Below, piece after piece: positions 1 through 64,000 of a stretch of DNA of 64,000 bases. The notes beneath the pieces were generated by a model, which did not search any database, had not been told where the DNA came from, and worked only from the letters and a program-made list of their open reading frames with translations. The position numbers and the translations under genes were made by a program. Within the stretch, counting starts at the first letter, position 1. Each line of letters starts with the position of its first letter. This DNA comes from Coriobacteriia bacterium (GTDB lineage Bacteria > Actinomycetota > Coriobacteriia > Coriobacteriales > Eggerthellaceae): contig JAUNCQ010000001.1 of NCBI GenBank assembly GCA_030526515.1, positions 62,001 through 126,000 on the forward strand, in the 5' to 3' direction.

Positions 1-2
1 CC

Positions 3-698
3 TCCAGCTACGCTGTGACCTACAAGCTGGGCGGCGGCACCAACAGCTCCGCCAACCCCAAGCGCTACTACAGCAGCAAGTCCGTGACCCTGAAGAGCCC
101 CACCCGCCGCGGCTATTCCTTCAAGGGCTGGTACACCAGCTCCAAGTTCAAGTCCACCACCCGGGTGAAGGTGCTGGGCAACGGCATGAAGGGCAGCAAG
201 ACGCTGTACGCCAAGTGGAGCAAGAAGGTCTACACGATCACGTTCAAGCCCAACGGCGGCAAGCTGTACGCAAGCCAGCGCACCAAGTTCACGGTGACCA
301 GCAGCAAGCTGAAGCTGCATGCGCCCACCCGCGCCGGCTATGTGTTCCGCGGCTGGTACGCCAAGGCCGACTTCAGTGGCTCCGCCCGCACCTACCTGAA
401 CACGGGCTCCGCGGGCAATCGGACCTTCTATGCCAAGTGGGACCGCGAGCCCTACCAGGCCACCGTCACCAACCCCGAGGGCACCACGGTGTACGCCAGC
501 GCCACCTCCGATGAGCCCGCCGGCGACGTCCTGGCCTATGGCACGGTGGTGACCGTGGTCAGCAAGCAGGGCGACCGCGTCAAGCTGGACGACGGCACCT
601 GGGTCCTTGCCGCCGACCTGACCGAGGGCGTGCCCGATGAGCCCCAGGACCAGGCGGGGGACGTGACCCCGGACCAGCCCCAGGACCCGACCGAATAG
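3..698 (+). CDS. C-terminal part of a secreted InlB-repeat surface protein (5' end outside window)
   Basis: The frame is open from the left edge, so only the carboxy end is visible (about 231 residues). It shows two InlB B / Listeria-Bacteroides type repeats, each containing a GY.F.GWY block and closing with YAKW. They are followed by a small SH3-like segment (roughly residues 150-205) and a Pro/Asp/Glu-rich tail ending DPTE. The repeat closely resembles the one in the GH25 lysozyme at 57711-58985 (TYKL..G..SS.NPK.YYSSK), which also carries an SH3-like tail. The missing N-terminus may therefore be a lysozyme or another wall hydrolase; that is inference. A perfect GGGGCGAAAGG inverted pair follows the stop. 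Confidence 0.75.
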   Translation, partial: SSYAVTYKLGGGTNSSANPKRYYSSKSVTLKSPTRRGYSFKGWYTSSKFKSTTRVKVLGNGMKGSKTLYAKWSKKVYTITFKPNGGKLYASQRTKFTVTSSKLKLHAPTRAGYVFRGWYAKADFSGSARTYLNTGSAGNRTFYAKWDREPYQATVTNPEGTTVYASATSDEPAGDVLAYGTVVTVVSKQGDRVKLDDGTWVLAADLTEGVPDEPQDQAGDVTPDQPQDPTE

Positions 699-708
699 AC
701 CCATCAGC

Positions 709-747
709 GGGGCGAAAGGGAAGGCAGCCGCCCGAGCCTTTCGCCCC
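709..747. terminator. Inverted pair of GGGGCGAAAGG after the InlB-repeat gene
   Basis: Bases 709-719 (GGGGCGAAAGG) are perfectly complementary to 737-747, giving an 11 bp stem with a 17 base loop. Only a short T run (CTT) follows, so it is a weak intrinsic terminator. It contains two facing copies of the dispersed word GGGCGAAAG. Confidence 0.55.
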
Positions 748-782
748 CTTGGAATGAAACGCTTCCCGAAGGAGACGCTCCC

Positions 783-3700
783 ATGCCCCAAGTCAGTGTG
801 GTAATGCCTGCCTACAACACCAGCGCCTACCTGCGCAAATGCCTGGACAGCGTGCTGGCGCAGACGCTGGACGACTTCGAGCTGATCGTGGTGGACGACG
901 GGTCCACGGACAGCACGGTGGACATCGTGCGCGAGTACGCCGCCCGCGACGGGCGCATCCGCCTGGTGCAGCAGCAGAACCAGGGCGCCGGCGTGGCCCG
1001 CAACACCGGATTGGCCCAGGCCCAGGGCGAGTACCTGATCTTCTGGGACTCCGACGACTGGTTCGACAAGCGCGCCCTGGAGAAGCTGTACGCCCGCGCC
1101 AAGCGTGACGACGCCGACCTGTGCCTGTGCGACGCCCGGGCCTACCTGGTGGACAAGGGCGTGGAGCATCCTCTGGGCTATCTGTACAAGGACGCCCTGC
1201 CCAAGCCCGATGAGCGGCCGTTTTCCGCCAAGAGCCATCCGGACACCATCCTGAACATGACCACCAGCGTGGTGTGGAACAAGCTCATGCGCGTGGCGTT
1301 TCTGCGGGACGCCGGCCTGTGCTTCGCGGCGCAGCACAACGGAGAAACCGTGCAGTTCGTCATGAGCGCCCTGTGCCTGGCCGAGCGCATCACCTACGTG
1401 GACGAGGAGCTGATCACGTACCGCCAGGGCCGCGAGGGCTCCATTGTGACCCAGGTGAACAAGAACGTCATGGAGACCATCCAGGGCTGGATCGCCACCC
1501 GCGAGCTGCTGGAGGAGCGGGGCTGCCTGCCCGAGCGCAGCTACGACAACAAGGCCCTGGACAGCATCATCTACCAGCTGCGCCTGGTCACCGACTACGA
1601 CGTGTACGTGCACGCGGTGACCTACCTGAAGGAGGAGGGCCTGGAGCGCATGGGCCTGCGTCCGCGTCCGGCGGGGTACTACCATCACCCCGGCTCGGCG
1701 GACACCCTGCAGCACCTCATCGACGACGACGTGAACCACTTCCTCATGTACCAGTCCACCAAGGCCTACAAGCTGTATAGGGAGGGCGTCTTTGCCCGCC
1801 GCACCCTGCGCGACCAGGTCAAGGATCTGAAGAAGCAGAACAAGCGGCTGCGCAACACGCTGCCCCGCAAGGTGGCCCGCAAGGTCAAGGGCCTGCTGGG
1901 CGGCGGTTCCAAGAACGGGGCGAAGAAGAGCTCCGGCGCGGCCAAGCTGCCCGCGCCCCAGGACCGCCTGCTGGCCCGCATGGAGAAGCTGTACGCGGAG
2001 TCCGACCTGTCCGCGGTGCGCGCGCACCTGGAGGGCATGACCGATGCCCAGATCCTGGCGGAGCGGGGCATGGAGCGCCATCAGCTCCTGCTGCTGCTTG
2101 CCCTGAAGCACGGCCAGGACTTCGACTGGGCCCTGCGCCAGGTCAAGGTGCAGGGAGATGCCACGTACTGGACCTTCGGCGGCACCAAGGTCAGGCTGCG
2201 CGCGTCCAAGTGGGAGCGCACCGTGCGGCTGGAGTTCATCACCGACGAAGGCGACGGCCTGCTGGTGGAGGGCTGGTTGCAGGCGCTGCAGCCCCTGGAC
2301 CTGCTGGGCCTGCAGGTGACCTGCGCCGACGGCGTGCGCGCGGTGGAGCTGCGCGAGCGTCCGGACGTGACCTGCACCAGTCCGCTTCGGGAGGACTACC
2401 TGCGTCGCCCCGGCTTCGCGGTGAAGGTGCCCTACGGCGACTTCAGCTTCCAGATGGGCTTTGCCGGCCCGGCCGGCGCCATGGAGCCCGCGCTGCTGGA
2501 AGCCGGCGACTTCTGCCCGCTGGGCTTTGCCGCTGACGACTACGCCGTGCTGCCCACGCCCCAGGGCGCGGGGCTGGCGGGGGCCTGGACGCTGACGCCG
2601 GGCCAGGTGGGCCAGGTCTGCTGCGCCCAGCGGGACCTGGCATGGGTGCTTGAGCAGGAGGCCGCGGTGCAGGCTCGCTTGGCCGCCGACCCCAAGACCG
2701 CCGAGTTCGTGAGCCTGCGTGACCATGCGGTGCGGACCCGCTTCGGCGTGGACGGCGCAGGGGAGGGGGAGCCGCGGGTGTGGCTGATCTCCGACCGCAT
2801 CGTGCTGGCGGGAGACAACGGCGAGGCTCTGTTCGCGTACCTGCACGAGCATCCGGAGCCCGGCGTGGAGCCGGTCTTCGCCCTGTCCGAGGACTCCGTT
2901 GACTTCGAGCGCATGGCAAAGCTGGGCCGCGTGGTGGCCTACGGGTCGCCGGAGTACCAGCGGCTCATGGTGACGGCGGAGCTCATCGTGTCCAGTGCCG
3001 GCGACCGCTACGTGACCAACGTGTTCCCGACCGCCGCGGCCGCCGCCCAGCGGGGCCTGGTGCGGCCGAAGTTCGCGTTCCTGCAGCACGGCATCACCAA
3101 GGACGACATGTCCTGGTGGCTCAAGCGCACTCGCAAGGACATCCGCCTGCTGGTGACCGCCTCCGAGCGGGAGCAGGCGTCGTTCACGGAAAACCCCCGC
3201 TACGGCTACGGCGCGGACGTGGTCAAGTGCACGGGCTTCCCGCGCCATGACGAGCTCCTGCGTCAGTCCGCGGAGGTGCCGGCGGGCCGCAAGGTGCTGA
3301 TAGCCCCCACGTGGCGCAGCTACCTGACCGGCGTCATGGACGCCAAGACCGGCCAGCGCGCCGCCAACCCGGACTTCGAGCAGAGCGCCTACTTCCGCTT
3401 CTACGACCAGCTGCTCCACGACGAGCAGGTGGCCGCCGCCGTGGCGGAGCTGGGGTACGAGGTGGAGTTCCTGATCCACCCGGCCTTCGTGCAGGAGGCG
3501 GGCAAGTTCAGCAGCTCCTACGCCCGCGTGTCCACGGAGTACGAGTACCGCCGCCTGTTCCTGGAGTCATCCATCATGGTGACGGACTTCAGCAGCGTGT
3601 TCTTTGATTTCGCCCTGCTGCGCAAGCCCGTGCTGTACGCCCAGTTCGACGAAGACGAATTCTTCGGCCGCCACTACGTGCCCGGCTACTTCCGCTACCG

Positions 3701-3875
3701 GGAGGACGGCTTCGGCCCGGTGCTGAACGACTACGAGCAGATCCGCGACCAGCTGTTGGCGTACCTGCGCCAGCCGGTGATGGAGCCCGAGTATGCGGCC
3801 CGCGCCGATGCGTTCTTCTACGAGCCGGCCACCAGCCGCTGCCAGGAGGTCGTGGAGGCCCTGCGCGCCCTGTAG
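783..3875 (+). CDS. GT2 glycosyltransferase fused to CDP-glycerol:polyol glycerophosphotransferase
   Basis: 1030 residues. The first ~115 residues are a family 2 glycosyltransferase: SVVMPAYN near the start, VVDDGSTDS, and a DSDDW metal-binding motif near residues 89-93. A basic linker (about 340-400) leads to a C-terminal TagF/TagB-like glycerophosphotransferase domain (about 640-1000) with FLQHGITKDD, APTWRSY and TDFSSVFFDFA. The fusion could add a sugar and a polyol phosphate to a wall teichoic acid-like chain at the inner membrane face. The start has a good Shine-Dalgarno (GAAGGAGA) nine bases upstream. A sister fusion lies at 15307-18510. The substrate cannot be read from the sequence. 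Confidence 0.85.
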   Translation: MPQVSVVMPAYNTSAYLRKCLDSVLAQTLDDFELIVVDDGSTDSTVDIVREYAARDGRIRLVQQQNQGAGVARNTGLAQAQGEYLIFWDSDDWFDKRALEKLYARAKRDDADLCLCDARAYLVDKGVEHPLGYLYKDALPKPDERPFSAKSHPDTILNMTTSVVWNKLMRVAFLRDAGLCFAAQHNGETVQFVMSALCLAERITYVDEELITYRQGREGSIVTQVNKNVMETIQGWIATRELLEERGCLPERSYDNKALDSIIYQLRLVTDYDVYVHAVTYLKEEGLERMGLRPRPAGYYHHPGSADTLQHLIDDDVNHFLMYQSTKAYKLYREGVFARRTLRDQVKDLKKQNKRLRNTLPRKVARKVKGLLGGGSKNGAKKSSGAAKLPAPQDRLLARMEKLYAESDLSAVRAHLEGMTDAQILAERGMERHQLLLLLALKHGQDFDWALRQVKVQGDATYWTFGGTKVRLRASKWERTVRLEFITDEGDGLLVEGWLQALQPLDLLGLQVTCADGVRAVELRERPDVTCTSPLREDYLRRPGFAVKVPYGDFSFQMGFAGPAGAMEPALLEAGDFCPLGFAADDYAVLPTPQGAGLAGAWTLTPGQVGQVCCAQRDLAWVLEQEAAVQARLAADPKTAEFVSLRDHAVRTRFGVDGAGEGEPRVWLISDRIVLAGDNGEALFAYLHEHPEPGVEPVFALSEDSVDFERMAKLGRVVAYGSPEYQRLMVTAELIVSSAGDRYVTNVFPTAAAAAQRGLVRPKFAFLQHGITKDDMSWWLKRTRKDIRLLVTASEREQASFTENPRYGYGADVVKCTGFPRHDELLRQSAEVPAGRKVLIAPTWRSYLTGVMDAKTGQRAANPDFEQSAYFRFYDQLLHDEQVAAAVAELGYEVEFLIHPAFVQEAGKFSSSYARVSTEYEYRRLFLESSIMVTDFSSVFFDFALLRKPVLYAQFDEDEFFGRHYVPGYFRYREDGFGPVLNDYEQIRDQLLAYLRQPVMEPEYAARADAFFYEPATSRCQEVVEALRAL

Positions 3876-3948
3876 GGGGTCGCCCTTGGACGGCACCCGC
3901 TGCAGGTCCGATGGGCGCTCGAGCGGTGCGCCAGCGTTATGCGTTTGG

Positions 3949-3954
3949 TAAAAT
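3949..3954 (+). promoter_or_regulatory. Possible -10 box (TAAAAT) upstream of the first LicD gene
   Basis: TAAAAT lies in a locally A/T-rich stretch 60 bases before the start codon at 4014. No convincing -35 box is visible. The 138 base gap holds nothing else I recognise. Confidence 0.3.
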
Positions 3955-4013
3955 ACACGACTATCTATGTGTGGAAATGACGCTGGCCCTACGGCCGCAG
4001 ACAAGGCGATTGA

Positions 4014-6998
4014 ATGAACAAGCAGCAAGAATATCTCTTGTCCATGCTGACGGAGATCCATGAGATCTGCCAGAAGCACGACATCACGTACTACCTGTGC
4101 GGCGGCAGCCTGATCGGCTCCGTCCGCGGTGGCGGCTTCCTGCCCTGGGACGACGATGCCGACGTCATGATGACCTATGACAACTGGCTGAAGTTCAAGG
4201 AGGCCTGCAAGACCGACCTGCCCCCGAACCGTGCCTTGGGCGCCCCGGAGCTGTTCGAGAGCTACCCGCTGCTGCTGCCCCGCTACATTGCCACCGACAC
4301 CACCTCCATCCACACCGCCCAGTCCCTTCATGACGACGTGGCGGGCGAGGTTATCGACATCTTCATCCTGGATCCCATCGCCGACGGCGACGAGGCCTAC
4401 CGCGGCTGGCTGGAGAACGTCCTGTGCCTGCACGAGACCGTGAACTACGCCAACTCCAACTCCTTCCGCATGGGCCTGGAATGGGAAAAGGCCAAGGAGT
4501 ACATTGACATGCGCCAGGAGAAGGGCAAGCTGGCCACGGTGGAGCACCTGCAGGAGCGCATTGCGTCCTACCACGACCCGGACGGCAGCTGCTACGCCTT
4601 CCGTTGGCAGGGATGCCCTATCCTGTTCCAGCGCTCCTGGTTCGAGGAGGCGGTGCCGGTCCAGTTCGAGGGCCGCACCTTCTTCATCCCCAAGGGCACC
4701 AACGAGTACCTGATGAACTGGTTCGGCGAGGAGTGGGCTGACATCCCGCCCAACATCACGCCGGCCCGCCATAACACCGCAGCGACCCTGGACGTGCCCT
4801 ACGACCAGGCCCTGGAGTTCTATCGTCCCACCTTCGACCGCCAGCAGCTGCGCAAGGAGATGGCGGAGCGCAAGCGCATCATCCTGAGCACCGGCCCGGC
4901 CACGAACCGCCTGGTGGCGGACGTGTTCGCTGCCCGCTGCGAGATCGTCCGCGCCCGCACCCTGCGCACCCTGGAGGAGCACAAGGCCGAGTTCGACCAG
5001 GCCCTGGCGGAAAAGAACGGCACCGTGCTGCGCGGCCTGCTGGCGGACTTCATAGCCCAGCAGACCAGCCCCGCTGCCATCGGGCGCCATGACCACCAGT
5101 ACATGCGCGCCTACTTCCACCCGATCATCATGGAGACGTCGGAGGAGATCTTCCGCGCCGCCCTGTACGCCCTGGTGGAGACCGAGTGCATCCGCCATGC
5201 CGTGCGCCTGCTGCAGGTGTACGACCAGGCCGGCAAGCCCACGTCCCCCGGCGTCGACGAGATCCGCCGTGGCATTGACCTGTTCCATCAGGCCACCGAC
5301 TGCTACCAGTACGGTCAGTTCGAGCAGGGCGAAAGCCTTGCCCGCCAGGCCCTGGAGCTGTTCCCGCGGGTTTCCGGATACCAGAAGCTGCTGGCCGCCT
5401 TCCTGCAGCGCACCGCGGAGGCCGAGCAGACGGACGACGCCTGGGCGGCCCTGGAGTCCTACGTGGACCAGCGCCTGGCCGAGCGCCCGCAGGACGGCTA
5501 CTACGTGAAGCTGAAGGCGGACTGCCTGGCACGCACCCAGGGCGTGGACGCCGTGCTCATGATGTACCTGGAGGCCGCCGAGTCCACCCAGAACGGCTTC
5601 ACCCTGAAGAGCATCAAGGAGAAGACCGGCTACGATCCCAGCTGGCTGCGTCTTTCCTGGTGGGGCAAGCGCTTCGGCATCCCCGAGTGGGAGGGCCCGC
5701 TGCCCCAGAACATGCAGCGCGTGGACAAGGAGCTGGAGGACGAAGAGTCCCTGGAGCTGCGCATGCAGGACGAAGCCGACGCCGACTTCGCCACCGACAA
5801 GCGCTACCTGTTCGACCTGCTGTGCCAGCTGACCGACATCTGCGATGCCAACGGCATCCCGTACCTGCTGTCCAAGCGCACCTCCCAGTGCTTCTTCGCC
5901 CATGACCGCCTGCCTGCCTTCCCCTGGGAGGCCACCATCCTGGTGGCGCCCGAAGACGCCCTGCGCCTGGCGGAGCTGCTGGAGGCCAACCCGCCGAAGG
6001 ACCGCTGCCTGGAGTACATGGGCAACAGCCCCTTCGTGGGCGTGCGCGAGCTGCGCTTCTGCGGCATGGACTCCACCCTGGGCCATCTGGAGTACGCCTG
6101 GCCCACCAAGTTCAACTACCAGTACGTTTCCGTGCGCCCGCTGGAGCCCAAGGAGTACTCCTGGCTGCTGGAGCCCAAGCTGCAGCAGTGGGCCGATGCC
6201 AGCGCCCTGCGCGGCAGCGTGAAGCCCCAGGACGAAGACCGTGCCCGCGCCTTCTTCATGGACCCGAAGACTCCGGAGCGCGGCCGCAAGCTCTTCGCCA
6301 AGGCCATGCGCCAGGCATCCAAGAAGAACTGCGCTTTCGTCCGCAACAGCACCACCCGCTCCCTGATCCCCCGGTACTTCCGGGAGGAGAGGGTGCGCCG
6401 TGCCTTCCGCGACCACGAGTTCAGCGTGTCTGCCAACCTTGACGAGTATATCCGCGAGGTGGGCCCCGGACCCAAGCCCCGCAAGAGCCTGGGCCTGCAG
6501 CGCAACCAGGTGGTTGCCGCCGACGTGCCCGCCGCCAGCCTGTTCGACTCCGGCGTGGTGCCCCAGGGCTACTTCGACGACCGCCGCGCGGTGAGCGCCG
6601 TGAAGAAGGAGGCGTCGCAGTATTACAGCAATTTCGACCGCAACTTCAAGGAGCTGCAGCTGGCCGTGCGCCTGAAGGAAGTCAGTCACGAGCTGTTGAC
6701 TCAGAAGGAACAGATTATGGAGTTGGCGGCCCAGGGAGCCGACGACGAGCTCTACGAGCTGGTCAAGCGCTACTATCTGTGCCTGAGCCGCTACAAGTCC
6801 TTCGACCCGGAGCAGCTGGTCTTCGACCAGGACATCTACGACGTCACCGCCGCCCTGCGCGAGCGTCGCTTCAAGCAGAAGCGCCAGGACATCATTGACG
6901 CCATGGACCTGGACGGCTCCGATGACGACGAGGACGCCGACGAGGCCGACGTGGCCGCAGCGGGCGAGGCAGACGCCGCTGAAACCGAATCCGAATAG
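4014..6998 (+). CDS. Tandem LicD-family phosphotransferase, second LicD copy degenerate
   Basis: 994 residues. The N-terminal LicD/FKTN domain (about 1-250) has the typical opening (L..I..IC.KH.ITYYL.GG.L.G..R..GF.PWDDDADV) with WDDDADV at residues 45-51. LicD proteins transfer phosphocholine or related phospho-alcohols from CDP donors onto surface glycans. A TPR-like helical section (about 420-560) follows. A second LicD-like copy starts near residue 597, where the acidic motif is replaced by FPWEATIL (W638), so this copy has probably lost metal binding. The C-terminus is a highly acidic tail (DLDGSDDDEDADEADV...). It ends 9 bases before the cytidylyltransferase at 7008, and the two are likely co-transcribed. 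A paralogue is at 7842-10709. Confidence 0.8.
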   Translation: MNKQQEYLLSMLTEIHEICQKHDITYYLCGGSLIGSVRGGGFLPWDDDADVMMTYDNWLKFKEACKTDLPPNRALGAPELFESYPLLLPRYIATDTTSIHTAQSLHDDVAGEVIDIFILDPIADGDEAYRGWLENVLCLHETVNYANSNSFRMGLEWEKAKEYIDMRQEKGKLATVEHLQERIASYHDPDGSCYAFRWQGCPILFQRSWFEEAVPVQFEGRTFFIPKGTNEYLMNWFGEEWADIPPNITPARHNTAATLDVPYDQALEFYRPTFDRQQLRKEMAERKRIILSTGPATNRLVADVFAARCEIVRARTLRTLEEHKAEFDQALAEKNGTVLRGLLADFIAQQTSPAAIGRHDHQYMRAYFHPIIMETSEEIFRAALYALVETECIRHAVRLLQVYDQAGKPTSPGVDEIRRGIDLFHQATDCYQYGQFEQGESLARQALELFPRVSGYQKLLAAFLQRTAEAEQTDDAWAALESYVDQRLAERPQDGYYVKLKADCLARTQGVDAVLMMYLEAAESTQNGFTLKSIKEKTGYDPSWLRLSWWGKRFGIPEWEGPLPQNMQRVDKELEDEESLELRMQDEADADFATDKRYLFDLLCQLTDICDANGIPYLLSKRTSQCFFAHDRLPAFPWEATILVAPEDALRLAELLEANPPKDRCLEYMGNSPFVGVRELRFCGMDSTLGHLEYAWPTKFNYQYVSVRPLEPKEYSWLLEPKLQQWADASALRGSVKPQDEDRARAFFMDPKTPERGRKLFAKAMRQASKKNCAFVRNSTTRSLIPRYFREERVRRAFRDHEFSVSANLDEYIREVGPGPKPRKSLGLQRNQVVAADVPAASLFDSGVVPQGYFDDRRAVSAVKKEASQYYSNFDRNFKELQLAVRLKEVSHELLTQKEQIMELAAQGADDELYELVKRYYLCLSRYKSFDPEQLVFDQDIYDVTAALRERRFKQKRQDIIDAMDLDGSDDDEDADEADVAAAGEADAAETESE

Positions 6999-7007
6999 GG
7001 GAGTACC

Positions 7008-7733
7008 ATGAATTACGCAATCATCCTGGCCGGCGGCGTGGGTTCGCGCGTCGGCGCCAACGTGCCCAAGCAGTTCATCGAGGTGCAGGGCAAGCCCATC
7101 CTGGTGTACACGCTGGAGGCCTTCCAGAACTGCCCGGACATCGACGCGGTCGAGGTGGTCTGCATTGCCAGCTACATGGACACCATGCACCAGCTGATCG
7201 AGCAGTACGGCCTGACCAAGGTCAAGTACGTGGTTGAGGGCGGCGCCACCTACCAGGACTCCGTCATGTGCGGCATGCGCGGCCTTGAGCCCTTCATCCA
7301 GGACGACGACGTGGTGGCCATCCACTTCGGCGCCGGTGCCTTCGTCACGGGCGACCTGATCAGCGACTCCATCCGCGTTGCCCAGGAGCATGGCAACGGC
7401 ATCTCCTCCGACCCGGTGGTGCTGTGCCTGGCCATCAAGGACCCCCGCGACCCGGAGGTCTTCAGCACCGAGGGCGACGACCGCGACCGCTTCATGGGCA
7501 TGAACAGCCCCCAGACCTTCCAGTGGGCGTTCCTGCGCGACCTCTACAAGGAGGGAGAAGAGGCCGGCATCATGGACAAGATCGACCCCCACACCACCAG
7601 CCTCATGGCTGCCCTGAAGAAGCCGCTGTACTTCAGCAAGGGCTCCAGCATGAACATCAAGATTACCAGCAGGGACGACGTGAAGCTGTTCAACGCGTAC
7701 CTGCTGTCCCGCGACCAGGAGTTCGACTTCTAG
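7008..7733 (+). CDS. IspD/TarI-like CTP:phosphate cytidylyltransferase, altered metal motif
   Basis: 241 residues, the usual size for IspD/TarI proteins. The CTP-binding loop is intact (LAGGVGSR.GANVPKQF, residues 7-23, including the PKQ lysine), and the C-terminal IKITSRDDVKL matches the family end motif. The middle motif, normally HDA.RP with a metal-binding Asp, reads HFGAGAF here (residues 106-112), so Asp and Arg are both missing. Placed directly after a LicD gene, it probably activates a polyol or alcohol phosphate as a CDP derivative, if it is active at all. It is a paralogue of 11919-12653, which has a different replacement at the same site. Confidence 0.75.
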   Translation: MNYAIILAGGVGSRVGANVPKQFIEVQGKPILVYTLEAFQNCPDIDAVEVVCIASYMDTMHQLIEQYGLTKVKYVVEGGATYQDSVMCGMRGLEPFIQDDDVVAIHFGAGAFVTGDLISDSIRVAQEHGNGISSDPVVLCLAIKDPRDPEVFSTEGDDRDRFMGMNSPQTFQWAFLRDLYKEGEEAGIMDKIDPHTTSLMAALKKPLYFSKGSSMNIKITSRDDVKLFNAYLLSRDQEFDF

Positions 7734-7763
7734 GTCCAGCTCGGGCTCAATCAGATCAGCAAC

Positions 7764-7818
7764 GGGGCGAAAGGGAGCTGCGGCTCCCGCCGGCAACAGG
7801 GGGCCGGGTTTTTCGCCC
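7764..7818. terminator. Nested hairpins with an outer GGGCGAAA inverted pair
   Basis: An inner stem GGGAGC-TGCG-GCTCCC (7773-7788) sits inside an outer pair, GGGCGAAA at 7765 and TTTCGCCC at 7811. A run of five T (7809-7813) precedes CGCCC. It separates the cytidylyltransferase from the second LicD gene and may terminate or attenuate transcription. Confidence 0.5.
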
Positions 7819-7841
7819 GCCGAAGACAAGGAGATCACGGC

Positions 7842-10709
7842 ATGACGGAAGAGCAGGAGTACCTGTTCGGCCTGGTCAAGGAAATCGACCAGATCTGCAG
7901 GAAGAACGACATCACGTACTACTTCATGGCGGGCACGCTCATCGGCGCCCTGCGGCACGAGGGGTTCCTGCCGTGGGACGACGACGCCGACATCTTCATG
8001 ACCAATGAGGAGTTCGCCAAGTTCGTGAAGGCCTGCGAAACCGACCTGCCGCCCCATCGCGCCCTGCGGGTGCCCGGCCGCGACCTGGACTACACCAACA
8101 ACTTCCCCCGCTACGTGTCCACCCAGACCACGGCCATCCACTCCACCCAGGTGCTGGGGGAGGGCGACGTGTGCGGCGACGTGATCGACATCTTCGTCCT
8201 GGACCCCATTGCCGACGGGCAGGAGGCCATTGACGCCTACACCCACGACCTGATGGTCTACTCCGACGTGCTGTCCGCGTCCGCCTGCTACGCCCGCCGC
8301 TACGGCATTCCCTCCGCTGACGTGGAGGAGGCCCTGCGCCTGGACGCCGAGCGGGGCCGCAAGTACACCTGCGACTACTACGAGTCCCGTCTGGCCAGTT
8401 ACTTCAGCGACCAGGGCCAGAACTTCGCCGCGCGCTGGGGCGGCCTGATCCTGATCTATCCTCGCTGGATGTTCGGGGAAACCATCGAGTGCACCTTCGA
8501 AGGGGAGCGCTTCCTGGCGCCCAGGCACTTCAACGAGTACCTGCGCCAGCACTACGGCGACGAGTGGACCAACCTGCCGCCCCATGCGGAGCGTGTGTCC
8601 CATGACGCCGCCTACTCCCTGCGCATCCCGTACCAGGAGGCGCTGGAGTTCTACCAGCCGCCCTTCGACCACGCGCAGCTGCGGGACCAGATGCAGCAGC
8701 GCTCCGTGGCGGAGTGCGACTACGCCCCCGAGTCCTACCGTCAGGAGGACGCCCACCAGAACGTGGCCGGCTGGGTGGCGCGGCTGGAGTCCCAGCAGCT
8801 CATCGATGCCGACGCCGAAGCTTTCGCCCAGGCCCTGGAGCGCCGCGACGGCGTGGCGCTGCTGCCCTTCGTGGAGGGGCTTATCAAGTGGCAGCTGCAC
8901 CGTGACGTCATCGGCCGCGAGGACTGGCGCGGCGCCTACCGCATGTTCAACCCCTTCCTGGGCAGCGCTTCCGACGAGCAGCGCGCGGCCCTGCTGCTGG
9001 CCCTCATCTGGACCGAGCGCATTGGCTGGGCCCGCCGCATGGTGCAGGTCATCCGCCACAACAACGGCCAGCTGACGGAGCTGGAGGCCGAGGTCGACCG
9101 TATGCTGACCACCTACGCCCAGGCCACGGACCACTATTGGCTGGGCGAAAAGGAGCAGGCCCTGGCCCTGGCGGACCAGCTGCTGGCCCAGTATCCGACC
9201 AACGGCTCCTTCATCAAGCTGCGCATGCGCTGCCTGGCGGAGCTGCGGGGCATCGACGACCCGGCGTTCCTGCAGACCCTGGCCCATGGCGAGTCCGTGC
9301 TGCCCGGTGACGGCGTGTTCATGAAGTACCGGGCCGACGTGCTGGATGCCGCAGGCCAGGCTGACCAGGCCCGCGACCTGTACGAGCATTGCGTGGACTG
9401 CACCAACGACGGCATGGTCCATCTGGACGTGAAGAAGAAGGCGGGCTTCATCCCCACCTGGATCCGGGAGGAGTTCTTCGAGGGCGCGGCGGTGAGCCTG
9501 GGCAACGTGGTGAGCCAGGACGAAGGCGGCGACGATGACGACGAGCCGCTGCAGGTGGAGCCCAATGCCTCGGAGCTGAAGCAGCGCCTGTTCGACCTGT
9601 TGTGCACCCTGGCCAAGGTCTGCGATGACAACGGCATAGAGTACTTCCTGTCCGCCCCGTTGGCCCATGCCCTGGCGCACTTCGGCCAGCTGCCCGGCAA
9701 CTCCAACCGCTACTACCTGCTGCTGAAGGCACCTCAGATGGAGCGCCTGGTGCAGGTGCTGGGGGAGCAGCTGCCGGAGGGCCTGGACTTCGAGTTCATG
9801 ACCAACTCCGACTACCTGGGCGAGCCGACCCTGTACCTGTACGACACCGCTACCACGCTGTATCGCAAGAACGTGCGCTTCCGCCGCAAGCACTGCAGCC
9901 TGTTCGTCATGGCCCGCATGCTCAACAGCGTGTCCTACGCCCGCATGAACACGGCCCACTTCAAGGCGTACCAGACCCGCTGCGGCCTGGACGTGGAGTG
10001 GAAGGACGACCAGGAGGAGCGCGCCCGGGAGTTCCTGCAGCGCCGCGCCGATCACACCGTGCCCCAGCTGGGCCAGGTGCAGTTCAAGGCGCGCCTTGAC
10101 CGCTTCGACGCGGAGTCCCCACGCCTCTATATTGACGCCAGCGGCGGACGAAAGTTCCGCGCCGACGTGTTCGCCGGCATCCAGCGCCTGGAGTTCCAGG
10201 GCCGCAGCCTGAGCGTTCCTGCGGATCTGGATCGCTATACCGCCGGTGCTGCCAAGGTGAATCCTGTCTACCATGACGAGCCGGTGATTCCGGTGGTGGC
10301 GGTCACGTCGCTGACGGTTCCCTGGGCCCAGGTGGCCGCGGGTGCCCAGTTCGACCCGGATCTGCCGGTGCAGCGTCGCAAGCTGCTGCAGGAGCGCGCC
10401 GAGTGGTCGGTGGTGCGCGATCGCTTCGATGCGACCTTCGCCCAGGTGAAGCGCGCCGTGGCCCTGAAGGACCTGAGCCTGGACCTGCTTCCGCTGCAGG
10501 ACCAGGTGGTGGCCGCGTCCCAGGCGGGCGATCATACCCAGGTGCTCCAGCTGCTGAGGGGGTACCGCGCCTTCGCCCGCCAGAACGCCGCGTTCGTTGA
10601 CCTGAACGTCAGCCAGCCCCTGTACGATGCCTTCCTGGCGGCGCTGGCCGCGGTGCCCAACCCGGTGAACGAGCAGATCCTCCAGGACATCCAGGAACGC
10701 AGCGCCTAG
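7842..10709 (+). CDS. Second tandem LicD-family phosphotransferase
   Basis: 955 residues, paralogous along its length to the protein at 4014-6998. The N-terminal LicD domain carries WDDDADI (W45) and DVIDIFVLDPIADG. A TPR-like middle (about 415-545, with repeated A..LA..LL...P pattern) is followed by a degenerate LicD-like copy (about 580-700: LFDLLCTLAKVCDDNGIEYFLS), in which the DDD motif is not recognisable. It probably transfers a CDP-activated group to an envelope glycan. The Shine-Dalgarno is AAGGAGA. Its stop codon overlaps the stop of the convergent regulator gene inside the palindrome CCTAGG, so no separate terminator fits between them. Confidence 0.8.
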   Translation: MTEEQEYLFGLVKEIDQICRKNDITYYFMAGTLIGALRHEGFLPWDDDADIFMTNEEFAKFVKACETDLPPHRALRVPGRDLDYTNNFPRYVSTQTTAIHSTQVLGEGDVCGDVIDIFVLDPIADGQEAIDAYTHDLMVYSDVLSASACYARRYGIPSADVEEALRLDAERGRKYTCDYYESRLASYFSDQGQNFAARWGGLILIYPRWMFGETIECTFEGERFLAPRHFNEYLRQHYGDEWTNLPPHAERVSHDAAYSLRIPYQEALEFYQPPFDHAQLRDQMQQRSVAECDYAPESYRQEDAHQNVAGWVARLESQQLIDADAEAFAQALERRDGVALLPFVEGLIKWQLHRDVIGREDWRGAYRMFNPFLGSASDEQRAALLLALIWTERIGWARRMVQVIRHNNGQLTELEAEVDRMLTTYAQATDHYWLGEKEQALALADQLLAQYPTNGSFIKLRMRCLAELRGIDDPAFLQTLAHGESVLPGDGVFMKYRADVLDAAGQADQARDLYEHCVDCTNDGMVHLDVKKKAGFIPTWIREEFFEGAAVSLGNVVSQDEGGDDDDEPLQVEPNASELKQRLFDLLCTLAKVCDDNGIEYFLSAPLAHALAHFGQLPGNSNRYYLLLKAPQMERLVQVLGEQLPEGLDFEFMTNSDYLGEPTLYLYDTATTLYRKNVRFRRKHCSLFVMARMLNSVSYARMNTAHFKAYQTRCGLDVEWKDDQEERAREFLQRRADHTVPQLGQVQFKARLDRFDAESPRLYIDASGGRKFRADVFAGIQRLEFQGRSLSVPADLDRYTAGAAKVNPVYHDEPVIPVVAVTSLTVPWAQVAAGAQFDPDLPVQRRKLLQERAEWSVVRDRFDATFAQVKRAVALKDLSLDLLPLQDQVVAASQAGDHTQVLQLLRGYRAFARQNAAFVDLNVSQPLYDAFLAALAAVPNPVNEQILQDIQERSA

Positions 10710-11692
10710 GAGTTGCGGCGGAGGAGGGCGGTCACCACGTCGATGTCCTCCTGGCGCACCACCTTCATGTTGTTGTGCCCGCACTCCAGCAGGTTAAGCT
10801 GGTGCCCCATGTGCAGCCGCATGATGGCGCAGGTGGTCAGCTCCATGAGCTCCGGCCGGCCCTCGGCCTCCTGCAGTGCGTCCGCCAGCACGGATATGCG
10901 GTAGGCGTCGGGGGTCTGCAGGGCGTACGTGCGGTTGCGGTCTACGAAGTCCAGGCGATCGTCGGTGCGGAGCACCTGCGCGTAGTCCTTCATGGGGGAG
11001 CACAGGGTGGCGCTGCCCTTGTCCACGCACATCTGGATGAGCTTCGATATGTCCTCCTGGGTCACCAGCGGGCGGGTGGACTCCTGCAGTATCACCAGGT
11101 CCTCCGGGGCGCAGCGCAGCCGCACCTGGGCCAGGCCGTTTCGGGCGGACAGGACGCCGGTTTCGCCCGCGGGGACTATGGCCACCAGCTTGGACAGGCC
11201 CGACTGCTTCACGTAGGCGGTCAGGATGTCGATCCAGGCCCGCAGGCAGACCACGTAGATCTGGTCTACCGCGGGGTGGCGCTGGTAGGCCTCCAGACAG
11301 TACATGATGACCGGCTTGCCCATGACGTTGATGAACTGGTTGGGCACGTTCTGCATGTTGCGGGTGGACTGGCCGCCCGCCAGGATCACCGCCGCCACCC
11401 GGGGGCGGCTTCCGTCCAGGCTCGCCAGGCTGGCGCCGCCGTTGATGCCGCCGACCGCGCTTCGAGTTGCGTCCTCCCAACGAGGGGCAGGCGCCTGGTC
11501 CGAGCACAGGGCGTCCACGGTGGTGTCCAGCACCCGGGCCAGCTGCTCCAGCTTGCGGGTAGGGGGCAGGGAATCACCTGACTCGATCTTGGCGATTGAC
11601 GACCGGGTGCGGTACCCCAGGGCGGTTGCCAGCTCCTGCTGGGACAGGCCCAATTCCAGCCGCCGGCGCTTGATGTTCTGCGGAAGTCCCAT
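10706..11692 (-). CDS. XRE-type regulator fused to a cytidylyltransferase-like domain
   Basis: 328 residues. An N-terminal XRE/Cro helix-turn-helix (about 5-63: RRLELGLSQQELATALGY...SSIAKIESGD) is joined by a short linker to a full IspD/TarI-like domain (about 99-325). The domain keeps the glycine loop (ILAGGQSTR) and a QESTRP motif (203-208, matching HDA.RP with Glu for Asp). The key Lys of PKQ is Asn (PNQF, N118), so catalysis is doubtful and ligand sensing is likely. I chose the ATG at 11692 because GGAG lies six bases upstream and because the paralogue at 28097-29050 starts at the same point. It is divergent from the cytidylyltransferase at 11919, with palindromic sites in between. Confidence 0.8.
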   Translation of the reverse strand: MGLPQNIKRRRLELGLSQQELATALGYRTRSSIAKIESGDSLPPTRKLEQLARVLDTTVDALCSDQAPAPRWEDATRSAVGGINGGASLASLDGSRPRVAAVILAGGQSTRNMQNVPNQFINVMGKPVIMYCLEAYQRHPAVDQIYVVCLRAWIDILTAYVKQSGLSKLVAIVPAGETGVLSARNGLAQVRLRCAPEDLVILQESTRPLVTQEDISKLIQMCVDKGSATLCSPMKDYAQVLRTDDRLDFVDRNRTYALQTPDAYRISVLADALQEAEGRPELMELTTCAIMRLHMGHQLNLLECGHNNMKVVRQEDIDVVTALLRRNS

Positions 11693-11715
11693 GAGAAGCT
11701 CCATTTGGTGAATCT

Positions 11716-11735
11716 GATTCAACAATCGTTGAATC
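11716..11735. promoter_or_regulatory. Palindromic operator candidate for the XRE-cytidylyltransferase regulator
   Basis: Perfect inverted repeat GATTCAAC-AATC-GTTGAATC, 24-43 bases upstream of the regulator start. Related half-sites lie nearby: GGTGAATC at 11708-11715, GATTCAAC at 11816-11823 and GGTGAATG at 11837-11844. The last falls where the -35 box of the rightward gene should be. This layout fits autoregulation plus control of 11919. Confidence 0.6.
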
Positions 11736-11859
11736 TCATGTTAACGGTTTGTAATGCGCTTTAGGACGAAAGCCAAGGTAAAGCCGCAAATTAGCGAATC
11801 TTTCGCCCAAATGCAGATTCAACATTTGCCACGAATGGTGAATGCGGGGGAATCACTGG

Positions 11860-11865
11860 TATAAC
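11860..11865 (+). promoter_or_regulatory. -10 box (TATAAC) for the cytidylyltransferase-kinase-channel operon
   Basis: TATAAC lies 54 bases before the GTG start at 11919. The -35 position has no TTGACA-like sequence but coincides with the half-site GGTGAATG, so activation or repression by the neighbouring XRE protein is plausible. Confidence 0.4.
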
Positions 11866-11918
11866 TACCGTGGCCCAAGGAAGCGGGCCGACCGATCTTA
11901 TGAAAGGAGTGGCTCGCG

Positions 11919-12653
11919 GTGAACGTGGCCCTTGTCCTTGCTGGTGGCGTAGGCGCCCGCGTGGGTGCGAACGTGCCGAAGCAGTACATCGAGGTACTGG
12001 GAAAGCCCATCATCATCCATACCCTGGAAAAGTTCCAGGAGTCCCCGGAAATCGACGCCATCGAGGTGGTCTGCGCTCCCGAGTGGCATGACCACGTGGT
12101 CGCGCTGGGGGAGCAGTGGGGCATCACGAAGCTGCGCTGGGTCGTGGACGGCGGTAGCATCTGCCAGGAGTCCATCCGCAACGGCCTCTTTGCCCTGGAG
12201 GGCAAGATTGACCCCCAGGACCTGGTCATGGTGCACATGAGCGTGAGCCCGCTGATCAACCAGGAAACCATCCACAACGCGCTGGCGGTGGCGGCTGAGA
12301 AGGGCAACTCCTTCGCCGACACGCCCATCGTGTTCTGCATGGCCAAGAAGACCGGCCCCGGCTACTGCGACGAAAACGCCTACAAGGAGCATTACGTGCA
12401 GCTGAACATGCCCTGGACCATGGGCTTTGGCGACTACCTTTCCCTGTACCAGGAGGCGTACGAAAAGGGCATCGGCACCGACCTGATCAGCTACACCCCC
12501 AGCCTCATGTTCGACCTGGGGCACCGGGTGTACACCTTCCCCGACAACGAGGCCAACAAGCAGAAGATCGCCTACAAGGCCGACCTTGACTTCTTCGAGG
12601 GCTACCTGCTGGTCCAGGAGCGCAAGCGCGCACAGCAGGACGAAAACCAGTAA
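11919..12653 (+). CDS. IspD/TarI-like cytidylyltransferase heading a polyol-activation operon
   Basis: 244 residues with an intact CTP loop (LAGGVGARVGANVPKQY). The metal motif HDA.RP is replaced by HMSVSP (residues 106-111). The GTG start has AAAGGAG nine bases upstream. It is followed at 43 bases by an FGGY kinase and then by a MIP-type channel, which suggests uptake of a small polyol, phosphorylation, and activation to a CDP-polyol for polymer synthesis. The chemistry is inferred from family and order. The lost Asp/Arg leaves open that it acts on an unusual substrate or is inactive. It is about as long as, and paralogous to, the protein at 7008-7733. Confidence 0.75.
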   Translation: MNVALVLAGGVGARVGANVPKQYIEVLGKPIIIHTLEKFQESPEIDAIEVVCAPEWHDHVVALGEQWGITKLRWVVDGGSICQESIRNGLFALEGKIDPQDLVMVHMSVSPLINQETIHNALAVAAEKGNSFADTPIVFCMAKKTGPGYCDENAYKEHYVQLNMPWTMGFGDYLSLYQEAYEKGIGTDLISYTPSLMFDLGHRVYTFPDNEANKQKIAYKADLDFFEGYLLVQERKRAQQDENQ

Positions 12654-12695
12654 ACGCACGATTTGACTGACCGCAACTACAGAGAGGAACGAATC

Positions 12696-14261
12696 GTGAG
12701 CAAGTACATCGCAAGCATCGACGCCGGCACCATGGGCGTGCGCTGCGCCATCTTCGACTTCCAGGGCAACCAGGTGGCCGGGGACTACTACGAGACCCCG
12801 ACGGTCTATCCGAAGCCGGGCTGGGTGGAGCAGGACGCCAATGACATCGTGCACCTGGCCTACAAGGCCGTGCGCGGCGCCATCACCACCGGCGGCATCG
12901 ACGCTGCGGAGATCGCGGGCCTGTCCTTCACCAACCAGCGCACCACCATGGTGCCCATTGACGAGGACGGCAACTTCCTGACCAACATGCTGCTGTGGCA
13001 GGACCTGCGCGGCGCCGAGATCTTCGACTGGGCCCGCGAGCGCCTGGCCGAGCACGGCATGACCGAGATGGACCTGTACAACCGCTGCGGCCATCCGCTG
13101 GGCGCCGTGCAGTGCGGCACCCGCGCCTTCTGGCTGAAGGAGAAGATGCCGGAGGTCTACGCCAAGACCTACAAGATGCTGACTCCCCACGCCATCCTGG
13201 CCCATGCCTTCGGCGCGCCGGGCTACCCGGAGGAAAACTCCGACAACAACTGGTGGCTGGTGACCAAGTGCGACAGCTTCGAGTTCGACCCCGAGCTGTG
13301 CGAAATCTTCGGCATGGACATTGACAAGTACCCGGAGAGCTTTGCCCCCGGCACCCGCATCGGCGAGGTGACCCCCGAGGTGGCGGCCAAGACCGGCCTG
13401 GTGGCTGGCACCCCGCTGTTCGTGGGCTCCGGCGACCAGCAGTGCGGCGCCGCCGGCGTGGGCAACTCCGGCGAGCTCGGCCTGGGCAGCGTGTGCCTGG
13501 GCACCGCCGGCCTGTGCATCGGCTACTCCGCCACCCCGGTCCGCGACCCCAACGGCAAGTGCCATGTGCTGGGCCACCCCTCCGGCGGCTACACCATGGA
13601 GGGCCACGCATCCGCTGCGGCCTCTTCCTTCCGCTGGCTGCGCAATGCCATCTCCCAGCTGGAGATGACCACCGCGGACCTGTCCGGCATCGACGTGTAC
13701 GACATCATGACCGCCACCGCCGCCCAGAGCCCGGTGGGCGCCAAGGGCACCGTGTTCCTGCCCTGGCTGGCCGGCGCTGCCTGCCCCCACTACGACGAAA
13801 ACGCCCGCGGTGCCCTGATCGGCATGACCCTGGGCACCACCAAGGGCGACATGCTGCGGGCTGCCATGGAGGGCATCTGCTTCGAGATGCGCGAGATGCT
13901 GACCGCCCTGAAGGCCGCCGGCTTCAGCGACTTCGAGCGCCTGCGCGTCACCGGCGGTGCCGCCCACTCCCATCTGTGGAACCAGATCCAGGCCAACATC
14001 TACGGCTGCCGTGTGGAGACCGTCGAGGTCGGTGAGGCAACCGCCCTGGGCGCTGCCATGATCGCAGCCGTGGGCGCCGGCGTGTACAAGGACCTGGCCG
14101 AGGCATCTGCCAACATGGTCCACGTGAAGGACGTCTACGACCCCGACCCGGAGACCATGGCCAAGTACGATCAGGTATTCGAGGTGTGGCAGTCCTGCTA
14201 CGAGGGCCTGGCCAAGGAAGCCTACCCGAAGATCTGCGCCTTCCAGGCGGATCAGGCGTAG
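12696..14261 (+). CDS. FGGY-family polyol/sugar kinase (glycerol kinase-like)
   Basis: 521 residues, typical for FGGY kinases. The N-terminal phosphate-binding segment reads IDAGTMGVRCAIFD. YPKPGWVEQD and TNQRTT resemble glycerol kinase, but the DAGT motif and the GSGDQQCGAAGVG loop are closer to xylulokinase-like members. The C-terminal ATP-binding part shows VTGGAAHS..W.QIQANI. It phosphorylates a polyol or sugar; glycerol, erythritol, ribitol or arabitol are all possible. I prefer the GTG at 12696, preceded by AGAGAGGA at seven bases, over an in-frame ATG-less extension upstream. It lies between a cytidylyltransferase and a MIP channel, which suggests its product feeds CDP-polyol synthesis. 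Confidence 0.8.
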   Translation: MSKYIASIDAGTMGVRCAIFDFQGNQVAGDYYETPTVYPKPGWVEQDANDIVHLAYKAVRGAITTGGIDAAEIAGLSFTNQRTTMVPIDEDGNFLTNMLLWQDLRGAEIFDWARERLAEHGMTEMDLYNRCGHPLGAVQCGTRAFWLKEKMPEVYAKTYKMLTPHAILAHAFGAPGYPEENSDNNWWLVTKCDSFEFDPELCEIFGMDIDKYPESFAPGTRIGEVTPEVAAKTGLVAGTPLFVGSGDQQCGAAGVGNSGELGLGSVCLGTAGLCIGYSATPVRDPNGKCHVLGHPSGGYTMEGHASAAASSFRWLRNAISQLEMTTADLSGIDVYDIMTATAAQSPVGAKGTVFLPWLAGAACPHYDENARGALIGMTLGTTKGDMLRAAMEGICFEMREMLTALKAAGFSDFERLRVTGGAAHSHLWNQIQANIYGCRVETVEVGEATALGAAMIAAVGAGVYKDLAEASANMVHVKDVYDPDPETMAKYDQVFEVWQSCYEGLAKEAYPKICAFQADQA

Positions 14262-14286
14262 GGCCCGAGCAAGCATCTTCCGCTCA

Positions 14287-14325
14287 GGACGAAAGGGAAG
14301 GCCGGGGAGGGCCTCCCTTTCGCCC
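14287..14325. terminator. Hairpin between kinase and channel genes
   Basis: The left arm GGACGAAAGGGAAGGCC pairs with GGCCTCCCTTTCGCCC with one bulged A, giving a long GC-rich stem. No T run follows, so it may be a partial terminator or an mRNA processing/stability element. Its arms are one GGACGAAA variant and one GGGCGAAA copy of the dispersed word. Confidence 0.5.
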
Positions 14326-14435
14326 CCTGCTGAAAGAGCGTTGCCAGCTATTCCGATTTCGGGAGGGGAGCGTGTCCTGGGAGGGCCGCGTCCCGTTCCG
14401 CGGACGATACCAACTACTGTAGAAAAGGAAGAGAA

Positions 14436-15149
14436 ATGACACCGTATATCTGTGAGTTCCTGGGAACCATGATCCTGATCATGCTGGGTGACGGCGTGGT
14501 CTGCAACGTGAACCTGAAGAAGTCCAACATGTTCGGCGGCGGCGTGGTCGTGATCACCCTGGCCTGGGGCCTGGCCGTCCTGCTGCCGGCCTTCATCTTC
14601 GGCGCTGCATCCGGCGCCCACTTCAACCCGGCGCTGACCCTGGCCCTGGCCGTTGACGGCAGCTTCGCCTGGGACATGGTCCCCGGCTACATCGTGGCCC
14701 AGTTCGCCGGCGCCTTCGTGGGCGGCTGCATCGTGTGGGGCATGTACAAGCTGCACCTGGACGCCGAGGAGAACGTGGACATGAAGCGCGGCGTGTTCTG
14801 CACCGCCCCGTCCATCCGCAACATCCCCATGAACATCTTCGCCGAGGCCGTGGGCACCTTCATGCTGGTGTTCGCCATCAAGGGCATCGGCCAGGTGACC
14901 GGCATCGCCGGCGGCCTGAACTACCTGCTGGTGTTCGCCATCATCGTGTCCGTGGGCATGTCCTTCGGCGGCCTGACCGGCTACGCCATCAACCCCGCCC
15001 GTGACCTGGGCCCGCGCCTGGCCCACACCCTGCTGCCCATCAAGGGCAAGGGCTCCAGCGACTGGGCCTACGCCGTGGTTCCGCTGGTCGGCCCCATCGT
15101 GGGCGCCCTGGTCGCCGTGCTGCTGTACGGCGCCGTGTTCCCGGCATAG
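14436..15149 (+). CDS. MIP-family channel (glycerol/polyol facilitator, GlpF-like)
   Basis: 237 residues with six predicted membrane segments and both half-helix motifs: HFNPALTLA in the first half and INPARDLGPR in the second. The Asp after the second NPA-R is the glycerol-facilitator signature rather than the water-channel type. It passes small polyols through the cytoplasmic membrane. The start ATG has AAGGAAG upstream. It probably supplies the substrate of the FGGY kinase just upstream. The 174 base gap between them contains a stable hairpin, so channel expression may be lower than kinase expression or separately driven. Confidence 0.88.
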   Translation: MTPYICEFLGTMILIMLGDGVVCNVNLKKSNMFGGGVVVITLAWGLAVLLPAFIFGAASGAHFNPALTLALAVDGSFAWDMVPGYIVAQFAGAFVGGCIVWGMYKLHLDAEENVDMKRGVFCTAPSIRNIPMNIFAEAVGTFMLVFAIKGIGQVTGIAGGLNYLLVFAIIVSVGMSFGGLTGYAINPARDLGPRLAHTLLPIKGKGSSDWAYAVVPLVGPIVGALVAVLLYGAVFPA

Positions 15150-15175
15150 CCGTCGGACGACGCATCGAGCTTTCA

Positions 15176-15203
15176 GGGGCTGCTACGGCGGCCCCTTTTT
15201 CTT
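15176..15203 (+). terminator. Intrinsic terminator after the channel gene
   Basis: GGGGCTGC-TACG-GCGGCCCC followed by TTTTTCTTT. It is immediately followed by GGGCGAAAGCCC (15205-15216), one copy of the dispersed word, which could itself fold as a small GAAA tetraloop hairpin. Confidence 0.8.
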
Positions 15204-15263
15204 TGGGCGAAAGCCCCCGTAGCCAGCGTGCAGGCGTGACCGCGGGGACTTTGTCCGCTATCC

Positions 15264-15269
15264 TATATT
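15264..15269 (+). promoter_or_regulatory. Possible -10 box (TATATT)
   Basis: TATATT lies 37 bases before the ATG at 15307, after a terminator. No clear -35 box is visible. Confidence 0.25.
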
Positions 15270-15306
15270 GGTTAAGCACTTGCAACTTTCGACCCGAAGG
15301 CCTGCC

Positions 15307-18300
15307 ATGACCGAAGCTACCTCGCATATGCCCGAATCCGCCGCGACCGCGACCGCAGCCGCGTCGGCCACCGACGCCCCCACCTACTACGAGCGCGTGT
15401 CCCAGACCATGCCCGTGGAGCCGTTCGCGGTGCTGGTGGATCCCGGTGTCGACGACGACCTGGCCCGGGAGCTGTGGGCTGCCGTCGAGGAGCTGGCCGA
15501 CGACCCGCGCTTCTGCGAGTACCGCTTCTACTGGGTCAACCACGGCCAGATGGAGCGCCGGGACGTGAACCGCCAGGGCGTCATCGCGGTGACCCCGGGC
15601 GGCCAGTTCTTCGCCCGTGCCCAAGCCCGCTGCCGTCTGTGGGTGTGCGCTCAGGGGGACGAAAGCTATGGCGATCCTGATGCCGCCCACGAGCTGGCGA
15701 TCGTAGAGCCCGGCGCAGCTGCAGCGGTGCTCCAGCGCGCCTGCGTGCCGCCGCGGCCGGTGAAGGTCAGCGTCATCGTGCCCGTGTACAACCGCGCCGT
15801 GGACCTGGCCCAGTCCCTGCCGCTGCTGGTGGAGCAGACCATGGCCGACGACCTGGAGGTCATCCTGGTGGACGACGGTTCCACCGACGGCTCGGCGGAG
15901 GTGCTGGACCAGTGGCAGGAACGCTATCCGGAGCTGCTGCGGGTCTACCACCGCGCCAACGGCGGCGCCGCCCGTGCCCGCAACTTCGGCCTGGGCCGTG
16001 CCCGCGGCGAATACGTGGGCTTCGTGGATGCCGACGACCTGGTGGACCGCACCATGTTCCAGAAGCTGTACCAGAGTGCCGTCGACCAGGATGCCGACGT
16101 GGCCACCTGCGGCTTCTACCGCACCCGCAAGGGCTGGTCGACGCCCTTCGAGTACCTGGTCCGCCGGTGCTACGGCGCCAGCGCCTGCCAGGAGCCGGGC
16201 CTGCTGGTACATAACAGCCCCTACGTGTGGAACAAGCTGTTCCGCCGCTCGTTCCTGATCGAGCACGGACTGCACTTCAACGAAGCCCTGCGCATCTACG
16301 AGGACTTCCTGTTCACGTACTCCGCCCTGGTGCTGGCCAACCGCGTCACCAAGGTGGGCGAGTGCCTGTACAGCTACATGTTCATGACCGGCGGTTCTTT
16401 GACGGAGACGTTCTCCGACAAGCGCTTCGACTTCTTCCCGGCCTGCCGCGCCCTGGTTTCCGTGGTGCGCCAGGCGGGCCTGTTCTACCAGCTGGAGAAC
16501 AGCCTGCTGTTCCAGATCATGGCCCACGGCTACCGCGTCCTTGACTATCTGCCCCAGGATGAAGACCAGCGTACCCAGATCAAGTGCTTCAACAAGGAGT
16601 TCTTCGAGCTGCTGGACGAGTTCTTCCCCTGGTGGCGCGATTACGGCTACTACTTCAAGAACGCCCATCGCGGGCGCCGACGCTTCACCAGCCGTCGCTG
16701 GCTGGCACGTCGCATGAAGCAGACGCCCCAGGAGCGCGCTGCCGAGTACCGCGAGCGCATGGCGGAGGGCGAAGCCCCCGGTGCCGCCTATGCCCGGGTC
16801 ATGGCTGCGGAGCCCCTGGATCCCCGCCGCGTCTACATTGACTCCCAGCATGGCGAAAACCTGTCCGGCAACATGTTCTACGTGCTGAAGGAGCTGCTGA
16901 CCGACCCGTCCTACGCCGACTGCACCGTGGGTTTGGGCTACGCGCCCCATGACGATGTGGACCGCCGGGCCCAGTTCCGCGCGCTGCTGGCCTTCTACGG
17001 CCTGGACGCCGATCGCGTGACCTTCCTGCCCACGGAAACCCCCGCCCAGGCGGAGTTCCTGGCCCGGTCGACGTTCCTGTTCAGCGATACCAGCCTGCCC
17101 GTGTGGTGGGTCAAGCGCCCCGGCCAGGACTACACCCTGACCTGGCACGGCATGCCCCTGAAGACCTGCGGCCGCCACATGGCCCAGGAGTACGAGCGCC
17201 AGTCCAACCTCATGCGCAACTTCAGCCAGGCTGATCACGTGATCTTCCAGAATCGGGAGATGGTCCAGATCTACCAGCGCGCCTACGACTACGGCATCAT
17301 GGGCCAGGGCCAGACCCTGCTGCTGGGCTACCCCCGCAACCAGGCCCTGGTGGAGCCCCAGGGGGCTTGGCGCAAGGCCCCCGCACCGGAGCCTGGCGTT
17401 CAGCGCATCCTGTACATGCCCACCTGGCGCGGCACCGTGGCCCAGAAGCAGAGCTCGGATCACCTGGGCACCCTGCTGGCCCAGATCGACGCCCAGCTGA
17501 CGGATGCCCAGGAGTTCGTGGTCAAGCTGCATCCCTACGACGCGGCGGCCCTTGACTTCGGCGACTTCGCCCATGTGAAGCCCTATCCGGCCCAGTACGA
17601 GGCCTACGACTACCTGGCCACCTGCGACGCGTTGGTCACCGACTACTCCAGCGTCATGTTCGACTTCGCCTGCACCCGCCGCCCCATGGTGCTGTTCACC
17701 TACGACAAGGCCGACTATCTGCGGGACCGCGGCATGTACTTCGACCTGGACGAGCTGGGTCTGCCCCAGGCGGCCACCGTGGACGAGCTGGTGGCGCTGC
17801 TTTCCGCCCCGGCCGACCAGGAGTCCCTGGACGCCTTCGCCGAGCGCTTCGCCCCGGTGGAGCACGGAACGTGCGCTGCGCGGGTCTGTGCCAACGCGCT
17901 TCAGGGCGAAAGGCCCGACTGCCCCCACATCCCCTGCGGGACGGACCCGGTGTCCGTGGTGTTCGCCCACGACCTGCGGGCCGCCCACGCCAAGGAGCTG
18001 GTGGGCTGGCTAGCTGACGGCACGGCGGGGGAGCCGGTGGCGTTCACCTACGACATGCGCACCATCCGCAACAAGGAGCTGCTGCTGCAGCTGCCCGAGT
18101 CCGTGGCTCTGGCCGGTTCCTACGGCGCCTTCGAGTCCGTGGCCGATGCGGACCAGGCGGTCCTGTCCGCCTTCCGCGACGACGTGGCGTCCGTGGACGA
18201 GCACTGGGATGACGTGGAGCGCCTGGCTCGCACCGAGTGGGGCCGCGTGTTCGGCTCCAAACCCGTGCGGCAGGTGGTGGTGTACGGCTTCGAGCAGTGG

Positions 18301-18510
18301 GACAAGCTGGTGCTGGCCGCCTTCGCCCCCTGCCAGCGCCGCGTGCTGGTGCTGCGTGGCCTGGAGGCCGACCTGTGCGACCAGGTCCCCAAGCGGCTGC
18401 TGCGGCAGTTCGGCGTGGTGGTTGACCTGGACGGCGGCAACCGCCTGGACTGGCATCCCGGTCGGGTGGAGCGCACCGTCGGCTGCGCTTCCGACCTGCT
18501 GAACCTGTAG
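15307..18510 (+). CDS. GT2 glycosyltransferase fused to CDP-glycerol glycerophosphotransferase (second copy)
   Basis: 1067 residues. After an Ala/Thr-rich N-terminus and a divergent segment of about 150 residues comes a GT2 domain (SVIVPVYN, LVDDGSTDGS, FVDADDLVD). A TagF-like domain follows, with WHGMPLKTCGRHM, YMPTWRGT, VVKLHPYD and VTDYSSVMFDFA. The last ~190 residues form an extra region I cannot name. The ATG at 15307 is preceded by CGAAGG at six bases. A longer frame to 15268 exists but starts inside the promoter-like region. The architecture is like that of 783-3875, but the central sequences differ, so the two fusions probably add different units to the polymer. A terminator precedes it, so it is probably its own transcription unit. 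Confidence 0.85.
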   Translation: MTEATSHMPESAATATAAASATDAPTYYERVSQTMPVEPFAVLVDPGVDDDLARELWAAVEELADDPRFCEYRFYWVNHGQMERRDVNRQGVIAVTPGGQFFARAQARCRLWVCAQGDESYGDPDAAHELAIVEPGAAAAVLQRACVPPRPVKVSVIVPVYNRAVDLAQSLPLLVEQTMADDLEVILVDDGSTDGSAEVLDQWQERYPELLRVYHRANGGAARARNFGLGRARGEYVGFVDADDLVDRTMFQKLYQSAVDQDADVATCGFYRTRKGWSTPFEYLVRRCYGASACQEPGLLVHNSPYVWNKLFRRSFLIEHGLHFNEALRIYEDFLFTYSALVLANRVTKVGECLYSYMFMTGGSLTETFSDKRFDFFPACRALVSVVRQAGLFYQLENSLLFQIMAHGYRVLDYLPQDEDQRTQIKCFNKEFFELLDEFFPWWRDYGYYFKNAHRGRRRFTSRRWLARRMKQTPQERAAEYRERMAEGEAPGAAYARVMAAEPLDPRRVYIDSQHGENLSGNMFYVLKELLTDPSYADCTVGLGYAPHDDVDRRAQFRALLAFYGLDADRVTFLPTETPAQAEFLARSTFLFSDTSLPVWWVKRPGQDYTLTWHGMPLKTCGRHMAQEYERQSNLMRNFSQADHVIFQNREMVQIYQRAYDYGIMGQGQTLLLGYPRNQALVEPQGAWRKAPAPEPGVQRILYMPTWRGTVAQKQSSDHLGTLLAQIDAQLTDAQEFVVKLHPYDAAALDFGDFAHVKPYPAQYEAYDYLATCDALVTDYSSVMFDFACTRRPMVLFTYDKADYLRDRGMYFDLDELGLPQAATVDELVALLSAPADQESLDAFAERFAPVEHGTCAARVCANALQGERPDCPHIPCGTDPVSVVFAHDLRAAHAKELVGWLADGTAGEPVAFTYDMRTIRNKELLLQLPESVALAGSYGAFESVADADQAVLSAFRDDVASVDEHWDDVERLARTEWGRVFGSKPVRQVVVYGFEQWDKLVLAAFAPCQRRVLVLRGLEADLCDQVPKRLLRQFGVVVDLDGGNRLDWHPGRVERTVGCASDLLNL

Positions 18511-18517
18511 GGGAGAA

Positions 18518-18531
18518 GGGCGATTTCGCCC
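18518..18531. repeat. Short palindrome GGGCGA-TT-TCGCCC
   Basis: It lies just after the stop of the glycerophosphotransferase fusion and contains one complete TTTCGCCC copy of the dispersed word. Confidence 0.5.
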
Positions 18532-18554
18532 GCAAGCTGAACCAGAACATGAAA

Positions 18555-18582
18555 AAGGAGGCTGCCGTGGGGCAGCCTCCTT
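18555..18582. terminator. Bidirectional terminator between convergent genes
   Basis: AAGGAGGCTGCC-GTGG-GGCAGCCTCCTT, a 12 bp perfect stem with a four base loop. The A run on its left side gives a U run for the leftward gene ending at 18621. Confidence 0.85.
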
Positions 18583-18620
18583 GCGTTGCGAAGAAGCTCG
18601 CGTCTATGGGCGAAAAGCCC

Positions 18621-21600
18621 CTAGTTCACGTGGATCATGCGCTCGCTGGAGATGGTGTAGCCGTCATCCAGGTACAGCACCACGCGCCAGTTGCCCGAGG
18701 TGAGCTTCTGGGGGTCGCCCTGGCCCTGGTACACGCCATGCTCGGTATCGGTCAGGTCGAAGGCGGTGCCGTTCAGCTCGGCCGTGTAGGCGTACCACAG
18801 GGACGGGTCGCCGGCCGCGAAGTCCGCAGGCGTGTCGGATTCGCGGAACAGGGCCACCCAGTCCTTGCGGGTGGTGTTGGTCGGGGTGATCATGAGCGGC
18901 TCGCCGGCTTCGTACACGTCCTTGTTGGTGGTGAAGGTCTTGATGGCGTCATTGGCCTCCACCGTGAACTCGGCGCTTGCCAGCACCTCGTAGCCGTCGT
19001 TGGCCAGCAGGTAGACCACGTACTCGCCAGCGGGGAGGGCTGCCATGTCCATGCGGGTCCAGTTGAACAGCTGGTGCTGCATGACGTACTCGTAGCCGGA
19101 GGTGTGCTCAATGCCCAGGTTGGTGCCGTTGACGTAGTACCACCAGGCGGAATCCTGGCCGCCGCCGGCGGTTTCGCCCTTCTTATACAGGCCCACCCAG
19201 TCCGTGGCGCCCTCGGAGGTGGCGGTCACGCGGACCGGCTCGCCGGGATAGTAGGTGGACTTGCTCAGGGCCAGGGTGCCGGTGGGCTTCGTGGGATCGC
19301 GCTTCACCGTGATGTTTGCCGTGGTGGCAATGTCGTAGCCGTCGTCCTTGCACAGGATCAGCGTGTACTCGCCGGCAGGCAGGTCCTTCACGGCTGCCCA
19401 GTCGCTGCGGTAGGCGCTGCCGTCGCCAGCCGTTTCGGTCTTGATGTTCCAGGGCGTGCCGTTCTGGAAGTAGTTCCAGTAGATGGCCTGCAGGTACTGG
19501 CCGGGGACCTCGCCCTTCTTGTAGATGCCCACCCAGTCCTTGTCGGTCATGCCGGTTGCGGTGACCAGGATGTCCTCGCCTTCGATGTACTCGGTCTTGT
19601 CGGCGGATACCTCGTAGGTCTCCTTCACCACGGTGCGGACCTTGATCTTGCTTTCGTCCCATACGGCGGGCCAGTTCCAGCTGGTGTGGAACGGGTTCAG
19701 GGCCTCGGCCCAGGTGGGGATGTCGGTGACCTTCACGCGCTGGCCGTCAACGTAGTCGTTGTAGACGATCTGGGGCAGCAGCTCGTCGGTGTACTCGAAG
19801 GACAGGTTGGTGTCTATGTACTTGTACACGTCGTAGGCGATCTTGTGGGAGCCGTCCGTGTTCAGCAGGCCGGTGCGCATGCCGTTCACGGCCTCCTGCT
19901 CCACGTCGATGTCGCGGTAGTAGGCGAAGGCCTTCACGCAGTCCAGCTGGGCGATCTTGTAGTAGGAAACGGCCAGGTAGGCTGCCTGCTTCTTCTGATG
20001 CGCCACCTCGTTGGTGAGGCTGGAGCAGCCGGACTCGTTCAGCCACACGGGACGGACCTTGCCCTTGTGCAGCAGGGCGGGCTGCTCAAGGTAGCTCTGG
20101 AGCAGCTCCAGGTTGCTGAAGGTGATCAGGCCCGTGGTGTTCATGTTCCCGTTCATGCCCCAGTCACGGCCGCCGGTGGTGCCGGCCTTGATGGTGTCGT
20201 TGCCGTACAGCTCGGAGTTTGCCAGGGAGGAGCCGTAGCAGTGGGGAGTCAGACCCCAGTTGAAGTCGCCTTCGGCCGCGCTGGTCTTGGCCAGGTAGTC
20301 GACCATGTCCTTGGGGGCGAAGTAGTTGGCGCCGCCTGCATGCAGGCCCGGCACGCCGGACTCAACGGCGGAAAGGGCCCACTGGTGGGTCAGGCTCATG
20401 CACACGGGCATGTTGGCGCGGTACTTGCCCAGGGCCGTCTGGGCCAGGCGCAGGGAGCGGCCGTACTCCTCCATGTAGGCTTCCAGGCTGATGGTCTGGT
20501 CGTTGGCGACCACCTGGTTCCAGCAGCTGGAGTAGTCGACCTCGTTGCCCAGCACAATGGCGTCGATGGCGCCCTGGGAGCCCTCGGCTCCGCTGTAGCG
20601 CTGGCCCAGGAACTCCATGAAGGCGATCCAGCAGTCACGGCCGATTTCGTTGGAGGTGTTCACGGCCACGTGGTTGGCGTTGCCGTAGGTGCCGGCGCCG
20701 TAGAAGATCTCCGGGCTGCAGGAGCTCAGGTCGACCTTGCTCAGCACGGTCAGGCCCACGGACATGCCGCGGTCGTTGGCGTTCTTGATGTAGCGGTCGA
20801 AGAAATCGAAGTAGCCTGCGCTGAAGTAGAAGGTCTTGCCGTTGCTTTCGAAGGCAATGGCGTCGTCGGACGGGACCTGGCCGTAGGGCAGGATGGCCCG
20901 GTCGTACTCGATGTTGGTCATGACCACGCCGCAGCCCAGGTCGGTGGCGCGCTTCAGCTCGGCGGTGAACAGGCCCTTCTTGGAGGTCGGGTCCTGTGCC
21001 GTCTGATCGGTGGTGCAGGGGGCGTCGGTCACGTAGAAGGGGCCCTTGACCAGGATGCCGTCGGTGGTGACCAGGTAGAACTTGTTGTAGGCGCGGTCGT
21101 AGCCGGTGGCGTCAAAGCGGTCGAAGGCCGCGGGCTTGCTTTCGCCCACGGTGTACTGGGCCACCTTGGTGCCGGCAACCTTGTCAACGGCGTCGAAGTC
21201 GTTGCTCAGGTACTTCTTGGCGTCCTGCTTGAGGGCGTTGTCGGCGGTGGTCATGAGCACGTTGACCTTGGTGCCCGCGGGTGCCGAGGCGTAGGTGCCC
21301 GGGTTCACCGTGATGGCGGTGGCGGTTGCGGTCACGGTGGTGGTGGATCCGCCCAGCGGGCCGGGGTCGGCCTTGCCGCACCACTTGCAGGCGCCGTCCA
21401 CGTAGCTGTGGTCGACGGGGTCCTTGTAGTACTTCTTGACGGTGTGCTTCTTGTTGTAGCTGCAGGTGTAGAGGGTGTATCCCTTTGCCTTGCAGGTGGG
21501 GGCGACCGTCTTGGTCTTGGTCCACTTATGGGCGGACGAAACAGGAGAGCCGCTGTAGTAGTAGAAGTACTTCTTGCAGTGGCCGCAGTAGTAGCGCATC

Positions 21601-21992
21601 ATCTTGGCCTTGGTGCAGGTGGCTGCCTTGTACGTGGCCAGCTTGCTGGTGCGCGGCACCGTCACGGTGCACTTGTAGGTCCTGCTGCCGACCTTTGCCC
21701 TGATGGTGGCCTTGCCGGCCTTCTTGGCGGTCAGCTTTGCGGATGCCGCGGTGGTCTTGGTGACCGTGACCACGGCCTTGTTGGACGAAGTCCACGTCAC
21801 CTTCTTGGTGCCGCGGTTCTTGACCGTCAGCGTGGCGGTCTTCTTGTAGTGCACGATGGCGGACTTCTTGCTGAGCGTGGGTGCTGCCGCATACGCGTTC
21901 GCGGTGGTCACGGCCAGGGCCGTGCCGCAGGCGACCACGAGTGCCAGCAGCGCCGTCAGCAGCGTCCTGCGTGCTGATGCGGTTCTTGGCAT
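18621..21992 (-). CDS. Secreted glycosidase-like protein with Big_2 and C-terminal Ig-like repeats
   Basis: 1123 residues. A signal peptide (LLTALLALVVACGTALA) is followed by a Big_2-type domain (about 35-110) and a Cys-pair region (about 120-210: CGHCKK, CSYNKKH, CKWCGK). The central domain resembles the DUF5722 / (beta/alpha)8 glycosidase type, with AIVLGNEVDYSS and VWLNESGCSS as likely acid/base and nucleophile Glu motifs. Three C-terminal Ig-like repeats follow, each with DWV.L/IYK..... and LPAGEY. It is probably surface-bound or released. The start has GGAGG seven bases upstream. It is a paralogue of 24216-27299 and is co-directional with the phosphatase at 22038 (45 base gap). The DUF5722 assignment is from memory and moderate. 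Confidence 0.7.
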   Translation of the reverse strand: MPRTASARRTLLTALLALVVACGTALAVTTANAYAAAPTLSKKSAIVHYKKTATLTVKNRGTKKVTWTSSNKAVVTVTKTTAASAKLTAKKAGKATIRAKVGSRTYKCTVTVPRTSKLATYKAATCTKAKMMRYYCGHCKKYFYYYSGSPVSSAHKWTKTKTVAPTCKAKGYTLYTCSYNKKHTVKKYYKDPVDHSYVDGACKWCGKADPGPLGGSTTTVTATATAITVNPGTYASAPAGTKVNVLMTTADNALKQDAKKYLSNDFDAVDKVAGTKVAQYTVGESKPAAFDRFDATGYDRAYNKFYLVTTDGILVKGPFYVTDAPCTTDQTAQDPTSKKGLFTAELKRATDLGCGVVMTNIEYDRAILPYGQVPSDDAIAFESNGKTFYFSAGYFDFFDRYIKNANDRGMSVGLTVLSKVDLSSCSPEIFYGAGTYGNANHVAVNTSNEIGRDCWIAFMEFLGQRYSGAEGSQGAIDAIVLGNEVDYSSCWNQVVANDQTISLEAYMEEYGRSLRLAQTALGKYRANMPVCMSLTHQWALSAVESGVPGLHAGGANYFAPKDMVDYLAKTSAAEGDFNWGLTPHCYGSSLANSELYGNDTIKAGTTGGRDWGMNGNMNTTGLITFSNLELLQSYLEQPALLHKGKVRPVWLNESGCSSLTNEVAHQKKQAAYLAVSYYKIAQLDCVKAFAYYRDIDVEQEAVNGMRTGLLNTDGSHKIAYDVYKYIDTNLSFEYTDELLPQIVYNDYVDGQRVKVTDIPTWAEALNPFHTSWNWPAVWDESKIKVRTVVKETYEVSADKTEYIEGEDILVTATGMTDKDWVGIYKKGEVPGQYLQAIYWNYFQNGTPWNIKTETAGDGSAYRSDWAAVKDLPAGEYTLILCKDDGYDIATTANITVKRDPTKPTGTLALSKSTYYPGEPVRVTATSEGATDWVGLYKKGETAGGGQDSAWWYYVNGTNLGIEHTSGYEYVMQHQLFNWTRMDMAALPAGEYVVYLLANDGYEVLASAEFTVEANDAIKTFTTNKDVYEAGEPLMITPTNTTRKDWVALFRESDTPADFAAGDPSLWYAYTAELNGTAFDLTDTEHGVYQGQGDPQKLTSGNWRVVLYLDDGYTISSERMIHVN

Positions 21993-22037
21993 CGTCTTTC
22001 CTCCCTCTTTCCTGTATTTCCTTTCGTCCGCTCCTCC

Positions 22038-24026
22038 TTAGCGGGCGTGGGGCACGACGTAGCTGGCGGAGGGCAGCCACCTTCCGTTGGCGAAGTCGCG
22101 TCCCTGTACCAGGGTGCAGTCATCGTAGACGGTGACGTAGTACCCTTCGGAACCCTTCTTGTACGCGCCGGCCTGGTCCTGGGGATCCGCGTAGCTGGTC
22201 CACAGGTAGGCGGCGGAAGAGGTGTTGAGGATGGTCGGCAGGCCGTCCTGGCCGCTCGACCCGTCGTTGCGGGCATGCAGGTTGCCCGGAGAGTCCATGA
22301 TCCAGTGGCTGTGGCCGTTGAACAGGATGACCTGGGGGAACTGCTGCAGGACCTTGATCAGGCGGGCCCGGGAGCTGGAATCCACCACGTCGCCGGACTT
22401 GGCGTTCTCCACGCCGTCCCATCCCTGGCCCGGGAAGCTGCCGGCAATGGTGTTGTACAGCGACTGGTGCAGGTAGACGAAGATGGGCTTGCCGCCGGTG
22501 TCCTCCTGCGCGATGGTCAGCTGATCCTGGAGCCAGTTGGTCTGGTCAGTGCTCAGGTAGGCGTCCACGCCGTCTATGGGGTAGGTGTCGCTGCCCAGCA
22601 TGATGTGGTGCAGGCCGTCCAGCTTCACGGCGTACCAGGGGGAGTCCCCGTCGGGCTGGCCGAACTCGATCTGCTTGCCCTGGGACGCGTAGGTGCGGAA
22701 CAGGGCGCGGCTCTTGGCGGCTCCCTGCTCGTTGGCGTCGTGGCCGTAGTAGTCGTGGTTGCCCATGGCGAAGTACACGTCCGCGGCGCTCATGCCGTCC
22801 TGGGCCTCCACCATGTCGTAGAGCATCCGGTACTCGGCCTCGCGGCCGCGGTCGGCCATGTCGCCCACGATGATGGTCTTGCCGCCGGGGTTGACCTGGG
22901 CGGCGTCGGCCAGGGCCAGGGGCAGGTGCTCGTTTCCGTCATAGCCGGTGCGCCCCTCCTGGTTGACGTGGACGTCGCTCAGGATCTGGAAGCGGGCCAG
23001 GGGCGTTCCCGTGGGCGTGAAGCCGCTGTGTTCCGGCAGGGGGCAGGTCACGTAGCTGCGGGACAGCATGCCGCCTATGCGGGTGTGCACCCGCAGCGCG
23101 GTGGCGCCGGCGGGGATCAGCGTCTGCTCGGGGATGGCCAGGCTAACGGTGGTGCTGGTCGCGTGCTGCGGGGCCAGGGGAGCGTAGCCCTCCAGCGCGC
23201 CCTGGTCATTGGCCCACTGGACCACCACGTCGTTGCGGAAGGCTACCGTCACGGGATTGAGGGTGACGGTCACCAGGCCGCCGGCGGATCCGGTGCCCGG
23301 GTCGGTCAGGTCGTAGCGGGCGGAAACGGGCGCTGTTTCGTCCGTCAGCTGGGGTATGACTTGGTCCTTGGTCTGGTCGCAGGCCATGCAGGAGCGGCGC
23401 AGCAGGCCGTCGGCCTCATAGGTGGCCGGGGTCACGACCATGCCGTCATCCCACTGGTGGCCCAACGCCGCGGTGGCCTGCTTCTTCGTGTGCCTGCCGT
23501 TGCGGGTGCAGGTCCATACGTTGCAGCCGCCTTCGGTGCAGGTGGCCGCCTTGCTCTTGGACGGGGACGCCGCCCAAGCGTGGGCGTTGGCCACCGTGGC
23601 GGTGTAGACGCTGTAGTGCTTGCGGCACCTGTAGCACCAGTAGGTGAGCTTGCCGCGGGTGGAGCAGGTGCCCTTGACCTGCTTGGTCAGCTTGTACGAG
23701 GGGACGGTGACGGCGCAGCGGTAGCGCTTGCCCCGGTACGTGGCGGTGACGGTGGCCTTGCCGGCCTTCAGGCCGGACAGGCGCACGCTGCGATAGCTGA
23801 TCTTCTTGACGGTGACCCGGGACTTGGCGGATGTGGACCAGGTGACCTTGGCGGACGTGGGGATCCCCTTCAGGGTCAGGGTGGCGGTGGTCTTGTGGTG
23901 CAGCTCCAGGGAGCTGCGGTTCAGGACGGCCTTGGCCTGGGCGGGCGTGGCGGCGCACAGTGCCAGCAGCGTGGCGGCGGCCAGCGTCAGCAGGGCAGGG
24001 GCGATGTTCGCGCGGCAGGTTCGCAT
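22038..24026 (-). CDS. Secreted calcineurin-like metallophosphoesterase with Big_2 domain
   Basis: 662 residues. A signal peptide (LLTLAAATLLALCAATPAQA) leads to a Big_2-type domain and a Cys-pair region (CYRCRKH, CTRNGRH, CMACDQ) arranged as in the neighbour at 18621-21992. The C-terminal metallophosphatase domain shows the full motif series: SDVHV, VGDMADRG, GNHDYYG, YLHQS and FNGHSHW. It probably hydrolyses phosphoesters outside the membrane, perhaps on envelope polymers or nucleotides. The ATG at 24026 has GGAG upstream and begins a proper signal peptide. An upstream in-frame extension to 24131 lacks these. It is likely to share a promoter with the gene at 18621-21992. Confidence 0.8.
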   Translation of the reverse strand: MRTCRANIAPALLTLAAATLLALCAATPAQAKAVLNRSSLELHHKTTATLTLKGIPTSAKVTWSTSAKSRVTVKKISYRSVRLSGLKAGKATVTATYRGKRYRCAVTVPSYKLTKQVKGTCSTRGKLTYWCYRCRKHYSVYTATVANAHAWAASPSKSKAATCTEGGCNVWTCTRNGRHTKKQATAALGHQWDDGMVVTPATYEADGLLRRSCMACDQTKDQVIPQLTDETAPVSARYDLTDPGTGSAGGLVTVTLNPVTVAFRNDVVVQWANDQGALEGYAPLAPQHATSTTVSLAIPEQTLIPAGATALRVHTRIGGMLSRSYVTCPLPEHSGFTPTGTPLARFQILSDVHVNQEGRTGYDGNEHLPLALADAAQVNPGGKTIIVGDMADRGREAEYRMLYDMVEAQDGMSAADVYFAMGNHDYYGHDANEQGAAKSRALFRTYASQGKQIEFGQPDGDSPWYAVKLDGLHHIMLGSDTYPIDGVDAYLSTDQTNWLQDQLTIAQEDTGGKPIFVYLHQSLYNTIAGSFPGQGWDGVENAKSGDVVDSSSRARLIKVLQQFPQVILFNGHSHWIMDSPGNLHARNDGSSGQDGLPTILNTSSAAYLWTSYADPQDQAGAYKKGSEGYYVTVYDDCTLVQGRDFANGRWLPSASYVVPHAR

Positions 24027-24104
24027 GGTGCGGTGCTCCGATCGGGTTCTGGCCTGGTTCTGCCCCGTCGGCTGGGGCATTCCAAGGCATATTGTCTTCA
24101 AACC

Positions 24105-24112
24105 ATTATAAT
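24105..24112. promoter_or_regulatory. Overlapping divergent -10 boxes (TATAAT on both strands)
   Basis: Within the palindrome CCATTATAATGG (24103-24114), TATAAT reads rightwards at 24107-24112 and leftwards at 24105-24110. It is 79 bases from the leftward start (24026) and about 100 from the rightward start (24216). No good -35 boxes are visible. The rest of the 190 base gap shows nothing further. Confidence 0.45.
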
Positions 24113-24215
24113 GGTCGCTGCCTGGTTGCATTGTGCAAAAGTACCGGGCAGCATTAACGTTTGTATACGATTTGCGCAGTTGAGACGGCTTTTTGGCTGC
24201 GCTTCAGGAGGCAGG

Positions 24216-27200
24216 ATGCCCATGGATGCAAGTCGGACCCCGGCCCGGTGGGGCCTTGTCGCGGTGATGGTCGCCGTGCTGGCGGCCCTTTCGCCCTGGA
24301 TGGCTTCCGCCGCGTGGGCAGCCGACCCTGAGCCCTCGGTGGTGGTTTCCGTGGGCGAAGACCAGGTCCAGGTGACCGTTGACGGCGTGGGGGCAAGCGG
24401 CCAGGCCACGGTTCAGCGTTTCGACGCAAGCGAATACCACGCCAAGGACCCGCGGCGGGGCGTGAGCGCCCGCGCTGCCTCTCAGGGCGATGTGGTGGGC
24501 ACCTACCAGTGCGGCACCCGTCAGACCCTGACCGTGGACCGCTTCAAGGCCAGCGGCCAGGACACCCTGTACGCCAAGTACTACGTGGTCCAGGGGCAGA
24601 GGATCCTGGCGGGTCCCGTGTACGCCACCCAGGTGCCCGAGCGGCCGGCCGTCTGCCGGTTCCCGGGCAACATGAAGGGCCTGTTCGTGGAAAACGACCC
24701 TGCCAACCTGGCGATCGCCAAGGACCTGGGCTGCTCCAGCGTGACCCTGAACCTGCCCCTGAACGGGTTCATCCTTCCCAATGAGGACGAAGACGGCAAG
24801 CCGATCAGCCACGGCGCCGACGATGCCGTTCCCTTCGTCAGCAACGGCACCACCTACTGGTTCGGCAAGTCCGCCGTGGCCAGCTTCGACAACCTGGTCA
24901 AGACCTACTCCCAGGCCGGCATGGACGTGACCGTGGTGGTGCTGGCCTTGGGCAGCCCGGACTACGGCAGCTATCCCTTCGCCCTGACCTACGGCAAGGT
25001 GGCCGGCACCACGCTGGCCTTCAACACCGCCACGGAGGCGGGCGAAGGCTACTGGACCGCCGCCATGGAGTTCCTGGGCAGCCGCTACTCCCGCACCGCT
25101 GAGCGGGGCTTCGTCCAAAGCTACGTCATCGGCAACGAGATCGACCAGGCCCACTCCTGGTCGCGCATCACCAAGGACAACTCCCGGGCGTCGGTGGACG
25201 TCTACATGGAGGAGTACGCCCGCGGCCTGCGCATTGCCCATAACGCCCTGTCCAAGTACGCGTCCGGCGTCCGCGTGTGCATGCCGGTGTGCCACTACTG
25301 GAAGAAGGGCACCGGCGACCTGCACAACATGGTGAACTCCTATGCCGCCCGTGACCTGATGGATTGGCTGGTCAAGGTCGAAACCGCCCGCGGCAACTAC
25401 GACTGGGGCCTGGCGCCGCATCCGTACGCCTGCAGCCTGACCCAGAGCTTCGTGGGCCACTTCGACAGCGGCAAGCTGCCCTACAGCAAGGCCTTCACGT
25501 ATCCCGTCAGCGGCGACGTGGACCAGTCGCCCATGCTGACCCTGACCAACCTGGAGCTGCTGCAGCAGTACCTGGAGCGTCCCGAGTGCCGCTTCGACGG
25601 CCGGGTCCGCAGCGTGTACCTGACGGAGTCGGGCGTGAGCTCCATGGGCGCCGGCTACGACCTGCCCTTCCCGGACGCGGGTTGGACCACCGACGACAAC
25701 TTCGACCGCCAGGCCGCCTGGCTGGCCCAGTTCTACTACCGCGCGGCGCACCTGAGCTGCGTGAAGCAGTTCAACTACTACCGGCTGGTGGACAACCCCG
25801 GCGAGCTGCAGGTGAGCGCCCCCACGGCCCTGGGCCTGATCACCACGTCGGGCCAGAAGAAGCCCTCCTACGAACTGTACAAGTACCTGGACACGGAGCT
25901 CTCCCTTGAGGTGGCGGACCCCTACCTGCCCGCCATCACGTTCTGGAAGAACGCTCGCACCTCCAAGGAGGTGGAGTTCAGCGTGGCCTCCGGGCGCGTG
26001 AAGTCCTATGCGGACGTGATGGACTTCACCACCAACGGCACCTTCCCCTGGGAAGAGGCCTGGGACGAAGGCAAGTTCATGACCCGCAGCATCACCGCGG
26101 AGCCCGAGCCCGACCTGGAGGTGGAGTACGAAAGGGTCGCCGCCCAGGTCCCTATCATGGTGCGGGCCACGGCGCCTGACGGCTACCAGGTGCTCCTGTG
26201 CTACGCGCGGGACGAAGCCTGCGCGCGTCCCCTGTGCTCCTTCACTATCGGCGCCCAGGGCCGTGCGTCGGGAACCCTGCAGATGCTGAACAAGGGCTCC
26301 GTTTCCTACGGCGACTACCTGGTGGCCCTGACCTGCAAGGAGGACGGCGCCACCCGCGTGGTGAAGACCGTCCCGCTGTCCGTGGGCGGCCCGTACCTGG
26401 AGGGGGTCCCAGAGTCCCTGGATCTGACCGCGGGTCAGGCCGGCGTGCGACTTCCGGTCACGGCCCTGCAGGGCACCCAGGCCCATTTCGCCAGCTTCGA
26501 TGAGTCCGTGGCGACCGTCACCGCCGACGGCGTGGTGTCCGCCCGCAAGGTCGGCACGGCCACCATCGAGGTGACGGCCCGTGATTACAGCGGTACGGTG
26601 CTGAAGCGCCTGTCCGTGAACGTGACGGTGGGGGAGGGCTCCCATTCCTACGAGCTCACGGGCGTCAAGGCGGCGTCGGCATCCTCCAGCGGTCAGCTGA
26701 GCTACCGGTGCTCCTACTGCGATGACGTCAAGGCTCCCACGGTGGTGAACCCCGTGGTGGCCGCCGCGGTGCACTCCGGCACCACCAAGGCCGTGGTCTC
26801 CTGGAACGCCGTGAAGGGCGCCACGTCCTACGCGGTGTACGGCGGCCGTGCCGGCAAGACCCTGAAGAAGGTGAAGGGCGTTTCCGCCGGGGCCGCCCGC
26901 AAGGTCACCGCAAGCGGGCTGCGCAAGGGCGCGGTCTACGTCTACCAGGTGCGGGCCTACCTGGGCAGCGCCCGCATTGCCACCAGCTGCCAGGCCTTCG
27001 TGATTGCCGGCGGCAAGACCGCCAAGGCGGGGTCGGTCACGTCCGTGACGGCCAAGACCGCGTCCCTGGCCCTGGCCAAGGGCCAGAGCAAGCGCCTGGC
27101 CAAGCCGGTGGTGAAGGTGAGCGGCCCGGGCAAGCAGCTTGCAGGCTACTGCAGCGCGTACCGCTATGCCACCAGCAACGGCAAGGTGGCGGTGGTTTCG

Positions 27201-27299
27201 TCCTCCGGCACGGTGACCGCCAAGGGCGCGGGCAGCTGCTACGTGTACGTGATCGCGAAGAACGGCAAGAGCGCCAAGACGAAGGTGATGGTGAGGTAG
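24216..27299 (+). CDS. Secreted glycosidase-like protein with Big_2 and repeat C-terminus
   Basis: 1027 residues. Signal peptide (WGLVAVMVAVLAALSPWMASAAWA), then a short Ig-like region and a central domain homologous to 18621-21992 with YVIGNEIDQAHSW and VYLTESGVSS as probable catalytic Glu motifs. A Big_2-type domain follows (ASFDESVATVTADGVVSARKVGTA spans the core), then a CSYC pair, a fibronectin-III-like segment and a final Big_2-like segment. AGGAGG lies four bases before the ATG at 24216 and ten before an alternative ATG at 24222. It is probably bound to or released from the cell surface, and its glycan target is unknown. It is transcribed divergently from its paralogue block and coupled to 27302. 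Confidence 0.7.
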   Translation: MPMDASRTPARWGLVAVMVAVLAALSPWMASAAWAADPEPSVVVSVGEDQVQVTVDGVGASGQATVQRFDASEYHAKDPRRGVSARAASQGDVVGTYQCGTRQTLTVDRFKASGQDTLYAKYYVVQGQRILAGPVYATQVPERPAVCRFPGNMKGLFVENDPANLAIAKDLGCSSVTLNLPLNGFILPNEDEDGKPISHGADDAVPFVSNGTTYWFGKSAVASFDNLVKTYSQAGMDVTVVVLALGSPDYGSYPFALTYGKVAGTTLAFNTATEAGEGYWTAAMEFLGSRYSRTAERGFVQSYVIGNEIDQAHSWSRITKDNSRASVDVYMEEYARGLRIAHNALSKYASGVRVCMPVCHYWKKGTGDLHNMVNSYAARDLMDWLVKVETARGNYDWGLAPHPYACSLTQSFVGHFDSGKLPYSKAFTYPVSGDVDQSPMLTLTNLELLQQYLERPECRFDGRVRSVYLTESGVSSMGAGYDLPFPDAGWTTDDNFDRQAAWLAQFYYRAAHLSCVKQFNYYRLVDNPGELQVSAPTALGLITTSGQKKPSYELYKYLDTELSLEVADPYLPAITFWKNARTSKEVEFSVASGRVKSYADVMDFTTNGTFPWEEAWDEGKFMTRSITAEPEPDLEVEYERVAAQVPIMVRATAPDGYQVLLCYARDEACARPLCSFTIGAQGRASGTLQMLNKGSVSYGDYLVALTCKEDGATRVVKTVPLSVGGPYLEGVPESLDLTAGQAGVRLPVTALQGTQAHFASFDESVATVTADGVVSARKVGTATIEVTARDYSGTVLKRLSVNVTVGEGSHSYELTGVKAASASSSGQLSYRCSYCDDVKAPTVVNPVVAAAVHSGTTKAVVSWNAVKGATSYAVYGGRAGKTLKKVKGVSAGAARKVTASGLRKGAVYVYQVRAYLGSARIATSCQAFVIAGGKTAKAGSVTSVTAKTASLALAKGQSKRLAKPVVKVSGPGKQLAGYCSAYRYATSNGKVAVVSSSGTVTAKGAGSCYVYVIAKNGKSAKTKVMVR

Positions 27300-27301
27300 C
27301 C

Positions 27302-28066
27302 ATGGGCAAGATGATGCGACGTGCGGCCGCTGCGGCGGCCCTGGGACTGGCGGCGGCCTGCGTGGCCCCCGCTGCGGCGCTGGCCTACGCGCCGGCGGAT
27401 GACCTGGTCCACGAGCGGGCCGCCCATGGGGACTTCGCCCCGCTGCTGGACGGCACGGACTACCATGCCTTCGTGAAGCCGGCCACGCCCAGCGCCAACG
27501 GCGGCCTGTACACCCGCTGCCGGGTGTGCGGGTTCGAGGAGCGGGAGAAGGTCATCTACCGGCCCAAGACGGTGAGGCTGTCCGCCTCTGCGTACACCTA
27601 CAGCGGTGCCGCGCGCAAGCCGTCGGTGACGGTGCTCAACTCCGCGGGCAAGGCGCTTCCCCGTGAAGCCTACGAGCTGTCCTACGCCCCCGGTCGCAAG
27701 CTGGTGGGGAGCTACGGCGTGACCGTGACCTTCAAGGGGGACTGGGCCGGCACCATGCACGCCAACTTCACGATCAAGCCCAAGGCCACGACCCTGCGGT
27801 CCCTGAAGGCAGCCAAGGGCGGATTCGCGGCCACGTGGTCCCGAGCGGTGTCCCAGGCCGACGGCTACCAGGTCCGCTACAGCCGCTACTCCAGCATGAA
27901 GGGGTACAAGAAGGTCACGGTGGCCGGCCGCACCAGCGCGTCCAAGAAGGTCACGGGCCTGGCGTCGGGCAAGCGCTATTACGTGCAGGTGCGGGTCTAT
28001 AAGAAGGCCGGCGGCGCCACCTTTGTCAGCGCCTGGAGCCCCAAGAAGTCCGTGGTTGCCAGGTAG
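27302..28066 (+). CDS. Small secreted surface protein with Cys pair and fibronectin-III-like domain
   Basis: 254 residues. Signal peptide (AAAAALGLAAACVAPAAALA), a CRVCGFEE pair near residue 72, an immunoglobulin-like MBG-type domain (about 90-160: VRLSASAYTYSGAARKPSV...G.YGVTVTFKG) and a fibronectin-III-like domain (about 165-250: DGYQVRYS....YVQVRVYKK). The start is two bases after the previous stop, so it is translationally coupled to the glycosidase-like protein and is probably its partner or an accessory adhesin. No catalytic motif is seen. Confidence 0.75.
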   Translation: MGKMMRRAAAAAALGLAAACVAPAAALAYAPADDLVHERAAHGDFAPLLDGTDYHAFVKPATPSANGGLYTRCRVCGFEEREKVIYRPKTVRLSASAYTYSGAARKPSVTVLNSAGKALPREAYELSYAPGRKLVGSYGVTVTFKGDWAGTMHANFTIKPKATTLRSLKAAKGGFAATWSRAVSQADGYQVRYSRYSSMKGYKKVTVAGRTSASKKVTGLASGKRYYVQVRVYKKAGGATFVSAWSPKKSVVAR

Positions 28067-28095
28067 CGTCGCGGAGGGGGCTTTCGCCCACCTGG
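28059..28095. other. Weak inverted repeat across convergent gene ends
   Basis: CCAGGT (28059) and ACCTGG (28090) flank TTTCGCCC (28082-28089) between the stops of two convergent genes. It may serve as a shared weak terminator. Confidence 0.3.
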
Positions 28096-28096
28096 G

Positions 28097-29050
28097 CTAG
28101 TCGCGCTGCTTCACCAGTGCGGTGAAGATGGCAATGTCCTCCTGGCGGACGATCTTGATGTTGTTGTGGTTGCCCTCGCAGAAGTTCAGGTCGTAGCCCA
28201 GGCTGCTCATGAGCAGGCCCACGCAGCTTTCCCGCAGGGGGTGGTTCTGGCGGCGGGCCTTGGCGAAGACCTCGTCAAGGGTGTCCAGGGTGTAGGCGTC
28301 GGGGGACTGCAGGTCCACCACGCGGCTGCGGTCGATGTAGGTGGTCTTCTGGCCGTCAACCAGGAACTGCACGTTGTCCATCTTGGACTCGCCGATGATG
28401 GCGTGGCCCTTCGCCTTGCAGGTGGTCAGCAGCTTGGAGATCATATCCTCCGTCACGAAGGGGCGGGTGGATTCCTGCAGCACCACCAGGTCGCGGTTGG
28501 TGAATCCGTCGTCGCGCAGGCGGCGCAGGCCGTTTAGGACCGAGCGGATGCCGGAGTCGCCGGCGGGGATGATGCCCCGCAGCTTCGTGATGCCGCTCTT
28601 CTGGGCGTACCCCAGCAGGATGGATTCCCACTGGTCAAGGCAGACTATGTAGATGTCGTCGATGAGCGGATGGTTCTGGTACACGTCCAGGCAGTAGCTG
28701 ATGACCGGCTTGCCCAGCACGTTGATGAACTGGTTGGGGATGTTCTGCAGGTTGCGGGTGGACTTGCCGCCGGCCAGGATGACGGCGGCGGTGCGGCCGT
28801 GACCCACCGGGCGGCTGGCGGATCCTTCTTCGGCGGGCGAAAGCACCGGCCGCGATCCCGTCAGCAGGGACTCGATGCTGGTGTCCAGGGCGCGGGACAG
28901 GTCCAGCAGCTTGGACAGGGGGATGTCGTTTTCGCCCGCTTCGATCTTGGCGATGGTGGAGCGGGACTTGTAGCCCAGGGCATCCGCCAGGTCCTGCTGG
29001 GACATGCCGACCTCCAGCCGGCGACGCTTGATGTTTTGGGCGATGTTCAT
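28097..29050 (-). CDS. Second XRE-type regulator fused to a cytidylyltransferase-like domain
   Basis: 317 residues, collinear with the protein at 10706-11692. XRE helix-turn-helix (about 5-63: RRLEVGMSQQDLADALGYKSRSTIAKIEAGE), linker, then an IspD/TarI-like domain with ILAGGKSTR, PNQF (Lys of PKQ replaced by Asn), QESTRP and NNIKIVRQEDI near the end. It probably binds a nucleotide or CDP-alcohol and controls transcription. The ATG at 29050 has GGGAGG eight bases upstream. A longer frame to 29365 runs back through the promoter of the divergent gene and is rejected. It is divergent from the LicC-LicA type gene at 29238, mirroring the arrangement around 11700. Confidence 0.8.
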   Translation of the reverse strand: MNIAQNIKRRRLEVGMSQQDLADALGYKSRSTIAKIEAGENDIPLSKLLDLSRALDTSIESLLTGSRPVLSPAEEGSASRPVGHGRTAAVILAGGKSTRNLQNIPNQFINVLGKPVISYCLDVYQNHPLIDDIYIVCLDQWESILLGYAQKSGITKLRGIIPAGDSGIRSVLNGLRRLRDDGFTNRDLVVLQESTRPFVTEDMISKLLTTCKAKGHAIIGESKMDNVQFLVDGQKTTYIDRSRVVDLQSPDAYTLDTLDEVFAKARRQNHPLRESCVGLLMSSLGYDLNFCEGNHNNIKIVRQEDIAIFTALVKQRD

Positions 29051-29101
29051 GGCCGAATCCTCCCTATGAGCGTGGTTTTCGCCCAAAAGTGTAGCGAAAG
29101 C

Positions 29102-29137
29102 GTTCCTGTGAATCAACATGACGTGCCAAACAGGAAC
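29102..29137. promoter_or_regulatory. Inverted-repeat operator candidate for the second XRE fusion
   Basis: GTTCCTGT (29102-29109) and ACAGGAAC (29130-29137) form a perfect 8 bp inverted repeat with a 20 base spacer. Further GGAAC half-sites occur at 29147-29151 and 29174-29178 on the way to the divergent choline-kinase gene. Confidence 0.5.
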
Positions 29138-29163
29138 ACCTTGTGGGGAACGCCGCCATAACG

Positions 29164-29192
29164 TTGCCTCAGGGGAACCAACCTGTCTTAAT
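29164..29192 (+). promoter_or_regulatory. Possible promoter TTGCCT-17-CTTAAT
   Basis: A -35-like TTGCCT (29164-29169) and a -10-like CTTAAT (29187-29192) flank the GGAAC half-site at 29174, 46 bases before the start at 29238. The elements are weak, and it is offered because of its position. Confidence 0.3.
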
Positions 29193-29237
29193 AGCCTCAG
29201 CGCAATTCCTGAAATCCCCTCCGAAAGGAAGAACAAC

Positions 29238-31022
29238 ATGGTCACTTTCCGCGAACTTGAGGCAATGAAGCTCATCATGAAGGGCGCCTCCTTCGAGTCC
29301 CTGCCGTACCACGTCTTCGAGGACGCTGCCGAGTACGACGCCACCATCGCCTCCCTGGAGGCCAAGGGCTACATCGCCGACGGCAAGGTCACCGAGATGG
29401 GCCTGAACGACATCGAGCCGTACCGCGTCAAGAACGCCATCGTCATGGCTGCAGGCGGCGGTGACATCTCCTCCAAGTCCGTGTACTCCCTGCCCAAGGG
29501 CCTGTACGTGAAGGACGGCGAGACCCTGATCGAGCGTCAGATCCGCCAGCTGAAGGAGGCCGGCATCACCGACATCACCGTGGTCGTGGGCTACAAGCAG
29601 GAGATGTACTTCTACCTGGTCGAGAAGTGCGGCGTTGAGCTGGCCGTGAACGTTGCTCCCACCAAGGGCAACATCCTGTCCCTGAACGCCGTGGGCGTGA
29701 CCCTGGACAGCACCTACATCTGCAACTGCGACAACTACTTCGTGGACAACCCCTTCAGCGCCTACGAGCACAGCGCCTTCCATGCAACCCAGTTCAAGGA
29801 GGACACCTCCAAGGAGCTGGTGGTCCGCACCAACCACGGCGGCCGTATCCTGGAGGTCTTCACCACCAACGAGCCCGGCGAGTGCATCTACGGCCATGCC
29901 TACATGGACCCCGCCTTCAGCTACCGCTTCAGCAAGCTGCTGGCCGAGCAGATCGACACCTTCCGCGTCGATATGCTGTTCTGGGAGGAGTTCGTTTCCC
30001 GCAACATCGACGACCTGGACATGTTCGCCCGCTCCTACAGCTCCGACTTCCTGCTGGAGTTCGACTCCGTCCAGGAGATCCAGAACATCGACGGCCTGTT
30101 CATGGACAACGTGTCCGCCAAGGTCAACGAGAAGATCTGCTCCATCCTGGGCTGCAACCCGGATGAGATCATGGACATCCAGATCCTGCAGAAGGGCCTG
30201 ACCAACATCCTGTTCACCTTCGTGGTGAAGGGCACCAAGTACATCTTCCGCTACCCGGGCGACTTCAGCCAGGCATTCATCTACCGTGACCGCGAGGTCC
30301 GCGCCCAGCAGCTGGCTGCCAAGGCCGGTTCCGACACCACCTACGTCTACATTGACGAGTCCGGCTGCAAGATGAGCGAGTTCCGCGCTGACTGCCACGA
30401 CCTGTCCGACGTGTACTACAAGGACATCGACTTCATGTGCGAGGTCGCCAAGAGCATCCGCCGCATGCATGACGAGTCCGCCGACATGGAGGATTGGGAG
30501 CAGTTCTACAACAACCCCATGGAGTCCTCCGACGCCCTGATGCGCCTGGCCTCCCAGATGAAGGGCAACCTGTTCGAGCGCTTCGCCAAGGACCACGAGC
30601 GCATCAACAAGCTGTATGCCTACACCGAGAAGGACGGCTTCGAGAAGCGCATGTGCCACAACGACATCAACGCCGATAACGTCCTGGTCACCGACACCAC
30701 CATGGACATCATCGACTGGGAGTTCGCCGGCTACAACGACCCGGCCTATGACTTCGGCCGCGTGATCGGCGACTACGACTGCGACGATCCGGATGTTGCC
30801 ACCATCGTGTCCGCCTACCTGGGCCACGAGTGCTCCGAGATCGAGCGCCTGCACTTCCTGGCATACGCCGCCATCCACAACTACTACTACTTCAACTGGG
30901 CGCTGTACGTTGAGTCCATCGGCAACTCCAGCCGCGACTGGATGATCTTCTTCTACCGTCAGGTCCAGAAGTTCATGAACTACTGCCTGCCCCGCTACGA
31001 GCAGATCTACGGCGAGATCTAA
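29238..31022 (+). CDS. Phosphocholine cytidylyltransferase fused to choline kinase (LicC-LicA type)
   Basis: 594 residues. A short N-terminal winged-helix-like segment (about 1-60) precedes a LicC-like nucleotidyltransferase (about 68-300: AIVMAAGGG, LPKGL, ITVVVGY, CDNYF). A LicA/choline-kinase domain (about 330-590) follows, with GLTNILF, the Brenner-type CHNDINADNVL and IIDWEFAGYNDPAYDFG. Together these would phosphorylate choline (or a related alcohol) and activate it as CDP-choline, the donor for LicD transferases such as those at 4014 and 7842. The start has AAAGGA eight bases upstream. No choline transporter of LicB type is obvious in the window. Its divergent neighbour is the second XRE fusion, a likely regulator. 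Confidence 0.85.
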   Translation: MVTFRELEAMKLIMKGASFESLPYHVFEDAAEYDATIASLEAKGYIADGKVTEMGLNDIEPYRVKNAIVMAAGGGDISSKSVYSLPKGLYVKDGETLIERQIRQLKEAGITDITVVVGYKQEMYFYLVEKCGVELAVNVAPTKGNILSLNAVGVTLDSTYICNCDNYFVDNPFSAYEHSAFHATQFKEDTSKELVVRTNHGGRILEVFTTNEPGECIYGHAYMDPAFSYRFSKLLAEQIDTFRVDMLFWEEFVSRNIDDLDMFARSYSSDFLLEFDSVQEIQNIDGLFMDNVSAKVNEKICSILGCNPDEIMDIQILQKGLTNILFTFVVKGTKYIFRYPGDFSQAFIYRDREVRAQQLAAKAGSDTTYVYIDESGCKMSEFRADCHDLSDVYYKDIDFMCEVAKSIRRMHDESADMEDWEQFYNNPMESSDALMRLASQMKGNLFERFAKDHERINKLYAYTEKDGFEKRMCHNDINADNVLVTDTTMDIIDWEFAGYNDPAYDFGRVIGDYDCDDPDVATIVSAYLGHECSEIERLHFLAYAAIHNYYYFNWALYVESIGNSSRDWMIFFYRQVQKFMNYCLPRYEQIYGEI

Positions 31023-31046
31023 GCGGCATCGTTGCATCACTACCAG

Positions 31047-31075
31047 GGGAGGGGCCTTCGGGTCCCTCCCGTTTT
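31047..31075 (+). terminator. Intrinsic terminator with a TTCG tetraloop
   Basis: GGGAGGGGCC-TTCG-GGTCCCTCCC followed by GTTTTC. Ten base pairs including one G-U pair, closed by a very stable UUCG loop. Confidence 0.85.
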
Positions 31076-31093
31076 CATTCAAAGGAGCGTTTC

Positions 31094-31759
31094 ATGACCG
31101 TGAAGGCCTGCATCTTCGACTTCGACGGAACCCTGGCGGACTCCATGTGGGTCTGGACCGCCATCGGCAACAACTTCCTGGAAAAGTACGGCATTGCCCA
31201 CTACGACGGCTTCAGCGAGGAGCTTGCCCTGTTGGGATTCGAGGCCGGCTCCAAGACCTTCGTGGAGCGCTGGGACCTGGACGTGACCCCGGCCCAGCTG
31301 GTGGAGGAGTGGCAGGCCCAGGCCAAGGAAAGCTATGCCACCAACGTGTGGCTGAAGCCCCATGCGGAAGAGTACCTGCGGGAGCTGAAGGCCCAGGGCG
31401 TGAAGATCGCCGTGGCCACCGCCCAGCAGCGCCTGACCCTGGACCTTGCCCTGAAGAACGAAGGGGTCTACGACCTGTTCGACGTGACCCTGGTCTGCGA
31501 CGAGTGCACCACCACCGGCAAGGCCACTCCTGCGGTGTACCTGACCGCCGCCAAGATGCTGGGCGAAAGCGTCGACGACTGCGTGGTCTTCGAGGACGTG
31601 CTGGGCCCGGCCAAGCAGGCCCATGCGGGCGGATTCCGCGTGGTGGGCGTGTTCGACGACTCCCCGGCCCAGGACCATGCTGCCCTGGAGGCCGAGGTGG
31701 ACCGCTTCATCAACGGCTACGACGAGCTGGTGGGCACCGATCCCCAGCAGCTGCTGTAA
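31094..31759 (+). CDS. HAD-superfamily phosphatase (beta-phosphoglucomutase-like subfamily)
   Basis: 221 residues. Motif I is FDFDGTLADS near residue 10, an alpha-helical cap follows, then motif II (VATAQQ), the motif III Lys (NEGVYDLFDVTLVCDE...GKATPAVYL) and motif IV (VVFEDVLGPAKQA). It probably dephosphorylates a small metabolite or polyol phosphate in the cytoplasm. The Shine-Dalgarno AAAGGAG is seven bases upstream. It follows the choline-kinase gene after a terminator, so it is linked by position rather than clearly co-transcribed. Its substrate is unknown. Confidence 0.8.
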   Translation: MTVKACIFDFDGTLADSMWVWTAIGNNFLEKYGIAHYDGFSEELALLGFEAGSKTFVERWDLDVTPAQLVEEWQAQAKESYATNVWLKPHAEEYLRELKAQGVKIAVATAQQRLTLDLALKNEGVYDLFDVTLVCDECTTTGKATPAVYLTAAKMLGESVDDCVVFEDVLGPAKQAHAGGFRVVGVFDDSPAQDHAALEAEVDRFINGYDELVGTDPQQLL

Positions 31760-31777
31760 TTGCGGCGGCGCGCGCGG

Positions 31778-32518
31778 CTACAGGTTGCCCGCCGCCAGGT
31801 CCTTGGCAATGCCCAGGGCCTCCCGCAGCACGTTGTTGGGCAGGTAGAACGCGTCCGACGTGGCCGGCAGGCCGGACACGTGGGCGTAGCCCAGCTTCCG
31901 GGCAAGGCCCATGGCCCGGAACAGGTGGAAGCCGTTGGTGACCACTACCACTCGGTCGTTCTTGGGATCTAGGAGCTTGGCGGAGTACTGCAGGTTCTGG
32001 ACCGTGTTGGTCGACTGGTCCTCCAGCTCCAGGGCGCTGCGGGGGACGCCGTGGTCTGCCAGGTAGTCGGCCATGGCCCGGGCCTCCGTCGTGGGCTCGT
32101 TGTAACCCTGGCCGCCGGAGCAGATGATCCGCACGCCGGGGTGATTTCGGTAGTAGTCCGCCGCCGCGTCGAGGCGGTAGCGCAGCACGTTGCTGGGACC
32201 GTCGGCCCTCACCTGGGCACCCAGGACCACCAGCGCGTCGGCGTCTTCGTCCGGCTGCTGCCCCATGCCGGAAAGGGAGGCGCAGCTCAGGCCCGCAACG
32301 GCCAGCGCGCCTGCTACCAGCACCGCAAGCCCCGCAACGCGCACGGGGGCGGGGAGCGCGGCGATGACCCCCGCCTTGCAGGCCAGCCCCAGCCCCAGGA
32401 ACCCGGCGGCCAGCGCGAACCACACGGCAAAGAACAGGGTGCCGGAGTTCGGGGCCATCACGGCGGCGCCGTACAGGGCGCATGCTACGCCGATCGCTAT
32501 GAGGATTGCTGCCGCCAT
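31778..32518 (-). CDS. Membrane-anchored DUF218 / YdcF-SanA-like protein
   Basis: 246 residues. About three hydrophobic N-terminal segments are followed by a DUF218 domain (from about residue 88): LVVLGAQVRADGPS, ICSGGQGYNEPTTEA..MADYL, a VPRSALELEDQSTNT signature, and VVVVTNGFHLFRA. Family members are linked to envelope integrity and peptidoglycan or polymer metabolism, but the reaction is unknown. AAGGAGG is five bases before the ATG at 32518. It converges on the HAD gene with an 18 base gap. Confidence 0.82.
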   Translation of the reverse strand: MAAAILIAIGVACALYGAAVMAPNSGTLFFAVWFALAAGFLGLGLACKAGVIAALPAPVRVAGLAVLVAGALAVAGLSCASLSGMGQQPDEDADALVVLGAQVRADGPSNVLRYRLDAAADYYRNHPGVRIICSGGQGYNEPTTEARAMADYLADHGVPRSALELEDQSTNTVQNLQYSAKLLDPKNDRVVVVTNGFHLFRAMGLARKLGYAHVSGLPATSDAFYLPNNVLREALGIAKDLAAGNL

Positions 32519-32538
32519 GGCTGCCTCCTTCGGGGTCG

Positions 32539-32560
32539 GGGAGGGTGTTTCGTCCCCTGG
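32539..32560. repeat. 22-base exact repeat, copy 1 (intergenic)
   Basis: Starts GGGAGGGTG and ends TTTCGTCCCCTGG. An identical 22-mer occurs inside a coding sequence at 55636-55657. It contains the GGACGAAA variant of the dispersed word. Confidence 0.8.
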
Positions 32561-32651
32561 ATTATACCCGTGCGCTGCCTCCGAGCTTCGGCTGCCCGTG
32601 GCCTTGCGGTCTGCCGTGGTCCGCGCCCCTGCGCCAGGGCGCGGTTTGCCG

Positions 32652-32657
32652 TATACT
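32652..32657 (+). promoter_or_regulatory. Possible -10 box (TATACT)
   Basis: TATACT lies 30 bases before the ATG at 32687. No -35 box is recognisable in the GC-rich stretch upstream. Confidence 0.35.
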
Positions 32658-32686
32658 GACCCTTTGACCAACAGAAAGGGGCAGGT

Positions 32687-34357
32687 ATGGCATTCGGCGG
32701 TTTCAAGCGGCTGGCGGGCGGATCCGGGGGCGGGCTCAAGACTCCCGCGAGCCTGGACCTGAGCGTTATCGTGACGTTCCATAACTGCGGCTCCTACCTG
32801 CGGGAATGCCTGGAGTCCCTGGAGGCGCAGACCCTGGGCGAAAGCTGGGAGGCCCTGCTGGTGGACGATGGCTCCACCGACGGCTCTGCCGACCTGGCCC
32901 GCGAGTTCGCCGCCCGGCTGCCCCACTTCCGCGTGCTGAGCCAGGCTGCCCAGGGCGTGAGCGCCGCCCGCAACCTGGGCCTGTCCCAGGCTCGCGGCCG
33001 CCACGTTGCCTTCGTCAACGGCACCGACGCCGTGGAGCCTGACCTGTACGAGCACCTGCTGGGCATCGCCAAGCGCGAGGGCGCCGACCTGGTGCTGTGC
33101 GACGTGGCCCGCGTGAAGGCCGACGGCACCCTGGACAACTCCAACCTGCATCGCCTGGCGTTCCGCAACATGCCCCTGACGACCACCTTCGCCGACCATG
33201 CGGCGCTGGTGTACGACTGCACCCTGTTCAACAAGGTCATCAGCCGTGACCTGGCCCAGGCCGCGGAGCTGTCCTTTGCCACGGGCACCGGCTTCCCGGA
33301 CCTGCTGCCCGCCCTGCGCCTGTACCACTGCGCCAAGAAGATCTGCCTGTATCCCGGCGTGGGCTACCGCTGGCGCGGGGGCGTGGCGGAGTGCTTCGTG
33401 GAGCAGCGTCCCGCGGACGTGACCGAGTTCGATGACCGCGTGGCTGCCCTGCAGTCCTGCTACGACTTCGCCTGCCGCAACGGCCTTGACCCCAGCGGCT
33501 TCCGCATGCTGGACAACAAGGTCCTGGAGCATGACCTCATGCTGACCGTGGACCGCCTGGACCGCATGGAGCCCGCCGAGGCCCACGAGCTCATGGGCCG
33601 CATCCGCGACCTCATTGAGAAGTGGACCCTGTTCGACGAGCTGCCCCTGCGCTCGGCTCTGGTGCGCCAGAAGTACGCCTACGTCCAGGCCGACGACCTG
33701 GAGGGCCTGGCCCACCTGCAGGAGTGGCAGCGTGCCAACTACCAGTCCGCCCGCGTGACCGTGGGCCGCACCCGCGGCTACCGCGTGGCAATCCCCAAGG
33801 AGCTCCTGACCGTGGAGCGTCCGGGCATCACCCAGGACATCCGCCGCTGGCCGCCCATGTGCAAGCTGGTGGAGGTGGAGCAGCAGGGGAGCGACGTGCT
33901 CCTGCACGGCTTCGTGTACAAGCGCCGCACGTGCGTTCTGGAAGGCTCCCAGCGCGTTAGCGCGTTCCTGGTGAACGCCCGCACCGGCAAGGAGCTCAAG
34001 CTCATGATCCAGCCCGAGGTCAGCAAGAACGCCGTGCGCCTGTACGGCCGCATCCTGGAGGCCCAGACCGGCAAGAAGCGCCGCTACGAGACCGAGGGCG
34101 CCGGCTTCTGCCTGAGCCTGCCCGTGTCCGCCTTGGCCGCCGACCCGGACATGCAGGGCCTGAACTTCATCCGCATCCACTATGCCAACCGCGCCGAGCG
34201 TGGCACCGTGTACATGCGTCGCATCAGGGAGGCTTCGCGCCAGCAGATCGCCGGCACCGTGTTCCGCGCGGGCGACGCCGAGCTGCGCATAGACCTGGGC
34301 CCGGTGGACCAGGCCCGCATCCTGGTGGGACCCGCGGGCTCCGCCGACCCCGCATAG
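32687..34357 (+). CDS. GT2-like glycosyltransferase with altered metal-binding motif
   Basis: 556 residues. The GT2 domain (about 22-260) has SVIVTFHN, LVDDGSTDGS and SAARNLGLSQARG. The DxD site that usually follows reads FVNGTDAVE (residues 109-117) instead of FxDxDD, so metal binding may be weakened. The remaining ~230 residues contain a beta-rich domain of the kind found behind teichoic acid glycosyltransferases; I cannot name it with certainty. It sits just upstream of the double glycerophosphotransferase, so a role in decorating or priming that polymer is likely. AAAGG upstream gives an acceptable ribosome binding site. Confidence 0.7.
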   Translation: MAFGGFKRLAGGSGGGLKTPASLDLSVIVTFHNCGSYLRECLESLEAQTLGESWEALLVDDGSTDGSADLAREFAARLPHFRVLSQAAQGVSAARNLGLSQARGRHVAFVNGTDAVEPDLYEHLLGIAKREGADLVLCDVARVKADGTLDNSNLHRLAFRNMPLTTTFADHAALVYDCTLFNKVISRDLAQAAELSFATGTGFPDLLPALRLYHCAKKICLYPGVGYRWRGGVAECFVEQRPADVTEFDDRVAALQSCYDFACRNGLDPSGFRMLDNKVLEHDLMLTVDRLDRMEPAEAHELMGRIRDLIEKWTLFDELPLRSALVRQKYAYVQADDLEGLAHLQEWQRANYQSARVTVGRTRGYRVAIPKELLTVERPGITQDIRRWPPMCKLVEVEQQGSDVLLHGFVYKRRTCVLEGSQRVSAFLVNARTGKELKLMIQPEVSKNAVRLYGRILEAQTGKKRRYETEGAGFCLSLPVSALAADPDMQGLNFIRIHYANRAERGTVYMRRIREASRQQIAGTVFRAGDAELRIDLGPVDQARILVGPAGSADPA

Positions 34358-34375
34358 GCTGCAACCTGCGGTAAC

Positions 34376-34405
34376 GGGGCGAAAGGGACGACGTTCCTTT
34401 CGCCC
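34376..34405. terminator. Inverted pair of GGGCGAAAGG between glycosyltransferase and polymerase
   Basis: GGGCGAAAGG (34377-34386) and CCTTTCGCCC (34396-34405), a 10 bp perfect stem with a nine base loop, followed by TGCTGATTT. The right arm lies where the -35 region of the next promoter would be. Confidence 0.5.
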
Positions 34406-34413
34406 TGCTGATT

Positions 34414-34419
34414 TATAAT
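34414..34419 (+). promoter_or_regulatory. -10 box (TATAAT) upstream of the double glycerophosphotransferase
   Basis: A perfect TATAAT 55 bases before the ATG at 34474. The expected -35 area falls in the GGGCGAAAGG inverted pair, with no TTGACA-like match. Confidence 0.45.
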
Positions 34420-34473
34420 AGAGGGCTGCTAATTACGAAAAACGCCGAGCAAGCCGATCAGCAAGGACCGCAC

Positions 34474-37400
34474 ATGTTCAAGCGCATAGAAAAGTTCAAG
34501 AAGAAGTACCTGGCGCCCTCCCCGCGCCAGAAGTACGTCTACGCCCGCTACCTGCAGAAGTACCCGGTCAACCCCAAGGCCATCCTGTTCGAGTCCTTCC
34601 ACGGCCAGGGCGTGTCCGACTCCGCCCTGCACCTGCTGCAGGAGATGATGCGCACCGGCGAGGCTGACCAGTACACCATCTACTTCAGCACCAAGGACGA
34701 AAAGATGCACCAGCCCATCGTGGACAACCTGGGCCTTCCGGTGAAGCTGGTCAACATCATGTCCGACGAGTACCTGATGGCCCTGGCCACCTGCAAGTAC
34801 CTCATGAACAACAGCTCGTTCCCCACGTTCTTCGTGCGTCGCCCGGAGCAGCACTACCTGCAGACCTGGCACGGCACCCCGGTGAAGACCCTGGGCAAGC
34901 GCATGCGCCTGGGCATCGAGTCCATGCACAACGTGCAGCACAACTTCCTCCAGGCCGACCGCCTGCTGTTCCCCAACGACTTCACCCGTGACATGATCAT
35001 GCGGGACTACAACCTGTTCGACCTGTACACGGGCCATGTGGGAATGATCGGCTATCCCCGCAACGACGTGTTCTTCACGCCTCAGGACAAGGTCCGCGCC
35101 CTGCGCCAGCGTTACGGCATAGACGACTGCACCTGCATTGCCTACATGCCCACCTGGCGCGGCACCAGCAACCACGACCTGGACGTGAACACCTTCGAGC
35201 GCCGCATCCGCGTGGTCTTCGACGAGCTCGACCGCCGCATGGGCCCCAAGCAGAAGCTGTTCGTGAACTTCCACTCCATGGTGATCGGCAAGATCGACCT
35301 GAGCGGCTACGAGCACATCCAGGCCTTCCCGGCCGACGCCGACCACTACGAGTTCCTGAACGCCATGGACTGCCTGGCCACGGACTACTCCAGCGTCTAC
35401 ATCGACTACTCCATCACCCTGAAGCCCATCGTGCTGTTCATGTTCGACCTGGACGAGTACCTGCACGACCGCGGCGTGTACCTGGACGGCCGCGAAATGC
35501 CGTTCATCACGGTGTACGAGAACGAGGAGTTCATCGACTGCCTGGTGAACGAGACCTTCCGCGACTGCCACTACGACGGCTCCACCTACGCTGAAAGCTA
35601 CCTGAAGTATGAGCGCCCGGACAACTCCCGCGTGGCCCTGGACTTCTGGTTCGGCCGCCCCATGCCGGAAGACGTCCAGATCATGGACTTCACCAAGAAC
35701 GCCGAGCGCCCCTGGAACCTGCTGGACCCCGCCGACCAGGGCACCGTGGAGGACGTTGAGGCCATGTGCCAGGCCGCCGACCCGGAAAAGGACATCGTGG
35801 TCTTCTCCCGCTACGGCTTCAGCATGGACATGAGCGCCCAACTCCACGACTTCCACCGGGACGACTTCAACTTCGTGTTCCTGTCCCGCATCGCACCCCG
35901 TACGTACTGGGAGGAGTTCACCCGCAAGCGCAGCAAGAAGTCTCGCAAGGCCATTGCGGCCCGCGCCCAGCAGCAGAACTTCCCGAACCTGAACATCGTG
36001 TCCACCACCAAGGACGTCCATGCCGCCCAGACCGGCCTGCGCTACTCGGTCCGCCGTATGAAGGGCATGGGGGCGAAAGCCACCTCCGACGGCGCCACGG
36101 TGCGCATCGAGCTGGACACCACCGCCTATCAGCCCCAGCGCCTGTGCCTGGCCAGCGACCGCCTGATCCGCTGGAGCCGTGACCTGACTGCGGAGGAGCA
36201 GCAGACCGGCGTGGTCGTGGACGACCTGTGCGCCGGTGCCGCCCTGCCGGAGGCCCTGATCGGCTGGCGCCTGGCGGTGCTGATCGCCGCCACCGACCGC
36301 AAGAGCGGCAAGCAGGTGCTGCTGCGGGTGAGCTGCCCCAAGCCCTCCGTGAGCGAAGACGACTCCAGCGCCTTGCGCCTGGCTCCCATCACGGTGGCCG
36401 ACGACGTGCTGCCCCAGGGCGATGGCGCCGTGTCCGCCCTGCTGCGCCGCCGCAACGGCAAGACCGTGGTGGCCGTGCCCTGCCTGAACCGCAAGAACGG
36501 CAGCCTGGCCATCATGTACACCTATCAGGGCAACGACCTGCGCTCCTTCAAGCATGCCCAGCTGGAAAGCGCCACCTCCACCCCGGAGGGCGGCCTGTCC
36601 GCACGCCTGAAGGTTCGCGGCAAGGCCCAGGACGTGCTGGGCGTGCGCCTGGTGCTGCGCGGCTCCGTCGACGACCGTTCCGTGGAGCTGCCCTTCTCCT
36701 GCCAGCAGGAGGGGAGCACCGTCCTGGTGAGCACGGAGGCGAATGCCCGGGACCTGGACCTGGTGGAAATCTACTGGGATGCCTTCGTGGTCCTGCGAGA
36801 CGGCGAAGGGGAGGGCCTGGTGCCCATCCAGTGCGGGAAGGAGCATCGCCGCTACCTGAAGCTGCACGTGGTCCAGAGCCTGACGGGGGACGGCTACACC
36901 CTGTTCCCCCAGGTGGCGGACCACAACAAGTGCCTGTCCTTCACGTACCGCCCTGTTTCGCCCTATGACACGCTGGCCATTCGCAACCGCGAGATGGCCG
37001 CTCTGGCGGTGTTCAAGCTGCTGAAGCCCTACTGGCGCCGCAAGCGCATCTGGCTGGTGTATGAGAAGTTCTGCAACAACGCCCAGGACAACGGCTACCA
37101 GTTCTTCCGCTACTGCATGGAGGACGTGCCCGCGTCCAAGAACAAGCACGTGTACTACATCATCAAGCCGGACTCCCCGGATTACGGCAACGTGGCCAAG
37201 TACGGCAAGCAGGTCATCGAGTTCATGAGCTTCAAGCACATGCTCTACGCCCTGGCCGCCACCGTGTTCGTGGCGTCGGACTCCCGCGCCCACGCCTACG
37301 CCTGGCGCCCCATGCCCAGCCTGATCAAGGACCGCATCATGAAGAAGCGCATCCTGTTCCTGCAGCATGGCGTGACTGCCTGCAAGCACGTGCACCCCAT

Positions 37401-38142
37401 CTTCGGCAAGAAGGGCTCCAATCCCATGACCTACTTCCTGACTACCTCCAAGAAGGAGCAGGACGTGGTGGTGAAGCACTTCGGCTACTCCCGCCTGCAG
37501 GCGCCCATCCTGGGCTTCTCCCGCTGGGACGTGCTGAAGAGCACCGCCACCGCGGATCACCCGGTCATCATGCTCATGCCCACCTGGCGCCCGTGGCTGG
37601 AGGAGCAGTCCGACGACGTCTTTGCCGCCAGCGACTACTTCCGCACCTACCGCAACCTGATCACCTCTCCGGAGCTGGTCAAGCTTCTGGACGAAAACGA
37701 CGCCACGCTGAAGTTCCACATCCACCCCAAGCTCAGCAAGCACATCCGCGCCTTCGCCGGCGACGACCTGAGCCCCCGCATCCAGCTGATCGAGCAGGGC
37801 TCCGTGCCCATGAACCAGCTGCTCATGGAGTGCAACCTGCTGATCACGGACTACTCCAGCGTGTGCTGGGAGGCCCTGTTCCAGAACAAGCCGGTGGTGT
37901 ACTACCACTTCGACCAGCGCCAGTACCTGAACGCGGTGGGCAGCTACATCGACTTCGACACCGAGCTGCCCGGCACCGTGTGCGCTGACCAGGATGCGGT
38001 GATACAGGCCCTGCGGGACTACGCTGCCAGCGGCTTTGCCCTGTCCGCCCAGGACCAGGCGAAGGCCGACGGCTGGTTCAAGTTCAAGGACACGGACAAC
38101 CGCAAGCGCACCTACGAGTTCCTGGAGGGCAGGGGCTTCTAG
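34474..38142 (+). CDS. Double CDP-glycerol:poly(glycerophosphate) glycerophosphotransferase
   Basis: 1222 residues with two TagF-type domains. The first (about 35-390) shows TWHGTPVKTLGKRM, IGYPRND, YMPTWRGT, FVNFHSM and CLATDYSSVYIDY. The second (about 880-1220) shows FLQHGVTACK, MLMPTWRPW, FHIHPKLS and LLITDYSSVCWEALF. Between them lies a ~450 residue region without a clear name. Each domain would transfer glycerol-phosphate (or a similar polyol-phosphate) from a CDP donor to a growing chain at the cytoplasmic membrane. Two active-looking domains suggest alternate or bifunctional polymerisation. The central linker also carries one GGGCGAAAG copy. No Shine-Dalgarno is strong (GCAAGGA, 6-12 bases upstream). 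Confidence 0.85.
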   Translation: MFKRIEKFKKKYLAPSPRQKYVYARYLQKYPVNPKAILFESFHGQGVSDSALHLLQEMMRTGEADQYTIYFSTKDEKMHQPIVDNLGLPVKLVNIMSDEYLMALATCKYLMNNSSFPTFFVRRPEQHYLQTWHGTPVKTLGKRMRLGIESMHNVQHNFLQADRLLFPNDFTRDMIMRDYNLFDLYTGHVGMIGYPRNDVFFTPQDKVRALRQRYGIDDCTCIAYMPTWRGTSNHDLDVNTFERRIRVVFDELDRRMGPKQKLFVNFHSMVIGKIDLSGYEHIQAFPADADHYEFLNAMDCLATDYSSVYIDYSITLKPIVLFMFDLDEYLHDRGVYLDGREMPFITVYENEEFIDCLVNETFRDCHYDGSTYAESYLKYERPDNSRVALDFWFGRPMPEDVQIMDFTKNAERPWNLLDPADQGTVEDVEAMCQAADPEKDIVVFSRYGFSMDMSAQLHDFHRDDFNFVFLSRIAPRTYWEEFTRKRSKKSRKAIAARAQQQNFPNLNIVSTTKDVHAAQTGLRYSVRRMKGMGAKATSDGATVRIELDTTAYQPQRLCLASDRLIRWSRDLTAEEQQTGVVVDDLCAGAALPEALIGWRLAVLIAATDRKSGKQVLLRVSCPKPSVSEDDSSALRLAPITVADDVLPQGDGAVSALLRRRNGKTVVAVPCLNRKNGSLAIMYTYQGNDLRSFKHAQLESATSTPEGGLSARLKVRGKAQDVLGVRLVLRGSVDDRSVELPFSCQQEGSTVLVSTEANARDLDLVEIYWDAFVVLRDGEGEGLVPIQCGKEHRRYLKLHVVQSLTGDGYTLFPQVADHNKCLSFTYRPVSPYDTLAIRNREMAALAVFKLLKPYWRRKRIWLVYEKFCNNAQDNGYQFFRYCMEDVPASKNKHVYYIIKPDSPDYGNVAKYGKQVIEFMSFKHMLYALAATVFVASDSRAHAYAWRPMPSLIKDRIMKKRILFLQHGVTACKHVHPIFGKKGSNPMTYFLTTSKKEQDVVVKHFGYSRLQAPILGFSRWDVLKSTATADHPVIMLMPTWRPWLEEQSDDVFAASDYFRTYRNLITSPELVKLLDENDATLKFHIHPKLSKHIRAFAGDDLSPRIQLIEQGSVPMNQLLMECNLLITDYSSVCWEALFQNKPVVYYHFDQRQYLNAVGSYIDFDTELPGTVCADQDAVIQALRDYAASGFALSAQDQAKADGWFKFKDTDNRKRTYEFLEGRGF

Positions 38143-38180
38143 GGGTTCGCGACGATAATTGAAAATCGTTAAGGGAATTC

Positions 38181-38234
38181 CTCACCAGATTCGTAGGATT
38201 ATCTGGGATAATTACCTATCTACGACTATGTGAG
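38181..38234. promoter_or_regulatory. Two-part inverted repeat enclosing a -10 box (GATAAT)
   Basis: CTCAC (38181) and CGTAG (38192) on the left are matched by CTACG (38220) and GTGAG (38230) on the right. They enclose GATAAT at 38207-38212, and the right arm runs into the ribosome binding region of the gene at 38250. It could be an operator or an mRNA hairpin. Confidence 0.4.
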
Positions 38235-38249
38235 GAAAGGTGGATTGCT

Positions 38250-39638
38250 TTGCGCAAGACCGCGGCGAAAATCATGATGGTGGCGGCATCGGCGGCCGTG
38301 ACGGCGACCTTGGGGTCCGCCGTTGCCTGGGCTGATGCCGTTTCCCCTGTCGAGGAGGGCCTGCAGCCCCAGAACATCGGCGATACGGAGCCCGAGCCCG
38401 AGGCCGGTCCCGTGTACGACATGCGCGACTGCTGCACCATGAAGCTGAGCGCTACCAAGTTCGCCTACACCGGAAAGGCCATCAAGCCCGGTGTGACCGT
38501 GACCTTCACCGATCCCGAGACGGGGGAGACCTCCACGCTGCGGGAGGGTCGCGAGTACGACTACACGGTGACCTACCTGAACAACGTAAATGCCGGCACG
38601 GCCACCGTGGTGGTCGAGGGTAGCGGCTCCGAGCAGCTGGGCGGCTTCGTGGCCAGCCTGCGCAAGACCTTCACCATCAAGGCGCCGGACTACAAGGTCG
38701 CCACGGGCAACACCGCCTACATCATCAAGAACGGTCGCTCGAACACCTTCACCTCTGATGACGGCGCGGGCTGCGGCATCTCCGCTGGCAAGCTCACCGA
38801 CCGCCAGGCCATCATCCAGAACGCCTACATGAGCGGCATCAAGATCACCAACCGCTGCAAGAACATCAGCGGCACCATCAAGTACCGCGTGAACCAGCGC
38901 AACCGCGGCTGGAGCAGCTGGAAGACCGGCTCCGTTGCCGGCAGCACCGGCAAGGGATATGCCGCCCAGGCCATCGAGATCAAGCTCACCGGCGACCTGG
39001 CCAAGAAGTACGACGTGTACTACCGCGTGAACGTGTTCGGCTGCGACTGGATGGGCTGGGCCAAGAACGGCCAGACCTCCGGCGTGCTTTCCTCCGGACC
39101 GCTGTGCGTGCGCAAGTTCCAGGTGAAGCTGAAGCCCAAGGGATCTGCGGCGCCTGCCGGCTCCGGCCTGCCGCGCTGGTCCACCAGCTCCACCAAGGAC
39201 GCCTACTACAAGGCGGTCCTGAAGAGCAAGATCAAGTCCAAGTCCAGCGGCACCCAGTACGCTCTGTCCGTGAACACCGAGTTCAACCGCATGGCCGTGT
39301 TCAAGGGAAGCAACGGCAACTGGTCCCTGGTCAAGTACTGGAAGTGCACCACCGGCGCGTCCAACGAGCGCTACGCCACCAGCCACGCAACCTTCACCAC
39401 CACGGGCAAGCGCGGCCTGAGCTTCGGCGAAAAGGACGGCCATAGCTGCTGGTACTGGACGCAGATCTACTCCAGCGTTCGCTTTCACTCGGTGCTGTTC
39501 GTGCCGTACAGCAAGACCTCGCTGATCGACGGCACGCTGGGCGAGCGCCGCTCCAACGGCTGCATCCGCCTGCCCATCGAGGCCGCGAAGTGGATTTACC
39601 TGAACGTGACCAAGGGCACCACCGTGGTGATCTCCTAG
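38250..39638 (+). CDS. Secreted L,D-transpeptidase with ChW repeats
   Basis: 462 residues. A signal peptide (IMMVAASAAVTATLGSAVAWA) is followed by an Ig-like MBG-type domain (about 65-150) and ChW-type repeats (about 175-300, with GW..W..G and YDVYYRVNVFG pattern). The C-terminal YkuD domain has FHSVLF and the active-site segment RRSNGCIRL with the catalytic Cys. The usual His of SHGC is Asn. The enzyme would form 3-3 peptidoglycan cross-links or attach proteins outside the membrane. I use the TTG start because AGGAAAGG lies about nine bases upstream and no ATG begins the signal peptide. It is followed by a similar enzyme at 39707. Confidence 0.82.
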   Translation: MRKTAAKIMMVAASAAVTATLGSAVAWADAVSPVEEGLQPQNIGDTEPEPEAGPVYDMRDCCTMKLSATKFAYTGKAIKPGVTVTFTDPETGETSTLREGREYDYTVTYLNNVNAGTATVVVEGSGSEQLGGFVASLRKTFTIKAPDYKVATGNTAYIIKNGRSNTFTSDDGAGCGISAGKLTDRQAIIQNAYMSGIKITNRCKNISGTIKYRVNQRNRGWSSWKTGSVAGSTGKGYAAQAIEIKLTGDLAKKYDVYYRVNVFGCDWMGWAKNGQTSGVLSSGPLCVRKFQVKLKPKGSAAPAGSGLPRWSTSSTKDAYYKAVLKSKIKSKSSGTQYALSVNTEFNRMAVFKGSNGNWSLVKYWKCTTGASNERYATSHATFTTTGKRGLSFGEKDGHSCWYWTQIYSSVRFHSVLFVPYSKTSLIDGTLGERRSNGCIRLPIEAAKWIYLNVTKGTTVVIS

Positions 39639-39706
39639 GCATCCGCCCTTTCTGGGGCTAGCTGATAGAAATAGTAAAACGAAGAATCAAACAGGAAGGA
39701 GAACGG

Positions 39707-41434
39707 ATGATTCGCAAGACTTTCAGCACCGCGATTGCGCTGGTGCTGGCCGCAGGCCTGTGCCCCGCTTCTGCCCTGGCTGAGGTGGCGCCCCAGGCGC
39801 CCGAGCAGCCCAAGGTCGAAGTGCAGGCCCAGGACGTTGACCTGGACGCCCAGGCTGCGGTGACCAACACCGTCAAGCTGGTGGACGCAATCACCGGCGC
39901 CGAGATCAAGGCTCAGTACACCGTGGAGGGCGAAACCGGCACTGCCGTGGCCGCCCCCAGCATCACCGGCTACAAGCTGGTTTCCCAGGACCCTGCTCTG
40001 ATCGGCCAGGAGGGTGACGAGATCGTCTTCGAGTACGCGAAGAAGGTCACCGTGACCGTCTACTACTACCGTACCGTGGGCGGCGTCCCCTCTGAGGAAA
40101 CCCAGATCCACGCCTCCACCACCAAGGCCGGCTACGAGGGCGAAAAGCTCACCGTGACCCCGGTGGAGATCGCAGGCTACGCCAAGCCCAAGGCCCAGTC
40201 CTTCACTCCGATGCCGGGCGAGCCCAACGTGGTGAAGTTCTTCTATTCTCCCGAGGTGGACTACAAGGTCAACTACTTCCTGTACAAGGGCGGTAAGACC
40301 ACTACCAAGGTGAAGGCCTCCAAGATCGGCTCCAGCTACGACGGCGCCACCGTGACCGCCAAGGCCCCGGAGATCTTCGGCTACGAGCTGGTGTCCGCTG
40401 CCTCCAAGAAGCTCTCCGTTTCCGAGGGCGGCACGAACACCGTCAGCTTCTACTACAAGAAGCTGGTCCAGAAGATGAGCTTCGAAACCACCAGCTACAT
40501 CTACTACAACCACAAGGTCTACAAGACCACGGCGACCACCAACAAGTCCGCCGCCAACACCAAGCTCAACGATCGCCTGGCCCAGGAGACCGGCGGCCGC
40601 ATGGTGGGCTTCCGCATCAAGAACACCAGCCAGGCCATCAAGGGCGACATCAAGTACCAGCTCTACCAGCGCGGCAAGGGTTGGACTGAGTGGCAGAACG
40701 GCAAGACCGCCGGCTCTTACAAGAACGAAAAGAAGAACTACAGCGGCCAGATCATCCGCGTGAAGCTGACCGAGGAGTTCGCTCAGAAGTACGACGTGTA
40801 CTACCGTGCCAAGATCTTCGGCGTGGGCTGGACCGGCTGGGCCAAGAACGGCCAGAACTGCGGTGCCAAGTTCGACTACTCCGTGCACCTGCGCGGCATC
40901 CAGGTGAAGCTGCTGCCCAAGGGCTCCGACGCTCCCGGCACCAGCAAGTTCCGCTATGTGAACGAAAAGGCCAAGGACGATTTCGCCAAGGCAGTTCTGT
41001 ACAACAAGATCCAGAACAAGGCCAGCCGCACCAAGTACATCATTGCGGTCAACACCGAGATGGGTCGCGTTGCCGTGTTCCAGGGCTCCCGTGGCAACTG
41101 GAACCGCATCAAGTACTGGCTGTGCACCTCCGGCCAGCCGGGTCATCTGACCCCGCATGGCGGCTACAACGTGGGCACCCGCGGCCTGCACTTCGGTGAG
41201 TCCCACATCCATCGCGGCTACCATTACACCGCCTGGTACTGGACCCAGATCAAGAACCAGGTCCTGTTCCACTCCGTGCTGTACCATGCCTACAGCCAGA
41301 CCAAGCAGCTGCCCGGCGGCCGCGGCTACGGCCTGGGCAAGCGCGAGTCCGGTGGCTGCATCCGCCTGGAGAAGGTCAACGCCTATTGGATCTACACCCA
41401 GGTGCCCCGCGGCACCGACGTCTGGATCTTCTAG
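39707..41434 (+). CDS. Secreted L,D-transpeptidase with MucBP-like and ChW repeats
   Basis: 575 residues. A signal peptide (FSTAIALVLAAGLCPASALA) is followed by about three MucBP-like repeats (about 55-245, each with Y....GY.L....KLTV-like pattern), ChW-type repeats (about 290-400: GW.EW.NG, YDVYYRAKIFGVGWTGWAKNGQ) and a YkuD domain with LFHSVLYH and RESGGCIRL. The catalytic Cys is present, and the SHGC His is Gly here. MucBP-like repeats suggest contact with mucin or other glycans, so the protein may combine wall cross-linking with surface display. AAGGAG precedes the ATG. A strong terminator follows. Confidence 0.82.
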   Translation: MIRKTFSTAIALVLAAGLCPASALAEVAPQAPEQPKVEVQAQDVDLDAQAAVTNTVKLVDAITGAEIKAQYTVEGETGTAVAAPSITGYKLVSQDPALIGQEGDEIVFEYAKKVTVTVYYYRTVGGVPSEETQIHASTTKAGYEGEKLTVTPVEIAGYAKPKAQSFTPMPGEPNVVKFFYSPEVDYKVNYFLYKGGKTTTKVKASKIGSSYDGATVTAKAPEIFGYELVSAASKKLSVSEGGTNTVSFYYKKLVQKMSFETTSYIYYNHKVYKTTATTNKSAANTKLNDRLAQETGGRMVGFRIKNTSQAIKGDIKYQLYQRGKGWTEWQNGKTAGSYKNEKKNYSGQIIRVKLTEEFAQKYDVYYRAKIFGVGWTGWAKNGQNCGAKFDYSVHLRGIQVKLLPKGSDAPGTSKFRYVNEKAKDDFAKAVLYNKIQNKASRTKYIIAVNTEMGRVAVFQGSRGNWNRIKYWLCTSGQPGHLTPHGGYNVGTRGLHFGESHIHRGYHYTAWYWTQIKNQVLFHSVLYHAYSQTKQLPGGRGYGLGKRESGGCIRLEKVNAYWIYTQVPRGTDVWIF

Positions 41435-41465
41435 CGTCTGCCTGATCCCATAGCTCGATCGCAGG

Positions 41466-41501
41466 GGACCGCCTCGGCATTGCGCCGGGGCGGTCCTTTT
41501 T
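41466..41501 (+). terminator. Intrinsic terminator after the second L,D-transpeptidase
   Basis: GGACCGCC (41466-41473) pairs with GGCGGTCC (41489-41496) and is followed by TTTTTC. Confidence 0.88.
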
Positions 41502-41534
41502 CATGCAATTTGAGTGTTTCCGGTCCAAATACGC

Positions 41535-41540
41535 GATAAT
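41535..41540 (+). promoter_or_regulatory. Possible -10 box (GATAAT)
   Basis: GATAAT with a TTGAGT (41510-41515) upstream at a 19 base spacing, 33 bases before the TTG at 41573. Confidence 0.35.
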
Positions 41541-41572
41541 GGGAAGGCTAAGGACCGAACAAACCGAAGGGG

Positions 41573-43993
41573 TTGCACAAGACCGTGATCTATTCGCTTA
41601 CCAGCTCAGAGGTATACCGTCAGTACGCCGCCTGGCGCATGCGCGCCCGGGGCTTCTTCGGCACCGCCGCCCGTGACTGGATCGCTGCCATCAACGCCGA
41701 TCGCACCTGTGGCGACGGCGCATACTCCGCTGCCGAGCGCGACCGCGCCTACGGCTGGGGCTACCTGCCCCATGAGGTTTCGCTGCGGGGCATCACGGAG
41801 CAGAGCCGCGCTGGCCAGCTTTCCCATGAGGACTACGTGTACCTGTACCCGCTGAACGGCAAGTACGACAAGTGGCTGGAGGACCGTGCCGCCACCCACA
41901 AGGTGTTCGAGGGCTGGAAGGACCGCCTGGAGACCCTGCACTACCACATCATCCGCCGCGACGGCGCCCCCTTCATCATCCGCGTCACCGACGCCGCCCT
42001 GGCCAAGGAGCCCACGGCAGCGGGCCTGTACGAGTTCCTGCGAGAGCAGGGTCCCCAGCGCCTGATCTCCGCTCGCTGGTCGGAGGTGAACAGCTGGACC
42101 CTGGAGGCCGCCAACGAAACCTTCGTTCTGGACGGCGTGCCCTTCGACGAAGACCAGCTCATGCAGTGGATGTACCTGTTCATGCGCGAGCAGGACGACT
42201 CCCTGGTGCTGGTTGACGCCCTGCCTGACTCCTGCGGCTTCGAGGCCGTGGCCCCGAATGCCCAGGTGACCCTGCGTGCGTACATGGTCAACCAGGACGG
42301 CGCCCATCCGCGCCTGGAGCAGGCCGCGCTGCGCATTGCGTACCCCGCTGCCGACGGCCGCCTGATGCGCGTGGTGGACCGCAAGCGCACCCCGGAGAAG
42401 GGCGACCCCGCCCTCAAGAAGCACCTGCCCCTGGGCATTTGGAAGACCCCCGTCGACCAGGACTGCTACTGGGCCGACGTGGACGTGGCCACCGGCGCCT
42501 ATGAGGGTGCCGTGGCGGCGCAGGGGAGGGACGCCGTCTCTTTCGCCCGCATCCCGGAGGCTGAGCTGCCCCTTGCCGGCACCATCCAGGACCTGGACGA
42601 AATCCACCGTACCCTGCAGGCCATGTGCCGCTTCGTCCCCCAGATCGAGATGGTGTCCTTCGACATTCGCTGGGACGAGCAGGGCTTCCGCATCGTGGGC
42701 GCCAACCCGTACCCGGAGTACCTGCCGCTGGTGCCCTTCGCCCCGTCGGTCCAGGACTTCCTGCAGCGCCGCCTTGAGGAAAAGCGCGGTGTCTACGCCG
42801 ACGCCGCCCAGCGCCGCGAGCTGAGCCGCAACACCTTCAAGCTGAAGGTCCGCAAGATCTTCGCCAGCGCCGTGGGCCCCAAGGGCCTGGTGCCGTACCT
42901 GAGCACCTTCTGGATCCGCGACATGTGGCGTGACCTGACGTCCAGCAACGGCATGGGCCTGAAGGACAAGCTGTGGGCCTACGACCACGGCTTCCTGTCC
43001 TACCGCCTGCCCCAGTACGGCATCACGCGGCAGAACTGGAAGGGCTTCATCAGCGACTTCGAGTACCGCTACCTGCGTCACATCAACACCCATTACCGCT
43101 ACTGGCTGGAAGACAAGATCACCCTGAAGTACATTGCCGCCGACTTCAAGGAGTGCTTCCCGGCGTATTACTACTACATCACCGTCAAGGACGGACAGAA
43201 CCGCGTCATCCCCATGATGGACGTGCCGGAGGGCTATGCCGACACCTCCGCCGACGTGCTGCGCCTGGCCCGCGAGGTGGGCCAGCTGGCCCTGAAGCCC
43301 GACGAGGGCAGCCACGGCGAGGGCTTCTACAAGCTCTCTTGGGACGGCCAGGGCTACTTCCTGAACGGCGATCCTGCCGATGAGCAGAGGATCCTGGGCA
43401 TTCTGGAGGACCCGAACAACCAGTACCTGGTGACCGAGTACATCCAGATGCATCCCCAGATGGCCGAGCTGTACCCGGGCTCCGTGAACACCATCCGCGT
43501 GACCGTGTTCAAGCGTGATGGCCGCACGCCCCAGATCGGCAACGTGTACATGCGCGTGGGCTCCAGCCTGACCGGCGTGGTGGACAACGTGGCCGCCGGC
43601 GGCATCGTTGCCGAGGTGGACATCGAGTCCGGCCGCTACGGCAACGCCCAGCGCCTGGACGGCATCCACCAGGGCAACCTGGTCAGCTGCGCCGTTCACC
43701 CGGACACCGGCGTGGCCATCGAGGGCGTGCTGCCCAACTGGGAGGCCGCCAAGGAGCAGATCCTGCAGATCGCCCGCGCCATCCCGCAGCTGGAGTACTT
43801 CGGCTTCGACCTGGCCCTGACCCCCGACGGCATCAAGCTGCCGGAGATCAACCGCTTCCCCGACTTCCCCCGCGTGGACAAGCTCACGCCCCAGATCACC
43901 GACTACCTGCTGTACAAGCTCGAGCGCAAGAAGCGCGTGTACGGCTACCACAAGAAGCCCTGCCGCAAGCTGCTGCACCTGCCCAAGCGCTAG
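41573..43993 (+). CDS. Tandem ATP-grasp protein (sugar-transfer associated type), N-terminal copy degenerate
   Basis: 806 residues. The C-terminal half (about 455-790) is an ATP-grasp domain of the type found in capsule and teichoic acid loci: LALKPDEGSHGEGFYKL (lid), YLVTEYIQMHP, NTIRVTVF, VDNVAAGGIVAEVD and PEINRFPDFPRVDKL for metal binding. The first half (about 20-400) follows the same order weakly (TLRAYMV, SFDIRWDEQGFRIVGANPYPE) but lacks the lysine and glycine-rich lid, so it looks like an inactive duplicate. The domain would form an amide or similar bond with ATP. It heads a run with a TagB-like transferase and another ATP-grasp protein. The TTG start is uncertain, and GTG at 41585 is an alternative. 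Confidence 0.7.
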   Translation: MHKTVIYSLTSSEVYRQYAAWRMRARGFFGTAARDWIAAINADRTCGDGAYSAAERDRAYGWGYLPHEVSLRGITEQSRAGQLSHEDYVYLYPLNGKYDKWLEDRAATHKVFEGWKDRLETLHYHIIRRDGAPFIIRVTDAALAKEPTAAGLYEFLREQGPQRLISARWSEVNSWTLEAANETFVLDGVPFDEDQLMQWMYLFMREQDDSLVLVDALPDSCGFEAVAPNAQVTLRAYMVNQDGAHPRLEQAALRIAYPAADGRLMRVVDRKRTPEKGDPALKKHLPLGIWKTPVDQDCYWADVDVATGAYEGAVAAQGRDAVSFARIPEAELPLAGTIQDLDEIHRTLQAMCRFVPQIEMVSFDIRWDEQGFRIVGANPYPEYLPLVPFAPSVQDFLQRRLEEKRGVYADAAQRRELSRNTFKLKVRKIFASAVGPKGLVPYLSTFWIRDMWRDLTSSNGMGLKDKLWAYDHGFLSYRLPQYGITRQNWKGFISDFEYRYLRHINTHYRYWLEDKITLKYIAADFKECFPAYYYYITVKDGQNRVIPMMDVPEGYADTSADVLRLAREVGQLALKPDEGSHGEGFYKLSWDGQGYFLNGDPADEQRILGILEDPNNQYLVTEYIQMHPQMAELYPGSVNTIRVTVFKRDGRTPQIGNVYMRVGSSLTGVVDNVAAGGIVAEVDIESGRYGNAQRLDGIHQGNLVSCAVHPDTGVAIEGVLPNWEAAKEQILQIARAIPQLEYFGFDLALTPDGIKLPEINRFPDFPRVDKLTPQITDYLLYKLERKKRVYGYHKKPCRKLLHLPKR

Positions 43994-44023
43994 GTGAGCC
44001 CGGTACGGACGAAAGGAAACCCG

Positions 44024-45163
44024 TTGAAGCAGATCATCCTGACCGTGGGCAAGGCCGGCCTTGCCGCCGTGTACGCGGTGCTGAAGCTCTTTCCCACCCA
44101 CCCGCGCAAGGTGGTGTTCCTGAGCCGCCAGACCAGCGGCATGCCGCTGGATTTCGCCCTGCTCCAGGACCAGCTGCGGAAGGACTGCCCTGACGTGGAG
44201 ATGGTGAGCATCTGCCATCGCATCAAGGAGGACTCCACCGCTGACAAGCTGCGCTTCTGCGGCAACATGCTGCGCAGCATGTACCATCTGGCCACGTCCC
44301 AGGCCGCCATCCTGGACACCTACTGGCCGGCGGTGAGCCTGCTGAACCACAAGAAGGACCTGACGGTGATCCAGATCTGGCACGCCATCGGCAAGATCAA
44401 GCAGTCCGGCTATCAGACGCTGGGCCGTTCCGGCGGCCGCTCCGAGCAGCAGGCCCGCGCCCTGCACATGCACGAGGGCTACGACTACATCATCGCCGGC
44501 GCCCCCGTCTGGAACCCCTTCTACTGCGCGTCCTTCGGCTGCACCGAGGACAAGCTGGTCAACATAGGCCTGCCCCGCATGGACTACCTGGTCCACGACC
44601 GGGAGGAAAAGCGCGAGCGCATCTTCGCCGCCTACCCGCAGCTGCGGGGCCGCACGGTGGTGCTGTATGCGCCCACCTTCCGCCGCAACGCGGAGGAGGC
44701 GTCCCAGAAGGGCTATGCCGACCTGCTTTCTCGGGTGGACACGGAAAAGTACGCCTTCGTGGTGAAGGGCCATCCTAACCAGGCGGTCATGGGGGAGGGC
44801 TTCCTGCGCTGCGCCAAGTTTTCCGCCATGGACCTGCTGCTGGTGGCCGACTACCTGATCACCGACTACTCCGCCATCACCCTGGAGGGCGCGGTGGCCG
44901 GCGTGCGCACCCTGTTCTACCAGTACGACTATGACGACTACATGGCCAACAACGGCCTGAACCTGGACGTGTCCCGCACCATGCCCAGCTGCGCTCATCG
45001 CAACGCCCAGGAGCTGCTGGACGCCCTGGACTCCTACGTGGACGGCACGGCGGAGTATCCGGAGGACGAGCGCCAGGAATTCGCCCGGACTTATGTTCTT
45101 TCTGACCTTGGTCACGCCACGAAGGACCTTGCCGACTTGGTAATCCGCAATATGCGGGTATAA
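44024..45163 (+). CDS. TagB/TagF-like CDP-polyol phosphotransferase
   Basis: 379 residues, single-domain. A hydrophobic N-terminus (IILTVGKAGLAAVYAVLKLF) may anchor it at the membrane. The glycerophosphotransferase domain has IQIWHAIGKIKQSG, IGLPRMD, LYAPTFRR, FVVKGHPN and YLITDYSAITLEGAV. Its size fits the priming TagB class better than the polymerising TagF class. I chose the TTG at 44024 because AAAGGA lies seven bases before it; a GTG at 43994 would overlap that site. Its last codons contain the promoter of the next gene. Confidence 0.82.
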   Translation: MKQIILTVGKAGLAAVYAVLKLFPTHPRKVVFLSRQTSGMPLDFALLQDQLRKDCPDVEMVSICHRIKEDSTADKLRFCGNMLRSMYHLATSQAAILDTYWPAVSLLNHKKDLTVIQIWHAIGKIKQSGYQTLGRSGGRSEQQARALHMHEGYDYIIAGAPVWNPFYCASFGCTEDKLVNIGLPRMDYLVHDREEKRERIFAAYPQLRGRTVVLYAPTFRRNAEEASQKGYADLLSRVDTEKYAFVVKGHPNQAVMGEGFLRCAKFSAMDLLLVADYLITDYSAITLEGAVAGVRTLFYQYDYDDYMANNGLNLDVSRTMPSCAHRNAQELLDALDSYVDGTAEYPEDERQEFARTYVLSDLGHATKDLADLVIRNMRV

Positions 45164-45164
45164 T
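45137..45164 (+). promoter_or_regulatory. Promoter TTGGTA-16-TATAAT inside the end of the TagB-like gene
   Basis: TTGGTA (45137-45142) and a perfect TATAAT (45159-45164) are spaced 16 bases apart. The -10 box overlaps the stop codon TAA. It would drive the ATP-grasp to Mur-ligase genes. Confidence 0.5.
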
Positions 45165-45235
45165 GATTCGGTTATAGAATGGCTGCCGCTGCGCCCTCAG
45201 GGCGAAAGCGGCTTTACGTGGATAATCGAGGACCC

Positions 45236-46303
45236 ATGAGTTCGTTTGTAAAGAGGAGCATCAAGAAGGCCAAGCTGGTGGTGCTGTGGTTCCGCCGCAT
45301 CCTTTTCGCCCCGAATCATTTCAAGGAAGTCGGCTTCCTGACCAAGCTGCGCATGAACGTCAGCGGCGGCTACCTGGCCGATCAGTACGCCCTGTACGAC
45401 TTCAAGAACAACGACCGTCACCAGTACCTGAGCGAGTTCGACTGGTATCGGTCCCGTTGGATCAACGAGCCCTTCGACCAGATGTGCAACAACAAGATCA
45501 TCTGCACCAACGTGCTTGATCCCTACGTGACCTGCCCCAAGCTGCTGTTCATGAAGAACCACGGCCGCATGGTGTCCCTTGAGTTCCAGAACGCCGACGG
45601 CTACAAGACCACCGACGACGTGGTCGAGCTGCTGCGTCAGTACGGCTCCCTGTTCATGAAGCCCCTGGCCGCCGGCAAGGGCAAGGGCGTGCGTCGCCTG
45701 GACCTTGAGGGCGAGCAGCTGATGATCGACACCAAGCCCGTGACCCTGGAGCAGTTCGATGCCTTCCTGACCAAGGAGGACGGCTGGTTCCTGTCCGAGG
45801 GCATGAAGCAGAGCGCCTTCGAGGACGGCCTGTACGACCAGACCACCAACACCATCCGCTTCATCACCATGCGCGACCCCGAGTCCGGCGACTTCAAGGT
45901 GTTCTTCGCCGTCCAGCGCATCGGCACCAGCGCCACCATCCCCGTGGACAACGGCTCCCGCGGCGGCCTGGTGGCCAAGATCGACCTGGAGACCGGCGAG
46001 CTCTCCGCCGCCCATACCCTGCAGCACCACGGCTGGCACAAGGTCCATCCGGATTCCGGCGCGCCCATCGAAGGCGCCGTGATCCCCAACTGGGACCGCC
46101 TGAAGGAGGACATGCTCACCCTGGCCCGCCGCTTCCCGTTCATGAACTTCATTGCCTGGGACATCCTGCTGACCGACACCCCGGAGGGCTTCTGCATCGT
46201 GGAGGCCAACACCTCCTCCGGCGTGAACATCATCCAGCTGTTCGGCCCCCAGCGCAACGGCGAGCTGGGCGACTTCTACCGCGCCCACGGCGTCATCAAG
46301 TAG
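45236..46303 (+). CDS. ATP-grasp protein, sugar-transfer associated type
   Basis: 355 residues. Family signals include LFMKPLAAGKGKGVRRLDL (lysine and glycine-rich lid, about residues 140-158), NTIRFITMRD, VDNGSRGGLVAKIDL and FIAWDILL...GFCIVEANTSSG for metal binding. It is probably a ligase that joins an amino acid or another acid to an amine on a polymer precursor; the substrates are unknown. I prefer the ATG at 45236 (GAGGA just upstream) because the alternative ATG at 45179 lies only 15 bases after the -10 box and lacks a Shine-Dalgarno. The leader carries one GGGCGAAAG copy at 45200. It is followed closely by the nucleotidyltransferase. Confidence 0.78.
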   Translation: MSSFVKRSIKKAKLVVLWFRRILFAPNHFKEVGFLTKLRMNVSGGYLADQYALYDFKNNDRHQYLSEFDWYRSRWINEPFDQMCNNKIICTNVLDPYVTCPKLLFMKNHGRMVSLEFQNADGYKTTDDVVELLRQYGSLFMKPLAAGKGKGVRRLDLEGEQLMIDTKPVTLEQFDAFLTKEDGWFLSEGMKQSAFEDGLYDQTTNTIRFITMRDPESGDFKVFFAVQRIGTSATIPVDNGSRGGLVAKIDLETGELSAAHTLQHHGWHKVHPDSGAPIEGAVIPNWDRLKEDMLTLARRFPFMNFIAWDILLTDTPEGFCIVEANTSSGVNIIQLFGPQRNGELGDFYRAHGVIK

Positions 46304-46318
46304 AAAAGGACCCGCTGC

Positions 46319-46933
46319 ATGCGCTACGTCATCATGGCAAACGGCAAGGGGACCCGTTGGAACAACTACGACGGCATCCCCAAGCATCTGATCAACATAG
46401 GGGGCGAAACCCTGCTCCAGCGCACCACGCGCCTGGTGCATGCCTTCGACCCCCAGGCGGAGGTGGTGATCACCTCCCATAACCCGGACTGCGTGGCCCA
46501 GGGCGCCCGCCGCTACGAGCCGCTGCGCTCCGAGCGCGAGATCGACCGCTTCTGCGTGGAGCTGGTGCAGGACGGCGTGTGCTTCCTGTACGGCGACGCC
46601 TTCTACTCCACGGACACCATCCGCCAGGTGGTGGAGGCGTCCGTGGAGGACATGCTCTTCTTCGGCAACCCGGCCACCATCGTGGCCGTCAAGGTGGCGC
46701 AGGGGGAGTGCATGCTGGAGCATCTGCGGGACATCGACCGGCTCATCGAGCAAGGCGCGATCGCCGATGCCAAGGGCTGGCAGCTCTACCACCACCTCAT
46801 GGGCATGCCCCTGGACGGCAAGGACATTGCCGGCAAGTTCGTGGTCCTGGAGGACCGCACCACTGATTTCAACCGACCGGAGGACTACGAGCAGTTCGTA
46901 GGCGCCTTGGAGAACGAAAGGGCTCAGCAATAA
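46319..46933 (+). CDS. Small nucleotidyltransferase (NTP-transferase fold)
   Basis: 204 residues. The N-terminal loop MANGKGTRWNNYDGIPKHL is the NTP-transferase signature with a G.GTR..PK order, then LINIGGETLLQRT and a YGDAFYS segment where the metal-binding Asp normally sits. It would make a nucleotide-activated sugar or alcohol. AAAAGGA is eight bases upstream of the ATG. The stop and the next start overlap as TAATG, so it is translationally coupled to the Mur ligase-LRR gene and both very likely act in one pathway. Confidence 0.75.
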   Translation: MRYVIMANGKGTRWNNYDGIPKHLINIGGETLLQRTTRLVHAFDPQAEVVITSHNPDCVAQGARRYEPLRSEREIDRFCVELVQDGVCFLYGDAFYSTDTIRQVVEASVEDMLFFGNPATIVAVKVAQGECMLEHLRDIDRLIEQGAIADAKGWQLYHHLMGMPLDGKDIAGKFVVLEDRTTDFNRPEDYEQFVGALENERAQQ

Positions 46934-48945
46934 TGAAGATCACCTGGAAGGCCATCAAGAAGAAGCTGGGCATCAAGCCCAAGCAGGTCAAGACCTACAC
47001 CTTCGGCCAGGTCTGCAAGGCCCTGGACGCCCAGCCGCCCGCGGGCCTGGAGGACAAGCTGGACCAGAAGGTCAGCTTGCTTTCGCCCGCCAGCAAGCTG
47101 TGCGTTCCCGGCTCCGTGTACATGGTCAACGAAGGCTATGCCACGTCCAAGGTCAACGTCACCCGCGCCTTCCGCAACGGCGCCCTGTGCGCGGTAGCGC
47201 CCTTCCAGCTGGTGGACGAAAACGACGCTCCCGTACCCTGCATCATCCACCCGGATGCCGAGGGCGTCATGGCCAAGCTGTGCCACGGCGTGATCGAATC
47301 CACCGACGTGAAGACCGTCTGCATCACCGGTTCCGTGGGCAAGACCTCCGTCAAGACCATGATGGACCTGGTCAGCCGCTCCAAGTTCCAGACCGTCACC
47401 TCCCGCTCCAACCAGAACGGCTTCGGCCAGGCTGCGCGCTACGCCCAGAACCTGACCATGGAGGACAAGGTCTACATCCAGGAAACCGGCATGAGCCGCC
47501 CGGGCCGTCTGGGCCAGGCCATCGACATCATCCATCCCAACGTGTTCGTGATCACCAACATCGGCCTGAACCACGTGGGCAAGTTCGGCGGCAAGCAGGA
47601 AAACATCCTGCATGAGAAGCTGGTGCTGGACCGCCTGGCTGCCGACGACGGCGTGGGCTTCGTCAACTGGGACGACCCGCTGCTGAAGACCGCCACCTAC
47701 CAGCACAAGGTCTACGGCTGCGCCGTGGACGATGCCACCGCCGACTACCATGCGGAAAACGTGGTGGAGCGCAACGCCTGCCTGCACTTCGACGTGGTGG
47801 AGACCGCCACCGGCCAGCGCACCCCGGTGAAGCTGAACGTGGTGGGCCGCCACAACGTGTTCAACGCCGTGGTCGCCTTCGCCTTCGGCCTGTACCTGGG
47901 CGTTGACCGCGCCACCATTGCCAAGGCCCTGCTGGGCTTCCGCACCGAGGGCGTGCGCCAGAACTACACCGAGGCCAAGGGCCAGCGCCTGTACCTTGAC
48001 TGCTACAACGCCTCCGAGGGCGCCATCAACTCCGTCCTGGACACCATCGGCACCATCGACGTGCCCGAGGGCGCCAAGCGCGTCCTGGTGCTGGGCGATA
48101 TCGACGACAAGCTGGGCGACCGCACCGAGGAGATCCACCGTCGCGTGGGCCGCACCGTGGCCGCCAAGGCCACGTCCGACCTGACGCTGTTCTTCGGCAA
48201 CCACATGCTGTGGGCTGCCGAGGATGCCAAGGCTGGCGGCGCCGAGGTCCTGGCCACGGAGGATCGCGGCCAGCTGGAGGAGTGGATCCGCGAGCACGTG
48301 GGCCCCGGCGACCTGGTTGCCTTCAAGGGCGGCCAGCAGATGGAGCTGTCCCGCACCGTGGACGCCATCTTCGACACCCCGTACTTCCTGCTTGACGGCG
48401 ACGTGATCATCAAGCTGGCGCCGGTGAACACCCATGTGGGCAACGGCGAGTACCGCAAGGTCACCGGCTACGGCCTGGACCTGTACCGCGTGAAGAAGGG
48501 CGTCAAGGAGTTCACCGCCGAGTCCGTGGTAGACGGCATGGAGCTGCGTGCCATGAGCCGCGGCGCCGCCCTGGAGCGCCAGGACCTGGAGAAGGTCACC
48601 CTGCCCGCTCCGCTGCGCTCCATCGGCCAGAACGCCTTCTACCGCTGCACCTCCCTGCGCTCCGTGGAGCTGCCCGGCACCCTGCGCTTCATCGGTCGCA
48701 GCGCCTTCAACACCTGCCGTCGCCTGGAGACCGTGGTCATCCCGGAGGGCGTTCATACCCTGGACGAGCGCTCCTTCGCCTTCTGCAAGCGTCTGCGCAG
48801 CGTGGAGCTTCCCGCATCCCTGAAGACCATCGGCCCCGAGGCCTTCCTGGGCACCGAGGGCGTGACCTTCACGGCCCCGGCTGGCTCCTTCGCCGCCGAG
48901 CACATCAAGGCAAACTACCCCGAAGCCAAGCTGGTGGAGGCGTAG
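46933..48945 (+). CDS. MurF-like Mur ligase fused to BspA-type leucine-rich repeats
   Basis: 670 residues. The central Mur ligase domain (about 100-470) has the P-loop GSVGKTSVKTMM (GSVGKT at 133-138), IQETGMSRPGRLG, ITNIGLNHVGKFGGKQENILHEK and a C-terminal part with a CYNASEGAINSVLDTI motif in the place of the usual D.YNANP.S. From about residue 555 to 665 there are four LRR_5 repeats (LRSIGQNAFYRCTSLRSVELP and three more of that type). Mur ligases form amide bonds with ATP, and the LRRs are usually found on surface proteins, so the combination is unusual. With two ATP-grasp genes upstream, a peptide-like modification of a polymer precursor is plausible. There is no signal peptide. Confidence 0.82.
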   Translation: MKITWKAIKKKLGIKPKQVKTYTFGQVCKALDAQPPAGLEDKLDQKVSLLSPASKLCVPGSVYMVNEGYATSKVNVTRAFRNGALCAVAPFQLVDENDAPVPCIIHPDAEGVMAKLCHGVIESTDVKTVCITGSVGKTSVKTMMDLVSRSKFQTVTSRSNQNGFGQAARYAQNLTMEDKVYIQETGMSRPGRLGQAIDIIHPNVFVITNIGLNHVGKFGGKQENILHEKLVLDRLAADDGVGFVNWDDPLLKTATYQHKVYGCAVDDATADYHAENVVERNACLHFDVVETATGQRTPVKLNVVGRHNVFNAVVAFAFGLYLGVDRATIAKALLGFRTEGVRQNYTEAKGQRLYLDCYNASEGAINSVLDTIGTIDVPEGAKRVLVLGDIDDKLGDRTEEIHRRVGRTVAAKATSDLTLFFGNHMLWAAEDAKAGGAEVLATEDRGQLEEWIREHVGPGDLVAFKGGQQMELSRTVDAIFDTPYFLLDGDVIIKLAPVNTHVGNGEYRKVTGYGLDLYRVKKGVKEFTAESVVDGMELRAMSRGAALERQDLEKVTLPAPLRSIGQNAFYRCTSLRSVELPGTLRFIGRSAFNTCRRLETVVIPEGVHTLDERSFAFCKRLRSVELPASLKTIGPEAFLGTEGVTFTAPAGSFAAEHIKANYPEAKLVEA

Positions 48946-48951
48946 CCGCCT

Positions 48952-51780
48952 ATGCTCAGTTCCCGCGCACGCAAGGCCGACCTGCGGTTCTACGCTGCCC
49001 TGGTGGCAGGCGTCACAGCCATGTTCCTGGCCGTGTACGCCTACCACTTCGCCACGGGCAAGACACTCATGTGGAAGGGCGATGCGGTTTCGCAGTACTA
49101 CAACTTCTTCGTGTACGAAGGGGAGTGGCTGCGCCAGATCGTGGCCGACCTGGCAGCAGGCAACGGCCTGGTGATCCCGGCGTTCACCTACGACCTGGGC
49201 TATGGCTCCGACGTGCAGACGGCCCTGGGCGGCATGATCACCGACCCGCTGAACCTGGTGTCGGCCCTGTGCCCGCCGGCCTATGCCGAGGGCCTGTTCT
49301 GCTTCCTGATCTACGTGCGCTACCTGCTGGCGGCCGTGGCGTTCTGCGCCTTCTGCCGCAGCCGCAAGGCCCCGCGCCCGGCGGCGCTGGCGGCGTCCCT
49401 GGCCTATGTGGGCACCGGCTACGTGCTGTTCTGGGCGTGCCTGCGCCATCCGAACTTCCTGAACGTGGCCATCATGCTGCCGCTGCTGTTCCTGGCGGCG
49501 GACCGCATCTTCGCCCGCAAGAGCCCGGTGCCGTTCATCTGCGCCCTGGCTGTGACCTTCGCCTTCAGCGTGTACTTCAGCTACTGGACCTGCTTCCTGT
49601 TCCTGGGGTACTGCCTGATTCGCTACTTCTTCGGCCCCCGAGACCGCTCCGCCAGGGACTTCGCCCTGCTGGTGGGTCGCTTCGTGGTCTACATCGTCAT
49701 TGCCTTCTGCATCTCCGCAGTGGTTTCCCTGCCCATGGTGCACGCCCTGCTCTCCATGGGCCGCGTGGGCGAAAGCGCCTCCGTGCCCCTGCTGTACTCC
49801 CTGGCCTACTACGTGAGCATCCCCCTGAACCTGGGCGGCGGCACCGTGGACATCATGGGCCAGTACGTGGGTCCGGTGCTGCTGGTGGCTGCCGTGCTGT
49901 TCGCCGGCGCCCGCCGCTTCCTGCCCCGTGACGTGTTCATGCCCACCGCCGTGGGCTCCGTTGCCTGCCTGGTGCTCATGCTCATCCCGGCCTTCGGCAG
50001 CTTCATGAATGGATTCGGGTACCCCACGGACCGCTGGCTGGTGGCCCTGGGCTTCTGCTTCAGCTACGCCCTGTGCCTGGTGCTGCCGGTGCTCGGCTGC
50101 CTGGAGCGCCGTGATTGGGTCCGCTGCGGCGTGGCGGTGGCCGTGGTGCTGGTGCTGGAGCTGGTGGGCGCCCTGTTCGACGGCTCCCTGCTGACGCTTC
50201 TGCCCTGCGCGCTGCTCATCGCATGCTTCGCCCTGTTCCTGGTCATGTCCCGCTGGGACAATGCCCGCCGCCAGGCGCTGGTGACCGGCGTCCTGTGCGT
50301 GTGCTGCACCCTGTGCGTGTGCCTGGTGAACTACGCCCATGCCGGTGGCAACTACGGCAAGGAGTTCACCAAGGGCATGAACGCCTGGTCCAAGGTGCAG
50401 GCTTCCCCGGCTGCCGCCGTGGCCAAGCTGGGGGACGAAGGGGACTATCGCTTCGACTATGCCGGCAAGATCGACAAGAAGAACCGCTCCCTGGTGGTAG
50501 GGGAGCGCGGCACCGACTTCTTCACCAGCTACTACAACCAGGCCGTGGACGACTTCCGCCAGGAAATGGAGTACACGGACTCTTCCAACCACCATGCCTA
50601 CCTGGGCTCCGACAGCCGCTTGGCGTCCGAGCTGCTCATCGGCGCCAAGTACGTGGTTGCCAAGAAGGGCGACGCGACCCGCGTGCCTGCGGGCTACGCC
50701 AAGATCGGCGCCACCAAGAAGTTCGACCTGTACCAGGCGAACGACCCCACGCCCCTGGCCTTCACCTATGACTCCTACCTGGACCGCGCCGCCTACGAGG
50801 CGCTGCCGGTGCAGGAGCGCCAGGAGGTGCTGCTGCGCACCTGCGTGCTGGGCGCCTCCAGCAAATCCAAGCCCAGCGGCGCGGAGGTGTCCGTTGACGC
50901 GGTGCCTCAGGCCGACGGCCAGGACCTTGCGGCCAGCGCCAAGGTGAGCACCAAGATGAAGGTGGTTCCCAGCGAGGGCGTGACCTTCAAGGACGGCAAG
51001 GTGGTGGTGACCAAGCGCGGCGCCACCCTGAAGATCCAGGTCCCCGACGCCCTGGATGACTCCGAGGTCTACCTGCGCCTGTCCGGCTTCGACTACGTGG
51101 GCAACCGTCCCTCCGGCAAGGCCAAGAAGGGCTCCAGCCTGCTGCGCCGCCTGCGGGTGAAGATGGATTCCCTGACCTGGTCGTCCACGAAGATCTGCAT
51201 CGTGAAGGCCCAGGCGGGCAAGCATAAGGCGGACTTCACCTACAAGACCAAGGACAACACCACCTACGGCGACAAGCACGAGTGGTGCATGAACCTGGGC
51301 TACTTCAAGAAGGCCCCCAAGACCATCACGCTGACCCTGGCCTACCGCGGCACCTACACCTTCGACGACCTGCAGGTCATCAGCCAGCCCGTGGCTCCGC
51401 TGCTGGCCCAGGCCAAGGTGCTCGGCCGCAACGCCATTGATGACGTGGAGTACGGCGCCAACGTGGTCCGCGCTACCGTGGATACGGGCGAAAACGCCAA
51501 GATGGCCTTCTTCAGCCTGCCGTACTCCGCGGGCTGGACGGCCACCGTGGACGGCGCGGAGGTGCCGCTGATGCGGGCCAACACCGGCTTCATGGCCGTT
51601 GAGGTGGGTCCCGGCCAGCATGCGGTGGAGCTGCGCTACGCTACCCCCGGCCGCTCCACCGGAGCGCTGCTGACCGTGGCGGGCCTGGCGGCCCTGGCGG
51701 CGGTGGTGCTGCTGGGCCGACGCAGGAGCGCGCAGGAGCAGGAACAGGAGCCCGTGCGGGGCAAGCATGCCCGGCGGTAA
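48952..51780 (+). CDS. YfhO-type multi-spanning membrane glycosyltransferase (GT-C fold)
   Basis: 942 residues. About a dozen membrane segments in the N-terminal ~480 residues (for example AALVAGVTAMFLAVYAYHF) include the early GDAVSQYYNFF motif typical of YfhO proteins (residues ~43-53). A large soluble part (about 490-900) and a last membrane helix (LLTVAGLAALAAVVLLG) with a basic tail follow. In Bacillus and Listeria, YfhO partners a GT2 such as CsbB and moves a sugar from undecaprenyl phosphate to lipoteichoic acid outside the membrane. Here the following aminotransferase, GT2 and EmrE-like genes supply matching steps. It starts six bases after the previous stop. Confidence 0.85.
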   Translation: MLSSRARKADLRFYAALVAGVTAMFLAVYAYHFATGKTLMWKGDAVSQYYNFFVYEGEWLRQIVADLAAGNGLVIPAFTYDLGYGSDVQTALGGMITDPLNLVSALCPPAYAEGLFCFLIYVRYLLAAVAFCAFCRSRKAPRPAALAASLAYVGTGYVLFWACLRHPNFLNVAIMLPLLFLAADRIFARKSPVPFICALAVTFAFSVYFSYWTCFLFLGYCLIRYFFGPRDRSARDFALLVGRFVVYIVIAFCISAVVSLPMVHALLSMGRVGESASVPLLYSLAYYVSIPLNLGGGTVDIMGQYVGPVLLVAAVLFAGARRFLPRDVFMPTAVGSVACLVLMLIPAFGSFMNGFGYPTDRWLVALGFCFSYALCLVLPVLGCLERRDWVRCGVAVAVVLVLELVGALFDGSLLTLLPCALLIACFALFLVMSRWDNARRQALVTGVLCVCCTLCVCLVNYAHAGGNYGKEFTKGMNAWSKVQASPAAAVAKLGDEGDYRFDYAGKIDKKNRSLVVGERGTDFFTSYYNQAVDDFRQEMEYTDSSNHHAYLGSDSRLASELLIGAKYVVAKKGDATRVPAGYAKIGATKKFDLYQANDPTPLAFTYDSYLDRAAYEALPVQERQEVLLRTCVLGASSKSKPSGAEVSVDAVPQADGQDLAASAKVSTKMKVVPSEGVTFKDGKVVVTKRGATLKIQVPDALDDSEVYLRLSGFDYVGNRPSGKAKKGSSLLRRLRVKMDSLTWSSTKICIVKAQAGKHKADFTYKTKDNTTYGDKHEWCMNLGYFKKAPKTITLTLAYRGTYTFDDLQVISQPVAPLLAQAKVLGRNAIDDVEYGANVVRATVDTGENAKMAFFSLPYSAGWTATVDGAEVPLMRANTGFMAVEVGPGQHAVELRYATPGRSTGALLTVAGLAALAAVVLLGRRRSAQEQEQEPVRGKHARR

Positions 51781-51802
51781 CGCGGCGGAAAAGCCCGCAC
51801 CC

Positions 51803-51808
51803 TAGAAT
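51803..51808 (+). promoter_or_regulatory. Possible -10 box (TAGAAT)
   Basis: TAGAAT lies 36 bases before the preferred GTG start at 51844. There is no -35 match. Confidence 0.25.
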
Positions 51809-51833
51809 AGGCAGCAGGAAGACAGAGCATGTC

Positions 51834-51838
51834 AGGAG
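51834..51838 (+). promoter_or_regulatory. Ribosome binding site (AGGAG) that decides the wecE start
   Basis: AGGAG is five bases before GTG 51844. An in-frame ATG at 51829 lies before it and so cannot use it. Starting at GTG gives MIPFNKPP, matching the start of E. coli WecE (MIPFNAPP). Confidence 0.7.
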
Positions 51839-51843
51839 ATATC

Positions 51844-52983
51844 GTGATTCCCTTCAACAAACCGCCCTACGTGGGCACCGAGCTCGAGTACGTTCGCCAG
51901 AGCGTGGAAGAGGTCGGCAAGATCAGCGGCGACGGCCCCTTCACCAAGAAGTGCCATGCCTGGCTGGAGGAGCGCTTCGACGCCCAGAAGGTCCTGCTGA
52001 CCACCAGCGGCACCGCTGCCCTGGAGATGGCCGCCCTGCTGTGCGACCTTCAGCCCGGTGACGAGGTCATCCTGCCCAGCTACACCTTCAGCTCCACGGC
52101 CACGGCCTTCGTCCTGGTCGGTGCCAAGCTGGTGTTCGTGGACGTGCGTCCGGACACCATGAACCTGGACGAGGAGAAGATCGAGGCCGCCATCACCGAC
52201 AAGACCCGCGTCATCGTGACGGTGGACTACGCCGGCGTGGCTTGCAACATGGAGCGAATCTGCCAGATCGCCCATGACCATGGCCTGTTGGTGGTGGAGG
52301 ATGCCGCACAGGGCGTCATGTCCACCTACCGCGACCGTGCCCTGGGAACCCTGGCCGACCTTGGCTGCTATTCCTTCCACGAGACCAAGAACTACTCCAT
52401 GGGCGAAGGCGGTGCGCTGGTCATCAACGACGCCCGCTTCAACGAGCAGGCCGAGATCCTGCGCGAGAAGGGCACCAACCGCAGCCGCTTCTTCCGCGGC
52501 CAGGTGGACAAGTACACCTGGGTGTCCTACGGCTCCAGCTACCTGCCCTCCGACATGAACGCTGCCTACCTGTGGGGCCAGCTCCAGGCCGCTGACCAGA
52601 TCAACGACGACCGCCTGGCCACCTGGGCCTTCTACCACGAGTCCTTCGCCCCGCTGGCCGAGGCTGGCAAGCTCGAGCTGCCCTTCGTGCCCGGGGACTG
52701 CGTGCATAACGCCCACATGTACTACGTCAAGTGCGCCGACCTGGCTGAGCGCACCGCGCTGATCGCCTATGCCAAGGAGCGCGGCGTGGGCATGAGCTTC
52801 CACTACGTGCCCCTGCACTCCAGTCCCGCCGGCCTGCAGTTCGGCGTGGTCCGCGGCGGTATGGACGTGACCGACCGTGAGAGCGACCGCCTGGTGCGCC
52901 TGCCGCTGTACTACGGCATGACCGATGACGACCGCGCTGCGGTGGTGCAGGTGGTCCGCGACTTCTACGCTCAGGCAGAGTAG
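51844..52983 (+). CDS. wecE: dTDP-4-amino-4,6-dideoxygalactose transaminase (WecE/RffA-like)
   Basis: 379 residues, matching WecE in length and along most of its sequence: GDGPFTKKCHAWLEERF, DVRPDTMNLDE, VVEDAAQGVMSTY, the PLP-lysine segment SFHETKNY, and GTNRSRFFRGQVDKYTW. The enzyme is a PLP-dependent aminotransferase that makes the nucleotide-activated amino sugar dTDP-Fuc4N from a keto sugar. Next to YfhO, an ArnC/GtrB-type GT2 and EmrE-like subunits, the sugar is probably attached to an exported polymer rather than to enterobacterial common antigen. Upstream enzymes for dTDP-sugar synthesis (rmlA/rmlB type) are not in the window. Confidence 0.88.
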   Translation: MIPFNKPPYVGTELEYVRQSVEEVGKISGDGPFTKKCHAWLEERFDAQKVLLTTSGTAALEMAALLCDLQPGDEVILPSYTFSSTATAFVLVGAKLVFVDVRPDTMNLDEEKIEAAITDKTRVIVTVDYAGVACNMERICQIAHDHGLLVVEDAAQGVMSTYRDRALGTLADLGCYSFHETKNYSMGEGGALVINDARFNEQAEILREKGTNRSRFFRGQVDKYTWVSYGSSYLPSDMNAAYLWGQLQAADQINDDRLATWAFYHESFAPLAEAGKLELPFVPGDCVHNAHMYYVKCADLAERTALIAYAKERGVGMSFHYVPLHSSPAGLQFGVVRGGMDVTDRESDRLVRLPLYYGMTDDDRAAVVQVVRDFYAQAE

Positions 52984-52992
52984 GGGGCTGAC

Positions 52993-53946
52993 GTGCTGGT
53001 TTCCGTGGTCATACCCTGCTACTACTCGGAGAAGACCATTGCCAAGGTGGTGCGGCTGACCCGTCAGGAGCTGACGGGCGCCGGCTACGACTACGAGTTC
53101 GTGCTGGTCAACGACGGCTCCACCGACGGCACTTTCGCCCAGATCCGCGAGCTCTGCGCCGAAGACCCCTGCGTGGTGGGCGTGGACTGCGCCAAGAACA
53201 TGGGCCAGCACAACGCCATCATGGCGGGACTGAAGCAGGCCCAGGGCGATGCCGTCCTGCTGATGGACGATGACATGCAGACCCATCCCTCCCAGGTGCT
53301 CAAGCTGCTGGCAGGGCTGGAGGAGTCCGGAAAGGACGTGGTGTTCGCCGAGTGGCCGGAGCACAAGGAGGCCCTGTGGCGCCGCCTGGGGTCGCGCTTC
53401 CAGGCCTGGACCGTGCGGGTTCTGACCAAGCGCCCCAAGGACATCTACTCCAGCAACTTCTTCGTCATGCGCAGACACGTGCGGGACGAGATCATCCGCT
53501 ACCGCGGTCCCTTCGTCTACATCCAGGGACTGCTGTTCCGCGCCACCGACAGCGTCTGCAACGTGGAGGTGGAGCACTTCGCCCGCGAAGAGGGCCGCTC
53601 CGGCTACACGCTGAAGAGCCTGATCCGCCTGTGGTCCACGGTGCTGGGCTTTTCCCTGGCACCGCTGCGCGCCGCCCTGTGGCTGGGCGTGGCCGCCTGC
53701 GGCGTGGGCCTGGTGCTGGCGCTGCTGCTGGTGATCCAGCACTTCACGGACCCGGTTTCCGTGGAAGGCTGGACGTCGCTCATGGTGATTATGCTGGTCC
53801 TGGGCGGCCTGAACCTGGCCTTCCTGGGCCTGATCGGCGAGTACCTGGGACGCACGTTCCTGACCGTCAGCAACGCACCGCAGTTCGTACCGCGCACCGT
53901 GCTTGATGCGCGTTCCAAGGAAGGGGGCGAAGACCATGCAGCATAG
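52993..53946 (+). CDS. Polyprenyl-phosphate glycosyltransferase (ArnC/GtrB-type GT2)
   Basis: 317 residues. The GT2 domain has SVVIPCYYSEKT, LVNDGSTDGTF, KNMGQHNAIMAGL and LLMDDDMQTHP. YTLKSLIRLWSTV is followed by two membrane helices (LWLGVAACGVGLVLALLLVI; LMVIMLVLGGLNLAFLGLIGEYLG), the usual end for dolichyl/undecaprenyl-phosphate sugar transferases. It would move the amino sugar from dTDP onto undecaprenyl phosphate on the inner face. GTG start with AGGGGG five bases upstream. The next gene overlaps its last 11 bases. Confidence 0.88.
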   Translation: MLVSVVIPCYYSEKTIAKVVRLTRQELTGAGYDYEFVLVNDGSTDGTFAQIRELCAEDPCVVGVDCAKNMGQHNAIMAGLKQAQGDAVLLMDDDMQTHPSQVLKLLAGLEESGKDVVFAEWPEHKEALWRRLGSRFQAWTVRVLTKRPKDIYSSNFFVMRRHVRDEIIRYRGPFVYIQGLLFRATDSVCNVEVEHFAREEGRSGYTLKSLIRLWSTVLGFSLAPLRAALWLGVAACGVGLVLALLLVIQHFTDPVSVEGWTSLMVIMLVLGGLNLAFLGLIGEYLGRTFLTVSNAPQFVPRTVLDARSKEGGEDHAA

Positions 53947-55222
53947 GCTCCTGGTCCTGGGTTCCATGGACGAGTTCGTGGAGCTGGTCCGCACCGCGCA
54001 GCGCCGCGGCATCTACGTGATCGCCTGCGATGGCTACGACGACGGTCCCGCCAAGCCGGTGGCCGACGCCGCCTTCACCATTGACGTGCGCAACACCCAG
54101 GCCATTGCCCAGCTGTGCCGTGAGCAGCGGGTGGACGGCATCATCACGTCCTTTTCCGACCTGCTGGCGGAGTGCATGGCCAACATCTGCGCTGCCACCG
54201 GCCTGCCCGGCTACGTGAAGCCGGAGGGCATCCGCTACCTGCGGGAAAAGCCCCTTATGAAGCAGATGTTCCAGGAGCTGGGCATCCCGTCGCCCGCGTC
54301 CGTGTGCGTGCATCGGGACACCCTTGAGCACGATCTGGCCCAGGTGGGCTTCCCCTGCGTGGTCAAGCCTGCCAACGGCTACGGCAGCCGCGGCGTGTAC
54401 GTGCTGGAAAGCGCCGAGCAGGTGCGGGAGCGCTTCGACGAGATCGTGTCCTACTCCGCCTTCGACTACCTGCTGGCCGAAGAGTACAACCGCGGGTTCG
54501 AGATCAACATGATGAACTGGATCGTGGACGGCGAGCCCGTGGTCCTGGGCATGGCTGATCGCGAGAAGACCCAGGACGTGCCCTTCGCCATTCCCCATGT
54601 GAGCCGCAACGCCTATCCGAGCCGCTTCGCCGCGGACGCCTACGACCAGGCCCGGGACATCATCCGCAAGGTGGCGGCGTACACCGGCATCGACTGCGGC
54701 CCCATGAGCATGCAGTTCTTCTGGGAGCCCGGCAAGGGCATCCAGGTGTGCGAGATCGCCGGCCGCCTGTTCGGCTACGAGCATGAGCTGGTCACCTACG
54801 GCAGCGGCCTGTCCATTGAGGAGCTGCTGATCGACTGGGTCTACGACCGCGACGCCCTGCGCGCGCGGCTGGCCGGCCATACGCCCTTCTACGACCGCTG
54901 CAGCGCGGTGATCTACTTCCACGGCCATGAGGGAACCGTGGGCAACGTGGACGCTGCCTGCGCTGCCGCCGACCTGCCCGGCATGGAGGACGCCCTGGTG
55001 TTCTATCAGCCCGGCGATGTGGTGGGGCACGGGGTGGGCGCCAAGCCCTACGTGGCCCGCTACTACGTGAGCGCCCCGGACCGTGCGGCCCTGGATGCCC
55101 TGACCGCGCAGCTCTACGGCAGCGTCACCGTCACCGATGACGCCGGCAACAATCTGCTGCACGCCAACCGCATGCTGGATTACGACGCGGCCCTTGCCGC
55201 CAACGGAGTCGACCTTGGCTAG
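53936..55222 (+). CDS. ATP-grasp ligase of the carboxylate-amine ligase type
   Basis: 428 residues. Rossmann-like N-terminus (LLVLGSMDEFVELVRTAQRRG), then ATP-grasp signals: KPLMKQMFQELGIPSPA, FPCVVKPANGYGSRGVYVL, LLAEEYNRGFEINMMNWI and QVCEIAGRLFGYEHELVTYGSG for metal binding. This class joins a carboxylate to an amine using ATP. Between an amino-sugar transferase and its probable flippase, the likely acceptor is the 4-amino group of the sugar or its lipid-linked form, with an amino acid as donor; this is inference. The ATG has AAGGGGG eight bases upstream and overlaps the preceding gene. Its own end overlaps the next start. Confidence 0.8.
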   Translation: MQHRLLVLGSMDEFVELVRTAQRRGIYVIACDGYDDGPAKPVADAAFTIDVRNTQAIAQLCREQRVDGIITSFSDLLAECMANICAATGLPGYVKPEGIRYLREKPLMKQMFQELGIPSPASVCVHRDTLEHDLAQVGFPCVVKPANGYGSRGVYVLESAEQVRERFDEIVSYSAFDYLLAEEYNRGFEINMMNWIVDGEPVVLGMADREKTQDVPFAIPHVSRNAYPSRFAADAYDQARDIIRKVAAYTGIDCGPMSMQFFWEPGKGIQVCEIAGRLFGYEHELVTYGSGLSIEELLIDWVYDRDALRARLAGHTPFYDRCSAVIYFHGHEGTVGNVDAACAAADLPGMEDALVFYQPGDVVGHGVGAKPYVARYYVSAPDRAALDALTAQLYGSVTVTDDAGNNLLHANRMLDYDAALAANGVDLG

Positions 55223-55709
55223 GGCGAATGGGGAGTCCGGCAAGGTCAACGTGCGGGCGTCGGCTCTGATCGGCCTGCACGTGCTGCTGCTGGTGTACTC
55301 GCTTTCCGGGTTCTTCAGCAAGAATGCCGCCGCCCAGCCGGTGCTGAGCGTGCAGTTCGTGCTGCTCTACGGCGGCATGCTGGCCATCCTGTTCGGCTAT
55401 GCCCTGGGATGGCAGCAGGTCATCAAGCACCTGCCCCTGACCCTGGCCTTCGCTAACAAGGCCGTCACCGTGGTCTGGGGCATGGTCTGGGGCGTGCTGT
55501 TCTTCGGCGAGACCATCACCGCGCCCATGGTGATCGGCGCCGCCATAGTCATTGCCGGCGTGGTGCTGTTCGCCATCGCGGACGGGGAGGACCAGCAGAC
55601 CGCGGCCCTGGAGGCTGCGGGCGAAGGCGAGGGCCGGGAGGGTGTTTCGTCCCCTGGGTCCGAGGCTGCCGTTGCCGAGCAGGCTCCCAAGGGAGGTGAT
55701 GGCGCATGA
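55215..55709 (+). CDS. EmrE/ArnE-like membrane subunit with hydrophilic tail
   Basis: 164 residues. Four membrane helices of the small DMT type (ALIGLHVLLLVYSLSGFFS; VQFVLLYGGMLAILFGYAL; LAFANKAVTVVWGMVWGVLFF; MVIGAAIVIAGVVLFAIA), then a hydrophilic Glu/Ala-rich tail of about 35 residues which includes the exact 22-base repeat shared with 32539-32560. I use TTG 55215 because GGAG lies six bases before it; it overlaps the previous gene by eight bases. With the next gene it probably forms a flippase that moves the lipid-linked amino sugar outwards, as ArnE/ArnF do. Confidence 0.75.
   Translation: MARANGESGKVNVRASALIGLHVLLLVYSLSGFFSKNAAAQPVLSVQFVLLYGGMLAILFGYALGWQQVIKHLPLTLAFANKAVTVVWGMVWGVLFFGETITAPMVIGAAIVIAGVVLFAIADGEDQQTAALEAAGEGEGREGVSSPGSEAAVAEQAPKGGDGA
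55636..55657. repeat. 22-base exact repeat, copy 2 (inside coding sequence)
   Basis: Identical to 32539-32560. Here it encodes part of the hydrophilic tail (REGVSSPG) of the EmrE-like protein. Confidence 0.8.
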
Positions 55710-56047
55710 TCATGTACGCAGGCGTGTACCTGCTGGGCGTGTTCATCTCCGCCGTGTCCCAGGTCCTGCTGAAGAAGGAGGCCATGAGGCCCCATGAGAG
55801 CGCGCTGGCGGAGTACCTGAACCCGTCGGTCATAGCCGCGTACACCATCTTCGTGGCAGCCACCTTCATGACTGTGTACGCTTACAAGGAGGTGCCCCTT
55901 TCCCTGGGCCCCATCCTGGAGGCCACCAGCTACGTGTTCGTGGCGTTCTTCGGCGTGACCATCTTCCATGAGCGCCTGGGGAAGAAGAAGATCGTGGCGC
56001 TGGCCCTCATCATTATTGGCATTTGTGTGTACTCTTTGGGGTTCTAG
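55706..56047 (+). CDS. EmrE/ArnF-like membrane subunit
   Basis: 113 residues, four membrane helices (YAGVYLLGVFISAVSQVLLK; VIAAYTIFVAATFMTVYAY; LGPILEATSYVFVAFFGV; IVALALIIIGICVYSLGF), typical small multidrug resistance fold size. Its start overlaps the previous stop as ATGA, with GGGAGG eight bases upstream. It is the probable second half of a heterodimeric lipid-sugar flippase with 55215-55709. A short gap with a promoter-like sequence then leads to the TagGH exporter. Confidence 0.8.
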   Translation: MIMYAGVYLLGVFISAVSQVLLKKEAMRPHESALAEYLNPSVIAAYTIFVAATFMTVYAYKEVPLSLGPILEATSYVFVAFFGVTIFHERLGKKKIVALALIIIGICVYSLGF

Positions 56048-56059
56048 GCCCTGGGGTGC

Positions 56060-56065
56060 TATGAT
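56060..56065 (+). promoter_or_regulatory. Extended -10 box (TGCTATGAT) upstream of the TagGH exporter
   Basis: TATGAT is preceded by TGC, an extended -10 form. A small hairpin CCTGCGG-CAAT-CCGCGGG (56079-56096) lies in the leader. Confidence 0.35.
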
Positions 56066-56138
56066 TTCCTAGATTGACCCTGCGGCAATCCGCGGGAGAC
56101 GAAATGTAATTGCTACCGAATTGCAGGATAAACGTACT

Positions 56139-56951
56139 ATGTGGAGCAGTTTGAAGGACATACTCAGGGATGACTGGGCCTGGCGCAGCCAGATCCACAA
56201 CCTTGGCATGTTCGAGCTGAAGAAGAAGTCCCGCGGCGCGGCCCTGGGCTGGCTGTGGTTCTTCGTGAAGCCCGCGCTGTACATCTTCGTGTTCTGGTTC
56301 GCCCTGGAGATCGGCCTGCGCTCGGGTTCCAAGGACCCGTCGGCGCCGCCGTACCTGCTGTGGCTTTCCGCTGGCCTGATTCCGTGGTTCTTCATGCAGG
56401 CCATGCTCAACGCCGGCACCGACGTGTTCCACAAGCATGCGTACCTGGTGAACAAGATCAAGTTTCCGCTGGGGAGCATCCCGCTGATCGACATCGTGTC
56501 AAGCGGCGTCATTCAGCTGGGCCTGCTGCTGGCGCTCTTCGTCATGTACTTCGCCTGCGGCCAGCCCGTGGACGTGTACCTGCTGCAGGTGCCCCTGGTC
56601 TGGGCCGCCATGGTGCTGTTCTTCTACGTGTTCAGCCTCATGGCCAGCTGCATGTGCGCCTTCAGCAAGGACGTGAAGAACCTGATCGCGTCCCTGACCA
56701 CGCCGTTCTTCTGGCTGTCGGGCATCATCTTCGACATGAGCGCCATCGACATCCCCGCCGTGAAGGCCGTCATGCTCTTCAACCCCATCACCTCGCTCAC
56801 CACCGCGTCCCGCGCGGCGTTCTACGACAAGTACTGGATCTGGGAGTCCCCTGAGGTCTGCCTGGGCTTTGCCGCGGTGTTCGCGGTCACGCTGCTCATG
56901 GCGCTGTTCGTGTACAAGCGGACCCGATCGGAGGTGGCCGATGTCCTGTAA
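56139..56951 (+). CDS. tagG: Teichoic acid ABC exporter, permease subunit (TagG-like)
   Basis: 270 residues, ABC-2 type with about six membrane segments. Typical features are FELKKKSRGAALGWLWFFVKPALYI near residue 25, AGLIPWFFMQAMLNAG, the VNKIKFPLGSIPLI coupling region, and TTPFFWLSGIIFDMS. With the ATPase at 56941 it exports a lipid-linked polymer across the cytoplasmic membrane. I prefer the ATG at 56139 over the TTG at 56121, since AGGA lies ten bases before it and no site fits the TTG. The stop overlaps the ATPase start. Confidence 0.88.
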   Translation: MWSSLKDILRDDWAWRSQIHNLGMFELKKKSRGAALGWLWFFVKPALYIFVFWFALEIGLRSGSKDPSAPPYLLWLSAGLIPWFFMQAMLNAGTDVFHKHAYLVNKIKFPLGSIPLIDIVSSGVIQLGLLLALFVMYFACGQPVDVYLLQVPLVWAAMVLFFYVFSLMASCMCAFSKDVKNLIASLTTPFFWLSGIIFDMSAIDIPAVKAVMLFNPITSLTTASRAAFYDKYWIWESPEVCLGFAAVFAVTLLMALFVYKRTRSEVADVL

Positions 56952-57690
56952 CGACCAGGTCATGATCCGCTTCGATCACGTGACCAAGAGCTACCGCCTG
57001 TACAGCAACGACCGCGACCGTCTGATCGACATCTTCCGGGGCGAAAAGCACAGCAAGGCCAAGAAGGTCAACGCCGTGAGCGACCTGAGCTTCACCATCC
57101 GCAGGGGAGAGGCCATTGCCTTTCTGGGCCACAACGGCGCCGGCAAGTCCACCACCCTGAAGATGGTTACCGGCGTTGCCCAGCCCAGCAGCGGAACCGT
57201 GGACGTAAACGGCCGCGTGTGCGCCCTGCTCGAGCTGACTGCGGGCTTCAACCGCAACCTGACCGGGCGCGAGAACATTCACCTGCGCGGCCAGGCGGTG
57301 GGCATGAGCCCGGAGGAGATCGCGGAGCTGGAGCCGAAGGTGGTGAAGTTCGCGGACCTGGGGTCGTACATAGACCAGCCGGTGCGCACCTATTCCAGCG
57401 GCATGAAGGCGCGCCTTGGCTTCGCCTTTGCCGTGAACAGCGACCCGGAGATCCTGGTGGTGGACGAGGCCCTTTCCGTGGGCGACAAGCGCTTCCGCAA
57501 GAAGTGCCTGCGCCGCATCCGCCACATCATGGAGGACGAGAACGTGACCGTGCTGTTCGTCACCCACGCGTCCGCCACGGCCCAGGAGTTCTGCACCCGC
57601 GGCATAGTGCTCGAGCACGGCCGCCTGCGCTACGACGGACCGCTGGATGACGCCATCCGCATATATGAGAAGAGCTTGGACGAAGACTAG
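56941..57690 (+). CDS. tagH: Teichoic acid ABC exporter, ATPase subunit (TagH-like)
   Basis: 249 residues. Walker A GHNGAGKST (about 63-71), YSSGMKARLGFA signature, Walker B ILVVDEALSVGD and a VTHAS switch. The ELTAGFNRNLTGRENIHLRG block is typical of polysaccharide and teichoic acid exporters. It lacks the long C-terminal extracytoplasmic or sugar-binding extension seen in some TagH or Wzt proteins. GGAGG is six bases upstream of the ATG, and the gene overlaps tagG by 11 bases. It is followed after 20 bases by the lysozyme. Confidence 0.9.
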   Translation: MSCNDQVMIRFDHVTKSYRLYSNDRDRLIDIFRGEKHSKAKKVNAVSDLSFTIRRGEAIAFLGHNGAGKSTTLKMVTGVAQPSSGTVDVNGRVCALLELTAGFNRNLTGRENIHLRGQAVGMSPEEIAELEPKVVKFADLGSYIDQPVRTYSSGMKARLGFAFAVNSDPEILVVDEALSVGDKRFRKKCLRRIRHIMEDENVTVLFVTHASATAQEFCTRGIVLEHGRLRYDGPLDDAIRIYEKSLDED

Positions 57691-57710
57691 TCCCGAAAGG
57701 AAAACGCACT

Positions 57711-58985
57711 ATGAAAACGAAGATTACCGCCTTGGTCGCCGCAACTGCGCTGGCATGCACCTGCGCACCGACCGCCGCATTCGCCTACGACGTGACGTCG
57801 TGGACCGGATCCAACGGCAAGACCTCTTTCGTCTACCATGACTCCCAGACCATCAGGGTCAGCGGCGTGAAGCACGTGGGCGTTGACGTGTCCGAGCACA
57901 ACGGCCGCATTGACTGGAAGAAGGTCAAGGCCGACGGCGTTGACTACGCCATTATCCGCTGCGGCTTCGGCTGGGACAAGAAGCGCTCCGACCGCTCCAA
58001 CGGCACCCAGGAAGACTACCAGTTCGTCACCAACGTGAAGAACGCCCGTGCCGCCGGCCTGAAGGTGGGCGTGTACCTGTACTCCTACGCTTGGAACAAG
58101 GAAACCGCCCAGAAGGAAGCTGCCTTCACCCTGAAGCTGCTGAAGAAGGCGGGCCTGACCCCGGCCAACACCGACCTGCCGGTCTACTACGACCTTGAGG
58201 AGCAGTACGGCACCAGCCGTCCCTGCGTGCCAGAGAAGAACTCTCGCGGCCAGGTCATCGACAGCCACAAGATCAGCAACCGCACCCTGGCCTCCATGAC
58301 CAAGGCATGGTGCGGCGCCATCAAGGCCGCCGGCTACAAGGCGGGCGTGTACGCCAACACCACCTGGTGGAACAAGTTCATGACCTACACCAACTCCGAG
58401 GGCAAGACCGTCCGCTACCCGACCTACGACAAGTACTCCAAGTGGGTGGCCCAGTACGGCAAGGAGTGCACCTATTCCGGCAGCAAGGGCGCCTGGCAGT
58501 TCACCAGCAAGGGCCGCGTCGACGGCCTGGGCAAGTGCGACGTGAACTTCTTCTACAAGTCCTACACCGCCAACAGCAAGTTCAGCGTGACCTACAAGCT
58601 GAACAACGGCAAGAACAGCTCCTCCAACCCCAAGACCTACTACTCCTCCAAGGAGTACAAGCTGTACAACCCCAGCCGTCTGGGCTACGTGTTCAAGGGC
58701 TGGTACACCAGCAGCTCCTACACCACCCGCGTGTACAGCATCAAGAAGGGCAGCTCCGGCAACAAGACCTTCTACGCCAAGTGGGCCCGCCGCACCTCTC
58801 CGTTCCAGGTGAGCATCGTCCCGTCTGACGGCCTGAACGTCCGCTCCACCTACAGCACCTCCGGTACCGTGACCGGCCGCGTGAACCAGGGCGACGTGGT
58901 GACCATCTCCAAGGTCTACAAGGACTGGGGCAAGCTTTCCGACGGCACCGGCTGGATCAGCCTGGCCTACTGCAAGAAGGCATAG
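57711..58985 (+). CDS. Secreted GH25 lysozyme with InlB-type repeat and SH3-like domain
   Basis: 424 residues. Signal peptide (ITALVAATALACTCAPTAAFA), GH25 domain (about 55-280) with VGVDVSEHNGRIDW and YDLEEQYG as catalytic Asp/Glu segments and GAWQFTSKG near the end. A single InlB B-type repeat (about 295-362, GYVFKGWY...FYAKWARR) and an SH3-like domain (about 370-423, DGLNVRS..G.V) follow. It cleaves peptidoglycan glycan strands outside the cell, perhaps to make room for newly exported polymer. The ATG has CGAAAGGA upstream. It resembles the partial gene at the left end of the window. Confidence 0.9.
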   Translation: MKTKITALVAATALACTCAPTAAFAYDVTSWTGSNGKTSFVYHDSQTIRVSGVKHVGVDVSEHNGRIDWKKVKADGVDYAIIRCGFGWDKKRSDRSNGTQEDYQFVTNVKNARAAGLKVGVYLYSYAWNKETAQKEAAFTLKLLKKAGLTPANTDLPVYYDLEEQYGTSRPCVPEKNSRGQVIDSHKISNRTLASMTKAWCGAIKAAGYKAGVYANTTWWNKFMTYTNSEGKTVRYPTYDKYSKWVAQYGKECTYSGSKGAWQFTSKGRVDGLGKCDVNFFYKSYTANSKFSVTYKLNNGKNSSSNPKTYYSSKEYKLYNPSRLGYVFKGWYTSSSYTTRVYSIKKGSSGNKTFYAKWARRTSPFQVSIVPSDGLNVRSTYSTSGTVTGRVNQGDVVTISKVYKDWGKLSDGTGWISLAYCKKA

Positions 58986-58997
58986 CGAACCATGACG

Positions 58998-59030
58998 ACG
59001 ACCGTCCCTCGGGGCGGTCGTTTTCTTTTC
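58998..59030 (+). terminator. Intrinsic terminator after the lysozyme
   Basis: ACGACCGTCC-CTCG-GGGCGGTCGT with one G-U pair, followed by TTTCTTTTC. Confidence 0.85.
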
Positions 59031-59061
59031 AGGGCGAAAACGCCGGCGGGTCTTTCGCCCT
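59031..59061. repeat. Inverted pair AGGGCGAAA / TTTCGCCCT
   Basis: Nine base arms (59031-59039, 59053-59061) with a 13 base spacer, directly after a complete terminator. The pair is therefore not needed for termination. Confidence 0.6.
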
Positions 59062-59108
59062 GAAGACGGGAACCTGGACAGGCGTAATATGCCTGAAATA
59101 ACCCGCGG

Positions 59109-59114
59109 TATAAT
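59109..59114 (+). promoter_or_regulatory. -10 box (TATAAT) of glnA
   Basis: A perfect TATAAT 40 bases before the ATG. No clear -35 box, which would suit a promoter dependent on an activator such as a GlnR-type protein. Confidence 0.45.
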
Positions 59115-59153
59115 TCTTAGAATACGGAAGGCTGACTAGAATCGAGGATCCGC

Positions 59154-60497
59154 ATGGCTGCGAACCCCAATCAAGACTTTGTGCTGAAGACCATCGAAAG
59201 CCGCGATGTGCACTTCGTCCGCTTCTGGTTCACCGACGTCCTGGGCAACATGAAGTCCTTCGCGGTGATTCCCAGCGAGCTGGAGAACGCCTTTGCCCAG
59301 GGCATGGGCTTTGACGGCAGCTGCATCGAGGGCTTCAGCAGCACCGCCGAGTCGGACATGCTGGTGTTCCCGGATGCGTCCACCTTCCAGATCCTGCCCT
59401 GGCGTCCTAGCACCGACGCCGTGGCCCGCATGTTCTGCGACATCCGCCTTCCCAACGGCGAGCCCTTCCACGGCGACCCCCGCCAGGTGCTCATGCGCAC
59501 CGTGGCCAAGGCCCAGGACATGGGATATATCTTCAACGTGGGCCCTGAGCTGGAGTTCTACTACTTCAAGGACGCCGAAGGCGTGGAGGTCCTGGACCGG
59601 GGCGGCTACTTCGACCTGACGTCCCTGGACTCCGCCAGCGACCTGCGCCGAGACACCGTCCTGACCCTGGAGAAGATGGGCATTCCCGTGGAGTACTCCC
59701 ATCACGAGATGGGTCCCTCCCAGCACGAGATCGACCTGCGCTTCACCGACGCCATCTCCATGGCCGACGCGGTCATGACCTACAAGCTGGTGGTGAAGGA
59801 GATCGCCATGAAGCACGGCGTATACGCCAGCTTCATGCCCAAGCCCAGCGAAGACCTGCCCAGCAGCGGCATGCACGTGCACCAGAGCCTGTACGACTTC
59901 GAGGGCCACAACGTGTTCTACGACCCCAGCGATCCCATGGGTTACAACCTTTCCAAGATCGCCAAGCACTACATTGCCGGCATCCTGAAGTACGCTCCCG
60001 AGTTCACGCTGGTCACCAATCAGTACGTGAACTCCTACAAGCGCATGGTGGCCGGTGGCGAGGCTCCCACGTACATTTCCTGGGCCAAGCACAACCGCTC
60101 CACCCTGGTGCGCGTGCCCGGATACCGCCCGGACTCCGAGTCCTCCTGCCGCATCGAGCTGCGCAGCCCCGACCCGGCCGCCAACCCGTACCTGGCCTTT
60201 GCCGTGATGCTGGCTGCCGGCCTGCGGGGCATCGAGGAGGAGCTGCCGCTCATGGACTCGGTCGAGGACCGCGACCTGTTCCGCCTGTCCCGCCAGGAGC
60301 TGCGCCAGATGGGCCTGCAGACCCTGCCGGACAGCCTGGGCGAGGCGGTGGAACTCTTCGCCAACTCCGAGTTCATGCGCGAAACCCTGGGTGACCACAT
60401 CCACAGCTACCTGGTGAAGGCGAAGCGCGCCGAGTGGAACGCCTACCAGAGCTCGGTGACCCAGTGGGAACGTGACCGCTACCTGGCCGTCCTCTAG
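59154..60497 (+). CDS. glnA: Glutamine synthetase type I (GSI-alpha size)
   Basis: 447 residues, the length of the low-GC/alpha type rather than the ~475 residue beta type of many Actinobacteria. Clear motifs: FTDVLGNMKSF, GFDGSCIEGF, ESDMLVFPD, GPELEFYYF, SHHEMGPSQHEIDLRF, GMHVHQSL, NRSTLVRVPGYRP and ELRSPDPAANPYL. It makes glutamine from glutamate, ammonia and ATP in the cytoplasm. GAGGA is just upstream of the ATG. The following regulator gene is 20 bases away and likely co-transcribed. Confidence 0.97.
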   Translation: MAANPNQDFVLKTIESRDVHFVRFWFTDVLGNMKSFAVIPSELENAFAQGMGFDGSCIEGFSSTAESDMLVFPDASTFQILPWRPSTDAVARMFCDIRLPNGEPFHGDPRQVLMRTVAKAQDMGYIFNVGPELEFYYFKDAEGVEVLDRGGYFDLTSLDSASDLRRDTVLTLEKMGIPVEYSHHEMGPSQHEIDLRFTDAISMADAVMTYKLVVKEIAMKHGVYASFMPKPSEDLPSSGMHVHQSLYDFEGHNVFYDPSDPMGYNLSKIAKHYIAGILKYAPEFTLVTNQYVNSYKRMVAGGEAPTYISWAKHNRSTLVRVPGYRPDSESSCRIELRSPDPAANPYLAFAVMLAAGLRGIEEELPLMDSVEDRDLFRLSRQELRQMGLQTLPDSLGEAVELFANSEFMRETLGDHIHSYLVKAKRAEWNAYQSSVTQWERDRYLAVL

Positions 60498-60517
60498 CAC
60501 TAGAAGGAGAACGATAC

Positions 60518-61192
60518 ATGCAGCGAAAGACCGTCATCTTCGTAGCCGACAGCCTGGACAACGCCCATAAGTTCCAGGCGGTTCTGTCCAAGCTGGACGT
60601 GGAGGTTGCCGCCGGGTCCTCTGTGCAGTTCAAGAAGCTCCTGGCCCAGCATCCTGGCTACGACCTGGTGATCTACGAATCTCAGGGCGAAAGCCTGGGC
60701 AGCATCGCCCAGGTAGAGCAGGTCCTGGTGGAGGACGGATCGGCGTCCCTGCTGGTGATCGTGGACGAGGACTGCCTGGGCGAGTTCCGCCTGCCGGTGC
60801 AGGTGAAGAGCGACTTCGTGGTTCGCGGCGCCTCCTCCGAGGAGTGCAGCGCCCGCATTCGCCAGCTGCTGTGGCCCGGCAACGAAAGCTCCAGCTCGGA
60901 CTTCGTGACGGTGGACAACATGGCCATCAACCTGGCCACCTATCAGGTGACCGTGGGCGGTAAGCCCCTGGACCTGACGTACCTGGAGTACGCGCTGCTA
61001 GCCTTCCTGGCCACGCATCCGGGCCGCACCTACTCCCGTGACGCGCTGCTGAGGCGCGTGTGGGGCTTCGACTACTACGGCGGCAGCCGTACGGTCGACG
61101 TGCATGTTCGTCGCGTCCGCGCCAAGCTGGGCCCCGAGCTGGCCCAGCATCTGGAGACGGTCCGCGGCGTGGGCTACCTGTGGTCCGTGTAG
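60518..61192 (+). CDS. Atypical OmpR-family regulator, GlnR-like
   Basis: 224 residues. The N-terminal receiver-like domain (about 1-120) has Glu (E54 in VIYES) where the phosphoacceptor Asp normally lies, and the conserved Lys near the end is not in place (VVRGASSEE). The C-terminal winged-helix domain (about 130-222) is well conserved: LDLTYLEYALLAFLATHPGRTYSRDALLRRVWG, SRTVDVHVRRVRAKLG and TVRGVGYLW. It is probably a phosphorylation-independent DNA-binding protein. Its place directly after glnA suggests control of nitrogen genes, as for GlnR of Actinobacteria. No kinase gene is adjacent. The Shine-Dalgarno is AAGGAG. Confidence 0.85.
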   Translation: MQRKTVIFVADSLDNAHKFQAVLSKLDVEVAAGSSVQFKKLLAQHPGYDLVIYESQGESLGSIAQVEQVLVEDGSASLLVIVDEDCLGEFRLPVQVKSDFVVRGASSEECSARIRQLLWPGNESSSSDFVTVDNMAINLATYQVTVGGKPLDLTYLEYALLAFLATHPGRTYSRDALLRRVWGFDYYGGSRTVDVHVRRVRAKLGPELAQHLETVRGVGYLWSV

Positions 61193-61260
61193 GCCTTTGG
61201 GCGAAAGTCGTGTAGGACCTGCGAAATTTGACTGCAAGAAAAAATTTCCGATGAAATGGC

Positions 61261-61298
61261 AACGCCAATCACGCATAATACGTGGTTGGCGTTTTTTT
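61261..61298 (+). terminator. Strong intrinsic terminator after the glnA regulator
   Basis: AACGCCAATCACG (61261-61273) pairs with CGTGGTTGGCGTT (61281-61293) with one G-U pair, followed by a run of seven T. Confidence 0.92.
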
Positions 61299-61330
61299 GC
61301 CACTTTTACAACTAGAGAGAGGCGCACACC

Positions 61331-62545
61331 TTGAGCGAACAGAACACCGAGCGCGGTCAGCAGAACCGCGGCAATGGCGGCGGCGCAGGCCGCGGCAAGG
61401 GCGGATACAAGGGCAACGGCGGCGGTGGCCGCAAGCCCTACGGCAAGCGTGACGGCGAGGGCCGTGGCAACGGCGGTGGCCGTGGCGGCAACGGCCGTGG
61501 CAACGGCGGCGGTCGCGGTAAGTTCGGCGACCGCAAGGACGGCCGCAAGTTCGACGGTGAGCGCAAGGGCGGCGAAGGCCGCAAGTTCAACGGCGAGCGC
61601 GGTGAGCGCCGCTTCGATGATCGCGGAGAGCGCGGCGACCGCAAGTTCGGCGACCGCGACCGCAAGTTCAACGGCGACCGCAGGGGCGGCCGCAAGTTCG
61701 ATGACCGCAAGGGCGGTGGCCAGGGCCGCAAGTTCGACGATCGCAAGGACGGTCGCGGCGGCCGTAGGTTCGATGACCGCAAGGGCGGTGGCCAGGGCCG
61801 CAAGTTCGACGGCGAGCGCCGCGACGTGCCCCAGGATTACGAGCGCAGCTTCGAGGATCGCAAGGACCGCAAGTTCGGCGGCTATCGCGACGGCGCGGAC
61901 GCTGGTCGTCAGGAGCGCAAGTTCGAGGGCGACCGCAAGCCTGAGCGCCGCGATCGCATTGCCGAGCGCAACGAGGCTATCCGCGAGCGTCGCGCCAAGC
62001 GCGCCGAGGTTCGTGATCTGACCGCCATTGCCGTGAACGAGGCTGGTCAGAACTTCGTCTTCGCTGGCAAGGCCTCCGGCAGCCTGTCCAGCAAGCCCAA
62101 TTACGTGGAGGTGGGCGACGCCCTGTGCCATGCCGACCTGGGCGAGGGCAAGGTGGCCCGCGTGCTCCCCGGCAAGGTCCAGGTGAGCTTCGGTGAGAGC
62201 CTGCGTTGGTACGCCCATCCGCTGGCCATGGAGAAGGGCATCCTGTACCGCCCTGGCCAGGAGCCCAAGAAACAGCTGGAGGAGGTCGCCAAGCTGGTGG
62301 CCGACGATGTGGACGCCGATGAGGCAGACGTCGAGTCCGAGGCAAAGGCAGACGCCGAGGCTGAGTTCGAGGCCAAGATGGAAGCTGAGTTCGATGCTGA
62401 GTCCGACGAGCCCGCCGAGCAGGCCGAGTCCGTGGAGGCTCCCGCTCCCGAGGCTGCCCCGGTGGTCGAGGATGCCCAGGAGGCCTGCATGGAGGTTGCC
62501 GACGACGACTCCATGGATGCCCTGGCCGACCTGCTGGCCGACTAG
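61331..62545 (+). CDS. Arg/Gly-rich repeat protein with a Tudor/SH3-like C-terminal domain
   Basis: 404 residues. The first ~215 residues are low-complexity, very basic and repetitive (GGRG, GRKFDDRKG, GRKFDGER), like RGG/RNA-binding tails. A compact domain at about 240-300 (VGDALCHADLGEGKVARVLPGKVQVSFG) resembles the small beta-barrel found at the end of UvrD/PcrA helicases (DUF3553 type). The last ~100 residues are acidic (Asp/Glu/Ala). The protein is probably a nucleic-acid or ribosome/RNA-polymerase associated factor; I cannot name it. TTG start with GAGAGAGG upstream. The DNA carries a perfect 43 base direct repeat (61697-61739 and 61769-61811). Confidence 0.65.
   Translation: MSEQNTERGQQNRGNGGGAGRGKGGYKGNGGGGRKPYGKRDGEGRGNGGGRGGNGRGNGGGRGKFGDRKDGRKFDGERKGGEGRKFNGERGERRFDDRGERGDRKFGDRDRKFNGDRRGGRKFDDRKGGGQGRKFDDRKDGRGGRRFDDRKGGGQGRKFDGERRDVPQDYERSFEDRKDRKFGGYRDGADAGRQERKFEGDRKPERRDRIAERNEAIRERRAKRAEVRDLTAIAVNEAGQNFVFAGKASGSLSSKPNYVEVGDALCHADLGEGKVARVLPGKVQVSFGESLRWYAHPLAMEKGILYRPGQEPKKQLEEVAKLVADDVDADEADVESEAKADAEAEFEAKMEAEFDAESDEPAEQAESVEAPAPEAAPVVEDAQEACMEVADDDSMDALADLLAD
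61697..61811 (+). repeat. Perfect 43-base direct repeat with 72-base period
   Basis: Copies at 61697-61739 and 61769-61811, inside the Arg/Gly-rich coding region. It could expand or contract by slippage in whole codons (72 = 24 codons). Confidence 0.75.
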
Positions 62546-62565
62546 GATTTCGTCCTGAGATAACG

Positions 62566-62610
62566 GAAGCCCCCGTTCCCTGCGGTTCGCCGCGGGAGCG
62601 GGGGCTTCTT
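62566..62610. terminator. Bidirectional terminator between convergent genes
   Basis: GAAGCCCCCG (62566) pairs with CGGGGGCTTC (62599), and inside CTGCGG-TTC-GCCGCG-type pairing extends the stem. TT follows on the right. Confidence 0.75.
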
Positions 62611-62614
62611 GCGT

Positions 62615-64000
62615 CTAGGGGCGTAGCACGCAGCGGACCAGGGAAAGGTCGGTGCCCGCAGGGGAGGTGACATCTTCGAATTCCGCGTCCCAGCCCAGGT
62701 AGGAGAAGGTCTGGTGGAGCAGGTCCAGGGCGCCCTCCGGGTCAGCGGGAGCTTCGGCCCACAGGGGCGCTTCCCAGTCGGGCGTTGCCGCAGGGTCGGC
62801 ATTGACCGGCAGGGTGGTTGCCGGTGCCCCTGCCAGGCAGGCCAGGGCCCGGGCGCAGGCGCGCTGGGCGACCACGCTCAGGCTGGGGTAGCTGGCCAGG
62901 CCCCAGCTTTCCCGGCCCTTTCCGGTCAGACGGCAGGCCATGGCGGGAACGCCCAGGCCCAGGGATGCGTCGAAGAACTGGACGGCGTAGCCCTGTGATA
63001 TGGCGTCGTAGGCGGTTTCGTAGACGCCCGGCACGCCGTAGACCTGGGAGTCGTGGGCGGGCGGCAGGACCGTCGGTCCGTCAGCCAGGTGCTGGGCGAC
63101 GAACTGCTCCAGGGCGGCTGATGCAGCCTCGACCTGGGCAAGGGTCGGCGTGGTGCCGCTGCCCAGGGAACCGGGTTCGCTGCGGGAACCTGCGTCCGCC
63201 AGCTGGGCGTAGGCATGGGCCGCGGCCTGCTGGGGAGTGAAGCCGGCGCCCCAGACGACGGGCTGGTCGGTACCTGCTTCGAGCTTCACGGCGCAGGCGC
63301 GTCCGCAGCCGGTCTGGACGGTGGTCTGCTCCGGGGCAGGGTCGGCGTTCTGGGCGAAAGAGGCAAGGGCTGCGGCCTCCCGGGGTGCCCAGGGCTCGGC
63401 CTGCAGGCACCGGGCCAGACCCGATGCGCGGGGAGCGTCCTGGGGCATGCGGCCGGTGACCAGGATGGCGGCAGATCCGTGCCAGGCCCATTCCTGGTTG
63501 CGGCCCTGCAGGCCGTGGAGTTGGTCGCGGCGCAGCGTCAGCACGTTGTGGTAGTCGTCCCAATCCCGGTCGCTGGGAGCGTCTGCTTCGCCCCGTGATA
63601 CCTGACGTGCGGCTTCGGCGGACTCCACCTCCACGGCGTAGAGCAGGTCCACGAAGCGATGGTACTGGTCGGCGGGCAAGGCGGCGTCGCTCAGACTCAG
63701 GTACTGGGCCAGGGGCAGCGTGGTGACCTGCTCCAGGCCGCAGCGGCTGAAGGTGAGCTGGACCTTGCCGCTGGGCACGCCGCTGCGCATGTCCATGCCG
63801 CCGTCGGTGCGGCGGATGCATCCGCGGACCCGGTCCACCACGGCGGCATCGGCCGCGGGCAGGACGGGAGGCAGCAGGTCCATGCGGCCGAAGCGGTCGT
63901 AGGCATCGCCCATGCTGGTGACGGAGGCGACCAGGCCGCCGGGCTTGCAGACGCGCATCATCTCCTGAAGCGCCCCGTAGTAGTCGGGCAGGGCGGTCAG
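62615..64000 (-). CDS. SAM methyltransferase fused to a YcaO-like domain (5' end outside window)
   Basis: The visible 461 codons open at the right edge in the last part of a class I methyltransferase (YYGALQEMMRVCKPGGLVASV, the post-motif III strand). A long region without clear matches follows. The C-terminal part is vaguely YcaO-like: GAGFTPQQAAAHAYAQL in the place of the G.G.s...A..SA..E motif, and YAVQFFDASLGLGVPAMACRL in the place of the DlT..lgiPv motif. The acidic ATP-binding residues of true YcaO enzymes are not evident, so this is a weak assignment. It would act in the cytoplasm on a peptide or protein. One GGGCGAAAG lies antisense inside it (63352). The start and operon partners lie beyond 64000. 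Confidence 0.4.
   Translation of the reverse strand: MTALPDYYGALQEMMRVCKPGGLVASVTSMGDAYDRFGRMDLLPPVLPAADAAVVDRVRGCIRRTDGGMDMRSGVPSGKVQLTFSRCGLEQVTTLPLAQYLSLSDAALPADQYHRFVDLLYAVEVESAEAARQVSRGEADAPSDRDWDDYHNVLTLRRDQLHGLQGRNQEWAWHGSAAILVTGRMPQDAPRASGLARCLQAEPWAPREAAALASFAQNADPAPEQTTVQTGCGRACAVKLEAGTDQPVVWGAGFTPQQAAAHAYAQLADAGSRSEPGSLGSGTTPTLAQVEAASAALEQFVAQHLADGPTVLPPAHDSQVYGVPGVYETAYDAISQGYAVQFFDASLGLGVPAMACRLTGKGRESWGLASYPSLSVVAQRACARALACLAGAPATTLPVNADPAATPDWEAPLWAEAPADPEGALDLLHQTFSYLGWDAEFEDVTSPAGTDLSLVRCVLRP

Follow-up and report, generated by a model that had tools for sequence, protein, structure and literature searches.

Two proteins encoded in the 64,000-nucleotide stretch of DNA from a gut-type bacterium analysed here (the window), XRE1 and XRE2, join an XRE-family helix-turn-helix (HTH) domain to a domain related to the cytidylyltransferases IspD and TarI, and each is encoded divergently from genes that activate precursors for an envelope polymer. 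Sequence comparison makes it probable that the two are paralogous local transcription regulators, in which a catalytically dead cytidylyltransferase serves as the effector domain and senses a CDP-alcohol or its substrates. Table 1 gives the positions of the features discussed.

Table 1. Genes and candidate regulatory sites in the window.
Feature	Position	Strand	Description	Basis or remarks
Second IspD-like enzyme	7002-7733	(+)	Paralogue without XRE domain, upstream of LicD	
LicD	7842-10709	(+)	LicD-family phosphotransferase	End adjoins XRE1
XRE1	10706-11692	(-)	XRE HTH aa 7-61, disordered linker, IspD-like domain aa 99-325; catalytic residues substituted	Pfam HTH_3/IspD, alignment, residue table
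Site A, XRE1	11707-11734		Operator-like, GGTGAAT-n3-ATTCAAC-n4-GTTGAAT	Adjoins XRE1 start codon; conserved in G094; only perfect match in genome
Site B, XRE1	11817-11843		Operator-like, ATTCAAC...GGTGAAT	Overlaps putative -35 of 11919 operon; ATTCAAC...GTTGAAC in G094
CyT	11919-12653	(+)	IspD/TarI-like cytidylyltransferase	IspD E 1.1e-21; K27 and R20 kept, Met for D106, Ser for R109
FGGY kinase	12663-14261	(+)	FGGY-family polyol kinase, glycerol-kinase-like	
Aquaglyceroporin	14436-15149	(+)	MIP family	
XRE2	28097-29050	(-)	XRE HTH aa 7-60, linker aa 65-85, IspD-like domain aa 88-314; catalytic residues substituted	
XRE2 site	29100-29139		Operator-like region, GCGTTCCTGTGAATCAACATGA...CAGGAACAC	Conserved in G094; half-site also in G066; single match in genome
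GGAACC element	29174-29179		Conserved element	Between putative LicCA -35 (TTGCCT 29164) and -10 (TTAATA 29188)
LicCA	29238-31022	(+)	LicC-type cytidylyltransferase fused to LicA-type choline kinase	N-terminal extension of about 65 aa

The Pfam model HTH_3 (cut-off 23) matches XRE1 with 47.6 bits (E 1.7e-12) and XRE2 with 54.6 bits (E 1.2e-14), which places both N-terminal domains in the XRE family. The IspD model (PF01128, cut-off 27) matches with 89.3 bits (E 4.2e-25) and 74.6 bits (E 1.3e-20), respectively. These matches are full-length, covering positions 1-220 of the 221 in the profile for XRE1 and 2-220 for XRE2, and the two proteins, encoded by 10709-11692 and 28100-29050 of the minus strand, align end to end with 46% identity, in agreement with the initial annotation of two collinear proteins that each carry an XRE HTH and an entire IspD/TarI-like domain. 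Both start codons have good ribosome-binding sites, GGAG for XRE1 (11692) and GGGAGGA for XRE2 (29050). Scores against the NCBIfam IspD equivalog models fall far below cut-off, and the NCBIfam model of an anaerobic benzoate regulator matches the HTH of XRE2.

XRE1 is encoded divergently from the operon that comprises CyT (11919), the FGGY kinase (12663) and the aquaglyceroporin (14436), and XRE2 from LicCA (29238). LicCA finds its best PDB match in LicC (1jyk, E 2.3e-24) and also matches Choline_kinase (E 4.3e-16), so that both divergent partners first noted, an IspD-like gene and a fusion of LicC and choline kinase, are recovered. The surroundings hold many LicD and CDP-glycerol glycerophosphotransferase domains and resemble a cluster for a polyol-phosphate envelope polymer. 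The N-terminal extension of LicCA (29238-29440, before the LicC domain) is common to its closest relatives. It appears winged-helix-like by eye and matched no Pfam family; it could represent a second HTH-enzyme fusion at the XRE2 locus. Genes for glycosyltransferases/glycerophosphotransferases and for large surface proteins, some 13 kb in all (15150-28090), separate the aquaglyceroporin from XRE2 in the window. In the congener G094, XRE2 directly follows the aquaglyceroporin gene (14275 to 14362 of L039), so either the two regulator units were once neighbours or a block was inserted. Elsewhere in the window, the product of positions 46933-48945 combines the middle and C-terminal domains of a Mur-ligase-like protein with BspA-type leucine-rich repeats, and ATP-grasp sugar-transfer genes adjoin it.

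Residues strictly conserved in IspD are G18, R20, K27, G82, D106, R109 and K213, according to a review (PMC11770629). K27 contacts the alpha-phosphate of CTP, R157 and K213 contact the alcohol part, with R157 a contact for CDP-ME, and most triphosphate contacts are gone in the CDP-ME complex (PMC11770629). Three of the seven strictly conserved positions are changed in the fusions, as all seven fusion proteins in our residue table have G18S, K27N and D106E; all seven also have Gln at 105 and Asn at 21. Each keeps R20, S88, R109, R157 and K213, and six keep G82. Among 49 non-fused relatives, G18 and R20 are present in every one and K27 and K213 in 48 each. The IspD-like domain of XRE1 and XRE2 has most likely lost catalysis. 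Since G18 and K27 are lost and R157 and K213 are kept, binding of a product fits better than turnover of CTP. Values of dN/dS are about 0.27-0.28 for XRE1 and 0.14-0.15 for XRE2 (0.14 in its IspD-like part), compared to 0.08-0.16 for neighbouring enzymes; XRE2 is similar to these and XRE1 evolves faster. Judged by these substitution patterns, the changed domain is a pseudoenzyme under purifying selection and not a decaying one.

The clade of CyT enzymes, which includes the products of 7002-7733 and 11919-12653, has a pattern of its own. D106 is replaced by Phe, Met or Tyr and R109 by Gly, Ser or Ala in 12 of 12 members, while K27 and K213 are kept. This suggests an altered acceptor or metal site, and with D106 and R109 absent the exact substrate of CyT is not to be assumed.

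An AlphaFold model of XRE2, computed from a 44-row alignment of related sequences, has a mean pLDDT of 92.3; the alignment of the seven fusions alone gave 56. It consists of the HTH (residues 1-64), modelled at high confidence, a loose or disordered linker, and the IspD domain. The best PDB matches are IspD and TarI structures, including complexes with CTP and CDP-ribitol, and TM-scores normalised to these targets are mostly 0.83-0.90, as for a member of the IspD fold. IspD is a dimer, in which an arm of one subunit completes the site of its partner. Hairpin strands 228-239 of the XRE2 model appear to correspond to this arm, which makes a dimer presenting two HTH domains likely.

Five of the 138 family genomes searched, representing four genera, encode the XRE-IspD fusion. 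G000 and G094, of the same genus, carry two copies each and G066, G101 and G127 one each, for a total of seven; in the G127 copy the contig breaks off within the HTH. Searches of 398 genomes of the class and 396 of the phylum gave no fusion from outside the family. A query with a single protein against a wider contig collection matched only the congener and a distant IspD, a result that says little about other phyla. No fusion appeared in a viral collection, where one match covered the HTH part alone, or in a plasmid collection, where nearly all of the matches listed cover the IspD part alone.

A search for the architecture in which the divergent neighbour was tabulated, as first proposed, gave a divided result. 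A CyT-LicCA pair lies beside the fusion in G066, G101 and G127, but only in G066 is the fusion divergent from CyT, with LicCA following; in G101 and G127 the genes are co-directional, in the order fusion, CyT, LicCA. Divergence is therefore no fixed feature, as two genera have regulator and enzyme genes head to tail. The conserved neighbourhood expected of relatives did appear: cytidylyltransferase/LicCA genes accompany the fusion in four genera, and it is this association, not the divergent layout, that is conserved. LicCA proteins at fusion loci belong to a distinct group of seven members with 56-100% full-length identity, versus about 31-38% for other LicCA proteins of the family. Five of the seven occur with a fusion. 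G043 has a LicCA-CyT pair without one, which means that the pathway can do without the regulator, and the seventh member, in G029, is on a short, 4-kb contig with transposase-like sequence that does not allow presence of the fusion to be judged. On that contig (L112, C116), we read transposase-like reading frames as flanking the CyT-LicCA pair on both sides.

In a maximum-likelihood tree of IspD domains, all fusions form one clade with support of 100/100, and the neighbouring CyT enzymes form a separate clade with support of 100/99. The phylogeny indicates that the fusion is of single origin, with duplication afterwards. The same separation of well-supported clades leads us to reject an origin of each regulator domain as a copy of the enzyme encoded beside it. 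From the initial annotation of an enzyme domain turned sensor, what survives is a non-catalytic, sensor-like module, with G18S, K27N and D106E invariant; its derivation from the adjacent enzyme does not.

Inverted repeats are present in both gaps, as first described. Perfect palindromes are singly borderline, with 5 of 60 and 3 of 60 shuffles equally good, but recurring half-sites are far above chance and conserved in the congener. The half-site patterns were picked after inspecting the window, and only their recurrence across species should carry weight when the following counts are read: GKTGAAY occurs five times in the XRE1-CyT gap (0.13 expected, 0 of 500 shuffles), mostly in sites A and B, and GTTCCY four times in the XRE2-LicCA gap (0.30 expected, 0 of 500 shuffles), inside GCGTTCCTGTGAATCAACATGA...CAGGAACAC. 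In the corresponding XRE1-CyT gap of G094, GKTGAAY occurs four times in aligned regions. The gap of G066, not used to define the pattern, has GTTCCY twice (0.13 expected), a count reached in 1 of 500 shuffles. No clear site was found in the regulator-enzyme gap of G101 and G127. The candidate sites of XRE1 and XRE2 differ despite nearly identical recognition helices, and the notion of one operator sequence common to both was abandoned, with GKTGAAY at one locus and GTTCCY at the other. A regulon beyond the two loci was also rejected, as each full site pattern is found perfect once in the genome, which argues that XRE1 and XRE2 are local regulators. A scan of both window gaps for consensus sigma-70 promoters found none; our reading of the sequence suggests GGTGAA-17-TATAAC as promoter of the CyT operon, its -35 overlapped by site B.

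In the mechanism we propose, the XRE domain would bind the repeated half-sites of the intergenic region. The C-terminal IspD/TarI-type domain would turn over no substrate but retain a nucleotide/polyol-phosphate pocket, serving both as dimeriser, through the putative IspD arm, and as effector-binding domain. By analogy, the effector would be the level of a CDP-alcohol, our first choice, or that of its substrates; the CDP-alcohol is favoured because residues for the CTP triphosphate are altered and those on the alcohol side kept. Ligand in the pocket would change how the XRE domain binds the shared promoter region, with the regulator itself and the adjacent precursor-activation genes as outputs. 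Targets of XRE1 would be polyol uptake, kinase and CyT, and that of XRE2 would be LicCA. Repression with the CDP-alcohol as co-repressor is favoured over activation only tentatively, because no consensus promoter was called in the gaps. The idea that the CDP-alcohol pool is sensed by the regulator through its dead IspD pocket, and perhaps through association with the active enzyme as well, is likewise put forward tentatively.

A sensor of inducer type, in which binding of polyol phosphate or CTP releases the DNA and CyT and LicCA are made upon substrate build-up, is rather unlikely. It would make use of the polyol-contacting R157 and K213 and accord with polyol uptake and a kinase in the XRE1 operon, but the altered P-loop for the triphosphate (G18S, K27N) makes CTP a less likely ligand; nothing found tells polyol phosphate and CDP-polyol apart. 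We consider it improbable that XRE1 and XRE2 are trigger enzymes, at once active cytidylyltransferase and repressor. NadR is a precedent for an HTH with an active nucleotidyltransferase (PMC8027369), the modelled fold is intact, and R20, S88, R109, R157 and K213 persist; against this, every fusion has K27N, G18S and D106E, while G18 and K27 are retained in IspD-family relatives that these genomes also encode. Equally improbable is pairing with CyT, an IspD-type heterodimer in which level or occupancy of the free enzyme gates DNA binding, despite linkage of fusion and CyT in four of four genera and complementary patterns, with D106 and R109 missing from the CyT clade (12/12) and E106 and R109 kept by the regulators. 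The dimer arm that completes a partner's site would permit such pairing, but CyT-clade enzymes of fusion-free genomes show the same losses of D106 and R109. A dimerisation scaffold that binds no ligand would explain changed catalytic residues but is likewise improbable, as it has no need of fixed replacements or of invariant R20, S88, R109, R157 and K213.

The preferred reading, a dead cytidylyltransferase as effector domain, has partial parallels in known systems. BzdR of Azoarcus consists of an XRE HTH, a linker and a shikimate-kinase-like domain, and losing its enzyme activity contributed to its becoming a regulator (PMC3602430). XRE1 and XRE2 likewise connect an XRE DNA-binding domain through a linker to an effector domain of enzymatic origin, but this C-terminal domain is IspD-like, not shikimate-kinase-like, and is associated with envelope-precursor genes instead of benzoate degradation. 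NadR of Salmonella combines an HTH with an active nucleotidyltransferase and controls its own pathway (PMC8027369). An HTH fused to a nucleotidyltransferase-type domain is common to both, as is control of the own pathway, which for XRE1 and XRE2 is proposed; NadR, however, is active and adenylyl-specific, whereas XRE1 and XRE2 have the IspD fold with key catalytic residues replaced, and neither an NMN adenylyltransferase nor a ribosylnicotinamide kinase domain was found in them. They share with IspD and TarI the full-length PF01128 match and the fold, and differ by replacement of G18, K27 and D106 and by the N-terminal XRE domain. XRE1 and XRE2 would then be of neither BzdR nor NadR type but IspD-fold, enzyme-derived regulators, with ligand sensing proposed by functional analogy.

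A literature search, confined to papers accessible without subscription, found no published XRE-IspD cytidylyltransferase architecture and no cytidylyltransferase-derived transcription sensor of a CDP-activated envelope precursor. Little is known about how bacteria adjust their supply of CDP-activated alcohols (glycerol, ribitol, choline) to the demand of envelope polymers. A regulator derived from the activating enzyme, its catalytic residues replaced in a fixed way, would be a ready-made and directly testable sensor, and would carry the BzdR-type conversion of an enzyme into a regulator over to a new fold and a new pathway.

Follow-up and report, generated by a model that had tools for sequence, protein, structure and literature searches.

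The 64,000-nucleotide stretch of Coriobacteriia DNA analysed here (the window) carries at 46933–48945 a gene in which a Mur ligase is joined to BspA-type leucine-rich repeats (LRR_5); this gene and the neighbours listed in this paragraph all lie on the forward strand. Its open reading frame runs for 670 codons with no internal stop and opens with an ATG that shares a base with the stop codon of the gene upstream (TAATG at 46931–46935). That upstream gene encodes a small nucleotidyltransferase (NTP_transf_3; 46319–46933), the marker of the locus type described below. It is preceded, by domain annotation, by the two core genes for an ATPgrasp_ST protein (45179–46303) and a TarB/TarF-like CDP-glycerol-type phosphotransferase (Glyphos_transf; 43994–45163), and by a gene for an 806-aa ATPgrasp_ST protein (41573–43993). 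On the 3' side of the fusion gene, domain annotation gave in order a YfhO-type membrane protein of the GT-C glycosyltransferase family (48952–51780), a WecE-type sugar aminotransferase (51829–52983), an ArnC/PgfS-like, CsbB-like GT2 glycosyltransferase (52993–53946), and an ATP-grasp ligase (53903–55222). Further along lie a TagG-like ABC-2 membrane subunit (56121–56951) and a TagH-like ABC ATPase (56869–57690), both with homologues in the same five other loci (G024, G012, G312, G260, and G522).

A long run of teichoic-type genes at 783–38142 comprises two LicD genes, an IspD/TarI-like cytidylyltransferase, GT2-Glyphos_transf fusions, a 1222-aa double Glyphos_transf protein, and an FGGY kinase, so that much of the window can be regarded as a surface-polymer island. 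Two YkuD L,D-transpeptidases are encoded just upstream of the locus (38250–39638 and 39707–41434), both with ChW repeats and one with MucBP; frames homologous to them were also seen in L106 and L160. The product of Ddl is the dipeptide used by MurF. Since the window genome has a single Ddl, positioned outside the Mur-LRR locus, a dedicated dipeptide supply is not evident in it.

An initial annotation, made from the sequence alone, had described a complete MurF-like catalytic region followed by four LRR_5 repeats; Pfam, an AlphaFold2 model (mean pLDDT 86.5, pTM 0.73), and homologues confirmed this description. In the model, a complete MurF fold (residues 17–482) is separated from the repeats by a flexible linker, and these residues match full-length MurF structures (4qf5: Z 38.7, 444 residues aligned, rmsd 2.9). 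The N-terminal domain (residues about 17–130; 46981–47322) gave no Pfam match; it folds like that of MurF but lacks the D-G-H motif. It is followed by the ATP-binding domain Mur_ligase_M (residues 131–317; 47323–47883; Pfam E 2e-26), with the P-loop GSVGKT, E184, H214, and K229, and by Mur_ligase_C (residues 346–466; 47968–48330; Pfam E 6e-10), with D356, N359, and K465. Both Pfam domains, the three-domain fold, and the P-loop, Mg, and nucleotide residues place the protein in the Mur ligase superfamily. The low-confidence linker (residues 486–519; 48388–48489; pLDDT <50) leads to four 23-residue repeats (residues 552–643; 48586–48861) and a C-terminal cap; the LRR_5 match (PF13306) spans residues 549–649 with E 9.7e-24 and scores 84.1 bits, above the gathering score of 27.7.

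BspA-type LRR_5 proteins are mostly secreted surface proteins. The repeats described here share with them the 23-residue length, the LRR_5 consensus, and the cap, but they look cytosolic and are joined to a ligase. By hydropathy, a crude measure used on its own, neither a signal peptide nor a membrane or wall anchor was seen in the window protein (highest 19-residue mean within the first 45 aa, 0.07), in agreement with the cytosolic appearance that had been noted from the sequence. A similarly crude test detected a strongly hydrophobic N-terminus in 0 of 16 fusion proteins, several of which were translated from stop to stop and thus have approximate start sites. A further LRR_5 protein of the window genome, a 759-aa frame at L003:394–2670, also has no obvious hydrophobic segment.

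The weak point named in the initial annotation, a separate LRR gene joined to the ligase by a sequencing error, is excluded by homologous fusions, and so is an assembly error. In G001, a separately assembled genome of the same genus, the fusion is 85% identical over residues 1–669 and hence across the joint, and nine further proteins have both parts in frame. The search for the combined architecture disclosed 11 Mur-LRR proteins, distributed over 8 genomes that belong either to the window's class, Coriobacteriia, or to Clostridia: single copies in the window genome (G000), G001, G024, G032, G110, and G260, three in G425, and two in G522. A search of 60 relatives gave strong matches in three more genomes, one at 85% and two at 30–32% identity, all reaching into the LRR. 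Profile searches found the fusion in 5/138 genomes of the window's family, 5/396 of its class (threshold 1e-80, best two candidates per genome scored), and 2/391 of Clostridia (1e-95, best three candidates scored), the two class samples being drawn evenly and further copies per genome possibly escaping. For Clostridia, only matches entering the LRR were counted, and 33 of the 35 listed genomes were set aside as MurF, their match ending at or before model position 519. A horse-faeces MAG (L017) is among the Clostridia finds; a tandem pair of fusions occupies L017:7243–11875, with CHAP/NlpC-type secreted proteins nearby. Origin from a mobile element or plasmid was rejected, the plasmid search giving only one record at 80% coverage and 23.6% identity.

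Mur paralogues devoid of LRR were also found in G425 and G522, which implies that the chemistry can do without the LRR. Within Clostridia, three Mur-LRR and two LRR-less Mur proteins carry a distantly CapA-like N-terminal region; these five regions aligned with five PGA_cap stretches at an hhalign probability of 96 (E 1.4e-9, 110 columns). LRR-less ligases with such a degenerate CapA-like region lie at L106:10598–12835 and L140:8948–11263, one of them adjoining an amino acid permease.

The Mur-LRR gene sits together with the TarF-like Glyphos_transf, ATPgrasp_ST, and small nucleotidyltransferase genes in six of the eight genomes, and these teichoic-type neighbours bear out the polymer-synthesis setting suggested by the initial annotation. 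In G260 it is unlinked to the core, which is on another contig; in G110 it occupies a 3.5-kb contig, with the core elsewhere; and G425 has an additional solo copy. The nucleotidyltransferase marker was detected in 11 of 787 genomes of the two classes (8/396 and 3/391), and all seven Mur-LRR genomes of this sample are among those 11 (Fisher p 9e-15, kinship ignored). Fusion of the nucleotidyltransferase to a long ATPgrasp_ST protein in G110 (L150:7955–11458), G012 (L151:10806–13787), and G155 (L152:10094–13090) hints that the two act together. The detached Mur-LRR gene of G260 (L100:8965–12766) adjoins a gene for a zinc-ribbon protein showing traces of LRR, and two GlfT2-like glycosyltransferases are encoded nearby.

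Further genes vary among the loci. LCP proteins are encoded in the G032, G024, and G522 loci, and two TupA-like ATP-grasps in that of G024. The loci of G024 and G522, one from each class, contain a second Ddl besides the one elsewhere in the genome, and in G522 it lies directly 3' of the Mur-LRR gene. An amino acid permease adjoins the Mur-LRR gene in G110 and an LRR-less Mur paralogue in G425. The G032 locus encodes an alanine-dehydrogenase-like protein (L098:15689–16714) that scored 101.6 bits against an alaDH cut-off of 391.85; it may possibly be an enzyme of the opine type that produces an unusual amino acid.

Four genomes (G012, G155, G739, and G312) have the core without a Mur-LRR gene, and three of these carry LRR_5 on other enzymes of the locus: LRR_5-PGA_cap and ATPgrasp_ST-LRR_5 in G012, LRR_5-PGA_cap and LRR_5-PGA_cap-ATPgrasp_ST in G155, and PGA_cap-LRR_5-ATPgrasp_ST in G739. 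In G312, no LRR or Mur match was found within the 19.9 kb examined. Every LRR ORF in the 18 locus stretches (16 rows, G001 included) is a fusion with Mur, ATPgrasp_ST, and/or PGA_cap. As LRR_5 is fused to ATPgrasp_ST and/or CapA in three of the four core genomes lacking Mur-LRR, it is a module that recurs in loci of this type and travels with the pathway rather than with one enzyme.

The initial annotation had proposed that the repeats bind partner ligases or the polymer precursor. Binding to a polymer or partner gains weight from the presence of the same module on ATPgrasp_ST and CapA in sister loci; pairing between enzymes through their LRRs lost ground for the window, G032, and G024 loci, where no LRR protein other than the Mur ligase was found. 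For these loci, the polymer or a common partner devoid of LRR is therefore the likelier ligand, as far as gene content can tell. The window LRR scored 75–80 bits (best single domain) in the three closest members from other genera, 16–63 in the others, and at most 59 in the other LRR proteins compared, so its likeness to Mur-LRR repeats is only modestly higher than to generic ones. Conservation gave little support to a specific recognition surface, since LRR identity to the window merely tracks Mur identity without exceeding it.

MurF (TIGR01143) is the closest NCBIfam model to the window protein, which scored 221.7 bits, below the cut-off of 288.6, and four other members scored 196.6–232, so that all five fell short of it. 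The N-terminal D-G-H motif of MurF, which we take to contact the uridine nucleotide, is present in 0/13 family rows versus 38/53 MurF rows. In a tree of 66 rows, built with every second of 106 MurF-like candidates, a 100/100 branch separates the 53 MurF rows, among them the MurF of the window genome, from all 13 family rows; four family rows are long-branched and two of these meet, which leaves the branching order within the family unsure. The window genome's own MurF adjoins MurE on another contig and, along with the tree clade and the missing motif, this eliminates the window protein as the MurF of its genome. A D-C-x-N motif considered as family-specific was dropped because it occurs in 16/53 MurF rows too. 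There is also the reading of an alternative peptidoglycan ligase, an additional MurF attaching a variant dipeptide to UDP-MurNAc-peptide in the manner of Van-type remodelling; closeness to MurF by sequence and fold and the extra Ddl genes in two loci are in its favour, but the scores, the motif, the tree, the resident MurF, and neighbours that are teichoic-type rather than peptidoglycan genes make it quite improbable.

The nucleotide- and metal-binding residues are nearly completely kept across two distant groups: G133, G136, K137, N162, E184, G305, N308, N311, D356, and K465 are identical in 13/13 family rows, and R342 is kept in 12/13 and K229 in 11/13. This conservation makes it highly implausible that the Mur domain is a relic on a non-catalytic scaffold in which the LRR does the work, even if 2/13 rows have another residue at K229, the putative carbamylated lysine (C in L010), and some members may therefore be impaired. 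With these residues kept and the D-G-H motif missing, we infer that the family likely performs the same chemistry as MurF on a different acceptor; the three-domain fold and the ATP/Mg site are common to both, whereas the LRR_5 tail and the teichoic-type locus are further differences from MurF. The acceptor could conceivably be an amino acid chain, perhaps polymer-borne, that is extended by a polyamide synthase as in poly-gamma-glutamate (CapB/PgsB with CapA) or cyanophycin synthesis. The combination of a Mur-type ligase with PGA_cap, seen as CapA genes and fusions in sister loci and as the degenerate CapA-like domain of Clostridia Mur proteins, resembles the CapA/CapB system, though with a ligase that is MurF-like rather than CapB-like, and several ATP-grasps are present in each locus. 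We nevertheless consider a polyamide synthase unlikely: neither a CapB-like nor a CapC gene was identified among the annotated loci (the annotation outputs contained no CapB model), the cyanophycin synthetase score was very low (25 bits), and no PGA_cap was found by Pfam among the window genes scanned.

We favour, at somewhat better than even confidence, a cytosolic ATP-dependent amide ligase of MurF fold that now serves a teichoic-type wall polymer instead of peptidoglycan and uses LRR_5 for docking. The kept catalytic residues, the gene linkage, the second Ddl genes, the permeases, the TagGH-like and LCP genes, and the LRR_5 fusions of sister loci speak for this reading; the single Ddl of the window genome, the K229 replacements, the unlinked or solo copies, the LRR-less paralogues, and the modest kinship of the repeats weigh against it. 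The following activity, substrate, and LRR ligand are what we infer for this ligase. The Mur domain would use ATP to convert a carboxylate carried by a polymer subunit or a lipid-linked precursor to an acyl phosphate and, before export, join an amino acid or a D-Ala-D-Ala-type dipeptide to the activated group. Neighbouring ATP-grasps may add further residues. The decorated polymer would then leave through the TagGH-like ABC transporter and be attached to the wall by LCP proteins, while the LRR_5 docking domain would tether the ligase to the polymer or to a common LRR-free partner in the assembly complex. A broader and rather speculative extension is that interchangeable amide ligases (Mur and ATPgrasp_ST) and CapA, sharing an intracellular LRR_5 docking module, make peptide-bearing teichoic-type chains, ended by D-Ala-D-Ala in some species, and that the L,D-transpeptidases beside several of the loci (window, L106, and L160) could cross-link these chains to peptidoglycan. 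If true, peptides would link a teichoic-type polymer covalently to the wall.

Each component is already known on its own: Mur ligases, LRR_5, ATPgrasp_ST, CapA, and teichoic-type transferases. Linked peptide ligases within one operon have been described for surface-polymer pathways, teichuronopeptides included (PMC4431377). Such ATP-grasp loci (ATPgrasp_ST, TupA-like) are comparable to ours in the ATPgrasp_ST neighbours and in the TupA-like proteins of G024 but differ in that no Mur-LRR fusion is described there, in the literature consulted. In B. subtilis, S. aureus, and L. monocytogenes, the targets of YfhO are LTA or WTA, and YfhO with CsbB glycosylates these polymers in other Gram-positives (PMC8035078). 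The YfhO and CsbB-like GT2 genes 3' of the window Mur-LRR gene recall this CsbB/GtcA/YfhO glycosylation of teichoic acids, whereas YfhO beside Mur-LRR was found only in the window and G001.

The open-access literature, outside which most subscription papers lie, yielded no joint treatment of Mur ligase, leucine-rich repeat, and ATP-grasp, nor one of PGA_cap with ATP-grasp or of sugar-transfer associated ATP-grasp. Likewise, nothing on a Mur-LRR fusion appeared among the titles of the open-access matches listed (the best 10 of 94 in one case), and the open-access literature searched held no description of LRR_5 as a module common to amide ligases of one surface-polymer locus. The words 'Mur' and 'leucine' are absent from the available portion of the text of PMC2824669.

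The rare conserved locus, with MurF-like and ATP-grasp ligases, an LRR module, and in some cases an extra Ddl, predicts amide-linked amino acids or peptides on teichoic-type polymers. Classically, teichoic acids bear single D-alanine esters and sugars. The locus also provides a concrete gene set for testing the 'sugar-transfer associated ATP-grasp' family, whose description is still loose, and suggests an intracellular use for BspA-type repeats. Wall polymers ended by D-Ala-D-Ala, if they are indeed made, would be new ligands for glycopeptide antibiotics. Overall, the amide ligases and LRR_5 at this locus hint at an unstudied amino-acid decoration of wall polymers in distant bacteria.
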